The translations under genes and the position numbers were made by a program. This document shows, piece after piece, positions 1 to 64,000 of a stretch of DNA of 64,000 nucleotides. Origin of the DNA: Taxawa tesnikishii (nom. ined.) (Eukaryota > Ascomycota > Dothideomycetes > Dothideales); the NCBI GenBank assembly GCA_030247885.1, contig JAPDRO010000007.1:565501-629500 (forward strand), read 5' to 3'. Within the stretch, counting starts at the first letter, position 1; each line of letters starts with the position of its first letter. The notes under the pieces are model-generated. The model searched no databases. It saw nothing but the letters and a program-made list of their open reading frames with translations, and was not told the origin of the DNA.

Positions 1-3000
1 TGGAAATGATGATCCGATGGAGGGACGACGGGTTTTTCAAGAACCGCAGACTCGGAAACTGCCTGATTGTCTCCAGCCATTTGTTCTGGAAGGGGCGAAC
101 GGCTCACTGGAGTAGGAGTTGGCGACCGGTCGCGGAGTATCGTAGAATCCGTGGTAGACGTGGACTGATCGAGTACCGGCTCTGCCACCCATTCAGACGG
201 TTGTTCTTCAAAGGGCGTGGCAAATACTTCGGCTTCCCTCTCTGCAAAAGGGGTCTCGAAGGGAGTTGTATCCTTAAATGGTGTGGTGCGTTCGACCATA
301 GGAGTCGCAAAGATGTCCTCACCAATATCTTCCACTATAGCTTGGGGCGATAAAGGGTCCTGGACCTTTGATTCCGTAACGTCGACAACTTCGGGATCAA
401 CAGAAGAGGTTACCGCTGCTGGAGGTGCTGCACCTGTAGCGTTGGTATGGGCGATACTATCTTCATTGGGAGCTGCTGGCTGGCTTGGCTTTGTCTCTCC
501 GGTTGCAGGAGTTGGTTCTTCTTTGATGGGTGCTGCAGCTGTTGGCTCAACCAGAATGTGCTTCGTGACATCGGCGGACTCAGGAGGCGCAGATACATCA
601 TCGGGTTGTACCTCCGTTGCTTCCTCCTCACGATTGCTCTTTCTGCCTTTCTTGCCCTTTTTGTCTTGACTGGTGCATCCCAAAGATCATCCGGATCCTG
701 CTCAGGTACAAGAGCAGCTTCTGCTGGCGATGCTGTTGGGGCGGTTTCTGTCGATTCTGGCTCAAAACTCTTCTCGTCAACAGGTGTGGCAACAGGCGTC
801 TCTTCTTGGACAGCTCGCTTGTTCTTCTTGCCCTTCTTGCCCTTCTTAGTGCTAGTTGGAGCCCAGTCCACCACTTCTTGGTCTGCAGCGATTGATTCGG
901 CATTCAGTGATTCCGCCGCAGATGGAAGCTCCTGTTCCGTAGGTACGTCCTCTAATGGTGGAGCTTGGCTTGCTTCCTGTACAAATTCATCGGCCGGGAC
1001 AGGTTGTTTGTTCCTTTTCCCCTTCCTGCCTTTCTTGCCGGTTGGGGCAGCCCAAATATCTTCCGCAGTGACATTCTCGGTTACCGGCTCAGTTGCTGTG
1101 GGTACGGCAAGAACATCAACTGCCTTCTCGAGCTCAGCGGTAGATTCGGGATGCTCAGGCTGCACAATCGTCTCCAGCAGCTCCACCTTATCGCTTCCCT
1201 CCGTAAAACTAACTGCAGGCTCCTCGGTAACGAGCGTGGAAATGCCGGATCCTTTCTTCCCTTTCTTGCCCTTCTTCGCTTTTTTGCCGGAAGATCGAGC
1301 CCAAAGATCGTCGGTAGATTCTAGAGCAGGTGTTTCAGGAAGTGGAACGGACCTCGCTCCTTCCTCCTCGAAAGGAGTTGTACTCTCCACATATTGGGGC
1401 TCTATGGAGGCCTCGGCATCTCTCTCAACAGAGAGCGAGTCGGCCGAGGGTTGATCTTCAGAAGGACCTGACTCTGGGATAGGCTCGAAGTAGGTACTGG
1501 ACTGCCTGCTTTTTTGCCCTTTTTCCCTTCTTACCCTGCGATAGCGCCCACATATCCTCAACAGTTTCCGAAGCCGGGGTTGCTGGAAGTGGTACACTCG
1601 CTGGCTCGACTCCGTCCTCACGGACCGCCATCTGTTCTGCACCAAGGTTTGTTGGAGTGTCTGCGTTGTCGATGAGTAAGTCTTGATCGTTGAGTGGTGT
1701 GGCTTCAAGAACAGTCGTTCCAACAGCAGATTCGGATGATTGCTTGCCCTTTGTGCCCTTCTTGCTTTTTTATCTTTCGTGCTGGTCGGCTGCGTCCAAA
1801 TGTCTTCCGTTGACTCTGAAGATGCGGGCTCGTATGATGTGGCGTCGTCTGCGGCCCGTACTTCTTCTTGCTCATGAACTCCCACCGATGGCTTCACTGC
1901 AGACTCAAGCTCGTTGGTTGGTACATGCACATCTGCGTTGGGCTCCGTCAAAGGTCCGGAAGCTTCAGGTGCTTGACTCTCGGGCAACGGTGCGACTGCT
2001 CTTTCTTCGACTTCAGAGGCTATATTAGACGGAGGGTCTTCGATTGGTTTAGCCAGGCTTTCCTGCGAGACAACCAGCTGATCCATTGACTCAGAAGCAG
2101 GAGTTTCAGGCAGCGGAACAACTTGCGCTTCCTGCACTTCAGTAGGCGCCGCTTGAGTTTTAGCTGAAGTTGGTGATGCACGTTGAAGGCTCTCAGATGT
2201 TGCAGACTCCTCAGGTTGTTCTTGAGTAGGAGGGGCCTCGTTCTCAGTTTGTTGAAGTTGCTCCGAATTCACGTCGACAGCAGGTTCGGCTTCGTTGTGC
2301 TGCTCCAAGTCTGTAGGCACGTTCACAGGAGCATCGGCATCTCGTAGAACAGCGGAGGTCTCAGCGCCCGTCTCCTCAGGTTCAGGCACAAACACAAGAG
2401 CAGTCTTCTTGGCCTTCTTGCCTTTCTTACCCTTCTTAGCGGGTTGGGCCCATGGATCTTCGGCCTCTTCAGGAGCGGGGTCTCCGGAAGTGGAACATCA
2501 CGGGCGAACTCTTGTTCCTCCGCAGCGGGTCCAGCTTCCTGTTGCGGTTCTAGCGCTGCACCCTCGTTCGGCACGTCAGGGATGATGGCCAGTTCTGATG
2601 TTGCTACGCTCTCTGAAGCAGCCTTCTTGCCTTTCTTACTCTTTTTCGCTTTCTTTGACGGCAAGGCCCAGACATCTTCTGCGGCTTCGGCAGCTGGCGT
2701 GTTTGCCGCTGGCGTCTCGGGAAGAGCAACTTCTTGTGCAACTGCTTGCTCGTCGTCATCAAGTGCAGGAGTTTCTGAGGGCTCCGGGGTACAGTAGCAC
2801 TAGACTCCAGTTCGACTGCAGCAGTCTCGGTCACGATTGGGTCAGTGATGGTGTCTTTCTTACCCCTTTTTCCCTTCCTGCCTTTCTTCGCAGAAGGCAA
2901 AGCCCAAATATCCTCAGCTTCTTCAACAGCAGGGGTTTCTGGCAGGGCTATCTCTTGTGCAACAGTCTGTTCGTCTGGATCAGCTGACACACCTTCCGAC

Positions 3001-6000
3001 GGCGCCACGTGTGCTACTGTCTCTGGCATTGAGTCGACTGCGACGGGGTCCGCAATCTCTGGCGTAAGAGTACCCTTCTTGCCCTTCTTTGCCTTTTTCC
3101 CCTTCTTACTTGAAAGCAGAGCCCACTCGTCCTCGGCGGCCTCCGCAGCGGGCGTTCCTGGCAATGGTGTCTTCTCTGCTAATATCTGTTCTTCCGGCTT
3201 TATGAGCACAGACTCTTGTGGCTCCGTTGGCATGACCTCACGTGCCCGGTCACCGTTGTTGTCATTTGAATCTTGAACAACTGAATCTTCAAACGCGTTC
3301 TTCTTTCCCTTCTTCCCCTTCTTGCCTTTTTTGACTGGCACCGCCCAAATGTCTTCGCTGACGGGCTCTGAAGGTTCTTCTGGCGCTGCCTGTTCGGAAG
3401 CCGACACGGGAGCGGCCACATCGTGAGCGGACTGCTCTTGCTGGGGATGTGAATCAGAAACGAAGTGCTGTAGAACCTCTGGAGCTTGGGCAACGTCGTT
3501 GGTCGGGGATTGCACATGGCTCTCATCTGGTCGGTCGGTGCTGACAAGTTCAAGCCTTGGATCATCACGTGATATGCCGGACGAGCTCTCAAGCTGCTCA
3601 CTGGTCTCACTCCTGGCCCCCAACATAGTAGTGTCAGGGTGGAGGAGAGGTACGGAATGGTCTGGGGGGTGGTCTCTACTGTCTCGACTTGTTCAGGAAT
3701 GGCGGTGAGGACAGGGTTGTCGTTGTGTTCCGCTACTGCAGGCTCCATTTGAACTGAGTCATCGACGAATGAGGAAGTTGTGGGTTCCTCTTCTGCAGCA
3801 ACAACATCGGATACCAGAGGCGTTTCATGCGATTCACTCATTTCCATCAGTTTGTCGAAAGTTCGGGTTTGCGAAACAGTCCCTGGCTCTTCGCGCGAGA
3901 GTTCCGGTACGCTTGTTGCCGGAGCTGCAAACGAGGCCTCAGCTGCGGCAAGAACAGGTGTTGCTATTTCGCTTGCTGCCGCTGGCAGGCTGGTTTTGCC
4001 CTTCTTTCCCTTCTTTTTCTTCCTTCCTCCGAAGAATGAAGGGAGCCATGAGCTGCCTGTCGTCTCCTCTTCCTCTTCTTCGGCTGCGGGTGGCTCCGGA
4101 GCATATATAGCTGCTATCACGCTCTCTGTAGGACGAGACCCCTCTAGCTGCTCTGGCCCTCGGGCAACCGCGGGAGGAGTTGGGATCTCATCTGCCTTAG
4201 TTCCAGATATGACTGGAGTTTCGCCTGCCGACACACCGACAGACGAAACATCTGGCTGAGCATTGCTGGGAGCTTTGTTCTTGGCTTGTAGCTCATCAAG
4301 TGCTGGCGGTTCAGTATCTGTCTTTCGATTATCAGAAAGTACTAAAGAAGCAGCGGCCGGATTAGCAACAACATGCTCATCAGCCTTGGCCGCTTCAGCG
4401 CGGGAGAGTTCTACAGCAGGCTCAACTAGGCCTTGGTCATCTTCCGGTACAGCTACTGCCTCCGGCCACACTTGAGCTGGCTCAGGTGATTGTGTTCCTT
4501 GCTCGGAGACTGGAACGTTCTCTTCGACCGAGGGGACGATCTCTCGCTGAGCTTCTTCATATGGCGTCTCTGGCAGGGGTACAGTGGCAGCGTCTCCGGT
4601 GGTCACAGCCTCAGCTCCAGCGGGTTCACGCTGAGGTGTCGCGGAAGGCTCCTCCGCCCAAAAGTCAATCTTCTGCTTCTTCTTTCCCTTCTTGGTGGGT
4701 ACGACAAATTCGGCTTCCGCCTGCTGTTCTGGCTCAGCCAGCTGTTCTCCAGGGACTGAAGTCTCTGGTACAGTGGCTTCGACCGCTTCATCTGGGATCG
4801 CTGAAGCACCAGAAATTTCCGGAGCGGGTGATTCGGCGACTGGATCGTTGGCCCACGGGTCTGGCTTCTGCTTCTTCTTGCCCTTCTTACCCTTCTTGGT
4901 AGGAACAGTAAGTTCTGGTTCTGGCTGCTGTTCCTGACTAAGTGGTGTTGCGAAAGCGGCAATATCTTCTACGTCGGGGAATTCAGATACAGTATCAATG
5001 TCGCGCTGCTCTTTAAAGGGGGCTTCTGGTAGGGGAGCTTCGATTATGTCGGTTGGGACAGCAGGGAGAACAGCGTTGTCCAGAACAGCGTTGTCCAGAA
5101 CAGCGTTGTCCAGAACAGCGTTGTCCGGATCAGCTGGTGCCGCAGCGGAGTCTTCAAATGGCGGATCCCGCGTTTGCTTCTTTTGCCCTTCTTGCTCTTC
5201 TTTCCGTGAACTGTGAACTCCGGTTCAGGTTGGTCTTCCACTTTGTTCTCATATGCCAAGAGGGCGCTAACAGCGACTTGACCACCCTCGATAGGTTCTT
5301 CGACCCATGCATCCGACTTCTTCCCTACCTTACCCTTCTTCTTGCGTTCAGCCTTCGTATATGGCATCGGGCCCGGATCTGCAACCAAACTGATCTCATC
5401 TGCAGCTGGCTTCTCGATGGTCGTAGCAGTGATGACATCTTCACCAGGGATTATTGCACGGTCAAGCCCGTCCTGAGTGGTTGTGTCGACGATATTCGCT
5501 GCGTGATCTCGAGCTTCAGGTTCAAGTACGCTCGGTTGGTCTGCTTGACTGCCATCGGAGACAACGTCTTCAGTGGGCAAACTTGAGGTCTCCGATTCGC
5601 CAGGAGCACGATCAGGCTCAGCCGGCAGAGGGGCATGGATAATAGCTGCGTCAGGAGTGGTTTCGTCAAGGGTGTTAGACCTCTGCTTCGTCTTGCCCTT
5701 CTTGGACTTCTTCCGGCTAAAAAGGGGTGAGGAGGGGTCGAGTTTTACAGCAGGAGTTGTGAGCGGTGACTCTGTAACGTCTTCAGTCGGAGTCTCCAGG
5801 AGCGGGATCCATTCAGCAGTCGACTCTGGGACAGGCTGAGCTTCGTTTGCGCTTTGCAACGTCGCCGCTGATGCCTCTTCCGTGACTGGCTGCGCAGCGG
5901 GTTCAAACCACCCTTCCACCGCATCCTGCGCGTCTTTCTCTCTACGTCTTCTCAGTTCTTCGGGCGAGACCTCTGTTACCGGGGTGCCCGGCTCCGATGG

Positions 6001-9000
6001 TGAGGACGTACCCAGTCTAGCCGCTTTGCCTTTCTTCCCCTTCTTGCCTTTCTTGATCGAGTTGGCGCGGGAAACCATTGGGCGTTGAGGCTCTTGTTCT
6101 GCTTCTGGTTCCGGCGGCCCAAAACCTGCAGCTGCCATCTCCTCAGCAGTCGGCAATGCAGCATCGTCGTTGTCGCCTATGTCTCCCCAGATATCGCTGG
6201 CCAAGGGGTCGGGGTTCGAAGTGATGACTTCATGAGCGAGCATGCCTTCTGCTCCAACTGCAATAGCAGCAGCTGCTGCTTGAGTGATAGAGAGGTCTGT
6301 TTCGCTTCCTACAATGTCTGGGTGTTCACGAGGAGATTGCGGTTGGCTTGTCAGAGGGGCCTCAGCTTCAGGGATCTCAGAAGAATGCTGCGAGGGCTCC
6401 GCAGCCCTCTGGAATGATTGTTCAATAGTGCTCGATCCTTCCGGTGCTTTCTCACGCAACCTCTCTTCGCGTTCGATGTCATCCCAAGACCAGTACTCGG
6501 GCTGCTCTCGCTGCACCTCGCCCGGTGCGTCTGAAACATCGAATGGGAACTCGGTGGCCTTGGGCGTGGTCTGCTGGGAATCGAGGATATCATCTCTCGG
6601 TTTGAGACGATCAGGACTCGCGAAGGCATCCTGAAAGTCCACACTATGAACGCTCGAGTCAATGTCTTCGGCGGCCGATTGGTATTCCTCACTACCCTGA
6701 ATGCTGGAGGACCGGCTTGACGGCTTGCTTGACGGCAAACTTGGCAATTGCTCTTCCTCCTGGACCTCTGATGGTTTGCGGTTGCGCTCAAGCAAATACA
6801 GTGGCCTGAACTCTGTAGAACTTTTAAATTCGGTGGAATTTGGTCTTGGCTTCCGGCCTCGGGGAGTTGAAGGAGAAAGTGGAGCTTGGACAGGGGACGC
6901 ATCGAAGCTCAGTGACCGCTCTCTAGGGACGTTGGGAGACAGTGGGGTTCCCGGTCGGCGGAAACGGAAAGGAACAGCAGTGGACGAGACGGGCCGTAGG
7001 GGATGAGTGGCCTTCTGGGGGATACAGGTTCTTGTAGTGGCGACAGAGGAGGTGACCTAGGCAGTGGTGGAAGGTCGGAGACGCTGCCCACATCAATGGG
7101 TGATGAAGGTCGACTAAATGGTAAGGGGATCTGCGTTGCTTCATCGTCTTTGACGGACGACAAAGGTCGCGGTTCCGATAATGCTGGCAGATCTGCGGCA
7201 CTACCGGCAACGAGTGGCGAAGACAGTCCGCTCATTGGCAAAAGAACTCGAGCTGTGTTCTCTGTCGTAGGAGGCTGAGTAAGAGGAGATTCTGATGGTA
7301 CGGCAGAATCACCGCTCTGTGTCTGTAAAAATGCGAAAGAAGGCTCTTCAACCTGTTTACGGTCTGTTGCTTTCGCTCTAAGGTTCTTCGCCTTCTTCTT
7401 GTCTTTCTTCGACAGGGTCGCCGGAATTGTTGCAGGCGCGCCTGCTGCTGGCTCAGCGAGGAGGACATCTCCACCGCCAGGCGATTGTCGAGTGGCTTCG
7501 ACATCATTGGATGGCTGTGAAAGCGGCGTAGCAAACTCTCTGTCGAAAAGATCTGAAGCCAGACCACGATCAATCGGCGCTGACTGTCCAAGAGCCGACT
7601 CCGGAGCCAAAGTCGGCGAGACTGGGTTGCTGGCGGGCAGAGGTGGAAGCTCCTCATCCTCTACCCGCAGACCTAAAAAGACTGATCACGGCTTTTGCGC
7701 TCATCGCTTGCGGCCCGATCCTACTATCATATAAGCATCTTTGAGAAAAACCTGCAGACTGGGACTAAGCAGGAAATGGGGGTTCTACCTTGTCACCTCG
7801 GTATCGGACATCCTCACCTTCATCTTCGTCTCTGTGTCTGTGCTTGTGGCTACGCCTTGATGAGCTGGAATAGGCCGAGTGGGCATCGTCGTCGTCGCCG
7901 GCCGCTGATTCGTCTCTGTGGCGGTGGCGCTTTCGTGAATCTTCGTCGTTGTCGACGCTGTCGTCACGGTGCTCATGCTTGTGCTTACGCCTTGATTCAC
8001 CTCCAAGTGGCTCGTTTTCAACATCCCTTTCTCCGTGGTGTCTTGAGCTTGAGTGTCTGGAGCTCGACGCTACGCTTCGGTCGTCGTCGTACACGTCAGT
8101 ATCGCCCCTTGTGTGGCGACGGTGTCTTCTCCTGTGCTCTTTGTCGCTGTCACGGTCATCCTCACGCACTTCCGGCTCATCAACAACTGATTTCGTGTCG
8201 CCGGACTTGCGGCGGAAAAGGCCAAACAACCCCCTTCTTCTTTTCCTTCTTCGGTTCGTCGTCCTCATCGTACTTGGAACGCGAAGAACGTGCGGAGACA
8301 ATCGAAGCGGCGTCGTTGAAGTCCCCGCTTTCACGCTTCGACTTCTTCTTCGACTTGCGCGAACTCTCATGGACGTCCGCAGGCTCGGACGCCGCTACTG
8401 ATCTGTCACGTTCCGGAGAGGCATACAAATCACCGTCGCGATAGGACTTGCGCCGATGCTTCCTATCTCTATCGTCGACTGGAGCAGAGACGACAGATTG
8501 AACGTCTCGTTCTAAGGTTGGCGAGGCAACCTCAGAGCCGTCGCGCTCGTCATAAGAGCCGTCTCGTCTCGACTTCTTCTTCTTTGACTTCTTCGGTTGT
8601 GAAGGCGTGACATCCTCGACCGGTTCCTCTTCTACAGGCTTTGCAGGGGACGGGATCGTTTCCTCCCAAGGTTGTTCCTCATCCATTTCATCGGCCCAGC
8701 TCGTGCCAGTGGCGCCGAGAGCATTGTCCAAAGAATAGCGATCTGAGAGTTTGGGTTCTATGGAACGTGCGGTTTGCTCTTCCTCGTAAATGGACTCCGG
8801 CTCTTCTCTGATCGGCGCCTCTGCAGGCACCGTGACAGGCACCTCGCTGCCAATGTAGTCATCGAAAGCGATTTCCGACCGCAGGGGCGAGCTAGCGACC
8901 GGTGATCCGAATCTTCCACTGTTGCGCTTCTTCTTGTCCTTCTTCTTGGGCTTTACGACATCAGCAAGCTCATCAATATCGTCAAAAGCCCTGCTAGGTA

Positions 9001-12000
9001 TTGATACCCTACGCATCTCATCAGATGGACTTGCCAGTTCCCGAGCTTCCTCGGGTGGCGTGGGAGGAAGGGGTTGGTCTACAGCAGGCTCGGAGTCATG
9101 CGCTGAGCCTGAAGAATGTTCATCAACTAAGACAGCCGCGACCGCCCCACCAGCAAACAGATCAGAAGCAACATCACCTAAGCTACGTCGCTTGGCCTCC
9201 TTTTCGCGCTTCTTCCTTTCCTTGCTGCTCAAGGGCATCTCAAAGTCATCTGGTCCGGCTGTACTGACAATTTCATCAGTAGGCGGCGTTGTAAGTGCGA
9301 TGTCTTCCTCGAGCAGTGCTTTTCTAGCGGCTTTCTCGCGCTTCTTACGCTCTTTGCTACTCAGGTGTACTCCAAAGTCCTCCTCTGCCGCACATGTGGA
9401 AGGATCTTCAACAGGCAGAATCGATGGCACAGGCTCCTCAACAAAAGCGTTTGTCTTGACTGCCTTGTCACGCTTCTTCTTTTCCTTCTTGCTCAAGGGA
9501 ACTTCAAATTCAGGCTCAGGCTCTGGGGTCGCGGCAGCTACCTCCTCGTATGGAGTCGCCGGCGCAGGCTCTTCTTCAGGCAAGTCACGCTTGGCTGCCT
9601 TCTCCCGCTTCTTCTTTTCCTTCTTGCTGAGTGGGACCCCGAATTCCGGTTCCGGCTGGGCGTAGGCAGATTCGGATGGCTGAGGGAAAGGCGATGGCAC
9701 ATCTTCCGCCGCAGGTGACGATGGCCATGAATCTGCTTCAGAAACACCGCGCTTCGCAGCCTTGTCACGCTTTTTCTTGTCTTTCTTACTGAGGAAGAAG
9801 TCTGCCTGCTCCGCTGGTGGCTCTTGAGTTTGGACGGCACCTTCAAAGATTTCCTCAGCCAGTGGAGTAGGAACAGGCGGCGTGAAGATCTCCTCGTCGA
9901 ATGCAGCGCGCTTGGCGGCCTTCTCGCGCTTCTTCTTGTCTTTCTTGCTCAGAGGAGCTTCGAACTCTGGTTCCGGCTCCAGCTCTGTGAACACTGGTTC
10001 AGGCTTGGGTTCTGGTACTGTTGCAGGCATCGCAAGCATGTCAGCCTCCTCTAAAGCAGCACGCTTCGCAGCTTTGCCCTTCTTCTTCTTATCCTTCTTG
10101 CTTAGCGGAACTTCGGGCTCTGGTTCCCTCAGAGAGGGTGTAGTAGCATCATCAAAGCCACCAGGAATATGAGGAAATTTTTCTTCTGCTGGGGTTGGTT
10201 CATCCGTTTCACCTTCGACGAACCCACGGACAGGTGGAGCACCTTCAGTGCCAGGCGAGTCCTTGCCAAGGTTAATGTCAGAAACACTCCCGAAGAACGG
10301 CGTCTGATAAAAGCCAGAGGTCTGCGGGAAGGGCTCTGTATCTCGCGGCGGCGCTCGCGGGATTTCTTCGATGGGAGTTTCGGGCTGCACCTTAGAAGTC
10401 GAAGCGCCTGCCATATCATGCTTCAGGTCTGGATGATACGTAGCCTTAGTAGTACCGTGACGAGGTGAGTCTGTCTCAACAACAATCTCATCGTACGCGG
10501 GCGGCTTGTCATCATGAGCGTGCTGCTGCGGGAAGTACTGATCATGGTAGGACATCGGCGTCTGAACCTCGTATACCCTCGTCTCGTCCTCGCCCCAGGT
10601 GATTCCTCGGCTCATTGTGGGTCTTTCCGCACTCGCTTTCGACGATTCGCCGGAAGTCTGGGGCGGAATGACCGGCGAAGCGACAGGCGATTTCTCGTCT
10701 TTCACGGATCCGGCCTTACTGGCAGGTGGAGTAGGCGCAATAACGTTGAGCTTTGGCACGGTGCTCCAAGGCAAGCGAGAGCTTCGAGCATCCATGTAAG
10801 GAGGGCCACTGGAGACGTGGTGATCGTATTCGACATCGGGTAGATTGTACACCTGGACATCGTTATCTCCAATTGGATCGGCAACGGCTGTCTTGCCCTC
10901 CGCTTTTTGTGCCAACAGCTCCTTCGGCGCGAAGAAATCAGCCTGGGACGGCCTGGGATCTTCCTTGTACTTCTCCTTAAGGTCCGCCAGCACCCTAGCT
11001 GTAGCCTCTCGATGTCTGTCCATATCGCTCTTGCTACGCTTCCGCTTGAAAAAGTCGGGGTCGAAGATGTCATCGTCCATTAGAGGTTCGCCGCTGTGCT
11101 CGCTCGTAGGCTCGATTGCCTGGGCGTGATAACGATGGTCGTGATCCTCTAGACCCTTCTTGTGCTCAGCACCAGCAAGGATCGCGCCTACAGTTGCTCC
11201 AGCAATCCCTGCTGCGACAGGAGCTTTCCATCCGTCTGTTGCCGTGGCTTCGCGCGCTCTAGACTCGAGCTCTCGGCGGCGTTCTTCGAGTTGGACTTCG
11301 AGCTCTCTCTCGCTGGCGTTTCTGGAGCTCCTCCAATTGCTGTCTCTCATATTGCTCCCTGTCGCGCTGCTCTCGTTGAAGTCGGAGAGTCTCGACTTGC
11401 TGAAGCTCATGCTGTTCGCGCTCATACTCCTCCCTCTCGGATTTCTCACGCTCATAGCGAATCGTCCTCTCCTCTTCTTCACGAACGGCAGCGGCCTTGG
11501 CGGCAGCTAATTCGCGGGCATGTCGCTCTTGTTCCCGCTGACGTGCAGCTTCTGCCTCTGCCTGAGCTTGTCTGCGTGCAGCAACTTCTCGCTCCAAGCG
11601 CTCAACCTTCCGCTGGCGATCGATTTCAGCTTGCTCCTCTGCTTCTCTCCTAGCAGCAGCAGCACGTCTCTCCGTCTCCTCTGCAAGTCGCTTCTCCCTC
11701 GCGTAGGCTTCAGTCTGCTCCTTTTCTCTTCTCATAGTTTCCAAGGCATGTCTAGCTGCTTCGTCTTTCAACGCCCTCTCGCGTTCGATCCGCTTTCTCT
11801 CCTCTTCCTCTTCCTTCTCCCTCTCGCGACGGGTTTCGCGATCTTCCTTCCGCTCCTCCTTCCGCGCTTGCCTCTCGGTGAGCTCAAATCGAACATTGGA
11901 TGGGCTATCGGCCTTGGGAGTCCAATTCTTACCACCTGCAAGGATGGAGGACGTAGCAGCCGCAGCAACGCCCGCGACTGCAGCATCACGAGCAAAGTGG

Positions 12001-15000
12001 CTCGTAATTGGACTTGACTGAGTCCGTCGAGGGCCCAGTGGATGTGGTGATGCAAATACGAAAGGGCCAGAAGGAGAAACGTAGGAAGGCTGCGAAGGAC
12101 CCTGCGTAGTATAGACACTGGGCTGCACAGGAGTCACGGGCTGCGGCTGCTGTATAGGCATAGGTGCAGAGTGGTTTGTTATGATTGGAGCCTCCGGTGG
12201 GAAAGCACCAGGTAGGGAGACATGTCTTGAATCGACGCTGTTCCTGTCCGACATGGGCATTGGATCCACATATTGCATGGGCGCTTGCATGCCGCTTGTA
12301 TCGCTTATCACACTCCCATGACGGAAAGGTGTCGCGGTGTTAATCGCACTGATTGCTCCGCCAGCCGCGGGAGCCGCGGAGGATTCAGCAGGGCGCGGTG
12401 GATAAGGCGGTGGAGTTGTTGACTTGCGCTTCTTCTTGCTGCCCCACCGCCAACCCCATTTGCTTGTACCTGACGATTGGGAACCTAACGAATCCACGCT
12501 TTGACGACGCACTGAAGCTTTGCCCTTGACATCGAAATCACCGAATGCAAGTCCAGAGGAGACACTGGATCCGTCGTCGAACTCGGATGCCGATTCCCAC
12601 GCATCCTCGTCCTGGCCAGAAGACTCGGCAACGCGAGTGACTCTACGATCGCGGTGTGCAGTTCTGTTTCTTTGTTCACGCACGGCAACAAGTTCAGGCT
12701 TGCGTGCCGAGTGCCTTGGGCCGCTCTTCGCAGCAGCAAGCGCAGCCGCTGTAGCGCTAATTCCTAGGAGCGTGGCGTTCAAGTGATCGTTGGAATTCTT
12801 CCCAGCTGTTCTCTTGGGGCTTGAGCGTCGCTTGGCGTAGCCTGCACCAAAAGCGAGAGCAGACTCGGCAGAGGAAGAAGATGCATTTCCAAATGTGAAG
12901 AATCCTGACTTCTTCCTACGGTGTTCCCGCCGCTTCTTCTCAGGCGATGAGAAAAAGCCGCCCAAGATTCCGCTACGCTGTGGACGCGCACTTTGGGAGA
13001 CGTCGACGTACGACTCATTTGGCAAACGGCGAGAACTGCGACGCGACTTGGTGCTACTGAATCCAAGGATTTCGCCGAGCCCGGGGCTGTGGCTGCGCGA
13101 CCGACTTCTCTGATGTCGCTTCACGAACGCACCATCAGGAGAATGCCTGCGGCCGTCTAAAGCGTGTCGTACAAATACTGGACTTGGAGAATGTTCCCGA
13201 CTGCGATCTTTGGGAACGTAGCCAGGTGCTTGCTTGGGTACAAGGACTCGCTCCTCTCTACCATCCTCGTACCGGACCCAAACGTATTCCGATTTGCGAT
13301 CATCCTTGATCACGCCTCTAGATGTGTGGCTCGTCCGGTCCGTAGAACGACTTCTGCTTCCACGATCTCGGTGTCTCGAAATTCTTGACGAGCCCTCATG
13401 CCGGCCTGACCTAACGCTGTAGGTATCGTCGAAACCCTTGTTGTTATTGAAAATCACGCCACCGACTTTAGCAAGACCATAGCCAGCAGCACCGGCTGCC
13501 AGTAAAGAAGACTTTTTGCGTCGTCTGTCGGTGTCTGATGAGTAGTATCTTGATTCTTTGTCGATGCGACTGTGCTTGTCACTACGCGCATACGATCTCC
13601 GTAACGAATCGCTGGAACGCTTCCTCAATGATTCGCCACTTGACCTCCTGTCATTGTAGTGGTGCCTGCGAGGTGCATCCGAGACAGAAGAGTAAGGATC
13701 AAAGCAGTGTTTGCAAACACCGATATACTCGGTGTACTCCTCCATTTTGCGTACATCCTCATGGTCTTTCCACCAATCGACGAACTTGCTGATTGGTCCG
13801 CGATGTTCGTGCTTCATAGTCATACCACCATGCGCATAGGGCGATGAGGATGGTTTACCAGCAAATGAGTGTTTTCCATTGGTGTGACCGTACGACGGGG
13901 GCCTGTAAGAGGAAAAGTTGTACTGCTGAGAATCGTGGTGCTGATGATGCTCATGTAATGCGTAGGCTCCAGCCGTCAAACCAGCTGCTCCTGCTGCGTA
14001 TGCCGGAAGGTTAGAATTTGTGTGGAAGGGGGCTTACCTGGGTAGTGGGGCTTGCTGGGAGGCGGTGAAGTATGATAGGCAGCCGTTGGTACGACAGGTA
14101 CCGATGAAGAATGAGCGTAGGATGGACGAGCCGCGGAGGTGCCACCAAAATGTGCATTGCCATCTTGCTGGTATAATGAAGTACTGGAACTCTGCTGGTC
14201 GTATGACAGGGAGGAATGATGTTGGCTACCCATTGCATATCCGAGAATAGCACCTGTGGCGGTGGCTGCAACTGCACTACCAGTACTAGGCGCACTCGTC
14301 CTTGGAGGTTTGCTGCCACCCGCTTCAATGGGTCGAGAAGGTCGTGGAGGCTTCGCAGGAGGTAGTTCAGACGGTCTTGCAGGTTCAGTTGGTGTGACAG
14401 AGGAAGCTCCGCCATAGAACTCAGCAGCGCTTCCATGGCCCGTTTCCTCTGGCGGAGCAGCTACATAAGACGCTGGCCTGAGGTGCGGCTCCGCTCCAAC
14501 AATGAGGGGAGGTGTTGCTGGGCGCACGCCAGGTTGACTTGATATAGATTGACCCTGATCGCCGTAATAATCGGCAGCTTCTCCATATCCAGTAGCTCCG
14601 CCTGCTGCCCCATTGGGGCGGAAGGCCGGCGCGGAATACTGTGCAGGGTCCTGGCCTGGGAACTGGTCTTGCACATGCGAAGACATGTGCATTTGGTGAT
14701 GTTGGGATTGAAGTCCAAGTGGCGTCTGGACATCCTGGCCAGGGAATTGACTGAACCCAGGCGCGCCGACCTGAGCGCTGAAAGCATCGAAACCGCGGGA
14801 TCTTTCTTCTGGTGACTCCAGACCACGCTCGCTGACCAGTACATCCTCAGTCCTGGGCTTGGTCCGATATTCTTCACTTTGCCTGTCCGAGCGATCACGG
14901 GGTTCCTTCCTTTCCTCCCTCCGCTCTTGCCTTCTTTCAGCCCTGCGCTCCTCCCTCCGTTCTTCCCGGTCGCGGGATTGGCTGCGCGATCTGTGTTTTC

Positions 15001-15403
15001 TGTGCCTCCTGCGATGTTCGCTTGCCGAAGCCCTACTGCGGGCTTCACTCTTCGCATCCATGTCTTCCCAGGCGTCTTCTTGGGCACTCAATGTCCGAAT
15101 TGCGCTCTCAGTGAGAGATTGGGGTCGAGATGGAGCAAACTCGTAGCGCTCGCTCGTTCTGGATGTTTGCGCAGTGTGAAACGAAGACGGTTCAGAGGAA
15201 CCGGCTGTGTTGGCATGAGTGCGACGAGGAGTTGATGGGTTTGCTTCGTAATGATCGGCAGAGCGATCTTCGGCACGAGGTGGTTTGCGAGTAGATGAAG
15301 AGGATACAACGGACTCTGCGCGACGGCGCGAAGAGGAGGTGTCGCTCTTCTTTCGATGAGATGACGAGCTGCTACTGCTCTTGCCGCTTAGAAAGCTGCG
15401 CAT
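1..15403 (-). CDS. lah: Leashin-like Woronin-body tether (giant 'involucrin repeat' protein), 3' end outside window
   Basis: About 5,000 residues lie in the window and the reading frame is open at base 1. The chosen ATG (15403) gives MRSFLSGKSSSSSSSHRKK, a Ser/Arg-rich start; an ATG 34 codons upstream adds an unlikely leader. In order: a charged head; a compact segment with WWKDHEDVRKMEEYTEYIGVC and CFDPYSS (about 13690-13790); an Arg/Glu-rich coiled coil (11290-11880); an SKKEKKKREKAAKR array; a central block with TAVPFRFRRP and STEFRPLYLLERNR (6780-6990); then KKGKKGKK/DIWA modules. Clear introns are 13994-14037 and probably 7673-7796. In this family (Neurospora LAH, Aspergillus 'involucrin repeat protein') the protein ties Woronin bodies, the peroxisome-derived septal plugs, to the cell cortex or septum. 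Family assignment rests on architecture, size and remembered motifs. The frame breaks about eleven times, mostly at homopolymers: 665, 1512, 1522, 1767, 2478, 2787, 3638, 5182, 6986, 8232 and 11307. Confidence 0.8.
640..6060 (-). repeat. W/KKGKKGKK module array inside lah
   Basis: About 18 imperfect copies of a coding unit spaced roughly 150-300 bp apart. Consensus is PLPETPAxExxEDIWAxP followed by KKGKKGKKGKK, with acidic spacers. Lysine blocks are seen near 655, 830, 1030, 1270, 1520, 1760, 2420, 2645, 2880, 3095, 3320, 4010, 4690, 4885, 5190, 5335, 5705 and 6040. Most have an aromatic W two to eight residues before the lysines (DIWAVP, DEWALL, DIWALP, DVWALP, DPWAQP, DLWARS, DIWAAP). Lysine is almost always AAG, so the coding strand carries long purine tracts. 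Confidence 0.9.
5068..5127 (-). repeat. 15-bp tandem repeat, 4 copies, in lah
   Basis: Four head-to-tail copies of GAACAGCGTTGTCCA; the last copy differs at one base. On the coding strand they encode four copies of the pentapeptide DNAVL. The near identity of the copies implies recent expansion or homogenisation. Confidence 0.95.
9185..10125 (-). repeat. SKKEKKKREKAAKR array inside lah
   Basis: Seven copies of a 45-60 residue unit, each with PEPEFEVPLSKKEKKKREKAAKR-like sequence (variants SKKDKKKRDKAAKR, SSKERKKREKAARK), at about 10090, 9940, 9770, 9610, 9480, 9340 and 9210. Weaker lysine blocks continue toward 8240. Acidic/proline spacers separate strongly basic blocks. It differs from the downstream array in that the tryptophan is absent. 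Confidence 0.9.
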
Positions 15404-16588
15404 GGCGACGCTTTGCTGATGAATGGATCGATGGTTGTATAGATGGTTTAGAGTTATGCTGTTGATGAAGGGTATCTTCGTAAATAGTCGAGACGAATGC
15501 GCCAAACAAGATCACGGCGGCGAGTTGCTGATTGGGGTATCCTTCAAGTAGTCATAAGGTCGTCACTTTGTCCTAGTATGTATCAATATGTACTGATAGA
15601 GTGCTGAACGTTGCAGACTCGTACAACGGTGTGTGGGAGAGACCTTCACTGACAACTCATCGCTCATGCAGGGTACATAAACCGCCGAAGAGCCGGTTGC
15701 TTCCAGCCATTCGCGCACGGAGCCCCAGCCTCTCATTAAACCCGACAAGATACTTCGGTTTGACGCCGCCGTCCTCAAACCTATGCCGGTTGTTGCTGCC
15801 CAAGCTACCAATCCATCCTGATGAATTGAGCCCAGGAGGAGGGAGAAACGCCAGTGCTTGTGTGCGATATTGAAGCAGCACTCAGCGGACTGGACTGCCA
15901 CGCTGAGCCACACCACTTTAGTGACCACGTGATCACGTGTTGAATCGATACCCACTTGACGATGAGCTCTACAACCAAACCGCTCTTTTTCCATCTGACA
16001 AGCTGATGAAGGACTGGAGCGACGCAGCAAGACATCGAGATATCCGATTCCCTACGATATCAGCAGATCTGCCTTTGACGCGGTGAAAGCATCTGTTCTC
16101 AACACCAGCACTAGGCGAAGCGCGTAAGCCCATCTTCTTTTCTCTTATGGCATGGCATGGCATCCCTTTCGTCTTGTGTTCTCATATCGCAGGTGTGACA
16201 GCAGATCCTCTAGCTACTTTCTGCCATGTACTACATGTATATACCGTATCTCAGCTTGAAGACGGTCGACAGTCACAACAAACACAAAACAAAACAACAC
16301 AGCACACAACAGCAAACAGGGTTCAGCCACCGTTTCCGCTCCACGCCCTCTAGCGGCCCGCCGTCAACTGTTCCTGTTTCTTTCCCCAAAAGGCTGCAAC
16401 TGCCCGAAACGGTCAAAAAGCTAAGCATCAGCCGTTGGTCGGGTATCGATAAGGAAGTGAGTGACGTCCGAAAACTCAATCCTAGACACTCCACTGCCCG
16501 CCTCACACAAAGATACAAGCGCTCATACTCTGTATATCTGTCCTTTTCTCTCTCCTAACCTCTCACCTCCACCTCCAACACTGCCACC
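15404..16588. promoter_or_regulatory. Divergent promoter region of lah (-) and oxidoreductase (+)
   Basis: 1.2 kb between two divergent start codons, with no convincing coding sequence. It contains the palindrome CACGTGATCACGTG at 15926-15939 and a short ATGGC repeat at 16148-16162. A pyrimidine-rich stretch lies just before the plus-strand ATG (16530-16588), typical of fungal leaders. Confidence 0.6.
15926..15939. promoter_or_regulatory. Double CACGTG palindrome
   Basis: CACGTG-AT-CACGTG forms a perfect 14-bp palindrome, 523 bp upstream of the lah start and 650 bp upstream of the oxidoreductase start. CACGTG is the classical E-box core bound by bHLH factors; its use here is inference. Confidence 0.5.
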
Positions 16589-17584
16589 ATGCTCAACTTC
16601 GGAATCATCGGCACCAATTGGATCACAGAGTCCTTCATTCAAGGAGCGCACGCTTCGAAGCGCTGGAAGCTCGTAGCTGTCTACTCCCGCAAAGAAGAGA
16701 CAGCCAAGTCATTCGCTGAGAAATACTCTGGTGTGACGACATACACATCCATTGACTCTCTTACTGCCGACTCCAATGTCCACGCCGTCTACATCGCATC
16801 TCCGAACTCTCTGCACTACGATCAAGCCCACCAGGTCCTCAAAGCTAAGAAGCACGTAATCTTGGAAAAGCCTGCTACCTCCACAGTTGCGGAGCTCGAC
16901 GATCTGTTCAAGATTGCAAAGGAAAACAACGTTTTTCTCATCGAGGCATACCGGCATATTCAAGAGTGCAATTTCCACGTCCTGCGCAAGGCGTTGCAAG
17001 AGAAGCGACTCGGAACAATCTACGGTGCCAGCCTCAACTACGCAACCTACAGCTCACGGTACAACAACGTGCTGGCAGGTGAAGTCCCGAACATCTTCAA
17101 CCTCGACTTTTCTGGCGGCTCGTTGGTTGACATCGGCGTCTATCCGATTGCGTTCGCCGTCGCGCTGTTCGGAAAGCCCAAAAGCCAGGCCTATACTCCC
17201 TACATCTGTCCCACCGGCGTCGACGGCGGCGGGTTCATTACCCTCAATTATGGCTCCTTTGGCGTGCAGATCAACCAGAGCAAATGCTACAAGTCAGATG
17301 CTCCGTCAGAGATATTTGGAGAGAAGGGTACGGTGACAGTGAACGCGACGACCGATATTAGTAGCGTGAAACACTGGAGCCCAAAGACGAAGCAGACGGA
17401 GGAGCTGGCGGGACAAAAGGCGGAGCTGAATCTACAAGAAGAGGCAGAAGAATTTTCAAGAATAATAGAGGAGGGTGATAAGAGCGCTGCGGAGAAGCTG
17501 GAACAGTTGAGCAAGGATGTTATCATCATCACCACGGATCTGAGGAAGCAGAACAGTATTGTGTTCGGAGTGGAGAAATCATAG
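16589..17584 (+). CDS. GFO/IDH/MocA family NAD(P)-dependent oxidoreductase
   Basis: 331 residues, intronless. The N-terminus has a Rossmann fold (NFGIIGTNWITESFIQGA) followed by YIASPNSLHYDQA and the family Lys-Pro signature KKHVILEKPATSTVAELDDL near residue 95, where the EKP lysine is the usual catalytic and cofactor-contacting residue. The C-terminal half (GGSLVDIGVYPIAFAVALFGKP) is the alpha/beta substrate domain. Members oxidise or reduce sugars and cyclic diols; the short length and overall pattern resemble dimeric dihydrodiol-dehydrogenase-like proteins. The substrate cannot be read from sequence. The start sits in an ideal context (GCCACCATG) and the product is probably cytosolic. No frame break. 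Confidence 0.9.
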   Translation: MLNFGIIGTNWITESFIQGAHASKRWKLVAVYSRKEETAKSFAEKYSGVTTYTSIDSLTADSNVHAVYIASPNSLHYDQAHQVLKAKKHVILEKPATSTVAELDDLFKIAKENNVFLIEAYRHIQECNFHVLRKALQEKRLGTIYGASLNYATYSSRYNNVLAGEVPNIFNLDFSGGSLVDIGVYPIAFAVALFGKPKSQAYTPYICPTGVDGGGFITLNYGSFGVQINQSKCYKSDAPSEIFGEKGTVTVNATTDISSVKHWSPKTKQTEELAGQKAELNLQEEAEEFSRIIEEGDKSAAEKLEQLSKDVIIITTDLRKQNSIVFGVEKS

Positions 17585-18045
17585 CACGGTTGGGATATGT
17601 TATCAAGTAAAGGTACATAAAGACAGATTGAGCATACTCACTAAGTGTCCCTTGGGACGTGTGCATCAAGATGGTAACCGCACGCCTAAAATTGGAAGAA
17701 CTTCACGTTCATGAAGAGTGTTACACAACACATGCCACGGTCGGGCCTTTGCAATGCAGTTGGCGTCTACTCTAGCCACCGAGCAGAAGAACGAACCCAC
17801 ATCAACGCCCGCCGCAAGCCAGGGCGTAGACGTTAGGAGTGTCGCGTACACAAGCAGTGAATCATGCAATGTAGAATGTAGAACGTAAGTTTGGAACAAG
17901 GCTCGAGTTGGCGAAAGGACGATGAATTCTATCAATGATATATAATTGGCTCTCACGTGTCTGACGCGCTTTGCCGAAACGCGCTTTACCAATGACGTGA
18001 ATCTACACTATCAGTTGACCAAGTGTTCGCACCTTTGTTCACTCA
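17585..18045. other. Intergenic, oxidoreductase to MSH3
   Basis: Holds the 3' flank of the oxidoreductase and the MSH3 promoter. I see no gene or clear motif. Confidence 0.6.
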
Positions 18046-21000
18046 ATGGCGCCCGCTAGGAGCCCCTCATCATCGCAGTTCTCGCAGTCCCAGAAAAAGC
18101 AGCAGTCCATTTCCAGTTTCTTCACCAAATCCGCGCCTCAGCCTGCTGCGAAGCCAGCAGAACGCCCACCACCGCCAGCAGGCAACAACCAGGATGGTGA
18201 TAGTCTCTTCGTCAGCTCCGATGAGGAGCGTGCCACATCAAACGGAAGGATTTCGAAGAAAACGAAGCGTACAGTGCATCAGGATGAATTGGACGATGAC
18301 GATGATTTGCCGATTCCCAAGCGGTTACGACAAGCAGTGGACAACGTGGAGAACGAGGCATCTATGACGAGCGACCCAGATGGACAAGAGGAAGCTGGAA
18401 GGGCTCCCCGTGGACCCGGACAAAGCGTGTCTCACACAGCGGCCAATGATGTGCGACCACCTCGAATCACAGATCGGACTTCGAAGTACTTGTTCTCCAG
18501 CTCGCCGATTGTCAGCGATACCGCTGCAGACGAGGACAAAGAAACTCGAAAACGCAAGGAGCTCTTGCACCAGAAGTTTGTCAGGAAGCTAGGAAGACCG
18601 GATAGCATTGCCGAGATCAAGCGCCGAAATCACTTCATCACTGAAGAGACGCAGGATGCTGAAGGCGAAGGAGAAGAAGACATGGAAGAGGAGGAAGCCC
18701 CAAGCCGACTAAAGGCAGAAAGGGCGTGGGAGCTAAGAAAGGAGGTAGCAAGCTCACTCCTATGGAGAAGCAGATCATCGATATTAAGCGCAAGAACATG
18801 GACACGCTTCTTGTAGTTGAGGTTGGCTACAAGTTCAAGTTCTTTGGAGAAGATGCAAGGATCGCAGCCAAAGAGCTTGGTATTGTTTGCATCCCAGGCA
18901 AATACAGATATGATGAGCATCCGTCGGAAGCACACATAGACCGATTTGCCTCCGCCAGCTTCCCGGTCCATCGATTGCATGTCCATGTCAAAAGGCTTGT
19001 AGCCGCTGGGCACAAGATCGGGGTCGTCCGTCAACTGGAAACAGCTGCTCTCAAGGCTGCGGGCGACAACCGCAACACCCCGTTTGTGCGCAAGCTCACT
19101 AACCTTTACACTAAAGGTACCTATATCGATGACGTGGAAGGCCTGGAGGGCCTAGCAGCCACCCCCATTTCAGGTGCCCCGGCTACTGGCCACTTGCTCT
19201 GTCTGACCGAAACCAATGCAAAAGGTTGGGGTACGGACGAGAAGGTCCACATAGGACTCGTTGCAGTGCAGCCAACCACTGGAGATGTGGTATACGATGA
19301 CTTTCAGGATGGCTTCATGCGCAGTGAACTGGAAACGAGGCTCTTGCACATTGCGCCTTGCGAGTTTTTGATCGTGGGCGATGTCTCAAGAGCCACAGAC
19401 AAGCTCGTTCAGCATCTGTCTGGCAGCAAAACCAACGTCTTTGGAGACCGAGCGCGCGTCGAGCGAGTTGAGAAGCCCAAGACAATGGCTGCACAGGCAT
19501 ACAGTCACATCTCGAGCTTCTATGCGGAGAAGATGAACTCTGTCGACTCAACAGAAGAGCATACTGCAATGTTGGATGAGGTTCATAAACTGTCGGAGCA
19601 TGTAACGATTTGCTTGTCAGCGATGATCACACATCTCACGGATTATGGTCTCGAGCATGTGTTTGACCTGACCAAGTATTTCCAGTCATTCAGCGCAAGG
19701 TCTCACATGCTGTTAAATGGCAACACGCTGAACAGTCTCGAGATCTATCAGAACCAGACCGATCGCACCGACAAGGGAGCTTGTTTTGGACTCTAGATCG
19801 GACACAAACACGTTTTGGCCAGAGACTTCTACGTCGATGGGTCGGTCGGCCTCTGCTTAACAAACACGCTTTGCAAGAGCGTATCGATGCTGTCGAAGAA
19901 TTGTTGAGCGGTGAACGAACAGCGAGCACGGATCGGCTGAAGCATCTTCTCAAGCAGGTTAAGGGAGACTTGGAGAAGTCCCTTATCCGGGTCTACTATA
20001 AGAAATGCGGAAGATCCGAATTGCTCGGTGTTTTGCAGACTCTCCAGACAATTGCTAACGAGTATGCGCATGTTAAGTCTCCTGCTGATTCTGGCTTCCG
20101 ATCTAGTATCGTTGGGGAAGCTGTCGCCTCTTTGCCTAAGATTATGGACGATGTCGTCGCTTACCTGGAAAAGATCAACCTCAAAGCAGCCAAAGAGGAT
20201 GACAAGTACAACTTTTTCAGAGATGAGCATGAGACGGAAGACATCACAGACCACAAAGTCGGAATTGTCAGCATTGAACATGATCTTAACGAACATCGAG
20301 CGATGGCCGCGGAGAAGCTCCGCAAGAAGAAGGTCGATTATGTCACAGTGGCTGGAATCGAATACTTGATCGAGGTGGAAAACAGCCAAAATAAGAACGT
20401 ACCGGCGTCGTGGACCAAGATTAGCGGTACGAAGAAGGTCTCGCGCTTCCACACTCCGGAAGTAATCAAGCTCGTTCGCGAACGTGATCAGCACAAGGAG
20501 GCCTTGGCGAACGCTTGTGATGTTGCCTTCACCGATTTGCTTGCCGACATTGGTTCGAAATACCAAGCCTTCCGCGACTGTGTGCAGTCACTGGCAACGC
20601 TAGATTGCCTTCTCTCACTGGCAGAAATCGCCACACAACCCGGCTACAGCAAGCCTGAATTCGTCGACACCGAAGGTCCTTGCGTCAACATCAAACAAGG
20701 CCGGCACCCTATGGTCGAGCAGCTCCTGCTCGATGCCTATGTTCCCAACGACGTAGACCTCACCTCATCCAAGCGCGCCCTGCTTATCACAGGGCCGAAC
20801 ATGGGCGGCAAGTCCTCCTACGTGCGCTCTGTCGCGCTCATCACCATCATGGCGCAAATCGGATCCTACGTTCCCGCCGAATCCGCACGTCTCAGCCTCC
20901 TCGACGCCGTCTTCACGCGCATGGGCGCCTTTGACAACATGATGAAAGGTGAATCGACCTTTATGGTCGAGCTGTCCGAAACCTCCGACATCTTAAAGCA

Positions 21001-21472
21001 GGCGACGCCGCGGTCACTCGTGGTACTGGACGAGCTGGGCCGCGGGACAAGCACGCACGACGGCGTTGCGATTGCGGGCGCTGTGCTCGATTACGTGGTG
21101 CGTCAGACCAGAGCTTTGACGTTGTTCATAACGCATTACCAGACACTTGCGCGCATGGAGAACGAGTGGCAGGGCGAGCTGAGAAATGTGCATATGCGGT
21201 TCACGGAGCAGAAGGTTGGGGACGGCGAGACTGAGGTCACCTTTTTGTATGAGGTTGGTGAGGGCGTCGCGCATAGGAGTTACGGGCTCAATGTGGCTCG
21301 CTTGGCGGGATTACCGAGGGGATTGCTGGAGCTGGCGGCAGTCAAGAGCAAGGAGATGGAGATTGAAGAGGGAAAGAGGAGGCTGGGAAATCTGTCAAGG
21401 ATGGTGCAGATTGTCCTCGATGATGGACCTGATGCGCTGGATACGCTTGTTGCTGGGATTGAGCAGCTTTAG
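18046..21472 (+). CDS. MSH3: DNA mismatch repair protein Msh3 (MutS homologue)
   Basis: About 1,142 residues. Msh3 pairs with Msh2 (MutSbeta) to recognise insertion/deletion loops in the nucleus. The N-terminus carries a PCNA-binding PIP box, QQSISSFF, near residue 21. The mismatch-binding domain starts at [20 protein letters not shown] and continues through [21 protein letters not shown]. The C-terminal ATPase has Walker [18 protein letters not shown] (about 20790-20845) and Walker [17 protein letters not shown] (about 21017-21064). No intron is needed. The frame breaks twice by one missing base, at CCCC 18698-18701 and GGG 19775-19777. Adding one base at each joins conserved MutS sequence without a gap ([32 protein letters not shown]), so I read this as one intact gene. 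Confidence 0.95.
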
Positions 21473-21893
21473 GGGCCTGTCAACGGCCCGTGGCCTTCAT
21501 TCTGGCCAGTCGGTTGCTTCACAATTTGTATTACTATTACGGGTGCTGTGGTCGATGGCCGAATTCGCACAGAGGACGGTCGGCGTACTAATCTATAATT
21601 CAGGAAGTGTAAATGGACGTGGTTGCTTGCTTCATCTACTTCACCAGCCGTTGATGAGGAGGATGGCCGGGTTTCGAAATGGATAATTGAGAATAGGTGT
21701 ATCAGTGGGCTTCAGTTTCCACCACTGCACACAGCTTTCCATAGCTCCCATAGTTCATCGTGAAGTGGGATGTAAAGGTGTCAATGAAGACCCGGTCCGG
21801 ACACGAACGTAGGAATTCGGTATGCAATTACATTCTCATGCTGCTGATGACTTTCACAGTATAAGATTGAACAGAGAGGTCATGCAAACTCCA
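21473..21893. other. Convergent 3' intergenic region
   Basis: Lies between the MSH3 and SPP2 stop codons on opposite strands. Nothing coding or repetitive is visible. Confidence 0.6.
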
Positions 21894-23234
21894 TCACCGC
21901 CGATGCCGTCTCGAGTCCCTGTCACGATCGTCTTCGTAACAATCGCGCTTGCCGTGCCCACGATCATAGTCATCCCTATCCCTACGCCGCCTGTCCTTGT
22001 CCCTGCGGTCTTCATAATCATCGTCATCTCTACGACTCCGGCCATTCCTGTCGGTTGAGGCGCTGCGATTCCTTCTGGATGATCGATGCCTGTCATCGTC
22101 GTAGTTTCGTTCCCGCCGTTTGTCGCTCTTTTTACGGTCATGGTCCCGGTTTGAATCGCGCTGATCATACTCTATCTCCTTGCGCCTCTCGATCCGCTTG
22201 CGGTCGTAGCCTCTTTCGTCCTCCTCGTCATCATAGCGGTGCCGTCTTGACGATCTGTCCTTTCTGTCGTAGTCCCTGTCCGGGTCTCTCGGGTTCGAGT
22301 CTCTTTCTTTCTGGTCATCCAGCCTCCTCTTCATCTCTTCCTCCGTCATTACCTCGCCCGTCCTCTTGTTCTTCAGTGTCAGTGGATTGTAAACCACATC
22401 CGTCTTCTTCCTGCCTCCAGCACCTCTTCCCCAAGCACCCAACTCCGCAGCCACGGCGGCATCTGCCTTGGCGCCTATTCCCAACAGTGCGGGTCGTCGC
22501 TCCGGCGCCTTCTCCGCCTTCACTCTCTGGTTCTTCTGCGATCCAATACCTTGTCCTTCCTTCCAGCCCATGCCTCGGAGCAGCGCGGCGCCGAACTCCT
22601 CGACCGGCACTGCAGCGTACTGCTCCAGCGTCGGCATGTCTGGCGCCTCGTGGTAGTCGCGCTCAAACGCCTCTTCTTCGCTCATCGGCAATACAAGCTC
22701 GGATTTCTGCTCCTTGCCCAGAAGAGCGTCCAGTGCGCGTTCGTCGACCGTCTTTGGCTTCACGAGCGCAGACTCCTCGGCTTCCTGTTCCATCGCCGGT
22801 GGTTTTTCTTCAGCAGGCGCCGCATCTCCGTTGGCGCCCTCGCCTTCCGCCTGCGCTTCGTGCACTACAAGCCCGTACGTCGGCTTCTGCGCTTCCTTCT
22901 TGCGGATCTCCTCTTCCACGCCCGATTTTTGCTTCTCGTCAACCATGCCGTATTTTTGGCGTTTCGCGGCCTTGGCTGCTTCTTTCCAATCGCGATTCGC
23001 CTGGGCCTCTATTATCAGAGGCTTCTTCTCAACCTTGGGCTTTCTCGCATCGATCGCTCCGCCGGCAGACACGTCGAAGTGCGTGATGCTCTGTCCCTTA
23101 GTGGAAACGTCTTCCTCGTCGGAGTCATGGTCAAGCGCGGCGTGTGGACGCTTGACGCCATTTTGCGGTTTCGGTACGGGTGGGAGTTGGGCCTTGGGTT
23201 TGTCGGATGCGCTCAGCGCGAACGAGATGTTCAT
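21894..23234 (-). CDS. SPP2: Spp2/GPKOW-type G-patch pre-mRNA splicing factor
   Basis: 446 residues, intronless. The start chosen is MNISFALSASDKPKAQ; the open frame extends 53 codons upstream, but that leader is not family-like. The central signature DYHEAPDMPTLEQYAAVPVEEFGAALLRGMGWKEGQGIG joins the acidic DEAH-helicase-docking segment to a G-patch (GAALLRGMGWKEGQGIG). In yeast Spp2 the G-patch activates the spliceosomal helicase Prp2 in the nucleus. After YNPLTLKNKRTGEVMTEEEM comes an RS/RD-rich tail of about 130 residues (DRDRDSRRHRR), which is longer than in yeast Spp2 and more like metazoan GPKOW. Divergent from the A-T-R enzyme gene with 439 bp between starts. Confidence 0.88.
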   Translation of the reverse strand: MNISFALSASDKPKAQLPPVPKPQNGVKRPHAALDHDSDEEDVSTKGQSITHFDVSAGGAIDARKPKVEKKPLIIEAQANRDWKEAAKAAKRQKYGMVDEKQKSGVEEEIRKKEAQKPTYGLVVHEAQAEGEGANGDAAPAEEKPPAMEQEAEESALVKPKTVDERALDALLGKEQKSELVLPMSEEEAFERDYHEAPDMPTLEQYAAVPVEEFGAALLRGMGWKEGQGIGSQKNQRVKAEKAPERRPALLGIGAKADAAVAAELGAWGRGAGGRKKTDVVYNPLTLKNKRTGEVMTEEEMKRRLDDQKERDSNPRDPDRDYDRKDRSSRRHRYDDEEDERGYDRKRIERRKEIEYDQRDSNRDHDRKKSDKRRERNYDDDRHRSSRRNRSASTDRNGRSRRDDDDYEDRRDKDRRRRDRDDYDRGHGKRDCYEDDRDRDSRRHRR

Positions 23235-23673
23235 GGTGAGGTCACGCTCGCGCTCAGTAGCGGCGTGGTATGTTGTGGAGTAAGAGAGATGTGAGGGATG
23301 AATACAGTATAGATGTCTTATGATTGCTTGTCTGCCTGCGCGCGGAACAGTTTCTGTGGGAAAAGCTCGGGGAATTGCGGCTCTGTTGCACAATCGATTG
23401 AGCGCGGGATGACTTCATGATGCAGGAACCCGCTGTTGCTAGTGTGGATATTGACATGTGAATACATGAGAAATCGAAGTCTTTGGGTCATCAACACTCT
23501 ACAAAAGGAAGGGCGACTCACTCTGCATTACCCCGGCGTGCCTTGGTACTTGTTCCTGCAGCGTTTGAGCTTCTGAGGTTCGATACGTCCTTCATCACAT
23601 AGAGAGCATATATCCTTGTACGAGTGGAGTCCATCTACACCCCCAATTCTTTGCTATCTGCAGAGTCCCGGAC
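23235..23673. promoter_or_regulatory. Divergent promoter, SPP2 / A-T-R enzyme
   Basis: 439 bp between divergent start codons. No ORF-like or repeated sequence stands out. Confidence 0.5.
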
Positions 23674-26600
23674 ATGGCAGCCAATTACTTCACCTGCACT
23701 CTAGGTCAGGCTACCGCTTTAGGAAAGACCAATCCCGAATTCAAGAATATCAACCAATTCATCGACTCTCAAGCCCACGCGACACCGGACCAGCCCGCCG
23801 TCGGATTCGCAAAACCCACCTCCAACGACAAGCCATGGGGCAAAACAGTCTTTACATTCAAGGACGTCCACGGTGGTTCGCTAAACACGGCCGCCCTCTT
23901 CAAACGTAACTATGGTCATGTACTGGCCCGATCGAACTCCGTGGCTCTTATTTGCCCCAGCACGCCGGATTTTCTGCTTACCTGGCTTGCGCTGATGCGC
24001 CTGGGTCATGCCGTCCTGCTCATTGCACCACAATGTCAGCCAGCTGCTATCGCTCATCTCTGCAAAGCATGCGAGACAAGCATGCTCTTCTACGACGATG
24101 TTTTTGCGTCGCAGGCCCAGGAAGCGGCCAAATTGGCAAAGGACGACGGTGTAGAGCTCGCTGCTGAGCTTATCCCTTTCGCCGCTGGTGAACAGGATCT
24201 CTCGGAAATCCTGGCTGAAGAGCCTGCCGAGGAGGTTCCATCGTCCGAAGTTGGACCACTTGACGTTGCATACCTTCATCACACGTCTGGAACATCATCT
24301 GGAGTGCCCAAGCCCATTCCGCAGTCGCATCGCGCCGGTGCTGGGGTCTTGCCTTCGTTTGCAGAGGGCAGGGAATGCGCAACTTTCACCACCACGCCTC
24401 TGTATCACGGTGGCATAGCGGACCTTTTCAGGGCTTGGACTAGTGGAGCGCTGATCTGGTTGTTCCCAGGAAAGGACGTCCCGATCACCGCGGGCAACAT
24501 CGTCAAGTGCCTCGACGTAGCTGCAGACTGTTCGAGAAAGGATGGGCTACCGCACGTGAAATACTTTTCTTCTGTACCTTATGTCCTGCAGATGATGGAA
24601 GCGGACGAAAAGGGACTTCGGTATCTGCGAAGCATGGATATCGTCGGAGTAGGCGGTGCTGCATTGCCAGCAGAAGTTGGCGACAGGATGGTATCCAAAG
24701 GCGTGAACCTGATTTCTAGATTTGGTAGCGCCGAATGCGGGTTTCTGATGAGCTCCCACCGCGATTATGCAAAGGACAAGGAATGGCAATATCTGCGTAG
24801 CGGCGAGGGTGCCGAGTACATGAAGTTTGAGAAACAAGAGGACGGACAGGCGGAGCTCGTGATCTTAGAAGGATGGCCGCACATGGTGAGTTGAACAGCT
24901 GTTACATTTGAATGTCACAAGCTTACAGTCTCCAGGCGAAAAGGAATCGCGATGACGGTTCTTTTGCTACTGCGGACCTGTTTGCACCGCACCCATCCAT
25001 CCCGGACGCCTGGAGATACCATTCCCGAGCGGATTCACAACTAACTCTCATAACGGGCAAGAAATTCGATCCCGCCCCACTCGAAGGTGCCATTGCAGCA
25101 TCTGACTTGCTTGATGACGTACTCATCTTTGGCAACGGACAGCCGTTCCCCGGCGTCCTGCTATTCAGAGCAGAGGCAACACGCCAGACGCCAGACGCTG
25201 AGCTAGTTGATAAACTATGGCCTGTGGTAGAGAAGCTCAACTCCGAGAGTCAGGACCATGCACGAATACCTCGACGAATGCTCGTGCCTATGCCAGTGCT
25301 AGACCAGCCGTTGGAGAAGAGTAGTAAGGGCACCATTCTGCGAGGGGCCGTGGAAAGCAGGTTCGCAGAGTCCATCAGCTCCGCCTATACCAACACAGGC
25401 GCGGCTCCTTCTGGAGATGTCCCTGATGATCAGGTCTTGCAGGCCCTGAAAGATATGGTGAAATCCATCGTCCCCAAGAAGGCAGCACTGAAAGAGGATA
25501 CGGATCTCTTCTCGTACGGTGTAGACTCCGTTGCTGGTATGCAGATCAGATACGGACTACGCCAGCTCCTGCCCCAGTCGTCTAAAGAACTGCCGCTCAA
25601 CGTGGTGGAAGACTGCGGCACCGTCGCCCGTTTGGCAGAGTATGTGGTCAAACAACGCCATGGTCAAGCGCTTGATAGCGATGAGGACGAGCTACAGATG
25701 ATGCAACAGCTGGTCGAGGAGTATAGCAACTTCCACCAACAACCGGCTGCTAAGCAGACCGACGGTGAGAACGCTGCTGGCTCTGATGCTGATGCAAGCA
25801 AGGATGTCGTTGTCCTCACAGGCGCAACGGGTGCCTTGGGCGCTCACATTCTGGACCTCTATCGCAAGTCAGAGTCCACACGGAAGGTTTACTGTCTGGT
25901 CAGGGGAGCAGATGTTCATGCGTCAAAGGAAAGGGTCGGCAAAGCTCTCGAGCAACGCTCCCTGAAACCCCTATCCGACGATGGAAAGGTGATTATCTTG
26001 CAAGCACAACTCGGCGACCCACAGCTCGGTCTGTCCGACGAGGACTACGGGTGTCTCTCAAAGGAGGCCACCATCATCATGCACGTCGCCTGGTCGGTCA
26101 ATTTCCGACAGAGACTCCGCAGCTTCGTCAAAGATAACATTGCGAGTAAGTGAACAGCGCAAGCCACAGTGGGAATGCTTATCAAACTGAACTTCCTGTT
26201 CTAGGCGTGACAAATTTGATCAATCTGGCACTGTCCTCGCACAGGTCTGCCCCTCCCAAGTTTGCATACTGTTCATCGGTCGCAAGCGTGCTCAACTACG
26301 CAGGAGACACTATCCCTGAGGAGATCGTTGAAGACCCGGCTGCTGCGACCACGTTAGGGTATTCCCGTAGCAAGTGGGTCGCGGAGGGCGTCTGTCAAAG
26401 GGCCAGCGACAGCACTCCACTCCGGGGCCGGATCGCTGTCTTTCGGGTCGGCCAGTTATCAGGAGACAGCGAAACTGGTGTCTGGAATACCAAGGAGGCT
26501 TGGCCAATGATGTTGAGCGCCGTCAAGATAACCCACTCCCTGCCCAAGTTGGAAAAAGAAAGTCTAGACTGGCTGCCCGTCGACGTCGCCGCCATAGCCC

Positions 26601-27025
26601 TAATGCAAGGCATCGCAAGCGGCGGCCGCGGGCGCGGAGATGGGAACAACAAAGGGGACTTGAATGTTCTGCATGTGCTAAACCCGCACCGGGAACCTAC
26701 CTGGATGGAGATGCTCGGTTGGGCCGACAAGAAAGAACAATTTGACATTGTTAGCCCACCGGAGTGGGTCGCTCAACTGGAGGAGGCAGGAAAACAACAC
26801 AACGATCACCCCGCGCTAAAACTTCTCGACCACTGGAAGAAGGCTTTCACTGCCGATGACGATGCGGGGCATCGGAACAGGGATTCCTCGGAAGAAACAC
26901 ATCTGCAAGGTAAATCTTTTGCCATGGTAAAAACCAAGCAGGTGGTACCAGTTTTGCAGGATGTAAGGCCGATCGACAAGCAGTACTTTGCTAAGATCTG
27001 GACCTGGATTGAGGAGACCATGTAG
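23674..27025 (+). CDS. NRPS-like A-T-R enzyme (fungal carboxylic acid reductase type)
   Basis: 1,080 residues after removing introns 24886-24935 and 26146-26204 (GTGAGT..CAG, GTAAGT..TAG). An AMP-binding domain comes first, with phosphate loop HHTSGTSSGVPKP near residue 200 and GSAECGFLMSS. A carrier domain follows with DLFSYGVDSVAGMQIR, whose serine would take phosphopantetheine. The C-terminal thioester-reductase is a short-chain-dehydrogenase fold, with nucleotide motif VVLTGATGALGAHILDLY and YSRSKWVAEGV as the YxxxK catalytic pair. There is no condensation domain. Family logic: a carboxylic acid is adenylated, loaded and released by NADPH as an aldehyde (or alcohol). The same domain order is shared with alpha-aminoadipate reductase Lys2, but Lys2 is longer and diverges in the A domain, so a secondary or detoxifying reductase is more likely. 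No tailoring genes are adjacent. Confidence 0.9.
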
Positions 27026-30000
27026 AGCAGTGCTTCGTTGAATTCGTCGGCCGGATCCTACCAAACGCTCTCGCAGGCCACTGTTTACTGGACTTGAACT
27101 CCTTGCATCTAGCTATCCCAAATCGATACAGGAGATTTTATGCCGAGAAAACGCTTTCGTGTCGATTGCGAGTAATTGGTATCCACAAGCGTCGTAAAGC
27201 AGCGATCGGATGAAGTAAAAATTCTCGGTGCGGGGTGGTACGCGAGGCCCTTCCTTCTGTTGGGGTTTTGTTAGGGGCGAGCTGTCAGTAGAGGTGTGCA
27301 GTAGTGGTAGGCAAGACCGTTGTACTTGTACAGAAAGGAGGGCTGGACTAGTAACGTCTTTTCTCAATCGTGGAGTAGAGATAGGCTTGATAATCGAGAC
27401 CTCCACAGTTTCGCTAGGCGTGAAAGGGTCCGGACCGCTGTCATGGATCGTCCCGCGAAAGCGGGTACTGGAGACGCCAAGAAGAGCAAGCCCTCGGAAG
27501 AAGCAGGCGGCCGCTTGGTTTTTTTTCAACCAACGCTTAGCCGGCGGAAACAAAGTTCCGGACCTCATCTCGCTTCTTCTCGGTCGGATTACCCTTCGTC
27601 TCGAGTTGGCTTAGCACAGGGTGTGTGTACTAAGTGAAACTAGCTCTGTTCCCCGGCCGGTTCCTGAAGCCTGGGGACGAGCGAACCCCGATATAGAAGT
27701 AATCTTCCTCGGCAGTCGAGAGTGTGTGGGTCTGCGTCGTCAGGTGGCTTGATATCAGGATATCGCGAGTCCAACGGACGAGAATGGACTTGCGTTGGCC
27801 GAACTGATGAATTAAGAACGGGTACAGGTTGCAGGACTGAAGTCGTCATGCAGCAGCAAATTGCACGGAGGGCTCGCTCCGGAATAATGAAACATGGGGA
27901 TATACAAACGAATGCCATTGTGGGTTCGGTTTTATGTACCTGCATTGTAACCATGTGTACCTTGCATTAGCTGGAGGTGGAAACAGGTTGACGTAACAAC
28001 CGACAAGGTGGCCTCCTCAACTTTGCCCGGAGGGCGGAAACGAAGCAGGGTATCCCTGCCGAAAGCTCCTTTTCTGGAAGTCCGTAGCTGCAAGCCCAGT
28101 ACCAATCGAAAGGGTACGTGTGAGATGACTCGTCCCAATCGAGCGGCACAGTGCACAAGTGTGCAGGACTAGTGCAGACTCGACGACAAATCATTCCGCA
28201 GTAGTGCAAGAATAGCACAAGTCTTAAGCCGAGGCGGCGTGATCTCGTGTTCGGTTTGCATTGTGTTGCACACAGCGGGTTCGAAGTGTTGGTCGTGGGA
28301 CGCGCTGGATACATCAACAACGCGTCTCACACAACGGTCCCCTGCCTCTCAGTCAGTCAGGCTGTCAGCAAGCACACAGAGGGCGTTCCGTTCCGCAGTG
28401 TCGACATCGGAGGAACGGGATCGCCAGGCTATGATGATGAATCTGCTCGCACGGTCACGGGCCAGACGACACGATATGCGCAGAGAGGCCGGCGCAGTGA
28501 CCTTGGAGAGGACTGAGGGCCGCTGATTATGATGAAGCAGGAAGTTTTCGAGAATCAAGGGAACATTAGCCTGAAACGCCGGCGTTCCAGGGCTTCCCGC
28601 TAAAGCAGCAGAAGCGGGGTAATCCCACCAGTGAGAAGACATCTTCTCGATCTAGCGCCAAACAAGCCCACGGTAGCCGAGCAGAATGAATGTTTCACCA
28701 TGCCGTGTGCTAACTATTGCTGCTGTATATGCGGCTTGTCACATGCAGACTTATCGCTGCGAACATTTCTGTAGACGGTCGTGTGTAGACATCGATTGAA
28801 TGGGCAAGCGAATCGCTCGCTCTGCTCTGCTACTGGGTGTACGCGTACGCGCAGCAACGCAACACAAAACGGCGCAGGCGTGAGGCGTCTGTGGCTGTGG
28901 CAGGTTGGGTTGGGCAAACGATCCCGTTTGGTCGCTGAACTGCACCAGTTGGCTGTGTGCGCTCGTCTCAGCGTCCCGGAGGGTCAATCGATTGGGTACG
29001 GCAGCCGGTGTGACAGGCAACGCCACCACTCGAGGTAGTCAAGGTACCGGCCATACAGCCTGCTGCAAAGAAGCCTCGGGTCAGAGACGAGACACGCTCG
29101 TCCTGTGGCCGTCGTCGATTTGCCGCGGATCACTCACTCGCCCACACGGCCACACCACGCTGCTGGCACGATGCAGTCAGACTCTGCCAATGGTTCATCG
29201 ACTCTGCATATCGCGCTGGCCGGTCCTGCAGGAGACTCTCTCAGGCTGTATGCAGAGCAGTTGAGCCAAGGGCAGGAGAATGGGGGCCAGAGAGGGTCTC
29301 GGTCACGATCGTTGTGACCGTGCAATCGATATTCCAGTTGTCCGCGCAAAGCAAAGGGCAAAGAGAGCCTTGCACACGTGCATAAGGGCCCTATACACGT
29401 CTATCTTGCCAGCTACTGCGGCCGACAAGCGAACGTTAAGAGGGACGACTAAAGCCAGGCCCTGTGAATCGGTCGCAATCTCTGAGCTGGGGGCGCAGGT
29501 CACCTGTCCTGTTCCCATTGGCCGGAGTGGGCTGCAGGTACGGTCGACTCCGGCGGTTTGTTTGTCCTCAGCCACCTGCAGTCTATCTGGTCGGCACGAC
29601 GAGTCAGCGGCCGGGCATAGCAGAGCCTGTTTAGCTGTTAGCAACTTAGAGGACCAGTGACTAGCTAGCGCGGCCGGCGCAGGGATGCTCAGTGGTTGCT
29701 TGTTCCGATGCAACGACGCCAGCTGAGAGGCGGCGGCGTTCTTGCTGAGGGCCATCAAGAGCCTATCCTCAATGGCCCGCGGTCATGGTCTCCTCCCCAG
29801 TCGAGCGCCTGTGCTCGCGCCGCTCGCTGCATCCACCCGTGCCGAATCCCCCAGCAGCCCAGCAAGAATAGCGCGCTGCACGACTCGGCACGCTAGCTGG
29901 TGTGCCTGCGTATCCTTCTGCTCGGCTTCCGTGTCGCTGTTCCATCTCTGCTGATCACTACTTTTAATCCTTCTGATCCCCGTCATTCGATCACTTCCAC

Positions 30001-30517
30001 CACGGCCAGGGCTTATCATTCGCACCGTTCCCTTCTCTACACCACGGTCTCTCATCGTCATATTTCCTTGCTTTGTTGTTTCTTTTTTCCCCAAGGTACA
30101 CGATTCCGCTGAACGGCTTCGTTCCTTAGCCTCATCGACACCGTTACCAATCACCAGTCCCAGTCACCAGTCACCAGTCATTCCTTTCAGGACACGTCCG
30201 GCTATAACGCACGTCACACCAAGCCAGCCCACTGCATATTATTTAGTAGACAAAAGGGATCATCCCCCGACTGTCAATCTCTGTTCATACCACGACATCT
30301 CCGTACACCATAACGGACCTACTCCAACCCAGCTTCTAATCCAGACTCGAACAAGCCCTCGGCATCTCACCAAGGCTTACTTTGTATATTAACAGTACAA
30401 TCAACTTGGTATGTCACTGCCAACACGCCGCATAAGCATACATGCAACCCCAGCAGCAGCCGCAGCAACCTTAGCTCGAAGCTTACGCCATGTCAGAACA
30501 CTACTCACATCACACAA
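27026..30517. other. Long gene-free region upstream of the C2H2 factor
   Basis: About 3.5 kb with only short, mutually overlapping open frames of random composition. I find no domain, tRNA-like fold or repeat family. It includes a small CCAGTCA tandem (about 30152-30180) and pyrimidine-rich leader sequence near 30000-30110. Probably a long promoter and 5' leader for the downstream regulator; an unrecognised non-coding RNA is possible. Confidence 0.5.
30409..30496 (+). promoter_or_regulatory. Probable 5'-leader intron of the msn2-type gene
   Basis: A consensus donor GTATGT begins at 30409 and possible acceptors are CTTAG (30474) and GTCAG (30496). Using the last acceptor removes both upstream ATGs (30411, 30490) whose frames overlap the main start at 30518. 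No transcript data, so inferred. Confidence 0.4.
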
Positions 30518-32271
30518 ATGGAGCAACAATACCTGGCCCAGCCAATTGGCCAACAATCTTTCTTCTACTACAACCCAGAGCCAGCAACCGACAACAGGAA
30601 TCACGGCCACTTCACCTCCCACCCAAGCCAATTGCAAATGCCCCCGGTACCATCTAGCCAGGAACTCGCCATGCAATACCAGATGTATCAGCAAGGACCA
30701 CAGTACATTTCCCAGGCAATGCTTACTCCGGTTGCTTCCCGCAGCCATTGCAACACAAGCCAACAATCCTTGTACAGCCGGAGATGCCATGTTTGATGCC
30801 TTTGGATACCGAGTTCGCTGCCTACCAGTACATGCCAGCGACCCCGACTCTCTCTGCTTCCGGTAGCTTCAGCTCTACTGACAGCCCACGTTCGGCCGCC
30901 AGCATGATTCCCACTCCAGTCAACGACTCCTACTTTGGACAGAGCCTCGAGGGTGTTAAGCAGGGTTGCGAAGAGGAGGTTTTCTCTGAGATTCTTGCAG
31001 GCGACTGGACAAACACTACATCTCCACCATTGACACCAGGTACGAATCAGGCGTTCTGAGGTTGGAAAACGGGATCACCATCTCCCCTTTCCCACAAAGA
31101 TCACCCTCATTCGCACTATCAGTGAATTATCCGGCTAACCTACGTGCTATCAGTCTACATGCATCCCACTTCGGTTAGCGCGGAAAGCTCGTACCTTCTT
31201 TCCGCTTCGTCTTGCCCATCGCTTTCATCATCTCCATCCCCTAACCCAAGATCAGCCATCTCTGAGAACGAAGTCTGCGACCCACGCAACCTCACCGTCG
31301 CCAACGTCGCGTGTGAATTCCCCTGCCTGCCAACCCTCTGCGCCGGTGACGACGAGGAGCACAAGTTTGTTCTCAGGGGCGACGTTTCTCCCCAGAAGGG
31401 ATTCGAACCTGTGATTGCTGACCTGACTGCCCCTCTTGGACTCCCCACCTTCGAGCCCCTCTTCGAGCTTGACGTTGACGACGACTTCACTGGCTTCGTC
31501 TCTTCTCACTCTCACAAGGGCTCGGCCGACCTTCACCTCTTCATCAACAAGCGCCAACGCACCGACTCCGGCTTCGTACCAGTCGAGGACGACGGTTTCT
31601 TCAGTGAGGAGTCCTTCAGCGACGGCGACGAGTTTTCTTCCATCGGCCTCCTGTCTCCATCCACCTCTGACTACTCCATCGACATGAGCTCCAAGCCCAA
31701 GCGTCAAGTGTCCAAGAGGGTCGCTGCCTCTCCTGAGACCTCCTCGCCCCAACAACCCACTCACTCGTCTCATGACCACTGCAGCTCACCTTCACACTCG
31801 CACGCCTCGACCCCAGCACCATCTGCATCCGCATCCACCTCTCGCCGCGGCCGTAAGCAGTCCCTCACTGACGACCCATCCAAGACCTTCGTCTGCACTC
31901 TCTGCTCGCGCCGCTTCCGTCGCCAAGAGCACCTCAAGCGCCACTACCGCTCTCTCCACACCCACGAGAAGCCATTCGAGTGCACCGACTGCGGCAAGAA
32001 GTTCAGCCGCTCCGACAACCTGAGCCAGCACCAGCGCACTCACGGCGCCGGCACTGTCGTCATGGGCGTTCACGTGCCCGACATGGGTGCCCAGCATGCA
32101 CCGATGCCCGACATGGGCAGCGGAGTGCTAGACACTACTGTTGCGGGCGAGCTTGGAGCCATCCTCTTCGACGCCGCCGCACAGGTGCCCAGCAGCAGTG
32201 GATCGAGCGTGGCAAGCTTCTCCGACGAGGAGAAGAGGGGAAAGGCGGGTAAGCGCAAGCGGGACGAGTAA
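30518..32271 (+). CDS. msnA: C2H2 zinc-finger stress transcription factor (MsnA/SebA/Msn2 type)
   Basis: 546 residues after removing intron 31040-31153. Two C-terminal C2H2 fingers are visible: [22 protein letters not shown] and [21 protein letters not shown] (31900-32042). These are near-identical to Msn2-like factors that bind the stress element AGGGG/CCCCT. The N-terminal half carries family landmarks [16 protein letters not shown], ESLEGVKxGCE-type sequence ([14 protein letters not shown]), [14 protein letters not shown] and CDPRNLTV. A basic stretch [10 protein letters not shown] precedes the fingers. The frame breaks once, at CCC 30738-30740; one extra C joins LTPVAS to [15 protein letters not shown]. 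The gene probably activates responses to osmotic, oxidative and heat stress in the nucleus; target genes here are unknown. Confidence 0.92.
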
Positions 32272-33217
32272 GGAAGCCTTTCAGGGCCTTGCTGTTGGCC
32301 AGACCATGGCACAGCAAAACAACTTCTCTTAGTTTCACGTGATCATGCCCCTTGGGTTGGTGGAGTTTCTGCCTGCAGGCTTAGAGCAGTTTTTGGGAGC
32401 ATTCGGCGCACCTGGCCTGGTGCTGACGAGGGAAATGCGGAGGAAAAAGTCTGGCTTACTTTTCTACCCTTGGCCTTTCTTCAACTTTGGGTATTCGTTT
32501 TTCGTCTCATTTTCTCGGCTTCGCTTCACCAGCGACCAGCCCCTTTCGTATCAAGATCGGATCATCGGCATTGGGAGGATCTTATCCAGCGGTCGTTTTC
32601 ATCGGGGAGTTTTCCACCCTTTCGTCTTCCTTGCTTCTTTTGTTTGTTACATATATCCACGGTGGCGCCTCAAAAGGGCTGAAGGCAACTCTTCTAGCAA
32701 CATCACCTCGATCGTTTCCGACTAGCAACTTTTCTTTACTCTTTTTTATTATAACGAGCTGAAAGCTCAATCTGTAACATTAGATTATCCTTTTCCTTTG
32801 TCGGCAGTCTCCTATGTCAAGCACCCCTCGTAACACCACACGTAGCCTAATACCATACCCCGTGCTGGACACGGTATATTTTCATTTGTTTTGCGAAATC
32901 GTGTGCCAGAAACGATCCAACGTCTATCGATACGTGATGTGATGGTCAAGGGATTGTGAAGAGGGCGTTGAGTAGTATAGGGGCATGAAGAAGCGTCGGT
33001 GACGTGATGTCGATGGTGGTATTCATTCCGCTCTACCGACTACCGTATGGGACATGCTTCGTACGCGTGCCGTGCCGCGGTTCGCCCCTGCGCCGCTTTG
33101 CAAAAACCGACTCTCTCCGCTAATGCATCTCGATCCCGTGGCGGAATTCCTTTGGCAGTAGTACCATGTTCTTTTGGAAAATGATCGTCAAGCACAGTCC
33201 CGCTTGTGGTCTCTTCT
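32272..33217. other. Convergent 3' intergenic region
   Basis: Holds the 3' flanks of the zinc-finger gene and the thioredoxin gene. It is T-rich on the plus strand (32440-32760). I see no gene. Confidence 0.6.
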
Positions 33218-34245
33218 TTACTCGCCCTGCTCATCCCCGATCTTTTCCAGTTTACCCATCTTTCTGCTCTCGCCCGTCTCACCCACAATCCGGATCCTGT
33301 CGATCCTCGTCTTCTCGCCCTCGCCGTCGCCATCAACGACAAAGATGACGATGCTCGTCACGTTCTGGAACTTGACGAACCTGAGATCGACCCTGGCCGT
33401 ACCCGTCTTGGCGTCCCAGTTGCCCTCCTCCAGATTCACCGTTTGTGTGGGGGTATGGAGTCTGCCTCGTCGAAACCGAGCACGTTGGAACGGTTGCTGT
33501 AGATGTGCAGGGTCTTGGGCCGCATCACGTCGTCGTCATCTGCTGGTGGCAACGAGGTGAGGTGCAGGCCGTGGACCTTGAGTGTGGATTGGAAGGGGAT
33601 GAAGAGCATGAGCTGCTCGTCTGTGTCACTCTCTATCCAGTCCTTCTTGCCCTCTCCTGCTTCCTTGCCTTTGCTTATACTGCTTGGTGCCGAAGTCTCG
33701 AAAACAGTGCGTGCGTTGCCAAATGCCGAGTCCACGTTCAAGAAGTCGAGTCCCTGCACGTCGACGGAGGATGTTACGTCTGTATAACCGCGGGGAAGAG
33801 AAGTGCCCAGCCAGGTACCCGAGGAGGAAGAGGAGGAAGCGTCACCGGAGGATGACGAGGCTTCGGCTGCGAGCGACTTGACTGCTGCATCGAGAGCGCG
33901 CGGGTCAGCGCCGCGGATGCGCTGAGTCTCACGGCCGTTCTTGAAGATCATGAAGGTAGGCATGGCTGTGATGTTGTATGTTTGTGCGATCTGCTTCTGC
34001 GTGTCGGTGTTGACCTTGGTGAACGTGATCTGGTTGGGGCGCGACAGCTGGCCAGAGAGTTGCTCGTAGAAGGGCGCGATTGCCTTGCATGGTCCGCACC
34101 AGTCGGCATAGACTGCGATGGTCAGTTAGCAGATAGTACTAAGCGTACCAAGTCTGGGGAGCTCACAGTCGGTGACGACTATACGCGACGAGCCCAGCAG
34201 AGAGCTGAACTGCTGAGGAGACTCGATGTGTACTATCTTAGACAT
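33218..34245 (-). CDS. txl1: Thioredoxin-PITH protein (TXNL1-like)
   Basis: 324 residues. Intron 34113-34166 lies inside the thioredoxin domain. The spliced sequence reads [22 protein letters not shown], a canonical WCGPC redox centre, followed by NITAMPTFMIFKNG with the cis-proline. A Ser-rich linker leads to a PITH domain (RGYTDVTSSVDVQGLDFLN; ARVDLRFVKFQNVTSIVIFV) that in human TXNL1 contacts the 26S proteasome. Thus a cytosolic disulfide reductase associated with the proteasome is the expected role. One base is missing at GGGGG 33449-33453 (CCCCC in the coding sense); adding it gives SIPPTQTVNLEEGNWDAK, the normal PITH reading. Length agrees with family members of about 290-330 residues. 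Confidence 0.93.
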
Positions 34246-34511
34246 GTCTGCTGTTTGTATATCGGTATGGAAGAAGAGTTGAACAGTGTTGAGTGTTTGA
34301 CGGGTCGGACGATGTGCTGCTAGGAGATGGCGGTGAAGTTGGTAGGATGGTGGAGATGTGTTTTTGGTATATTATTCCGTCAGGCCGAACGTGGTAGCGA
34401 GAAGCGGAAGGGGGCAAGTCGAAGGTCGCTCCAGCGCGTTCGTGCTGCGTCGTTTACTTACAGACTGCAGGTAAATGGTGGCGGGGCGGGGCGGGGCGGA
34501 AGGCAGGAACG

Positions 34512-34555
34512 CTGACGCCGACGCCGACTCTGACGCCGACATTGACGCTGACGCT
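34512..34555. repeat. GACGCC hexamer repeat
   Basis: About seven imperfect copies of GACGCC/GACGCT/GACTCT in a row. Confidence 0.85.
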
Positions 34556-34562
34556 CCAGTCC

Positions 34563-34636
34563 CACTGGGCACTGGACACTGGGTACTGGATACTGGGTAC
34601 TGGGTACTGGGTACTGGGTGCTAGGTGCTGGGTGCT
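34563..34636. repeat. ACTGGGT heptamer minisatellite
   Basis: About ten degenerate copies of ACTGGGT (ACTGGAT, GCTGGGT variants), directly after the hexamer repeat. Likely polymorphic between strains. Confidence 0.85.
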
Positions 34637-34791
34637 ACAGTAGGTACTAGGTATCCTAACCTGCCCTGCTTCTGGGGCAAGCAATGAGGGAGGGGCAGTG
34701 GAAGCCCGAAGAAACACTTCCTTAGTGGTGCATAGAATATAATCGCATTGTCACACCGCGTCGCATACACCTTCTACCTTTACACAATGCA

Positions 34792-34980
34792 ATGGCCGTC
34801 CTCCACTCCGACAGCAACACCCACAGACTGAACGGTCTTGCCCTCACACGCAGCGAGAGAGTCATCGTTCTTGGTCTCAGCTACGCCTGGTGTGCGCCGC
34901 TCTTCCTCTGGTTCGGCAACCGCATCCTCCACTATCTTCGCGCCACGATAGGTAGAGGAAACCGCGACAGGCAGACGTAA
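34792..34980 (+). CDS. Small single-pass membrane protein, unknown
   Basis: 62 residues. Codon use is strongly gene-like (GCC GTC CTC CAC TCC GAC AGC AAC ACC), unlike the antisense frame. A hydrophobic segment VIVLGLSYAWCAPLFLWFGN spans about residues 25-44, followed by a basic tail (LRATIGRGNRDRQT), suggesting one membrane span. The stop lies 63 bp before the TUG start, in the same reading frame, with no other stop between. It could be an independent microprotein gene, an upstream ORF on the TUG transcript, or part of a read-through product. I do not recognise a family. Confidence 0.5.
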   Translation: MAVLHSDSNTHRLNGLALTRSERVIVLGLSYAWCAPLFLWFGNRILHYLRATIGRGNRDRQT

Positions 34981-35043
34981 TACTACAATCAATCAATCAA
35001 CCAACTCAATATAACACAACCACAATACTCCATCTCTGATAAC

Positions 35044-36691
35044 ATGGCCTCGTTCGTCTACGTGGTCGATTCCACCGCCCGTCGCACCCAGATCAAGACG
35101 ACACCCGGTACCTATCTTCGCCAGGTCTTGGAGGAGGCATGCACCAAGCTGAAGCTCAACCCGGAGCAATACACTCTCAAGTAAGCCTGATAGGGCATCC
35201 AAACGCTCGAAACGTGCGGCTCACAATCATCCAGGAACAGCGCCAACAAGCAGCTAGACCTCTCCCTCACCATCCGTCTCTCTGGACTGTCACCAGGTGC
35301 CAAACTCCAGCTTACCCAATCCTCCCGCTCCCCTCAGTCGTCTCCGTAGCTCTGCAACTACCCGAATCAGAAGGAGGTGGACGGCTGCAAGACAAGTTTC
35401 CCAGCACCACTTCGTTATGGCTCGTCTTACGGAAGTTCGAGGATGCGGTTGCTGGCGCACCAAACAAGAAGCTGAACCTCACACAGCGAGGTGTTCCTAG
35501 CACACAAACTGGAGCAGGCCGGTTAAATTATGAGCAGCCATGTCTGAACGTCATGAGTCGGGAGCTGGCCACTTTCACAGATCTGCAAAGATCGCTGGCG
35601 CAGCTGGGCTACAACAGTGGTAGTGTCCTGCTTAGATTGAGCTTCAAGAACGCTGGAACCCCCATGGACGAGGCGATGCAGCAGATTTCTGAGTACTTCA
35701 AGGGCGCCGAGCCGCCTGCGCCGTCGGTATCGCCAGGCGCGATTGAGGGAGAGACCAGGCCAGCCCATGGCGCGCATGCCAACCCAGATATGGAGATGAC
35801 ATCTGTCCCGAATGCTGATGCAGACAACGCAGCAGCGCCTGGAGAGGGCGAGGCAAAGCAGGATCCTTCGGGCGATACTGTCATGACACCTCCACCCCCG
35901 CCAGCATCCGAGACGCCATTCCAAGAACCGGAGGAAAACATAATAGGCTCCTCATCCGAAGGGCCCATCAATCCTCAAGACCTACCCACAAACTCCTCTC
36001 AGGCCGGTCCGAGCTCTTCGCCACAACCATCATCTTCCCAGCCTAGCATATCAGTCTATACTCCGTCCTTAACACCCTCCAATACGACCTTCAACGACTC
36101 CGATTTCGAACCCACTGCCGACCACGCCCGCTCGCATCAAGCAACGCTCAGCCGTCAAGGCCAAAACAAACGCTTGGCATCGGACAACGAGATTGCCATG
36201 GCGCAGCAGTCGCGACTTGAAAGCTTAAATTCCATCCGATCCATCACCCTCCGTGTCCGACTGCCGGACAACATGATGGTAGATCTGACCATGTCGCAAG
36301 CCGACACGTCCGCCAGCCTTTACTCGCAAGTCCGGGACCTGCTCGACCGGCCAGGAGAGCCGTTCCTTTGCGGTACACAGGATCGAAGGGTTTCGTGACG
36401 CTGGATGCGCAATCCGAGACCAAGTTAATCAAGGATCTGGGCATGAGTGGACGTGTTTTGATCACCATGATCTGGGGCGACGCCGCATCTGCAGACGCGA
36501 GACGGTCGCCCGTACTGAAAGCGCAGTTCCGCAATCAAGCGCAGGAGCTCAAGGTCAAGGAGGCTGAACTGGAGAAGGATGAAGCGAAGAAGCCGGGCGT
36601 GGAAGAGAAGACGGAGAAAAAGAAAGAGGGGAAGAACAAGGGGGATGTCGAGACAAGGATGAAGAGGTTGTTGGGTCTGGGCAAGAAATAG
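35044..36691 (+). CDS. TUG/ASPSCR1-like UBX-domain protein
   Basis: 531 residues after removing intron 35181-35234 (GTAAGC..CAG). The N-terminal TUG ubiquitin-like domain reads ASFVYVVDSTARRTQIKTTP, then LRQVLEEACTKLKLNPEQYTLK and KQLDLSLTIRLSGLSPGAKL. A second ubiquitin-like region follows (VALQLPESEGGRL-type, CLNVMSRELATFTDLQRSLAQLG), then a Pro/Ser-rich linker, and a C-terminal UBX domain (ITLRVRLPDNMMVDLTMSQ; LRYTGSKGFVTLDAQSETKL) with a Lys/Glu-rich tail. UBX proteins of this type bind the Cdc48/p97 segregase. The frame breaks twice by one missing base, at CCCC 35330-35333 and TTT 36367-36369; adding one base at each yields a continuous protein of normal size. Confidence 0.88.
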
Positions 36692-37394
36692 CATCTGAGC
36701 GAATAGAGTCAAGGGAGAAAGGACGGCATGATGGCATGGGTAACCGAGCGCTGGCGTTCTGGGAGAGCAAACGCGTCTGCGCGGGATGTGCGCTCGTAGG
36801 GAGTCGGCTTTTCACCAATACACCCTGTCTACTGATACATCCTGTCTACTGATCTGACTGGTTCTTGTTGCATTATACTGTTCTTACCCCGTGGATGCAA
36901 AAGGTGTCAACACGGGCTCTCTCCTCTAGTCACGCGTGGAGGCGGTCAAACGGTACCTGTACTTGATTGCACCCTCAGCATTGCATTTGGAGCGTAAACA
37001 GAACGGACGCTTGATGCACGCAACGTACAGAGAACTGGCTCTTCTCACATAGTCCTAGGAGGTTGAGGTGTACAGGCGTCATCGGTTTTGTATTAGTACT
37101 AATAACCATTCCCATACCAATCAGTGGACAAATTTGTCGGTTAACGGCGCATGTCCTGCGCTGTACCGACATACTCGTTCAAGAATCGACACAGAAGGAA
37201 GGAGTGCGCGGGATGTGTATAAGGCACACTTCTGGAAGGGGAAGGAAGGTGAAGCGAACCTCGGCCATCGGCGTTTGTCGCTCTGGCCGTGCACGCATGC
37301 ACGCATGCATGTGCTCCAATGCTCGACCGCACTCACTCACTCACTCCCTGCAAGCATTCCATCGCATCTACCGACCGATTGCACATCACTCCCC
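36692..37394. other. Intergenic, TUG gene to PEX10
   Basis: Contains a 17-bp direct repeat (36818-36834 and 36835-36851, ATACAYCCTGTCTACTG), an ACGCATGC-rich patch near 37293-37310 and CACT repeats at 37328-37346. The frame before the PEX10 ATG is open for 109 codons but lacks coding character. Confidence 0.6.
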
Positions 37395-38552
37395 ATGTCC
37401 GACCACGTACACGATGCTCCTCGACCCCGTCCCGAACCGTCTAGCTTCCAATATCCCTTTGCAGCAGCCCCCGACATCATCCGCTCGCACCAGAAAGATG
37501 CCTACTTCCAGGGCGTCCTCTTTGAGCGCCTCTCGTCCGTCCTCCGCAACCTCTACGGTGCCCGCTTCGCCCACACCTACACCTCTGAAGCTCGCACCTT
37601 CACCGAGCTCCTCTATTTGGCTCTGACCACCTTCGTCGGCAACCGAACTCTGGGCGAAGAGTACAGCGACATCATCCAAATCTCCTCCGATACCCTTGAG
37701 CTGCCGTCCGTGTACCAGCGAGGCGGATACATCATCTCCAGCGTCTTGCTTCCCTACACACTGTCGCGCTTCCTGCCCGCCTTTCGGCGTAAATTGCGCT
37801 CCGGCCTCGAGATCTCCCTCCGACGCGCCGCATCGAAAGCTCCCAACCACAAGACACGCTCGACAATCCGGTCGTTCCAACATTACGTCCTCACGAACCT
37901 CGACACCATCACCTCACCCTCTCCGCTCTACGCCCTCAGCCTCACGGCCTTTTACTTCAGCGGCGCCTACTACGAGCTCAGCAAGCGGCTCTTCTCCCTC
38001 CGCTACATATTCTCGCGTCGCCTGGAGCCCACCCAACAACGCATCGGCTACGAAGTCCTCGGCGTCCTGCTTGTCCTCCAGCTCTCCGTACAAGCCTGGC
38101 TGCACGCGCGGGAGACGTTCGACACGTCCTCCGCGGCGGCGGCGGGTCCAGCAGGCCAGGCGGCGGCGGCGGCGGGCGGCACGAGCGCAACACTGGACGG
38201 AGGCGTCGAAGTGAGCCTGGATCCGAACTCGTACTCCGCCAACAACGCCCTGCTGCTCGCCGAAGCCGCAACCCAGCCGGCTGACCTCGCGGGCAAGATC
38301 TCAAAGGCAACGCATACGCCGGTGGCTTCTGGACCGCACCACGACCTCGAGGACGCCGAGGCGATGCGTTGGATCGGGCGACAGGCGCGCAAGTGCACGC
38401 TCTGTTTGGAGGCCATGAAAGACCCCAGCGCGACGACGTGCGGGCACGTCTTCTGCTGGACGTGCATCGGGGATTGGGTGAGGGAGAAGCCCGAGTGTCC
38501 GCTCTGCAGGCAGAGCGTCCTTGTGCAGCACATCTTGCCTTTGAGAGGGTGA
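37395..38552 (+). CDS. PEX10: Peroxisome biogenesis factor 10 (RING E3 ligase)
   Basis: 385 residues, intronless. The N-terminal Pex2/Pex10/Pex12 domain is recognisable: FAAAPDIIRSHQKDAYFQGVL, LLYLALTTFVGNRTLGEEY and YIISSVLLPYTLSRFLPAFRR. Predicted membrane segments fall around LYALSLTAFYFSGAYYEL and VLGVLLVLQLSVQAWLHA. The C-terminal RING finger is complete: CTLCLEAMKDPSATTCGHVF, CWTCIGDWVREKPECPLCR (C3HC4, 38395-38510). Pex10 forms a peroxisomal membrane ubiquitin ligase with Pex2 and Pex12 that modifies the import receptor Pex5. An Ala/Gly-rich loop (AAAAGPAGQAAAAAGG) lies before the RING and is probably species-specific. Start chosen at MSDHVHDAPRP. Confidence 0.95.
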   Translation: MSDHVHDAPRPRPEPSSFQYPFAAAPDIIRSHQKDAYFQGVLFERLSSVLRNLYGARFAHTYTSEARTFTELLYLALTTFVGNRTLGEEYSDIIQISSDTLELPSVYQRGGYIISSVLLPYTLSRFLPAFRRKLRSGLEISLRRAASKAPNHKTRSTIRSFQHYVLTNLDTITSPSPLYALSLTAFYFSGAYYELSKRLFSLRYIFSRRLEPTQQRIGYEVLGVLLVLQLSVQAWLHARETFDTSSAAAAGPAGQAAAAAGGTSATLDGGVEVSLDPNSYSANNALLLAEAATQPADLAGKISKATHTPVASGPHHDLEDAEAMRWIGRQARKCTLCLEAMKDPSATTCGHVFCWTCIGDWVREKPECPLCRQSVLVQHILPLRG

Positions 38553-39093
38553 CGTTGCAGGGTTTCCAGTTTCAAGGACTGCGGCGGAGCAGGGGAAACC
38601 GCGGCCGAAGCTGCTGTAAAAATGTGGATGAGTAGCCGAACATGCGAGAGTTTGGCAACTCGAAGCTGTCGACAGGAAACATGCATTACCCACTACTACT
38701 ACTACTACTAATACAGGACCACCACCCGATCGCGTCGCAGACTGTCCGACCGTCCGTTTCCCTTCTCAGAACCCCACCAGCAACTCCATCGCACCTGCAA
38801 CGAGGAACGGCGCGCCCATGAATGCTCCCCAGCCTCATCAAAAGTGCAACGCTCCTAGAAAACCGCAGACGTTTTCTTGGCTGCCGATAAACCATGTCAC
38901 TCTACCAGGTGTTGGAGCGCTTGCGCCTGAGTACAGAGCGTAATCGTCCACTACGTACGACAAATGTCAGTCCAGTGCGGAAGCAAAAGAGAAAAAGAAA
39001 AAATTCCCCGGGATCGAGTGAGGACATGAAGAACGGCGAGGATGCAAACGGGCAGGGAATCGGGCTCTGAGAAGAAAAAGAACCGTGATCTCG
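38553..39093. other. Convergent 3' intergenic region
   Basis: Lies between the PEX10 and ArfGAP stops. Includes an (ACT)6 microsatellite at 38692-38709. No gene seen. Confidence 0.6.
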
Positions 39094-42000
39094 TCACCTC
39101 TTCCCCTCGATCACACTGCCCGTGTACCTCGCGCCAGCGCTGCTGCGCTTCATCAACTTGGCTTCCCTGTCCTTTTCCCTGTCTCTGGGCGAACTGCCGT
39201 TGCCCGCAACGATGTTCGGTAAAGCGGTCAATGCGTCGCCGCCTCCGTCTTTCAGGCCGACTCCGAGATGCCGACCCGTCTTCTGGTCGACTTTGAAGTC
39301 GAGATACATCTGCGCCGCGGGCGAGAGTGGGAATGGGCAGGGTTGCGTTGGAATGTCCGCGCCGTTTTGAAGCAACATTTCGGCTACTGGGAACGGCTTC
39401 CGCTGTGCTGTCGCCGGACGAGAGGGAACTGCTGCTGCTGCGGCGGCGGCGGCGGGGAGGTCGTGGTCGTTGTTGTTGTGGTGGTTGTTAAAGTGGTAGG
39501 ATTAACTGTAGTTATCGTCGACGTCGTTCGGCCGTGTGAGAAGGAAGCTGCAGATGCAGGCGCTGCAGGATCCGCAGCTGCCAGTGCTAGGTACACAGCA
39601 GGCGTCGAGCGTGAGCGATCGGTGACGTTAGGGTTCGCGCGAAGCGCGAGCGCATAAAGAACATTTTGGATGTCGTTCTTCTTAATGCTGGCGAGCAGAG
39701 TCTCATCCGGGCCGCCGTAGTGAGATACAGTCGATGAGATAGGCTGGACATAAGTCCTATCGCTATATTTAGCGGTGATGAAATGGAGACGTTGCTCCCG
39801 TGTGGAGTGAGGAGATGGCTTAAGGAAACGGTCCAGTTTGGCTTCCCAGATCATGTTGCTGACGCGGTTGCCGATGAGCAGCAGAAGATCGACTATGTCC
39901 GGCGTGAAGGCGGACGTATCAAGTGTCAGGGAGCGGACCTTCGAGATGTGAGTACCCAATGAGCGGTGGATTCCACTGCACTCTATGCACAACACAATGC
40001 CCAGATTGATTGAGACCCATTCGACCTTGCCTTCGGATCCGCAATCTGCACAGAACTTGTTGCCCGCATCTGCCTCTCGAATTTGGTTCAGAAGTGCAGA
40101 GGAGTCCGCATTGTCGCTGTTTGTCCGACGGTATGTGGGTTTGTCGCCAGTAGTCGCGTGTCTTGACACAGCCTTGGCTGTAGAATTTTGTACACTCGCG
40201 TTGGAAGCCGCTCGGTGACCGGCAAAGGACGAACTCTTGCCCGTCAACACGGCTGCGATGTCTTTGCGAGTCGAGGTGCTCGATGAGGAGTCGTCCACAA
40301 TGGCCTGGGATCCGGTCGATCTGGCCTCAAACGCACTCTGCAGTGCGTTGTTAATTGCGGCAATCCATGACTTCATCTCCTCCTCTGAAGGCGCTTGATA
40401 GACACGAGTGTACGAGGGCGTGATTACTTCGAAGCAGAAGCGTCGCTCAGAGCTGCGGGCTTCTCTGACCGATGCGACTCTCAGGTCAATAGGATCCATG
40501 TGCAAGTCGAGCTTTTCTTTCCAGTTGACATATTCAGACAGCTTGCCTTGATCAAGAACAATCCAGAACCTATGCACCACATAAGCAAACAGTTCATTCC
40601 CTCATGAGTTGTAGCGACTTACTTATGCCACGCAGTCTTGTTCAGGCCTTTTGGATCAACATGGCTTCCAGGCCTGCTCAATGACCATAGAAGCCCTTCT
40701 TTGCGGTGCTGGCCAGTATCGACGTTCGAAGATATGTCTTTCTCTTCAAGATCGCGTATCCCCTTGAATTTGTTACTTGAATGCCGCATGGGAATGCCTG
40801 ATCGATCGCCAGGTACAGCCGGTACAGGGACCAGGTTGTTGCCAGGTCCCTGATTAAGGAATCCACTGGAAGTAGGGGTGATGTTGCGACGACGGAATTG
40901 CGACCGACGTTTCCATAACTTGGGACACGACTACCAGCCGCATCCGCAGCCATGTTGCCGTTCGTAGGTGACAGCAGAGTGTCTCCATCGCTGACGGAGG
41001 TTGTTGCTTTTGAGTTCGTCTCGAGGGCCCGCCTCTTCTCCTCTCTTTCGGTGCGTTGGAGTTGGAACTCTTTGTCGGCGTGACTGACTTCGAGGCACAA
41101 AGCTTCCAGCTGGGGCATCATTTCCTCGACCTTCTTTGCTGTGTTGAGATATCCTCTTGCTTGAGTGTCGGCATATCTGGTGAGTTGAGAGAGCACTTCC
41201 TGTTCCTTACGGCCACCATGAAGATCTTGCATGAACGAAGAATAATCGAACCTTTTGAGCTCAAATGTCCTTCGCTTCGCCTGGTATTTGGAGTCGCTCT
41301 CTGCACGTTTCTTCTCCTTCAAGGACTCGGTACGCTGCCCAAGGTATTTGCTGACGTAGGCATAGTAATCCTTGCTTTCCTCCTCAAAATCGCGTTTCTT
41401 CGCGTCTGCTGATTTGATTTCGAGGTTATAAAGCTTGTTGATGGGCTCGATGATAAGCTTCCGCAAATTGGTGGTGTTCTGCTTTTCGTACGCGAGTATC
41501 TCCTTTGCGATTTTGTCGAAGTAGTGATCGAGCGCGGGACGAACAGCGTTTGCGTTCGAACTCGAGACTTCTCGTAGAGCGTCCATAAAAGCAGACACCG
41601 CATCGTTGCATTCTTTCTGCTTCTCCTCTGCCGCTTCGGCCGTCCTCAGCACCTTCTTCATACGCGTTTTCATACTTCCGGTCCTCTGCTCCAGTGAGCG
41701 CATCGTAGCCCGGAATAGCGGCCCATCGTCTTGACTGCTGAGATCTTCGCCAGGCCGATTGCAAGCTACGTCGATCTTCGGCGCGCCATTGGTCAACGAT
41801 GGCACTAGCCCTAGTCCGTACTCCGGTATAGACTCGATGAGTGGAGACACAGGCTCGCGAACTTCCTTGTAATCCGGACCGTCAGAATCACTAATAGCAC
41901 TTACTCTTGATTCGATGGATTGAGCGGATGGAACGCGAAGTCTCGGCGGAGCCACCATTTCAAGCCTGGGTGACCGTGATTGAGGGCTGCTCAGGTATTT

Positions 42001-42879
42001 TTGCGAGTCTGCAGCCAGTCAACAATGTTGGTCATGCGCTTAAACATTCGTGGGACTTACTTTGAACCCAGAAGGAAAAGCTGGCGAGAGTGTTCAGCCT
42101 ATGTGCACGCTGATCGTACTCCACGAACTGTGTCTGGTTCAGCACCCCTGAGAGAGATGTGACTAAATAACACTCACGCTGCATGTATTGCGCCACCCTC
42201 CTCCTCGATCTTCAGTCAGCTTAGGCGGTTTCCATCTCCACGTCCAGTCAAATTGCACCGAAGGTACCCCGCTCGTGCTGTAGTCTCCCACAAGCTGAAC
42301 ATTCGGGTTCTTGTGCAAGTTTGGGTCCGCATGAAATTCCCGAGTAACCAGCTGGTCCAATTCTCGGGCATTCGAAGCGAAGATGTACGTTAAGCCCACG
42401 ACTTGTGTGTCCACGCTTGTTGTTTTCGGCGCGACGCCTGTTTCGGGTAAACCAGTGGTTACTGTCTGTTGGCGCAGAACACATGTGAAGTTGAAGTTAA
42501 GTTCTTCTTCGTTCGACAACCGTAGGATGAAAGAGGGAGATGCGCCAGCGAGCGTTGAGTCGGGATCCTGTTCCACGTCTTCGGTCAGACGTCGTTCGCA
42601 CGGGGATTTTCTGCACGGTCTTACCTGGATATAATCGATAGGGCTGTCATCTCCTATGTCCCTCTTCGCCGAATACCTTGCAGCGGGAAAGGCATTAGGG
42701 CTGATATGGATCAAAGTACGGTTCCTGGAATTGGTAATGGTCAAGCCGGCAATGGTAACTGCGAGGACTAGTATCAGCACCCGTCACCTTCTACCGGATA
42801 GAAAAGACGTTGTACATCTGTTTTGATCTCTGAGGAAGAGCGCCGGCCCTTCATCGACCCTGCTCCCGACATTGCCCAT
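39094..42879 (-). CDS. csx2: BAR-PH-ArfGAP protein (Csx2 type)
   Basis: 1,191 residues over five exons; introns 42759-42815, 42128-42177, 42009-42060 and 40570-40622 all have consensus borders and keep frame. The start is MGNVGSRVDEGPALFLRDQN. A fungal N-terminal region (LTITNSRNRTLIHISPNAFP; VQFDWTWRWKPPK) precedes a BAR-type coiled coil (41300-41800), a PH domain (WHKFWIVLDQGKLSEY) and an ArfGAP zinc finger, CADCGSEGKVEWVSINLGIV then LCIECSGIHRSLGTH (CX2CX16CX2C plus the catalytic arginine). It should stimulate GTP hydrolysis on Arf GTPases and sense membrane curvature in vesicle traffic or endocytosis. One base is missing at GGGG 40875-40878 and at GGG 39424-39426. A Thr/Pro/Gln homopeptide run (39430-39500) follows the ArfGAP domain. 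Confidence 0.9.
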
Positions 42880-43576
42880 GTCGGGTCCTGGGCGCTACGG
42901 CCCTTGGTGTGCACCTTCAGAGGACAGATTGCTCGAAGACGGAGCCGAAAGATACACGACGGCGACGACCGAGAAAGACTAGGCGGACCCTTGTGTTCAC
43001 TCTCCCACGAGTCCAAACTCTTCCCTCGCTGGTGTTTTAGTAGGAGATACCCTCCAAAAACGGTATGCTTCACTCCGTAATGCCCCACTATGTGATGGAG
43101 ATATGATATGCCGCGAGTCCTGTGTACGTGGGATGGTGGAAAGATGTGTTTCGGGGATTTCTGTGGCCGGAAAGTGAGAAGGAGGTGTTTCAAAGTGCGG
43201 GCGCAATGTTGGGTGGTTGTTGCGATGGACAGGCACCACGCATGCTTAGGCGTTACCAAATGCACGCTGCGACTCGCGCTTCTCCGCAGCCCGCAGAAAC
43301 ATGTGTCCGACGATGCTCTTGGCGCTCAGGGCCAAACCTTAACCGCCGATGAAGCCGCCTTCATGGAGACGACAAGCGCTGGTCGTGCCAGAATAGCCGA
43401 GGCATTGAAGACTGACATCTCGGCCACCCGGTCAATGTCAATGTTTAACAGACACCATTCACGCTGTTGTTCTCCTATCGGCATTTCCACATCTTGTTAG
43501 AGGTCGACGCTTTCATGACAGTTCGCCAGTCTGTTTAAACCAGGTTTCATCAACTAAAAACCAAGATCCATAGAAC
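42880..43576. promoter_or_regulatory. Divergent promoter, ArfGAP / thioesterase
   Basis: 697 bp between divergent starts. Open frames on both strands are of random composition. No motif stands out. Confidence 0.5.
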
Positions 43577-44587
43577 ATGGCATCGTTGTCGCAGGCTACG
43601 GCCGTCAAACAAACATCATCGCACACGTATACTGCATATTTTCACGAGGATTGGTGCATTGGCTCAGGTATGGTATCCGCAGAACGAATGAGAACCAGGT
43701 GTCCTCTGCTCACACCGAACGCAGTTCCTCATGGCGGCTTTGTTGCTTCCTGTTTTCAACAAGTCGCCTCGGCGCACTTTGCAAGCACGTTGGCAAAGCA
43801 AAAACAACCGCATTCCATCACGATGCATTTAGAGTATCTGCGCCGGACAGAGATCGGTCCGGCCTATTTCGTTGTCAAGGAAGTAAAGCTTGGCCGGCAA
43901 ATGTCCACCATTCACATAACCCTTTCACAAGGCGAGCGCGAAGAAGTGCTCGCCTACATCACGAACTCGGATATTGCCGCTGAGAGCGGTATCTCTTTCG
44001 AAACGGGTTGGAAGTTGCACCCTGCGCCGTATTCGGTGGACATGACAGCCCTTCGGGCAGGCAAGGACAGCCAGTGGCAAGAGCAGACGTCTATGCCCTA
44101 TGCAGGATTCCGAAAAGCGTCCAGAAACGTGAGGTTCTTCTTTCCAAAGGAGGGCCAGCTCTTGCGCAGTTTAAACGACCAGTGGATCTGTATGGGTACT
44201 GGAGAGAAGTTTACCAACGACAGCTTGGGGTTCGTCGCAGATATGTTCCCACAAGTCATCGAATCGTACCGCAACGGAAGTGATCCCTACTCTGTAGGAA
44301 AAGAAGAGAGCTCCACAGAGGAAGACAAGAAGAAGAGAGGGATGGCAAAGTTTTGGTACCCAACAGTCCTACTGAACCTTGATGTCAAGAAAGCCTTACC
44401 GGAAGAAGGCGTGGAGTTTCTGTTTGTGAGAACCAGAGCCAAGCAAATCAAGAACGGACGGTATGATCTAGAGATAGTCGTACTGGACGAGACCGGTGAT
44501 ATCGTGGCTTTGAGTCATCATGTCTGTTTGGTGCTGTCTGCAGAGCGCAACATGGCGAAGAGGAGCAAGAAGGACGGCAAGCTGTGA
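43577..44587 (+). CDS. Thioesterase-superfamily (double hotdog) protein
   Basis: 317 residues if the in-frame intron 43668-43724 (57 nt, GTATGG..CGCAG, no stop) is removed; 336 if retained. Removal restores WCIGSVPHGGFVASCFQQVA, the normal hotdog helix sequence, so I prefer it. First hotdog: HEDWCIGS to LEYLRRTEIGPAYFVVKEVKLGRQMSTIHITLSQ. The second contains MGTGEKFTNDSLGFVADMFP and RTRAKQIKNGRYDLEIVVLDETGDIVALSHH. Such proteins hydrolyse acyl-CoA or act as polyketide-release or acyl-binding enzymes; the substrate is unknown. The C-terminus DGKL is only weakly like a PTS1 signal. No frame break. Confidence 0.85.
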   Translation: MASLSQATAVKQTSSHTYTAYFHEDWCIGSGMVSAERMRTRCPLLTPNAVPHGGFVASCFQQVASAHFASTLAKQKQPHSITMHLEYLRRTEIGPAYFVVKEVKLGRQMSTIHITLSQGEREEVLAYITNSDIAAESGISFETGWKLHPAPYSVDMTALRAGKDSQWQEQTSMPYAGFRKASRNVRFFFPKEGQLLRSLNDQWICMGTGEKFTNDSLGFVADMFPQVIESYRNGSDPYSVGKEESSTEEDKKKRGMAKFWYPTVLLNLDVKKALPEEGVEFLFVRTRAKQIKNGRYDLEIVVLDETGDIVALSHHVCLVLSAERNMAKRSKKDGKL

Positions 44588-44984
44588 GAAAGTTATTTGT
44601 GTACAGAGATGGTTCGTTATGTATACCGTAATAAACTAAACCCAGCCAAAGTGGAGACTAGAGACATTGAAGGGTTTGGCTAAGCTCTACGAAGCTCGGA
44701 GCCTCCGAGTCACTGAGTCGTGCAAGCGTGTCTTGGCACAGATCCTGCTTGACATTCACTTCGGCTTCTCAAATTTATCGATACCACTTTTCCACGACCC
44801 CGCCAACCTCAGTACGCGCTACGGCCCTCCATTCTCGTTCTGGGAGACCAACTTGCGAGAGCATCTGTTTCGTGTGATCTTTATTCTTCGCTCCCCTTGG
44901 AACAGAAAACCGCAGTGTAATCATCAACGTCCGTCTTCCCGATTCCTATCACACGACTCAACAAACACTTTCGGAGCGAGCAGA
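44588..44984. other. Intergenic, thioesterase to BUD23
   Basis: The BUD23 frame stays open for 106 codons upstream, but this stretch does not resemble the family. Nothing else is visible. Confidence 0.6.
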
Positions 44985-45845
44985 ATGTCGCGCCCAGAAG
45001 ACCTTCTTCCGCCTGACCTCTTCTACAACGATGTCGAGAGCCGCAAATACACGACCAACTCCCGCATAAAGAATATCCAAGCGCAAATGACGCACCGCGC
45101 CCTCGAGCTCCTCGATCTGCACGAGCCTTCCCTCATATTAGACGTCGGATGTGGCTCTGGTCTTTCGGGTGAAATCTTGTCTCAAGTGGAAGAAGAGGAG
45201 GGTGGTCCGCACATATGGATAGGCATGGATATCTCTGCATCAATGCTGGCGCAGGCGATCGAGAGGGACACAGAGGGCGACATGTTTCTTGCGGACATGG
45301 GGCAGGGAGTTCCGTTCCGGCCGGGAACCTTCGATGCTGCGATCAGTATCAGTGCAGTACAATGGCTTTGCAATGCCGAAACCTCCGATGTGAGTCCGGA
45401 AGGAAGGTTGAAGAGATTCTTCGACGGGTTGTACGCGAGCTTAAGACGAGGAGGAAGAGCGGTCTGCCAGTTCTATCCAAAGAACAAGATACAGAGAGAC
45501 ATGATAAGTTCGGCCGCTGTCAGGGCTGGTTTCGGAGCGGGTATACTGGAAGATGATCCCGACACCAAGAACGCGAAGCTCTACCTAGTGCTTACGGTCG
45601 GCGGCGGGAATCTTGGCAGCGGGCAAGAGGGAGGAGGTGACATTACTGGAGTCGTCAAAGGCATGGATGGCGTGGACGTGATGGATGCTCGAAGGAAGGG
45701 TGAGGAAAGGAGAAGGAGGGACAAAGTGGACAAGAAGGGAAGTAAAGGATGGATATTGAAGAAGAAAGACCAGATGGAAAGGAAGGGCAAGGTGGTGAAG
45801 GCGACCTCCAAATATACGGGTAGGAGAAGGAAGGTGGCATTCTGA
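44985..45845 (+). CDS. BUD23: 18S rRNA (guanine-N7)-methyltransferase Bud23
   Basis: 286 residues, intronless. It begins MSRPEDLLPPDLFYNDVESR and continues KYTTNSRIKNIQAQMTHRAL, the family signature. The SAM-binding motif LILDVGCGSGLSGEIL starts near residue 50, followed by GMDISASMLAQA and DAAISISAVQWLCNAE. The basic tail (KKGSKGWILKKKDQMERKGK, SKYTGRRRKVAF) is the conserved C-terminal extension. Bud23 with Trm112 methylates the 18S rRNA guanine equivalent to yeast G1575 and is needed for 40S export. An acidic/Gly-rich insert (GGGNLGSGQEGGGDITG) before the tail looks lineage-specific. No frame break. Confidence 0.95.
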   Translation: MSRPEDLLPPDLFYNDVESRKYTTNSRIKNIQAQMTHRALELLDLHEPSLILDVGCGSGLSGEILSQVEEEEGGPHIWIGMDISASMLAQAIERDTEGDMFLADMGQGVPFRPGTFDAAISISAVQWLCNAETSDVSPEGRLKRFFDGLYASLRRGGRAVCQFYPKNKIQRDMISSAAVRAGFGAGILEDDPDTKNAKLYLVLTVGGGNLGSGQEGGGDITGVVKGMDGVDVMDARRKGEERRRRDKVDKKGSKGWILKKKDQMERKGKVVKATSKYTGRRRKVAF

Positions 45846-46879
45846 GATGGTTCCGCGAAGAGCCCGAGAGTACACTACGTGGTCGGTATGGGCTGGTCGG
45901 CACAGGCGTTTCGTTGCCGGATCAGAAGAGGTGGTTTATGAACAATGATACCCCAAAAAAGCAATGATATATCCAGAGCGCATTTCGCTACTAATCTAAT
46001 ATTCAACGACATCTCGCCAAAAGAATCACATTGCTGAGCTTTTGAGCTGTAAATGAATGTAAACACGGGCGACAAACCGCGATCCTTGCAGAAAGCAACT
46101 GATGATACGGCTGACGATCCAACAGGTTCATCGTGAGCAGGACTCTTCGGACCTTTCTCCTGCCGTCATGGCAATTTCGTACGTGCAATGCCCCATGTTA
46201 GAATCTGGCTCGGCAAAATCATGAGATACGCAAGAAAAGGCCGTGTTTGTTCTTTGTCCCATGGTTCGAATCTTCCTGACGAGAATCTTTCTTTCCACCT
46301 TGATCCCGTTTATCGAGCCCCGCCACCGGTACGTGGGTACCTACCCAAGCCTCCAAAGTACCCACGCCCCTCCTGATTCTAGCCTTGAATACATGTAAAA
46401 GTCTATAGGCTCCTGTCCAATGCTCGACGAGAACAGCCGCTGATAGGAGCCAGACGCCTCTAGATCTACGGGCAGTTTCTCTTGTACTTATCGTAGAAGC
46501 GCCACGTAATTGGGGCGGCAGTTGATGGAGGCGGCATCCTTATTCATAACGAACTAGGCGTGCTGCTCGTGTCCGGGCAGTTGGAGCGCCAACTCACTCG
46601 ACCAAAGTTCCGAGCCCGTAGTACTTTTATCGCTGCAGCTGTCCACGAAGGACAGTTACACCATGGCCTCCATCGCGTTCAGGGTATATAAAGCGGAGCG
46701 GCAGCAATGCCTTTGCGTTATCATAACAGTCAGTTAGCTATGGCTACTGACTGTCGAGAGCACCCTTTCCAGATCATTCTTAGCGTCTTCCATCGTCATC
46801 AATCTTCATTATCCTACATGGCAAACCTCCTCAACCCATTCTCCAACCCGCCTCGTCCTGAGATTCCGTCTTCCGATTC
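45846..46879. other. Convergent intergenic region with an orphan core promoter
   Basis: About 1 kb between the BUD23 and SET-like stops. The first two thirds show no feature. From 46685 a TATATAAA box and a pyrimidine-rich leader run toward 46818 (next entry). Confidence 0.6.
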
Positions 46880-46883
46880 CTAG
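46685..46883 (+). promoter_or_regulatory. TATA box, pyrimidine-rich leader and 21-codon ORF
   Basis: TATATAAA at 46685-46692 is followed about 130 bp later by ATG at 46818 in the context CCTACATGGC, after a C/T-rich leader (46765-46815). The ORF encodes 21 residues and ends in TAG at 46881-46883, overlapping the stop of the opposite-strand SET-like gene. It resembles the 5' end of a well-expressed fungal gene, but no gene body follows. Confidence 0.4.
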
Positions 46884-49584
46884 TCTTCATCCATGATCTC
46901 ACCCTCCTCCATCTCCATGGTCGCATCGTCGAGCATCTTGTCCTCGTCCTCGTATCCGACCATGCCACTGTTCTCCTCCTCCTCGCACGCCATATTGCCG
47001 TCATCTCCCTCGAACGTCATCATCGTATCCGCAACGTCCGCTTCCTCCGACCCTTCCTCGATGCCAGAGTCATCTTCCGCCTTGTAGACCGCAAGCTCAG
47101 CCTGAGTCGCCGATCTGATCTCCCGAGAAGCGAGTATCAGCGGCGTACCTTCAGTGATACAAACGACCTGATCCTCATCCATCGGCGTTACGCGCCCGAT
47201 TGGCGATGGAGGCGTGGAGTTCAGAGTCATGCGACTGAAGCTGGAGACTTTGCTATTCTCTTTCTTCGCAGCCTCGCGTCTGGCGGCAAGGGGAAGACAG
47301 AGGACTCTGCCGCCGCTGAAGCCGACGAGCTCGACGTTCGCATCAGAGACATCACTAGCGACGGACAGGAGACTGCAGAGGGGGTGAAGGCTGGCGTGCC
47401 AGATGGTCTTTCTCTCTTTCACTTCGCCGAAACTTGAAGGTGCGGATGACGTGAAAGACGTTTGCTGTGCAGCATTGGGAGCTCTGGTGAACCCAGAGCT
47501 GGAGCTAGGAGAGGAACTCTCGGGGCTGCTGTTATCGGCATCGTCTGCGGATGTAGTGCTAATGATCTTGCCGTCCGCATCGTATGCGATCGTCCAGCGC
47601 CAGGTACTGGACACCCGCATATGTGTGCCGATCAGGTACAGCAGCTTGTTGATGACCAAGCCATCGGAGCGCTGGAGTTGGAGGACAGAGTCAGGCTTGG
47701 TAGGGAAGCCATCAATGGCCTGCAAAAGCTGCAACGGCAGGACGACATGGGAGAGGTACGACCAAGCCACTACACACTTCTGCTCTGAACCGTCTGCCGG
47801 CGGAACTCCAGGAATGTCACAGGCGTCCAGGAGCTTGATGGCTGAAAGATCAAGCGGGTCGATCAATTCTTCGCCAGCCCAGCTCAGTAACTTCATTAGC
47901 AGCAGTGTCTGCAGAAGGCGCACATGGAATGGCGGTATGTCTGCATGGTCTTTGTCAAGATGGGTCTGGGCCATGTACTTTTTCAATCCATTTCTGTTGC
48001 ACAGGTGAGCATGGTGCATCCGCATAGCACGCTTGTGACAGTTGGATGAGCAGTAGTGAACATCTCCGTTACAGGCGGTGCAGATATGCAGGTCGGCGTC
48101 TGGCAGGTTATCTGGTGAGCTATAACGGGAGCCTCTGGGACTCAAAGCATTCGCAGGATGCTGATCAAACTTCACTGGAGTCTCCGGAAACCCTTCTGCC
48201 ATCCAATTGGCGATTTGAATAGCTTCTTTGGCTGCGATTCTGCTCTCGTCGAGCACCGGACTCTTGATGTGTTCGTCCACATTAAGGCTCGACAAGTCTT
48301 CATCCGGTGATCTTAGTGAGGGTGACGCGGGCTCTTTGGTCTTGACGTGGTAAATGCGGTCCCACAATTCTTCTGGTGTGTCCAAACGCGCATAGCAAGC
48401 ATCGCAGTAATTGATGCCGTCGCCCGCGTTTGCCGTAGACACGTACAAGGTCGTCGCTTCGGTAAAGATGATATCCGATGGGCGTATATCCTCTTTGCTA
48501 CAAGCGTGAAGCCTGCCGATGTCTCTGGTTTGATGATGGCGATCTTTGCATGAGCATCGAAGTTGCAGCGAATGATCTCGTTTAACCGTTGAACGCGGGC
48601 AAGATCTACGTCGTCACGACGCATCTTGTTCCTCATATCCCTCGGCACACACCGCGTTTCTAGAAGGGCGCGAAGTCCACTGGGCGTATGCGATACCAAA
48701 GCATCTTCTGAGGTAAACATGCTTTCAATGTCGAACATTATGTCATTCCCGAGCTTATTCAATTGACGAAGCTGGGATATATGCGTTAGCGAGTTTTTAT
48801 CCGATAGTAGAGCAATGCGGCGTGTCCAACAATACAACAGTCAGTGCTGTGAGTGCGTGTGAAGTTGGCATGGTGAGGCATTCCAGCAAGCAACGGACCT
48901 CTGGGGCGATGACTAACTGGAAATACAAGAGCAGTGTTTGAGAATGCTGGTAAGACTCACATCGTCAGCCCAGCAGGCAGCACCCAGTCCAGCATCATTC
49001 ATATCCAATGCGCTCTTGATTGCTCCACCGCCACACTTGGCAAGCGAGAAAACCAGCCTGTAAAGAGCCTTGCATTTAGCATCGTGAGTGGGATGGATGA
49101 AACCGTCGGGCTCTTTCGTGCGCGGTCGGAGTGAAGCGCGCTGAGAGATGCTAAGACGCCCTAGGTTCGCTTGAAGGGATACGCTGGGACAGCCCGGATA
49201 CGAGTACTTTTCTACATCGATGGTGAGGCGTCCAGGGTATGTTGCCAAGCGAGGCATTCGGAGGAATGTGGGTATCCTTGTCCACTTCGCATGCTTGTGC
49301 TTAGCGAGCAGACAGAGTTCCGCATAGGAGTAGATCTGTCTGGCATGGACATTGTTGGTTTCTCCCATCTCGGCATACAAACTGGCGATGAGTGCTCTTT
49401 GCGAATCAATGGCTGCGAGCTCAGGCAGGTCAAGCACGAGGTAACAGAGCGCTCGGTTGAGGAAGGCGGCCGGATGTCCGGGATCGATGTCGGTGAGAAT
49501 CTCAGTGTAGATCTCTAAGGCCTTCTTTGTACGTCCTTCGCACAAGAGGATATTGGCGCGTTCTAAGGGGGTCACATCAGCCAT
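46880..49584 (-). CDS. TPR / split-MYND / divergent SET-like protein
   Basis: 865 residues after removing introns 48917-48960 and 48772-48835. The N-terminal TPR-like repeats read ERANILLCEGRTKKALEIYT and AAFLNRALCYLVLDLPELA. A SET-like start follows (KIAIIKPETSAGFHACSKED, IIFTEATTLYVS). A zinc module is split: YCDACYARL, then about 105 residues, then ICTACNGDVHYCSSNCHKRA and HHAHLC. The usual SET motif NHSCxPN is not found; the region WHASLHPLCSLLSVASDV may replace it, and LILASREIRSATQAELAVYK resembles the SET C-terminal strand. It may therefore be an inactive or very divergent methyltransferase. The C-terminus is highly acidic (EEEENSGMVGYEDEDK). One base is missing near 48506-48510. Confidence 0.7.
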
Positions 49585-50166
49585 GTTCTTCTCGTCACGT
49601 TCGGTTAGTGATCCCGAGTGTGGCGGCGTTGACGAGGGCGATGGCAGCAGCGAAACGGCGTGTGTATGTATGCGATCAGGTTGGAGCTAGCTAGACGACC
49701 ATGTCAAGTTGTTAAGTTGTGCTATGTAAGTGAAGCTAGGTGGACGGGGGTGAAAGTGAAAGTGTCGACGCGTGCGCGGTCAGACGCCGTGTTTCGGGTT
49801 GTGCTGTGAGTTTCGTCGACGAGGTCGACAGGGACGCGTCCCCTTATGTCATTCCTTCCCTTTCTGGAAGGCACGCGATTTGCAAGTTACGGATCCATAC
49901 CCACAGTTTGCCTTTCCACTCCTCCTCGCTCAAATACACCTGGTGCGAAGGTGTCTGGCTGTGAGGGACGCTCGTGCACGCGCAGCACGGAACAAACATA
50001 TTGTGGTGCCAAGTCAGCGTAGAGTGGAGGGCTTGCAGAGGAAAGTGGACGCGGGCGCTGACTTTTTACGGATGAGCCGCGAGCCCACTATCTGACACAG
50101 CCATCATGCCCGTAGAACGCCAACGCCATGCCAAGCTAAACATCGATGCTTCACGTCTGCGTCTTC
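49585..50166. other. Intergenic, MFS 3' end to SET-like gene promoter
   Basis: 582 bp. It should hold the promoter of the SET-like gene (minus strand). No motif or gene recognised. Confidence 0.5.
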
Positions 50167-52074
50167 TCAGAGCTTGACCTTTGTCCGCCTTCGGATCGCC
50201 TCTCCGTATTTGTAGAACAAGACTGGGATCGGCACTAGCGCCAGGGCAATAAAGCCGATGAGACTACATGTGGTCAGCAAGCCGGTCTGGTCTTCGAAAT
50301 AGTAAGAACTAAACCCACCTGTTACCCCAGCCCAGACCTAGCGCATCGTACATCCGCAGGCCACACAGTGGCAAGATCGCTCCGACGATCGATCGCAAAA
50401 CAGTGTTCGCCGCAATTGCAGACGCCGCATGAATGGTGAATGCATCGACGAGATATGTCTGAATGCACATGAACAACCCTATCATACCAATTCCGACAAG
50501 GAGTGTGCCGAAGAGGGGCAGAGCCCACTGGACGTGCTTGTCGGCACCCCATCCGTAGATGAAAAGACCTGCAGGAATGAAAGGTCCGGCGATGATGAGA
50601 GGTGGAAGTCTGTACTCAGGCTTCATTTCGCCGCCATTCTTGGCTGCAAGACGCAGAGACAGCTTGTCGGAAACGGCGCCGAGGACGACCAGGCCAAGGA
50701 GCATGCCGATGCCGGTACCGATATACACAAGGCCAACGTTGCTTTCAGTGAATCCGTAATAATCGATGAAGACGAAGGTGAAAGTTGTGAAGAGCAAGTA
50801 CCTGTTAGCAAGACACGGTTAGTGCGCTGCTAATCGCCGATGCGTCATGCCAACTCACATGATGCCATATGCTACCGCCATATATACCGACATGGCAGCA
50901 ACGATAGGAGAAAGAAGGAGCATCTTGGTTGGGCGGACGATGGAACGCTTGAAGAGATCGCGAGGTGACAAGCCATTGTCAAGTTTAGAGTGCAGTGCGG
51001 TATTGCCTGTCTCTTTTCGTAGCTTGGCTGCTTTACGAGCAAGCAGTACGGGCGCATACGTTTCGCGTGTGAAGAAAAAGCAGCAGATGCAGCACACGCC
51101 AGACTAGGAGCAACAGTCAGTACTGGAATCTTTCTGAATCGCAAGTGCTGCAGCAACACTCACTACAATCGCAAGCGTCCAGAAGACCCATCTCCAACCT
51201 GCCGCCACGGAGAGATAACCGCCAGCGACAGGTCCAATGACAGGTCCAAGCAGGGGGCCAATTGCCCATATGGCCATGGCTCCGCCTCGCTTTTGTGGCG
51301 CGATCATGTCTGCAATGGTGCCGCTTCCGATGGTAATGGGTGCAACGCCAAAGGCGCCCGCAAAGAATCTGAAGACGCAGAGCTGAGCCATGTTTTGCGC
51401 AAGCGCACACGCAACGGTAACTGTTTGCTGTTAGTGCGGATGTGTGCCGGCGGCAAGGGTGACTTACAGATGATGAAGAGAGCATTGCAGATGGTATATA
51501 TCCAGTAACGGCCATAGAGTTCACTCATTGGCGCAACAGCCAACGGGCCGAAAGCGAAACCGAGAATGTACACCGAAACGACAAAAGAAGCAAGTGTCGC
51601 CGAGTCGGTTTTGAAGTCTCTCATCACCTCAGGCACACCGGGCGCGAACATGGAGGACGCGAGAGGCGTAACCAGCGTGAGAAGGGAGAGAATGGCGATG
51701 TGGATGACTTTGACCTTGCCACTGAAGTTCATTGGGTTCGCCGGGTCATCAGGACCATCCCAGTCCACCACGTCTGGGTCTGCCGCCGTCGGCTCTACTG
51801 TTGAAGATGGCTGACATTCTTCGATATCTGCAGTGTGGGTGATCTTGGACTCTTCGACAGTGGAGGAGTTGACTGAGCCTGGCTTTCCTCCTTTCTCCAG
51901 ATCTCTGTCGGCGGATCCCGAGAACGAGTCTGCATCCTTTGCGGAGTCTTCCGCTACGAAACCGGCGTTCGAAGGAATATCGGCGTCATGACCTTCCTGC
52001 CACGCGAGCTCGATAATCTCTTTCTCATTGTATGGGGTAGCAGACGCTGAGTCTGGCGACCGCGGCGCAGACAT
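50167..52074 (-). CDS. MFS drug:H+ antiporter-type transporter (DHA1 family)
   Basis: 562 residues over five exons; introns 51421-51467, 51104-51163, 50802-50858 and 50264-50318 keep frame exactly. A hydrophilic, acidic N-terminus of about 130 residues ends in [20 protein letters not shown], typical of the polyamine/multidrug branch. Then come about 12 membrane segments with [10 protein letters not shown] (motif A region), [20 protein letters not shown] and [17 protein letters not shown], the antiporter motif C. The second half has [20 protein letters not shown] and [21 protein letters not shown] plasma-membrane exporter of small organic compounds or polyamines is likely; the substrate cannot be told. 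No frame break. Confidence 0.92.
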
Positions 52075-53070
52075 TTTGTACTACACAGGCAAAAGCCATG
52101 TTAGCCACTAATTTGCGGCACATGTTTGCCAAAGCGTGTTCCTATAGTCCCAGATATTGGACAAGGGAGGACGGATTGGGACCAAAGAGATGGAAGGGTG
52201 AGACTGGGTGCTTACATGTACCAAAGTTTCCTATCGGGGAAAAGTCGATGCGGGGATGTGTTGCGCTGCCCAGAACGTGTAGAGCGAGTGGGGTCTTGGC
52301 TTAACTCAATTCCACAGTCGCAGTTCAAGGCTCTTCTGCTGTTGTGAGAGAAGGATGAAGAAGCTACCTATGTCCACTAATGTCGGGCAAGCGACTGTTT
52401 ATCAGGCCGTCGTCCACGGCTGCTTGTACCACTACATGCTCGCGGGGATAGCGAGTGCATAAACGGAACGCGGAGCTCGTCCCCATGCCATGCTGACTTT
52501 CGGGAAGGGTTATGCTTGATTTGTGCAGATTATGCAAATAGGGTTCGGATTTAAGAGCTTCCGCGGTGCAAACGATGCAGCTACTGGATTCCAGACTGAC
52601 GGGACTTCAAGCTACCCCAAGCCTCGGTGAATCGGCAAGTGCACATGGCGCCCACAGCTGAGCATGCACCCGCATGCCCACGGCTGAATGAACGACCGAC
52701 ATCTTTTATGAAGGTAACGGTCTGACTCGTTGGATGAAAGAGTTGAACAGGTGTGCATAATCTGTAACCGGATGGAAGACCTACCGTAATTTGATCGGGA
52801 TCGAGACAACCGCAATGCTATGCACATAAGGCAGGAAAGAGTGAAAGACACGAGGGGTCAAGGATGCACGTACAGTACATGTGTAGTTACACGGACACAG
52901 CAAGCACCGATACTCCGTGTGCAGAAGATGATCGAGTCGACATTCCTTATCAAGATTCATTTATATGGCCAAAAAGCATCCCTGGTGAGTTGACGCCTCC
53001 GCCGCTTGAGTCATGCTGTCGAGACCGAGATCAACGGCAGCTCGACCAGCCACGAACAACCGCGAGGCCT
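52075..53070. other. Intergenic, acyl-CoA ligase 3' end to MFS promoter
   Basis: About 1 kb holding the MFS promoter. Open frames are short and lack coding bias. No repeat seen. Confidence 0.55.
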
Positions 53071-54838
53071 CTACAACTTCGCTCTGGGGCGATCCTCTTC
53101 TTCTTGTGCCTTGACCTTGAGCACACGCCTAAGGATCTTGCCGCTGACACTCTTGGGTATCTCGTCAATGAATCTCACGCCACCCCTTAACCTCTTGTGC
53201 TGCGCCACCTTACTGGAAAGCCACTGTACAATCTCGTCCTCCAACTCCTTTCCTGCCTGAACACCCTTCCGCGGCACAACGTACGCTCTAGGAACCTCAG
53301 TCGCCAAGTCCTTTTGAATATACCCAACACCGCGACATCGTCAATCTTGTCATGGCTCGTCAGAAGTCCCTCTAGCTCTGCAGGGGTACCTGGAAGCCCT
53401 TGTACTTAATAAGCTCCTTGACACGATCGGTGATATAGAAGTTGTTATCCTTGTCTTGGTAGCCGACGTCACCGGTCTTGAAGTATCCATCGTCAGTGAG
53501 GGCGTTCTTTGTCGCTTCGGGGTTGTTGTGGTAACCCTTGAAGATGTTCGGGCCCTTGATCCAGAGCTCGCCAACCTCTCCAGCAGGCACTTCTTTCTCC
53601 TCCGGCGACATGTACTTGGCGGTCATGTTAGGCAACAGGGTACCAACGGCGCCAATGGTGGAGTACCACACCTCCCAAGGCTGGGTGTGAGTAGTAGGAC
53701 TGGTTTCGCTGAGACCGTAGCCTTGCTTTACCTTCAGCTTCGTTCGTTGGTGCACAGCATCCACAAGCTCCTTTGTCAAGGGTGCAGCGCCGGAATTCAA
53801 CATGCGAATAGAGCTCAGGTCGTATTTTTCTACGACCGGGTGCTTGCTGAGAAGCAGCACGACTGGCGGTACGACGTAGCTGAAGGTAATCTTCTCTTCT
53901 TGTACGAAACGGCAGAAGTCCTCGATGTCAAACTTGGGCATCACGACGACTTTGTAGCCATTCCACATGCTTTGGTGCAGAATGACAGTGAGACCTGCAT
54001 TCCATGTAAGTGCTTGTTCCTCTTGTAATGTGTTCCCGTAAACGTACCGTAGATGTGGAAGAATGGCAAGAACGCCAATATGCTGTCTTCTGACGTCAGG
54101 TGCGACTTCTCTCCCGAAGTCACCTGCAAAGTGTTTGCCACGATATTCCTGTGGCACAGCATGACACCCTTTGGGTGACCAGTCGTACCGCTCGAGTACA
54201 CAAGGAACGCTAGATCCTTCTCTGGATCCACCTTCGTCCGGCGGTATCTCGTCGCCCCGCTGGTGTTCCGGACACTGGTGAAGTGCTTGATCTTGCCCTC
54301 AGGATCCCTCTTGTCGCCTATCAGAATGATACGATCTTCTGGTATGCCAACCTGCTTAGCCGCCTTCCTGACAGTCTCAATTACGGGCCATTGAGTGACA
54401 ACAGCCTTTGCTCCGGAATCCTTGAGTTGAAATGCAAGCTCCTCTGCAGTGTAACCAGGGTTGGCCGGTGACACGATAGCCCCGGCCCAGTGTGCGCCCC
54501 ATGTTATCGCGGGTGTGTCAATGCAGTTGGGTGTGAAGAGGGAAAGCACGTCGCCTTTTCGCCAGTCCCAGAGCGCTTTGAGACCTTTACCAAAGTCTGT
54601 CGCGGTTTCTCTAACTTGTTTGTAGGTGTATGACCTTCTGGTGTACGGGTCAAGGAAGATCTCTGTCAAAGTCCACAGTCAGTCCTTGTTCCTCCCAAGC
54701 TCCACAACAGAGCAAGCTGCAATTAATAGAACACTCACCCTTGTCATCCGAGAACGGCTTCTCCTTACGCTCGAAAAGGAACGTCCACAAATCGACGTTT
54801 GGGATATCAATGTCTGGGTATGGGGAACCGCTAGGCAT
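53071..54838 (-). CDS. Peroxisomal acyl/aryl-CoA ligase (4-coumarate-CoA ligase-like)
   Basis: 546 residues over three exons (introns 54663-54738 and 53995-54047). The ANL-superfamily signature is clear: AMP-binding loop LVYSSGTTGHPKGVMLCHRN, then FFHIYGLTVIL, GYGLSETSPTT, GELWIKGPNIFKGYHNNPEA, and YFKTGDVGYQDKDNNFYITD. The C-terminal domain has GFQVPPAELEGLL and the catalytic lysine motif PKSVSGKILRR. It ends in AKL, a peroxisomal targeting signal type 1. It should couple an aromatic or fatty acid to CoA using ATP in peroxisomes, feeding beta-oxidation or side-chain shortening. Two single bases are missing at GGGG 53383-53386 and TTTT 53312-53315; adding them gives VPPAELEGLL and GIFKKDLATEVPRAY. 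Confidence 0.92.
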
Positions 54839-55589
54839 GGTGAGAGTGGACTGAGGGGTATTATGGAATGTCTGCAAGATACAGAGAAAACAAGTCTAGG
54901 AGGAAATCACAAGATTGATTTTTGAAAAGGTGACAGGCTCACATCGCCGAGGCATCTGTACAAACACCGTCATATCTCTACTTATTACCGAGAATACCGA
55001 CATTGATGACCGAACTCCCGTCGATAATCGCCCCGCAAAATGCGCTTGCGGAGATCTGCATCGCGTGGAGAATCGCTTGGAGCCGAGGCTGGTGCTTGTA
55101 GGGAGGTTTGAGCTTTCACCTACTCGAAAGGGCAATTGTTGTTAAAAGGCGCACGAGACTCTTTCTTTACTCTGCTTGCTGCTGCTGTTGCTTATAGTTC
55201 GTATTAGTTTCCCCAAGACTTCCCCAAGACTCATCTCCTTGTTATTTGCTTCGTTCTTGTACTTAGTTACTTCTGCATGTTTCTAACTAACTACAAGTCT
55301 ATACCGAGGTGCCGACGGGGTAAGAAAGTCGAATCGGGTAAAGCGCGGCGCCCTCTGTCCGACTTTCAGTTTGACAGTTAATCGGTTCGGTCAAAGGCAC
55401 ATATTAACATCTGCCAGTCTAGCCCAAGGGAATAGGTGTTCGTTTGTATGCTCTGCAGTCTGTGATATACACCGCAACTGAGAGATACAGTGGTATCCGC
55501 TCATTAATAACCCAAAGCGCCTTACTTTCCCTAACGCTGCACCCGCTGTTCAAATCTGTACAAACAAAGCGAAGATGGATAACGGATCC
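54839..55589. other. Intergenic, glycosyltransferase 3' end to ligase promoter
   Basis: 751 bp; promoter of the ligase gene on the minus strand. No gene or repeat recognised. Confidence 0.55.
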
Positions 55590-57353
55590 TCAGCACATCC
55601 CATTCCAACTCCACTCCCTTCCATCGTCCACGTTCCTCCAATCACCTCTCACCACCTTCTCCCACCCCATCATCACGCCCAAGACTCTGCATGCAGCACT
55701 ACTGCTCCCGCAAACAACCGCATCTGCGCTTCCTAAAACGTGCAAATCCAGCAGGTATGCGCGGCCGACTAGCTCGCGCAGGCGCATGGTCTGTTCGGGC
55801 ACATCAGTGGAGGGTGGAGCACCTCGAGGCTTTCCGAGCGAGCTGAAGAGCGCGGCGTAGAAGCCACCCTCCCAGCCAGAGTTCTCGTCGACGTGCTTGG
55901 TATAGGCGGAGCCTGGCTCACGGAGCGGCCGCGATGGCGTCAACGTGCGTTTGCTGGCAAGCAGGATGCGATCTTGTGCCCGTACGACAGAGATCTGCGG
56001 TGGCAGGGTTGCGAGGAGGTCGGTTGAGACGTGAATGTCCGGGTCGTCGGAGGCGAGAAGGAGGCGTGGTGATGAGGTCGCGGGGTGCGATGATGAGACG
56101 TTGATGAGTGCATGCAGCAGGTCCTGGGCGGCGAGTGTGTAACGCTCGAGAGGGAGATAGTCGTGGCTGAATTGGTACTCGAATGGATGGCGGTCGCCGC
56201 GGCGAATATGCATTCCGATGATGGGGTTATCACTGGCTTCGGATTCTTTGTGCAATTCGTCGATCCTGCGTTGTGCGAAAGAAGCATCTTCGCCGATGAT
56301 TTGGTAGAGGTCTTCATAGCCAGCCCGCAGCATGTCGTATATCTGTTTTTGCTTGTTGACGCCGTGCTTCCTGGTGTCTTCGAACTGCTGCTGAAAAGAT
56401 GGGCCGAAAGTCCATGGGAATGTAGCAGCAGAGACGACGAGGTGATGCGCGCTGTGCTGACACGGCAGCACCTGACTTGGCGGAGGTGGTGCGCAATTCG
56501 GCATTGGCGGTGCTGGAAAGTAAGAGGTATACTTTCCATAAGCCCACTTCGAGTCATTGATGAAGAAGGCTCTGCCTTCTTTCTTAGCTAGTCCGTAGCT
56601 GAGCCAAAGCGCGAGCAGGGTGTTGCCAAAGCCCGCATCTCCCGACTCCATAACGAACGTCAAGCTCTTCCCGCACACCTTGTCTTGCTTTGACAACGCG
56701 TCATTGTATCCGACGAGGTTGATCCGTGTTTGAGTGCTCGCTGGTAGCAGGCCCATCTGCTTGGCTTCCAGTACGTCCAGAAATGCGCGATCCTTGGCAT
56801 AGTAGTGCTTCCTCTGTTTCCACAAACTCTTTCCGTGATTACCATAATAGCTATCCTTTCGAGCAAAATCTCTATTCAGGTCATCGCTTGCTGCGCATAT
56901 GTCCTTGTACTGCTCCGGTCGCAAAGGAAAAGAGTAAGAGTCCGGAATATGAACGGTCCATCTGGGTCTTCCGTGCTTGTCCGTGACAACGAAAGGGCTT
57001 GGGTGATCCGGTAGAGCTGTGCCTGTAGTGTCTTGGTTCGTTGAGAGCGCATTGTGTTGGGATGAATGACTCCAAACCGGCGGGCAGTAATAGCAGAGGA
57101 ACAGGATGATAGCTGCAAAGGCCGGGACTAGTTGCCTTAATCGCGCTTTGGCCTTGATTCGTTCGAGTAATGACGGTCGCCGTCTCGATTCCTCTTCATA
57201 TTTGATCAACGGAGATGGAAGACCGGTCGAGATCTGCGGCTGCGCTAACCAGAAGGATCGGTCCTTACCGATGCTGTTCTCCCTTGGACTCTCTGACACG
57301 GGTGACGATAAGCTTGAAATGGAGGATATGGAAAGGCTGGTGTTGCGCCGCAT
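55590..57353 (-). CDS. Type II membrane fucosyltransferase-like protein
   Basis: 587 residues, intronless, from MRRNTSLSISS (ATG 57353 with A at -3; no ATG lies upstream in frame). A short Ser-rich cytosolic tail precedes one membrane anchor (LVPAFAAIILFLCYYCPPVW), giving type II Golgi/ER topology. The luminal domain has TFVMESGDAGFGNTLLALWL and PIIGMHIRRGDRHPFEYQFS. HIRRGD is the donor-binding motif of the alpha-1,6/O-fucosyltransferase superfamily. Then come LLLASDDPDI and GSADAVVCGSSSAACRVLGV, matching the later family motifs. The acceptor and sugar are unknown, and a different GDP-sugar is possible. The far C-terminus (GDWRNVDDGREWSWNGMC) is distinctive. No frame break. Confidence 0.75.
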   Translation of the reverse strand: MRRNTSLSISSISSLSSPVSESPRENSIGKDRSFWLAQPQISTGLPSPLIKYEEESRRRPSLLERIKAKARLRQLVPAFAAIILFLCYYCPPVWSHSSQHNALSTNQDTTGTALPDHPSPFVVTDKHGRPRWTVHIPDSYSFPLRPEQYKDICAASDDLNRDFARKDSYYGNHGKSLWKQRKHYYAKDRAFLDVLEAKQMGLLPASTQTRINLVGYNDALSKQDKVCGKSLTFVMESGDAGFGNTLLALWLSYGLAKKEGRAFFINDSKWAYGKYTSYFPAPPMPNCAPPPPSQVLPCQHSAHHLVVSAATFPWTFGPSFQQQFEDTRKHGVNKQKQIYDMLRAGYEDLYQIIGEDASFAQRRIDELHKESEASDNPIIGMHIRRGDRHPFEYQFSHDYLPLERYTLAAQDLLHALINVSSSHPATSSPRLLLASDDPDIHVSTDLLATLPPQISVVRAQDRILLASKRTLTPSRPLREPGSAYTKHVDENSGWEGGFYAALFSSLGKPRGAPPSTDVPEQTMRLRELVGRAYLLDLHVLGSADAVVCGSSSAACRVLGVMMGWEKVVRGDWRNVDDGREWSWNGMC

Positions 57354-59223
57354 CTTGTATGGCGACAAGGGAAAAGAGAACAAAAAACGGCCGTAGATCG
57401 AGCGTCGCTCTGGCCAAGAGCGCAGAAACAAGAGATTCGTAACCCGGAACGAGGATCGCCAGATATCCAGGAAATCCGGGTCTCACAAGAGATGCTGACG
57501 TGTGCTATTCAGGGCCGGCTGAAGGGAAGACTTTTGCATGGGCTGACTATGCAACGTAGAGGAGCGAAAATTGATTGACTGAGGGTGAGATCAGACCAGG
57601 CTGATGTTGTTGAATATGCAATGCAAAGAAAGGCGCGAACAAGACGGAGCGATAGAAGCGAAGGCGAGAAGATCCGGCTTCTCCTCACAACATGTCCGAA
57701 AGAACAGGCTTGGGGGACAAGGATGCAATCAAGATGCAAGATGCTTGTTACAGGCGCAGCCGTATGCAGGTGGAACGAGGAGGAAGAGCTGCCAGAGCCA
57801 TATGCAGGTGTCTCCACCGAGTAGAAAGGCCGGGTCGGGTGATGTTTGATACGAAGACACGGGAGAGGAAAATGGAGCAGAAGGTTGGACGACGCCTGAC
57901 TGATTGTCGATCGAGGCGAGGCTGGCTCGGGCGCAGCGAGCGGCGGGACGACTGCGTACTTAGCTGTTTATGGGCCAGAGTGGCTCTTATGTCTGACTAT
58001 GCCCGCTATGCCTGCTCCTTTTGCAGCATTAGTCGCTGCAATGCACGAGAGCGGGAAGAGAGGTGCAGAATCGACGTGCAGGGTGTCACTCAACCAGACC
58101 AATCAGATCTCGTGGCTGCATCTGAAACGCGCCTTGGCAAAGAAAAAGACCGTTAAACGGTCCGGGATCTACCTCGATTGCCCGCCGCCGTTAGATCCGA
58201 CTCATCGGCGAGCTTTTCTGGCACAATTCAGCGTTTCTACAAGTCTCATGTATGGAGAACCTCCCAGTTGTTCGGGTTGTCTGTTTGGAGCAATCGTGGG
58301 CAGGACGACGTCTGAATCTTTGCTCGTACCAAGTTGATTGGAAGGCCCTGCTCGTTCGTTGCACCATTGCAGGTAGCCGGGAGGGAGTCCGATCCATTAC
58401 TATATCACCACACGCATATCGGTTCTCGGCTCCTCCTGTGCTTGGCTTCTGCACAGCTTTTCGTGGGACCCGTTCGCTGACAGGACGGGTCTCGATGAGC
58501 CCAAGAAAGGAAGACCAGGGCTTCTGAACCCTCTTTATGACAGACGCTGGAAAGAAACGTCCGAACAGAGCTCACGACAGACGCCTGGAATACGAGTTTG
58601 GATCCATTCAAAATGAGAGACTTGCATTTCCGAATGGTACTTCTGAGTCAACAAGGTGCTATTACAAGGCAAGAACTCTGCTATGACTCCTGCATGCCGA
58701 CCAAAAATGTAGACATGGATCATATCATATTGCCCTGCTTGTCAGAGGTTACCCCAACGCCCCAAGAGCATCAACGACGAAGCAGGTCGGAGACCTGCGC
58801 AGAAATGGCTTCGAGTTGCAATGGTAACCTACCATCATTATGAAAGCTACCTCGAGTTTTGTACTCAACATCTCAATCTCTACACCGCGTGTCCCGAACA
58901 CAGCACCATATTGGGAAAGAAGGTGCTCGCGCCATCTTCTGTCTCTCCTGCTTCCGCGTGTCGAGTGCAGAGTGCAACGATACATAGTACACGCCGCTTA
59001 TAGAATAGGGTTTCCGACCGATAATCATAGTCCACACGGCCAGGCCATGCCCACAACGGAGGCCAGACAACTCGCGGTTTACGGCCAGTCCTTCGCCTCC
59101 TCCTCATCGACTTCGCTGTCCTCTTCGCTGCCCTTCTCCCCCTTCCCTCCTCTTTCTCTTCCTCGCTCTCTTGTTCGAGTGGTGTCCATCCCCTCTCTAC
59201 TTTCGGTAATGGCGGATCCAACC
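57354..59223. other. Gene-poor region upstream of the glycosyltransferase
   Basis: About 1.9 kb, expected to contain the glycosyltransferase promoter. Open frames are short, overlapping and without coding bias on either strand. I found no repeat, RNA gene or domain. Confidence 0.5.
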
Positions 59224-59648
59224 TCAATCTCCCAACTCAAACGACGAAGGCGTCGCCCGACTCATCACACACACCGAAGCGCATGTCCCCATCTTGCGCA
59301 CGTGCGGATAGTACATGACTTTCTCTTGATGCTCATAGGCCTCTTCACCACTCAGCTCGCCGTAGCCTCTCTTCTCTACCACTTTCGATTCCGGCTTGGG
59401 TTTTCGCACCCATTCAGCATCAAGCTGCTCGATACAAGCGTGATCGTTGTTGTAGATGATAAGGGCAGCATCGTTGGCCTTGGACAGTGATGTCCGTATG
59501 CCTTCGATGTCCCTTTCCGCGTTTCCGCCGGAGTCCTGAAAAGCGTGTGACCACGTAAACATGCTAGGGCAGCTGTTGCGACCGTGTAGGCTGCGCGGGT
59601 GCTGTTGTCGACTCGGGTGTCGATCTTCCGCTTCTCGTTGGATGGCAT
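59224..59648 (-). CDS. Small hypothetical protein
   Basis: About 141 residues. Two frames with gene-like codon use abut: the first begins MPSNEKRKIDTRVDNSTRAA and ends LACLRGHTLFR; the second begins DSGGNAERDIEGIRTSL and ends RATPSSFELGD. One missing base at the GG of 59535-59536 links them, the same signature seen in known genes nearby. No intron is plausible at the join. It is soluble and charged with no membrane segment; the middle reads EWVRKPKPESKVVEKRGYGE then LSGEEAYEHQEKVMYYPHVR. I do not recognise the family. Confidence 0.5.
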
Positions 59649-60058
59649 TCATTCATGGTCTTGTTTGGCAGGTCGTGTGCCCGTCAGGCCGTTTAGCCGA
59701 CGTGAAGTCGCTTGCTTGGCGCATCACGCTAACGCGTTCATCACATGTCCAAGATGGGCCTGCTCGGATCAGCCGGAAAACCTCTCCACTGAACCAACAG
59801 TCCGGCGGCAAAGCCGAGCTGTATACTGGTGAAAATCGTGAACCTGTATTAATGTTTACTAACATTCTCTGTATATACACGGTTCGTGGAGAAGGGGTTG
59901 GGGCAAGCTTGGCTATTCTCATAGAACAGTATATACCAACGTCAATTTAAAAGATACAATGACAGGCAGGTTAGCCATGAAACGCCGTACCCTTCCTTTC
60001 CCATCAAAGTTATCTAGTTCATGAACCGGATTGAGTAAGAGTTATAAATACAAGACAT
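59649..60058. other. Intergenic, FAD monooxygenase 3' end to small gene promoter
   Basis: 410 bp, AT-richer than its surroundings near 59830-60060. No gene seen. Confidence 0.5.
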
Positions 60059-61496
60059 CTACAGCGATGCATGGATTTGTCGTGATGACGAAGATGCAAG
60101 GGATGACGACCGTACTGCAGTATCTACTTCCTTCTTCGCGTCGTATCCGTAAAGCCAGGGTTGGACAACGGGGCATGTCCTGTGTCATTGTTAGCGAGGG
60201 CAACAGCAAAGAAGATCTCAGTACGAACCATCTGCTAGGGAACTTGACCTCTACCTCGTCCTTACCGAGCTGCGACATAAACAGCTCGTCTCTAGCTTCC
60301 TGCTCGGCTCCGTCCTCCATGTGGAAGTCTTTCCTCTGAGCGAAAGTCTCCCTGACAATGGCCTCGCCTCGCTTCTTCCGCAGGTGCTCATACAGACGGA
60401 GCGCCTCTGGCAGCTCGGACTTGTTACGAACAAACGAAAGGAGTCTTCCAAGGACTGCACCGTCCTCGAGGGATGAGTTCGCGCCCTGTGCGAGGTATGG
60501 CAACATTGGATGGCACGAGTCGCCCAGAAAGACGAAGTTGGAGTTCTTGCTCACCCAACTATCTAGCTCAGGCCTGTGCATCAACTTCCACTTGTCCACG
60601 GACTTGACGTTATCCAGGAAGCGGTTCAATATGGGGTCCCACCCATTGAAAAGCTGCCTCATTTCGTCGATAGAGCCGGCCTGTCGAGCTACGTTGGCTG
60701 GAAGGTTGTCTGGGACCAGGAGGACAATATTGTACATCTCTCCTCCGCGAACCGAATATCCCACCACGTGAGCACCTGGCCCGATCCAGAAATGGCAGGA
60801 TGGCTTGGATACCATCTCTCGAAGTTCAGGGTCCTGGAGATCCTCGAGGTTAAGCACTATCCTATAAGCCAGGTCGCCAGTTGGCAATGGGGAGTCGCTC
60901 CGTCCACTTTGCTTTAGGAAACATTCCCGGCACTTGGACCATAAACCATCAGCGCCCACGAGCAGATCTGCTCGCATCTCGGTACCGTTCTCCAGACGAA
61001 GTGAAGAGTGTTCAAAGTCGACGTCAACCATTTTGGAGGCAAGTTGCACTTTTACGCCAAGTTCCTTTGCTCGCTCGACCAGGGCGACCTGCAAGTCTCC
61101 GCGATGAAGGTCCCAGAACGGCGCTCCGTACTTGCGACGCATCTTGTGGTTGAAGTCCTTTTCCATCGCCAAGACCTTGCCGTCAGAGTACCGATGGACG
61201 GCAACGTATGTTGGCTCAGCAGCTTTTGGTGTTAATCTCTCGTTAATGCCCCATTGTTGAAGCAGCCGTGAGGCGCTGATTCTGAGTGAGCGCCACTCTG
61301 TGTGCCAATGTCCTCTTCAGAGACAGACGTACTTTGGAGTTATCTGCAGACCCGCACCGACCTCTGCGATTTCCTTCGCTCCCTCCAGCACTGTGACCTG
61401 ATGTCCGCTGAGGGCACATGATATGGCTGCACTGAGCCCACCAAGCCCGGCACCAATGACAATGATGTCAAGAGACTGTGAGTTGGAAGACGTCAT
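60059..61496 (-). CDS. FAD-dependent monooxygenase (salicylate hydroxylase-like)
   Basis: 443 residues over three exons. Intron 61276-61332 splices ITPN to ASRLLQQWGI; intron 60180-60228 (donor GTTCGT, branch GCTAAC) splices to TCPVVQPWLYGYDAKKEV, a typical family end, and avoids an abnormal read-through tail. The N-terminal dinucleotide fold is DIIVIGAGLGGLSAAIS. Then DLLVGADGLWSKCRE is the second FAD motif, and FLGDSCHPMLPYLAQGANSS is the GD motif binding the FAD ribose. Group A flavin hydroxylases insert oxygen into aromatic rings using NAD(P)H; salicylate or another benzoate is possible but not shown. Divergent from a group B flavin monooxygenase. No frame break. Confidence 0.9.
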
Positions 61497-62133
61497 TTTG
61501 AGGAAGCTCCGAGAGAAGGGCAGATATGCAACACAACAAGACTTGATAGATGTCTCTATATAACGCTTCGGTACAAGAGGGAATGATATACTCGCGTCCT
61601 GGGTTCTAGCTCGCTCTCACGTCTCGGAATTTCCAGCAGGCCAGACTCGATCTGACCCAGTCTAACTCTTGGCCATGACGGCCCGGGAGTGGATTGCGGA
61701 CATGTGTTTGCGGGGCCAGTCCACGGCCGAGGACCGCGGCGATGATTGGTTTGGATTGGTTTACTTCTCTCTCCTTGCCGAAAACTGCCTCTGAGAAAAC
61801 GTGATTTGCGACGGACGAGATCACCAAGCCCCAGCCAGGATGCCGAACACGGAATGAGAAGAGCGGCTGCAGCATGCCGAAGCTTATCTTATCAACGATC
61901 CAAATCATCCTATGACGACGGAGACGAGGTGACGAGAAAATAGAGGAACTCGCGATGCATACTCATCCCAACTAGACCCGTCTTTCGCTCCCATCGTTCC
62001 GTACATATCCGTATACATCCTGCTTGCTTCGCATATCCTAGACCCCCGGGTAGTTGCTCTCCAGCGCTTCGCTCCCAACTCTCCCTACAAGCACGCGCTG
62101 TGGCTGCATAAATCCGCTCTTCCCTTGTCCAAC
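61497..62133. promoter_or_regulatory. Divergent promoter between two flavin monooxygenases
   Basis: 637 bp shared by two divergent starts. CCGGGG/CGGCCG-type GC patches occur near 61680-61745. No ORF of note. Confidence 0.5.
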
Positions 62134-63743
62134 ATGTCGAACCCTATACGTATTTTTGGTGTTGAAAGGGTCTGCATCATCGGTGCCGGACCGTCTGGCT
62201 TAGCGGCAGCGAAGTAGGTGCAGGGTCAGCCACCAACAGTCAGAGCGCAAAGTCCACAGCTGACATGGGATCAGGTATCTCCTGGCCGAGAAAGCATTCC
62301 GGCGCATCGATGTCTTCGACCAAAGAGCCAGGGCTGGCGGCATTTGGGATTATACACCCTCCTTGAAGTCCTCATCTGCTAACATGTCGGTACCGCAAAC
62401 AAGCCCCAACTGGGGCCTCCCAAGCCGACGTGGCAGCAAAGCGGTACACGGGAAGGGCTCTCGAAGAAACAGAAAGATGAGGGAGCATTTTTGAGTCCAC
62501 TATACGATAGGCTGGAAACGAACATACCGCGGAATTTGATGGGGTTCTCCGACCTGGATTGGCCTCAAGATTCCCAACTATTCCCGAAGCATGAGACTGT
62601 CGAGCAGTATCTGGAAGAGTACGCCGCGGATGTCAAGCACTTGATCAACTTCCAAACGCAGGTATTAGACGTAAGGCTAGCAGGGACAAAGGACGGAAAG
62701 CAGGCGCAGTGGGCTGTGAAGACGCAGAGCGTGCGACCAGACACTGACGGCAGAATTGAGGAACAAATATACGATGCTGTGATTGTCGCTAGCGGACACT
62801 TCAACGTCCCGTTCATACCAAACATCAAGGGCATTGGAGCGTGGAGCGAAAAGCACCCAGGTGCCATCTCTCACTCGATGTACTATGACAAGCCCGAGGA
62901 TTTCAAGGGACAGGTATGTACGATTCCAGACTCATTCGATGCTTAGCTAACGTTCGCGCGCAGAAAGTAGTGGTCGTGGGAAATGGCGCATCCGGATTGG
63001 ACATTGCTACGCAGATAATACAGTACTGCAAAAAGCCGCTGCTGCAGTCCCAACGGCGAGAGTCCTACCTGTCTGCAGGCCCTTCACCTAACAAGATAGA
63101 AAAACCGGAAATCGAGGAGTTCCTTCCAGACAATCGGGCCGTACGCTTCGCAGACGGCAGTGTCGAGAAACACGTCGACACCGTACTCTTTTCGACCGGC
63201 TACTTCTACTCGTTTCCCTTTATCACCGGTCTAGATCCACCTCTGATTGGTGACGGAACTCATGTCAAGAATTTGTATCAGCATGTTTTCTACAGATCAC
63301 AACCCACTTTGGCCTTTACAGCGTTGCAGCAGAGGGTGATCCCGTTCCCGCTCTCTGAGGCCGAGAGCGCTGTGATTGCACGTTTGTGGTCGGGACGCCT
63401 CACTTTACCCTCGGAAGACGACATGAAAGCGTGGGAGGATGGTGTCTACAAAGAGACCGGTGGTGGCCGAGACTTCCACCTTCTGCTATTTCCAAAGGAT
63501 GCGAATTACATTAACATGATGCACCAATGGGCAATGAGCGCAACGCATGGGGAAAGCAAGGGCAAGAAACCGCCATTCTGGGGCGAGAAGGAATACTGGA
63601 TGCGTGAACAATTCCCTGCGATCAAGAGGGCATTCCAGGAAAGAGGTGAAGACAGACAGAACGTCAGGACTCTAGAAGAGCTGGGATTTGACTTCGAAGA
63701 ATTCAAGAGGCGTAAATCGATAGAGGGCAAGAGTTTGCTTTGA
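62134..63743 (+). CDS. Flavin-containing monooxygenase (group B, FMO-like)
   Basis: 499 residues; introns 62214-62274 and 62914-62963. The FAD motif is VCIIGAGPSGLAAAKYLL near residue 13. The family fingerprint lies around GAISHSMYYDKPEDFKGQ, which precedes the NADPH motif KVVVVGNGASGLDIATQI. TVLFSTGYFYSFPFI matches the FATGY-type motif. FMOs oxygenate soft nucleophiles (N, S) or perform Baeyer-Villiger-like chemistry; substrate unknown. One base is missing at CCC 62419-62421; adding it reads LPKPTWQQSGTREGLSKKQK and joins the two halves. Its divergent arrangement with the group A monooxygenase suggests a possible shared control. Confidence 0.92.
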
Positions 63744-64000
63744 ATACATGCCGAAATATACAAGTTTAGAAATCGTAGAGGGACGGAACGGGTGCTCCAA
63801 GGTGCAAAGACTATGGTGTAGATGGGTGTTGGCCGACAAAATGACATCAGATTAGTTTTCTTGCAGACCGTCAGCATTTAGAGATAAAGGTTACTTATCA
63901 TAACGCCCCGTTACGCTGAATGAAGAGAGGAGCAAGTTGACAGACTCCCACTTCCAATGGCTGCCTCTTTACAGGCCTCTCATCCGCTAGAGGGCTTGTA
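63744..64000. other. Right-edge flank
   Basis: 3' flank of the FMO gene; no feature seen before the window ends. Confidence 0.5.

Follow-up and report, generated by a model that had tools for sequence, protein, structure and literature searches.

A 64-kb window of the Taxawa tesnikishii assembly, which is the whole stretch of DNA analysed here (C32:565501-629500, from a genome of 29.37 Mb in 34 contigs), holds a succession of genes whose reading frames are interrupted, and the question that it raises is whether these interruptions belong to the organism or to its assembly. A sequence-only reading of the window had proposed at least 23 frame breaks in ten genes, most of them single bases lost from homopolymers, and had attributed them to assembly error. 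Our analysis indicates that the breaks are true features of the assembled sequence, and that the organism itself very probably does not carry them.

Genes were predicted with a decoder that allows for introns and for frame steps of one base (missing or extra). It uses a periodic coding model of order 4, for which 99 kb of long open frames, partly the same sequence as that decoded, supplied the training set; step placement is limited to the overlap of open frames. Beyond the window, 20 stretches of 10 kb were sampled, one from each of contigs C1-C20. In control runs, 41 of 44 simulated losses were called as missing bases and the remaining three were not called, while 42 of 44 simulated gains were called as extra, with one uncalled and one receiving several calls; 44 ORFs 400 aa or more in length, totalling 76,869 bases and themselves used in training, drew three calls. 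Within the window the decoder misplaced the step of the CoA ligase, missed those of msnA and FMO, and made two false calls, at 23327, a suspect step that by eye reflects 5' over-extension, and at 54272, which an intron at 54047-53995 explains better than a break. The features concerned are the following, with the names lah, TUG and SET-like taken from the sequence-only reading.

410..15403, minus strand: lah-like giant gene, eight called frame steps
18046..21472, plus strand: MSH3 gene, two frame steps
30516..32271, plus strand: msnA-like C2H2 zinc-finger gene, zinc fingers matched, probable one-base-short step at 30738-30740
33218..34245, minus strand: txl1 (thioredoxin and PITH), one base short at C-run 33449-33453
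35044..36691, plus strand: TUG gene, frame step near 36375 (decoder)
39094..41958, minus strand: csx2-like ArfGAP gene (BAR, PH, ArfGAP), frame steps near 39502 and 40755
46880..48720, minus strand: SET-like gene, step near 48501 or 128-nt intron
53310..54838, minus strand: CoA ligase (AMP-binding), one frame step ahead of AMP-binding_C
53995..54047, minus strand: predicted CoA ligase intron, 53 nt, GTACGT..CAG, splitting AMP-binding at profile positions 214-221
59079..59652, minus strand: small gene, net one-extra step near 59233 (decoder)
62135..63743, plus strand: flavin monooxygenase (FMO) gene, probable one-base-short step at 62419-62421

Homology places two of these breaks precisely. In MSH3, the piece at 18663-19793 matches positions 7-344 of Msh3 chain 8r7e_B and the piece at 19667-21469, in another frame, matches positions 339-885, bearing out the claim that the gene is broken; the change of frame is pinned to the G-run of three at 19775-19777, where the frames overlap and an intron has no room. 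Frame and coding potential place an additional step near the C-run 18698-18701, 5' of the matched part. The txl1 break is likewise upheld by a PITH profile that runs from 4 to 105 in one frame and from 101 to 174 in the next, joining at the C-run of five at 33449-33453. In the CoA ligase, AMP-binding_C lies in a different frame from AMP-binding, which locates a step within 53527-53310, probably at the C-run 53383-53386 (the exact run being chosen by eye). This part of the claim for the CoA ligase stands, but the split within AMP-binding is likely due to the predicted 53-nt intron at 54047-53995, whose sequence would mimic a break.

For the remaining genes the evidence is more varied. The csx2-like gene, which likely also contains an intron at 40570-40622, and the small gene, for which no Pfam match was found, each carry steps called by the decoder. 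The breaks proposed in msnA and FMO are plausible by eye, and that in FMO is further suggested by an FMO-like domain beginning at about 62464 in one frame, upstream of which another frame gives only weak Rossmann matches (E 0.03-0.25), but the decoder made no call in either gene and the FMO site is not pinned. The TUG gene retains its frame step, whereas its TUG/UBX name found no Pfam match at E<=1; the same holds for the name of the SET-like gene, in which the decoder alternates between a break and the 128-nt intron. In the lah-like gene, the decoder placed one-base-short steps at about 666, 2483, 2787, 3630, 5183 and 7057 and net one-extra steps at about 8233 and 11421; those at 2787 and 8233 have candidate introns and the other six do not, while two introns called by the decoder (7682-7817 and 13994-14037) may be breaks instead. 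Three pieces of this gene were searched and gave no Pfam match. The extra G that had been proposed at 8230-8234 coincides with the call at 8233, but a candidate intron is also available there; the site at about 11307, where a lost GA pair had been suggested, shows up as the net one-extra step at 11421, where open frames overlap for 245 bases. The frame-restoring triple at 1767, 1522 and 1512 appears only when the break penalty is relaxed, and then as two steps, at 1764 and 1492. Two further genes of the window, interspersed with the broken ones, have no called step. The one at 23674-27025, judged by eye to be adenylate-forming-reductase-like, has two canonical introns; the other, at 37305-38552, is PEX10-like, with Pex2_Pex12 and RING domains.

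For the window, the first decoder run returned 19 steps, of which 16 are missing and 3 extra bases, and for the 20 sampled stretches 36 (30 missing, 6 extra). The window and sample together comprise 46 missing against 9 extra bases, a bias towards single missing bases of about 5:1 that exceeds chance (binomial p=4.3e-7). With a refined intron model, the window yielded 17 steps (14 missing, 3 extra), including eight in lah, two each in MSH3 and csx2, and single steps in txl1, the TUG gene (35-36.7 kb) and the small gene (59 kb); the sample yielded 31 missing and 6 extra, and 15 of its 20 stretches contained at least one step, ruling out decay confined to one region. A frame-consistent intron is possible for 8 of these 54 calls. 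The other 46 (39 missing, 7 extra, as judged by motif rules) have no candidate intron, among them 12 missing and 2 extra in the window and one doubtful call, L018:5074, that lies outside any overlap of open frames. Under the refined model, the window has one step every 3.8 kb and the sample one every 5.4 kb. In a count of complete decoded genes in the sample, 24 of 65 carry a called step, a fraction that ranges from 17/65 to 29/66 over six settings, false calls included. The presence of breaks in the window is supported by 17-19 decoder calls, two of them suspect, and by homology in MSH3, txl1 and, more loosely, the CoA ligase, but the total of at least 23 in ten genes was not confirmed site by site.

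Genes on which viability depends are broken in the same manner. RPB2, RPC2 and PRP8 are essential in yeast. The RNA polymerase III gene RPC2 (C7) matches positions 104-1011 of chain 5fj8_B, which we take to be the yeast chain, and then positions 1010-1147 in the next frame, with the join at a G-run of four (C7:204792-204795). The RNA polymerase II gene RPB2 (C23) matches 3h0g_B, presumably the S. pombe chain, over three frames (positions 260-363, 361-755 and 754-1158), with joins at a T-run of four and a C-run of five (C23:1666719-1666722 and 1667910-1667914), and PRP8 (C8) follows human PRP8 (3jcr_A) from 13 to 404 and, in a second frame, from 405 to 1300, joining at a T-run of three (C8:257201-257203). 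In the third polymerase paralogue the frame stays open for 1063 aa, and the decoder called no step there. No second intact copies were seen, the genome searches having returned one PRP8 and three such polymerase genes. Across the roughly 13 kb of essential genes examined there are four breaks (two in RPB2, one each in RPC2 and PRP8), all with joins exact to the residue. This frequency is similar in order to that of other genes, and the breaks seem blind to function, as is expected of assembly error and not of decay under selection. Chaperonin genes were also decoded, at nine loci, five with steps inside the gene (3 missing, 2 extra) and four without; introns and breaks are not distinguishable at these loci, the matches at L026 and L030 contain stops, and all chaperonin rows were excluded from the counts.

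The six tightly pinned breaks (two in RPB2 and one each in RPC2, PRP8, MSH3 and txl1) all fall on runs of at least three bases, and four of them on runs of at least four, in keeping with the claim that breaks occur mostly at homopolymers; among coding intervals of 5 nt, such runs occur in about 26% and 5%, respectively, although the comparison is rough in that the pinned intervals do not match this length exactly. Longer runs are also scarce in coding sequence. Over 131 kb of coding frames, there are 66 G/C runs of five and 2 of six, where synonymous-codon shuffles predict 150 and 34; for A/T runs the counts are 71 and 11, where the shuffles predict 119 and 29. The coding deficit is not proof, as natural genes may themselves avoid runs. 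A stretch total of 47.6 kb of noncoding-like DNA is also short of G/C runs of five (15 vs 25) and six (0 vs 5) relative to an order-2 Markov simulation, which argues against a translational explanation; A/T runs in this noncoding-like DNA are not below the same expectation and lend no support.

The involvement of MSH3 raises the possibility of a real mutator, in which mismatch repair has been lost, short runs shrink and genes are truly decaying. Loss of mismatch repair causes one-base losses at runs, which fits what is observed, but it acts mainly on runs longer than the 3-5 bases seen here, and the breaking of RPB2, RPC2 and PRP8 at a rate of similar order implies that selection does not see the breaks. 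We consider this scenario highly improbable. Very little likelihood attaches also to its elaborated form, a mismatch-repair-defective, MSH3-broken fungus with thousands of run-length losses real in its DNA that survives through intact copies in other nuclei or tolerant decoding. Pseudogene decay is not borne out: essential genes are not spared, and their open pieces abut, leaving no additional stop between the joins, and stay similar to solved structures.

Ribosomes that slip, through programmed or general frameshifting, could make breaks in essential genes bearable, but comparison by eye of the six pinned sites shows runs made of C, of G or of T, with contexts that differ and no shared slip motif, and G/C runs are scarce in noncoding-like DNA as well; real, tolerated steps are an extremely remote explanation. 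The mistaking of introns for breaks is true in part, as the segment at 54047-53995 of the CoA ligase very likely illustrates and as the 8 calls admitting a frame-consistent intron allow. As an account of all breaks it is ruled out by the 46 calls that lack a candidate (L018:5074 being doubtful), and the joins in the polymerases, PRP8, MSH3 and txl1 have no spare bases; introns would, moreover, be expected to produce both directions of step about equally. That introns underlie the general pattern has, in our estimation, hardly any chance of being correct.

Given that essential genes are broken and that a cell with such genes in single copy would not be viable, run-length undercalls are the best explanation, and the breaks are almost certainly assembly errors in which runs of one base have been called one unit short. 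The assertion that the assembly carries homopolymer undercalls is supported by steps in 15 of 20 stretches, the 5:1 bias towards loss, essential genes broken at runs and the shortage of G/C runs; against it stand the observations that about one step in six is an extra base, that A/T runs in noncoding-like DNA show no shortage, that the third polymerase paralogue is free of called steps and that the steps in five chaperonin loci are 3 missing and 2 extra. Introns, MSH3, the PEX10-like gene and contigs of up to 2.8 Mb together suggest a filamentous ascomycete sequenced with long reads, and we infer that polishing was absent or incomplete: a long-read consensus left wholly or partly uncorrected by accurate reads would have undercalled short single-base runs by one unit about once per 4-5 kb genome-wide, and the genes would be intact in the organism, with breaks existing in the assembly alone.

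Other aspects of the assembly were noted along the way. An 80-kb contig (C25), mitochondrial by a cox1 with TGA codons, contains this gene twice in opposite orientation with equal scores (30968-32308, minus strand, and 66840-68180, plus strand); the mitochondrial genome may have been assembled here as an inverted duplicate. A third cox1 lies in broken pieces on a 25-kb contig (C26:21652-22990, 500 bases of it in L048); between the two 500-base stretches compared, 365 bases are identical to the C25 copy and the following 45 carry 10 substitutions, resembling a mosaic or partial copy. One exact 18S rRNA motif was not found in the whole genome, and the assembly may lack the rDNA repeat or contain it in altered form.

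The gene models of this assembly are unfit for claims of gene loss, pseudogenes or odd splicing. RPB2 is a common marker gene in fungal phylogeny, and it is itself broken twice here.

Similar errors have been described in other systems. In nanopore-only assemblies of Drechmeria coniospora most errors lay in homopolymers and altered the frames of conserved genes, and short reads allowed them to be corrected (PMC7500977). That case likewise concerns a filamentous ascomycete with homopolymer indels that shift the frames of conserved genes, but polishing there produced more insertions than deletions, whereas the losses here outnumber gains by about 5:1. Since polishing in that case gained more bases than it lost, a bias towards loss is no fixed mark of such errors, and because the direction of loss or gain varies between pipelines, the bias does not identify a platform. 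The portions of the Homopolish paper drawn on here (PMC8011154) describe residual nanopore errors as mostly homopolymer indels that create false pseudogenes, the same class of error as that found in this assembly, although the data are mostly bacterial, with yeast as the sole fungal test in those portions.
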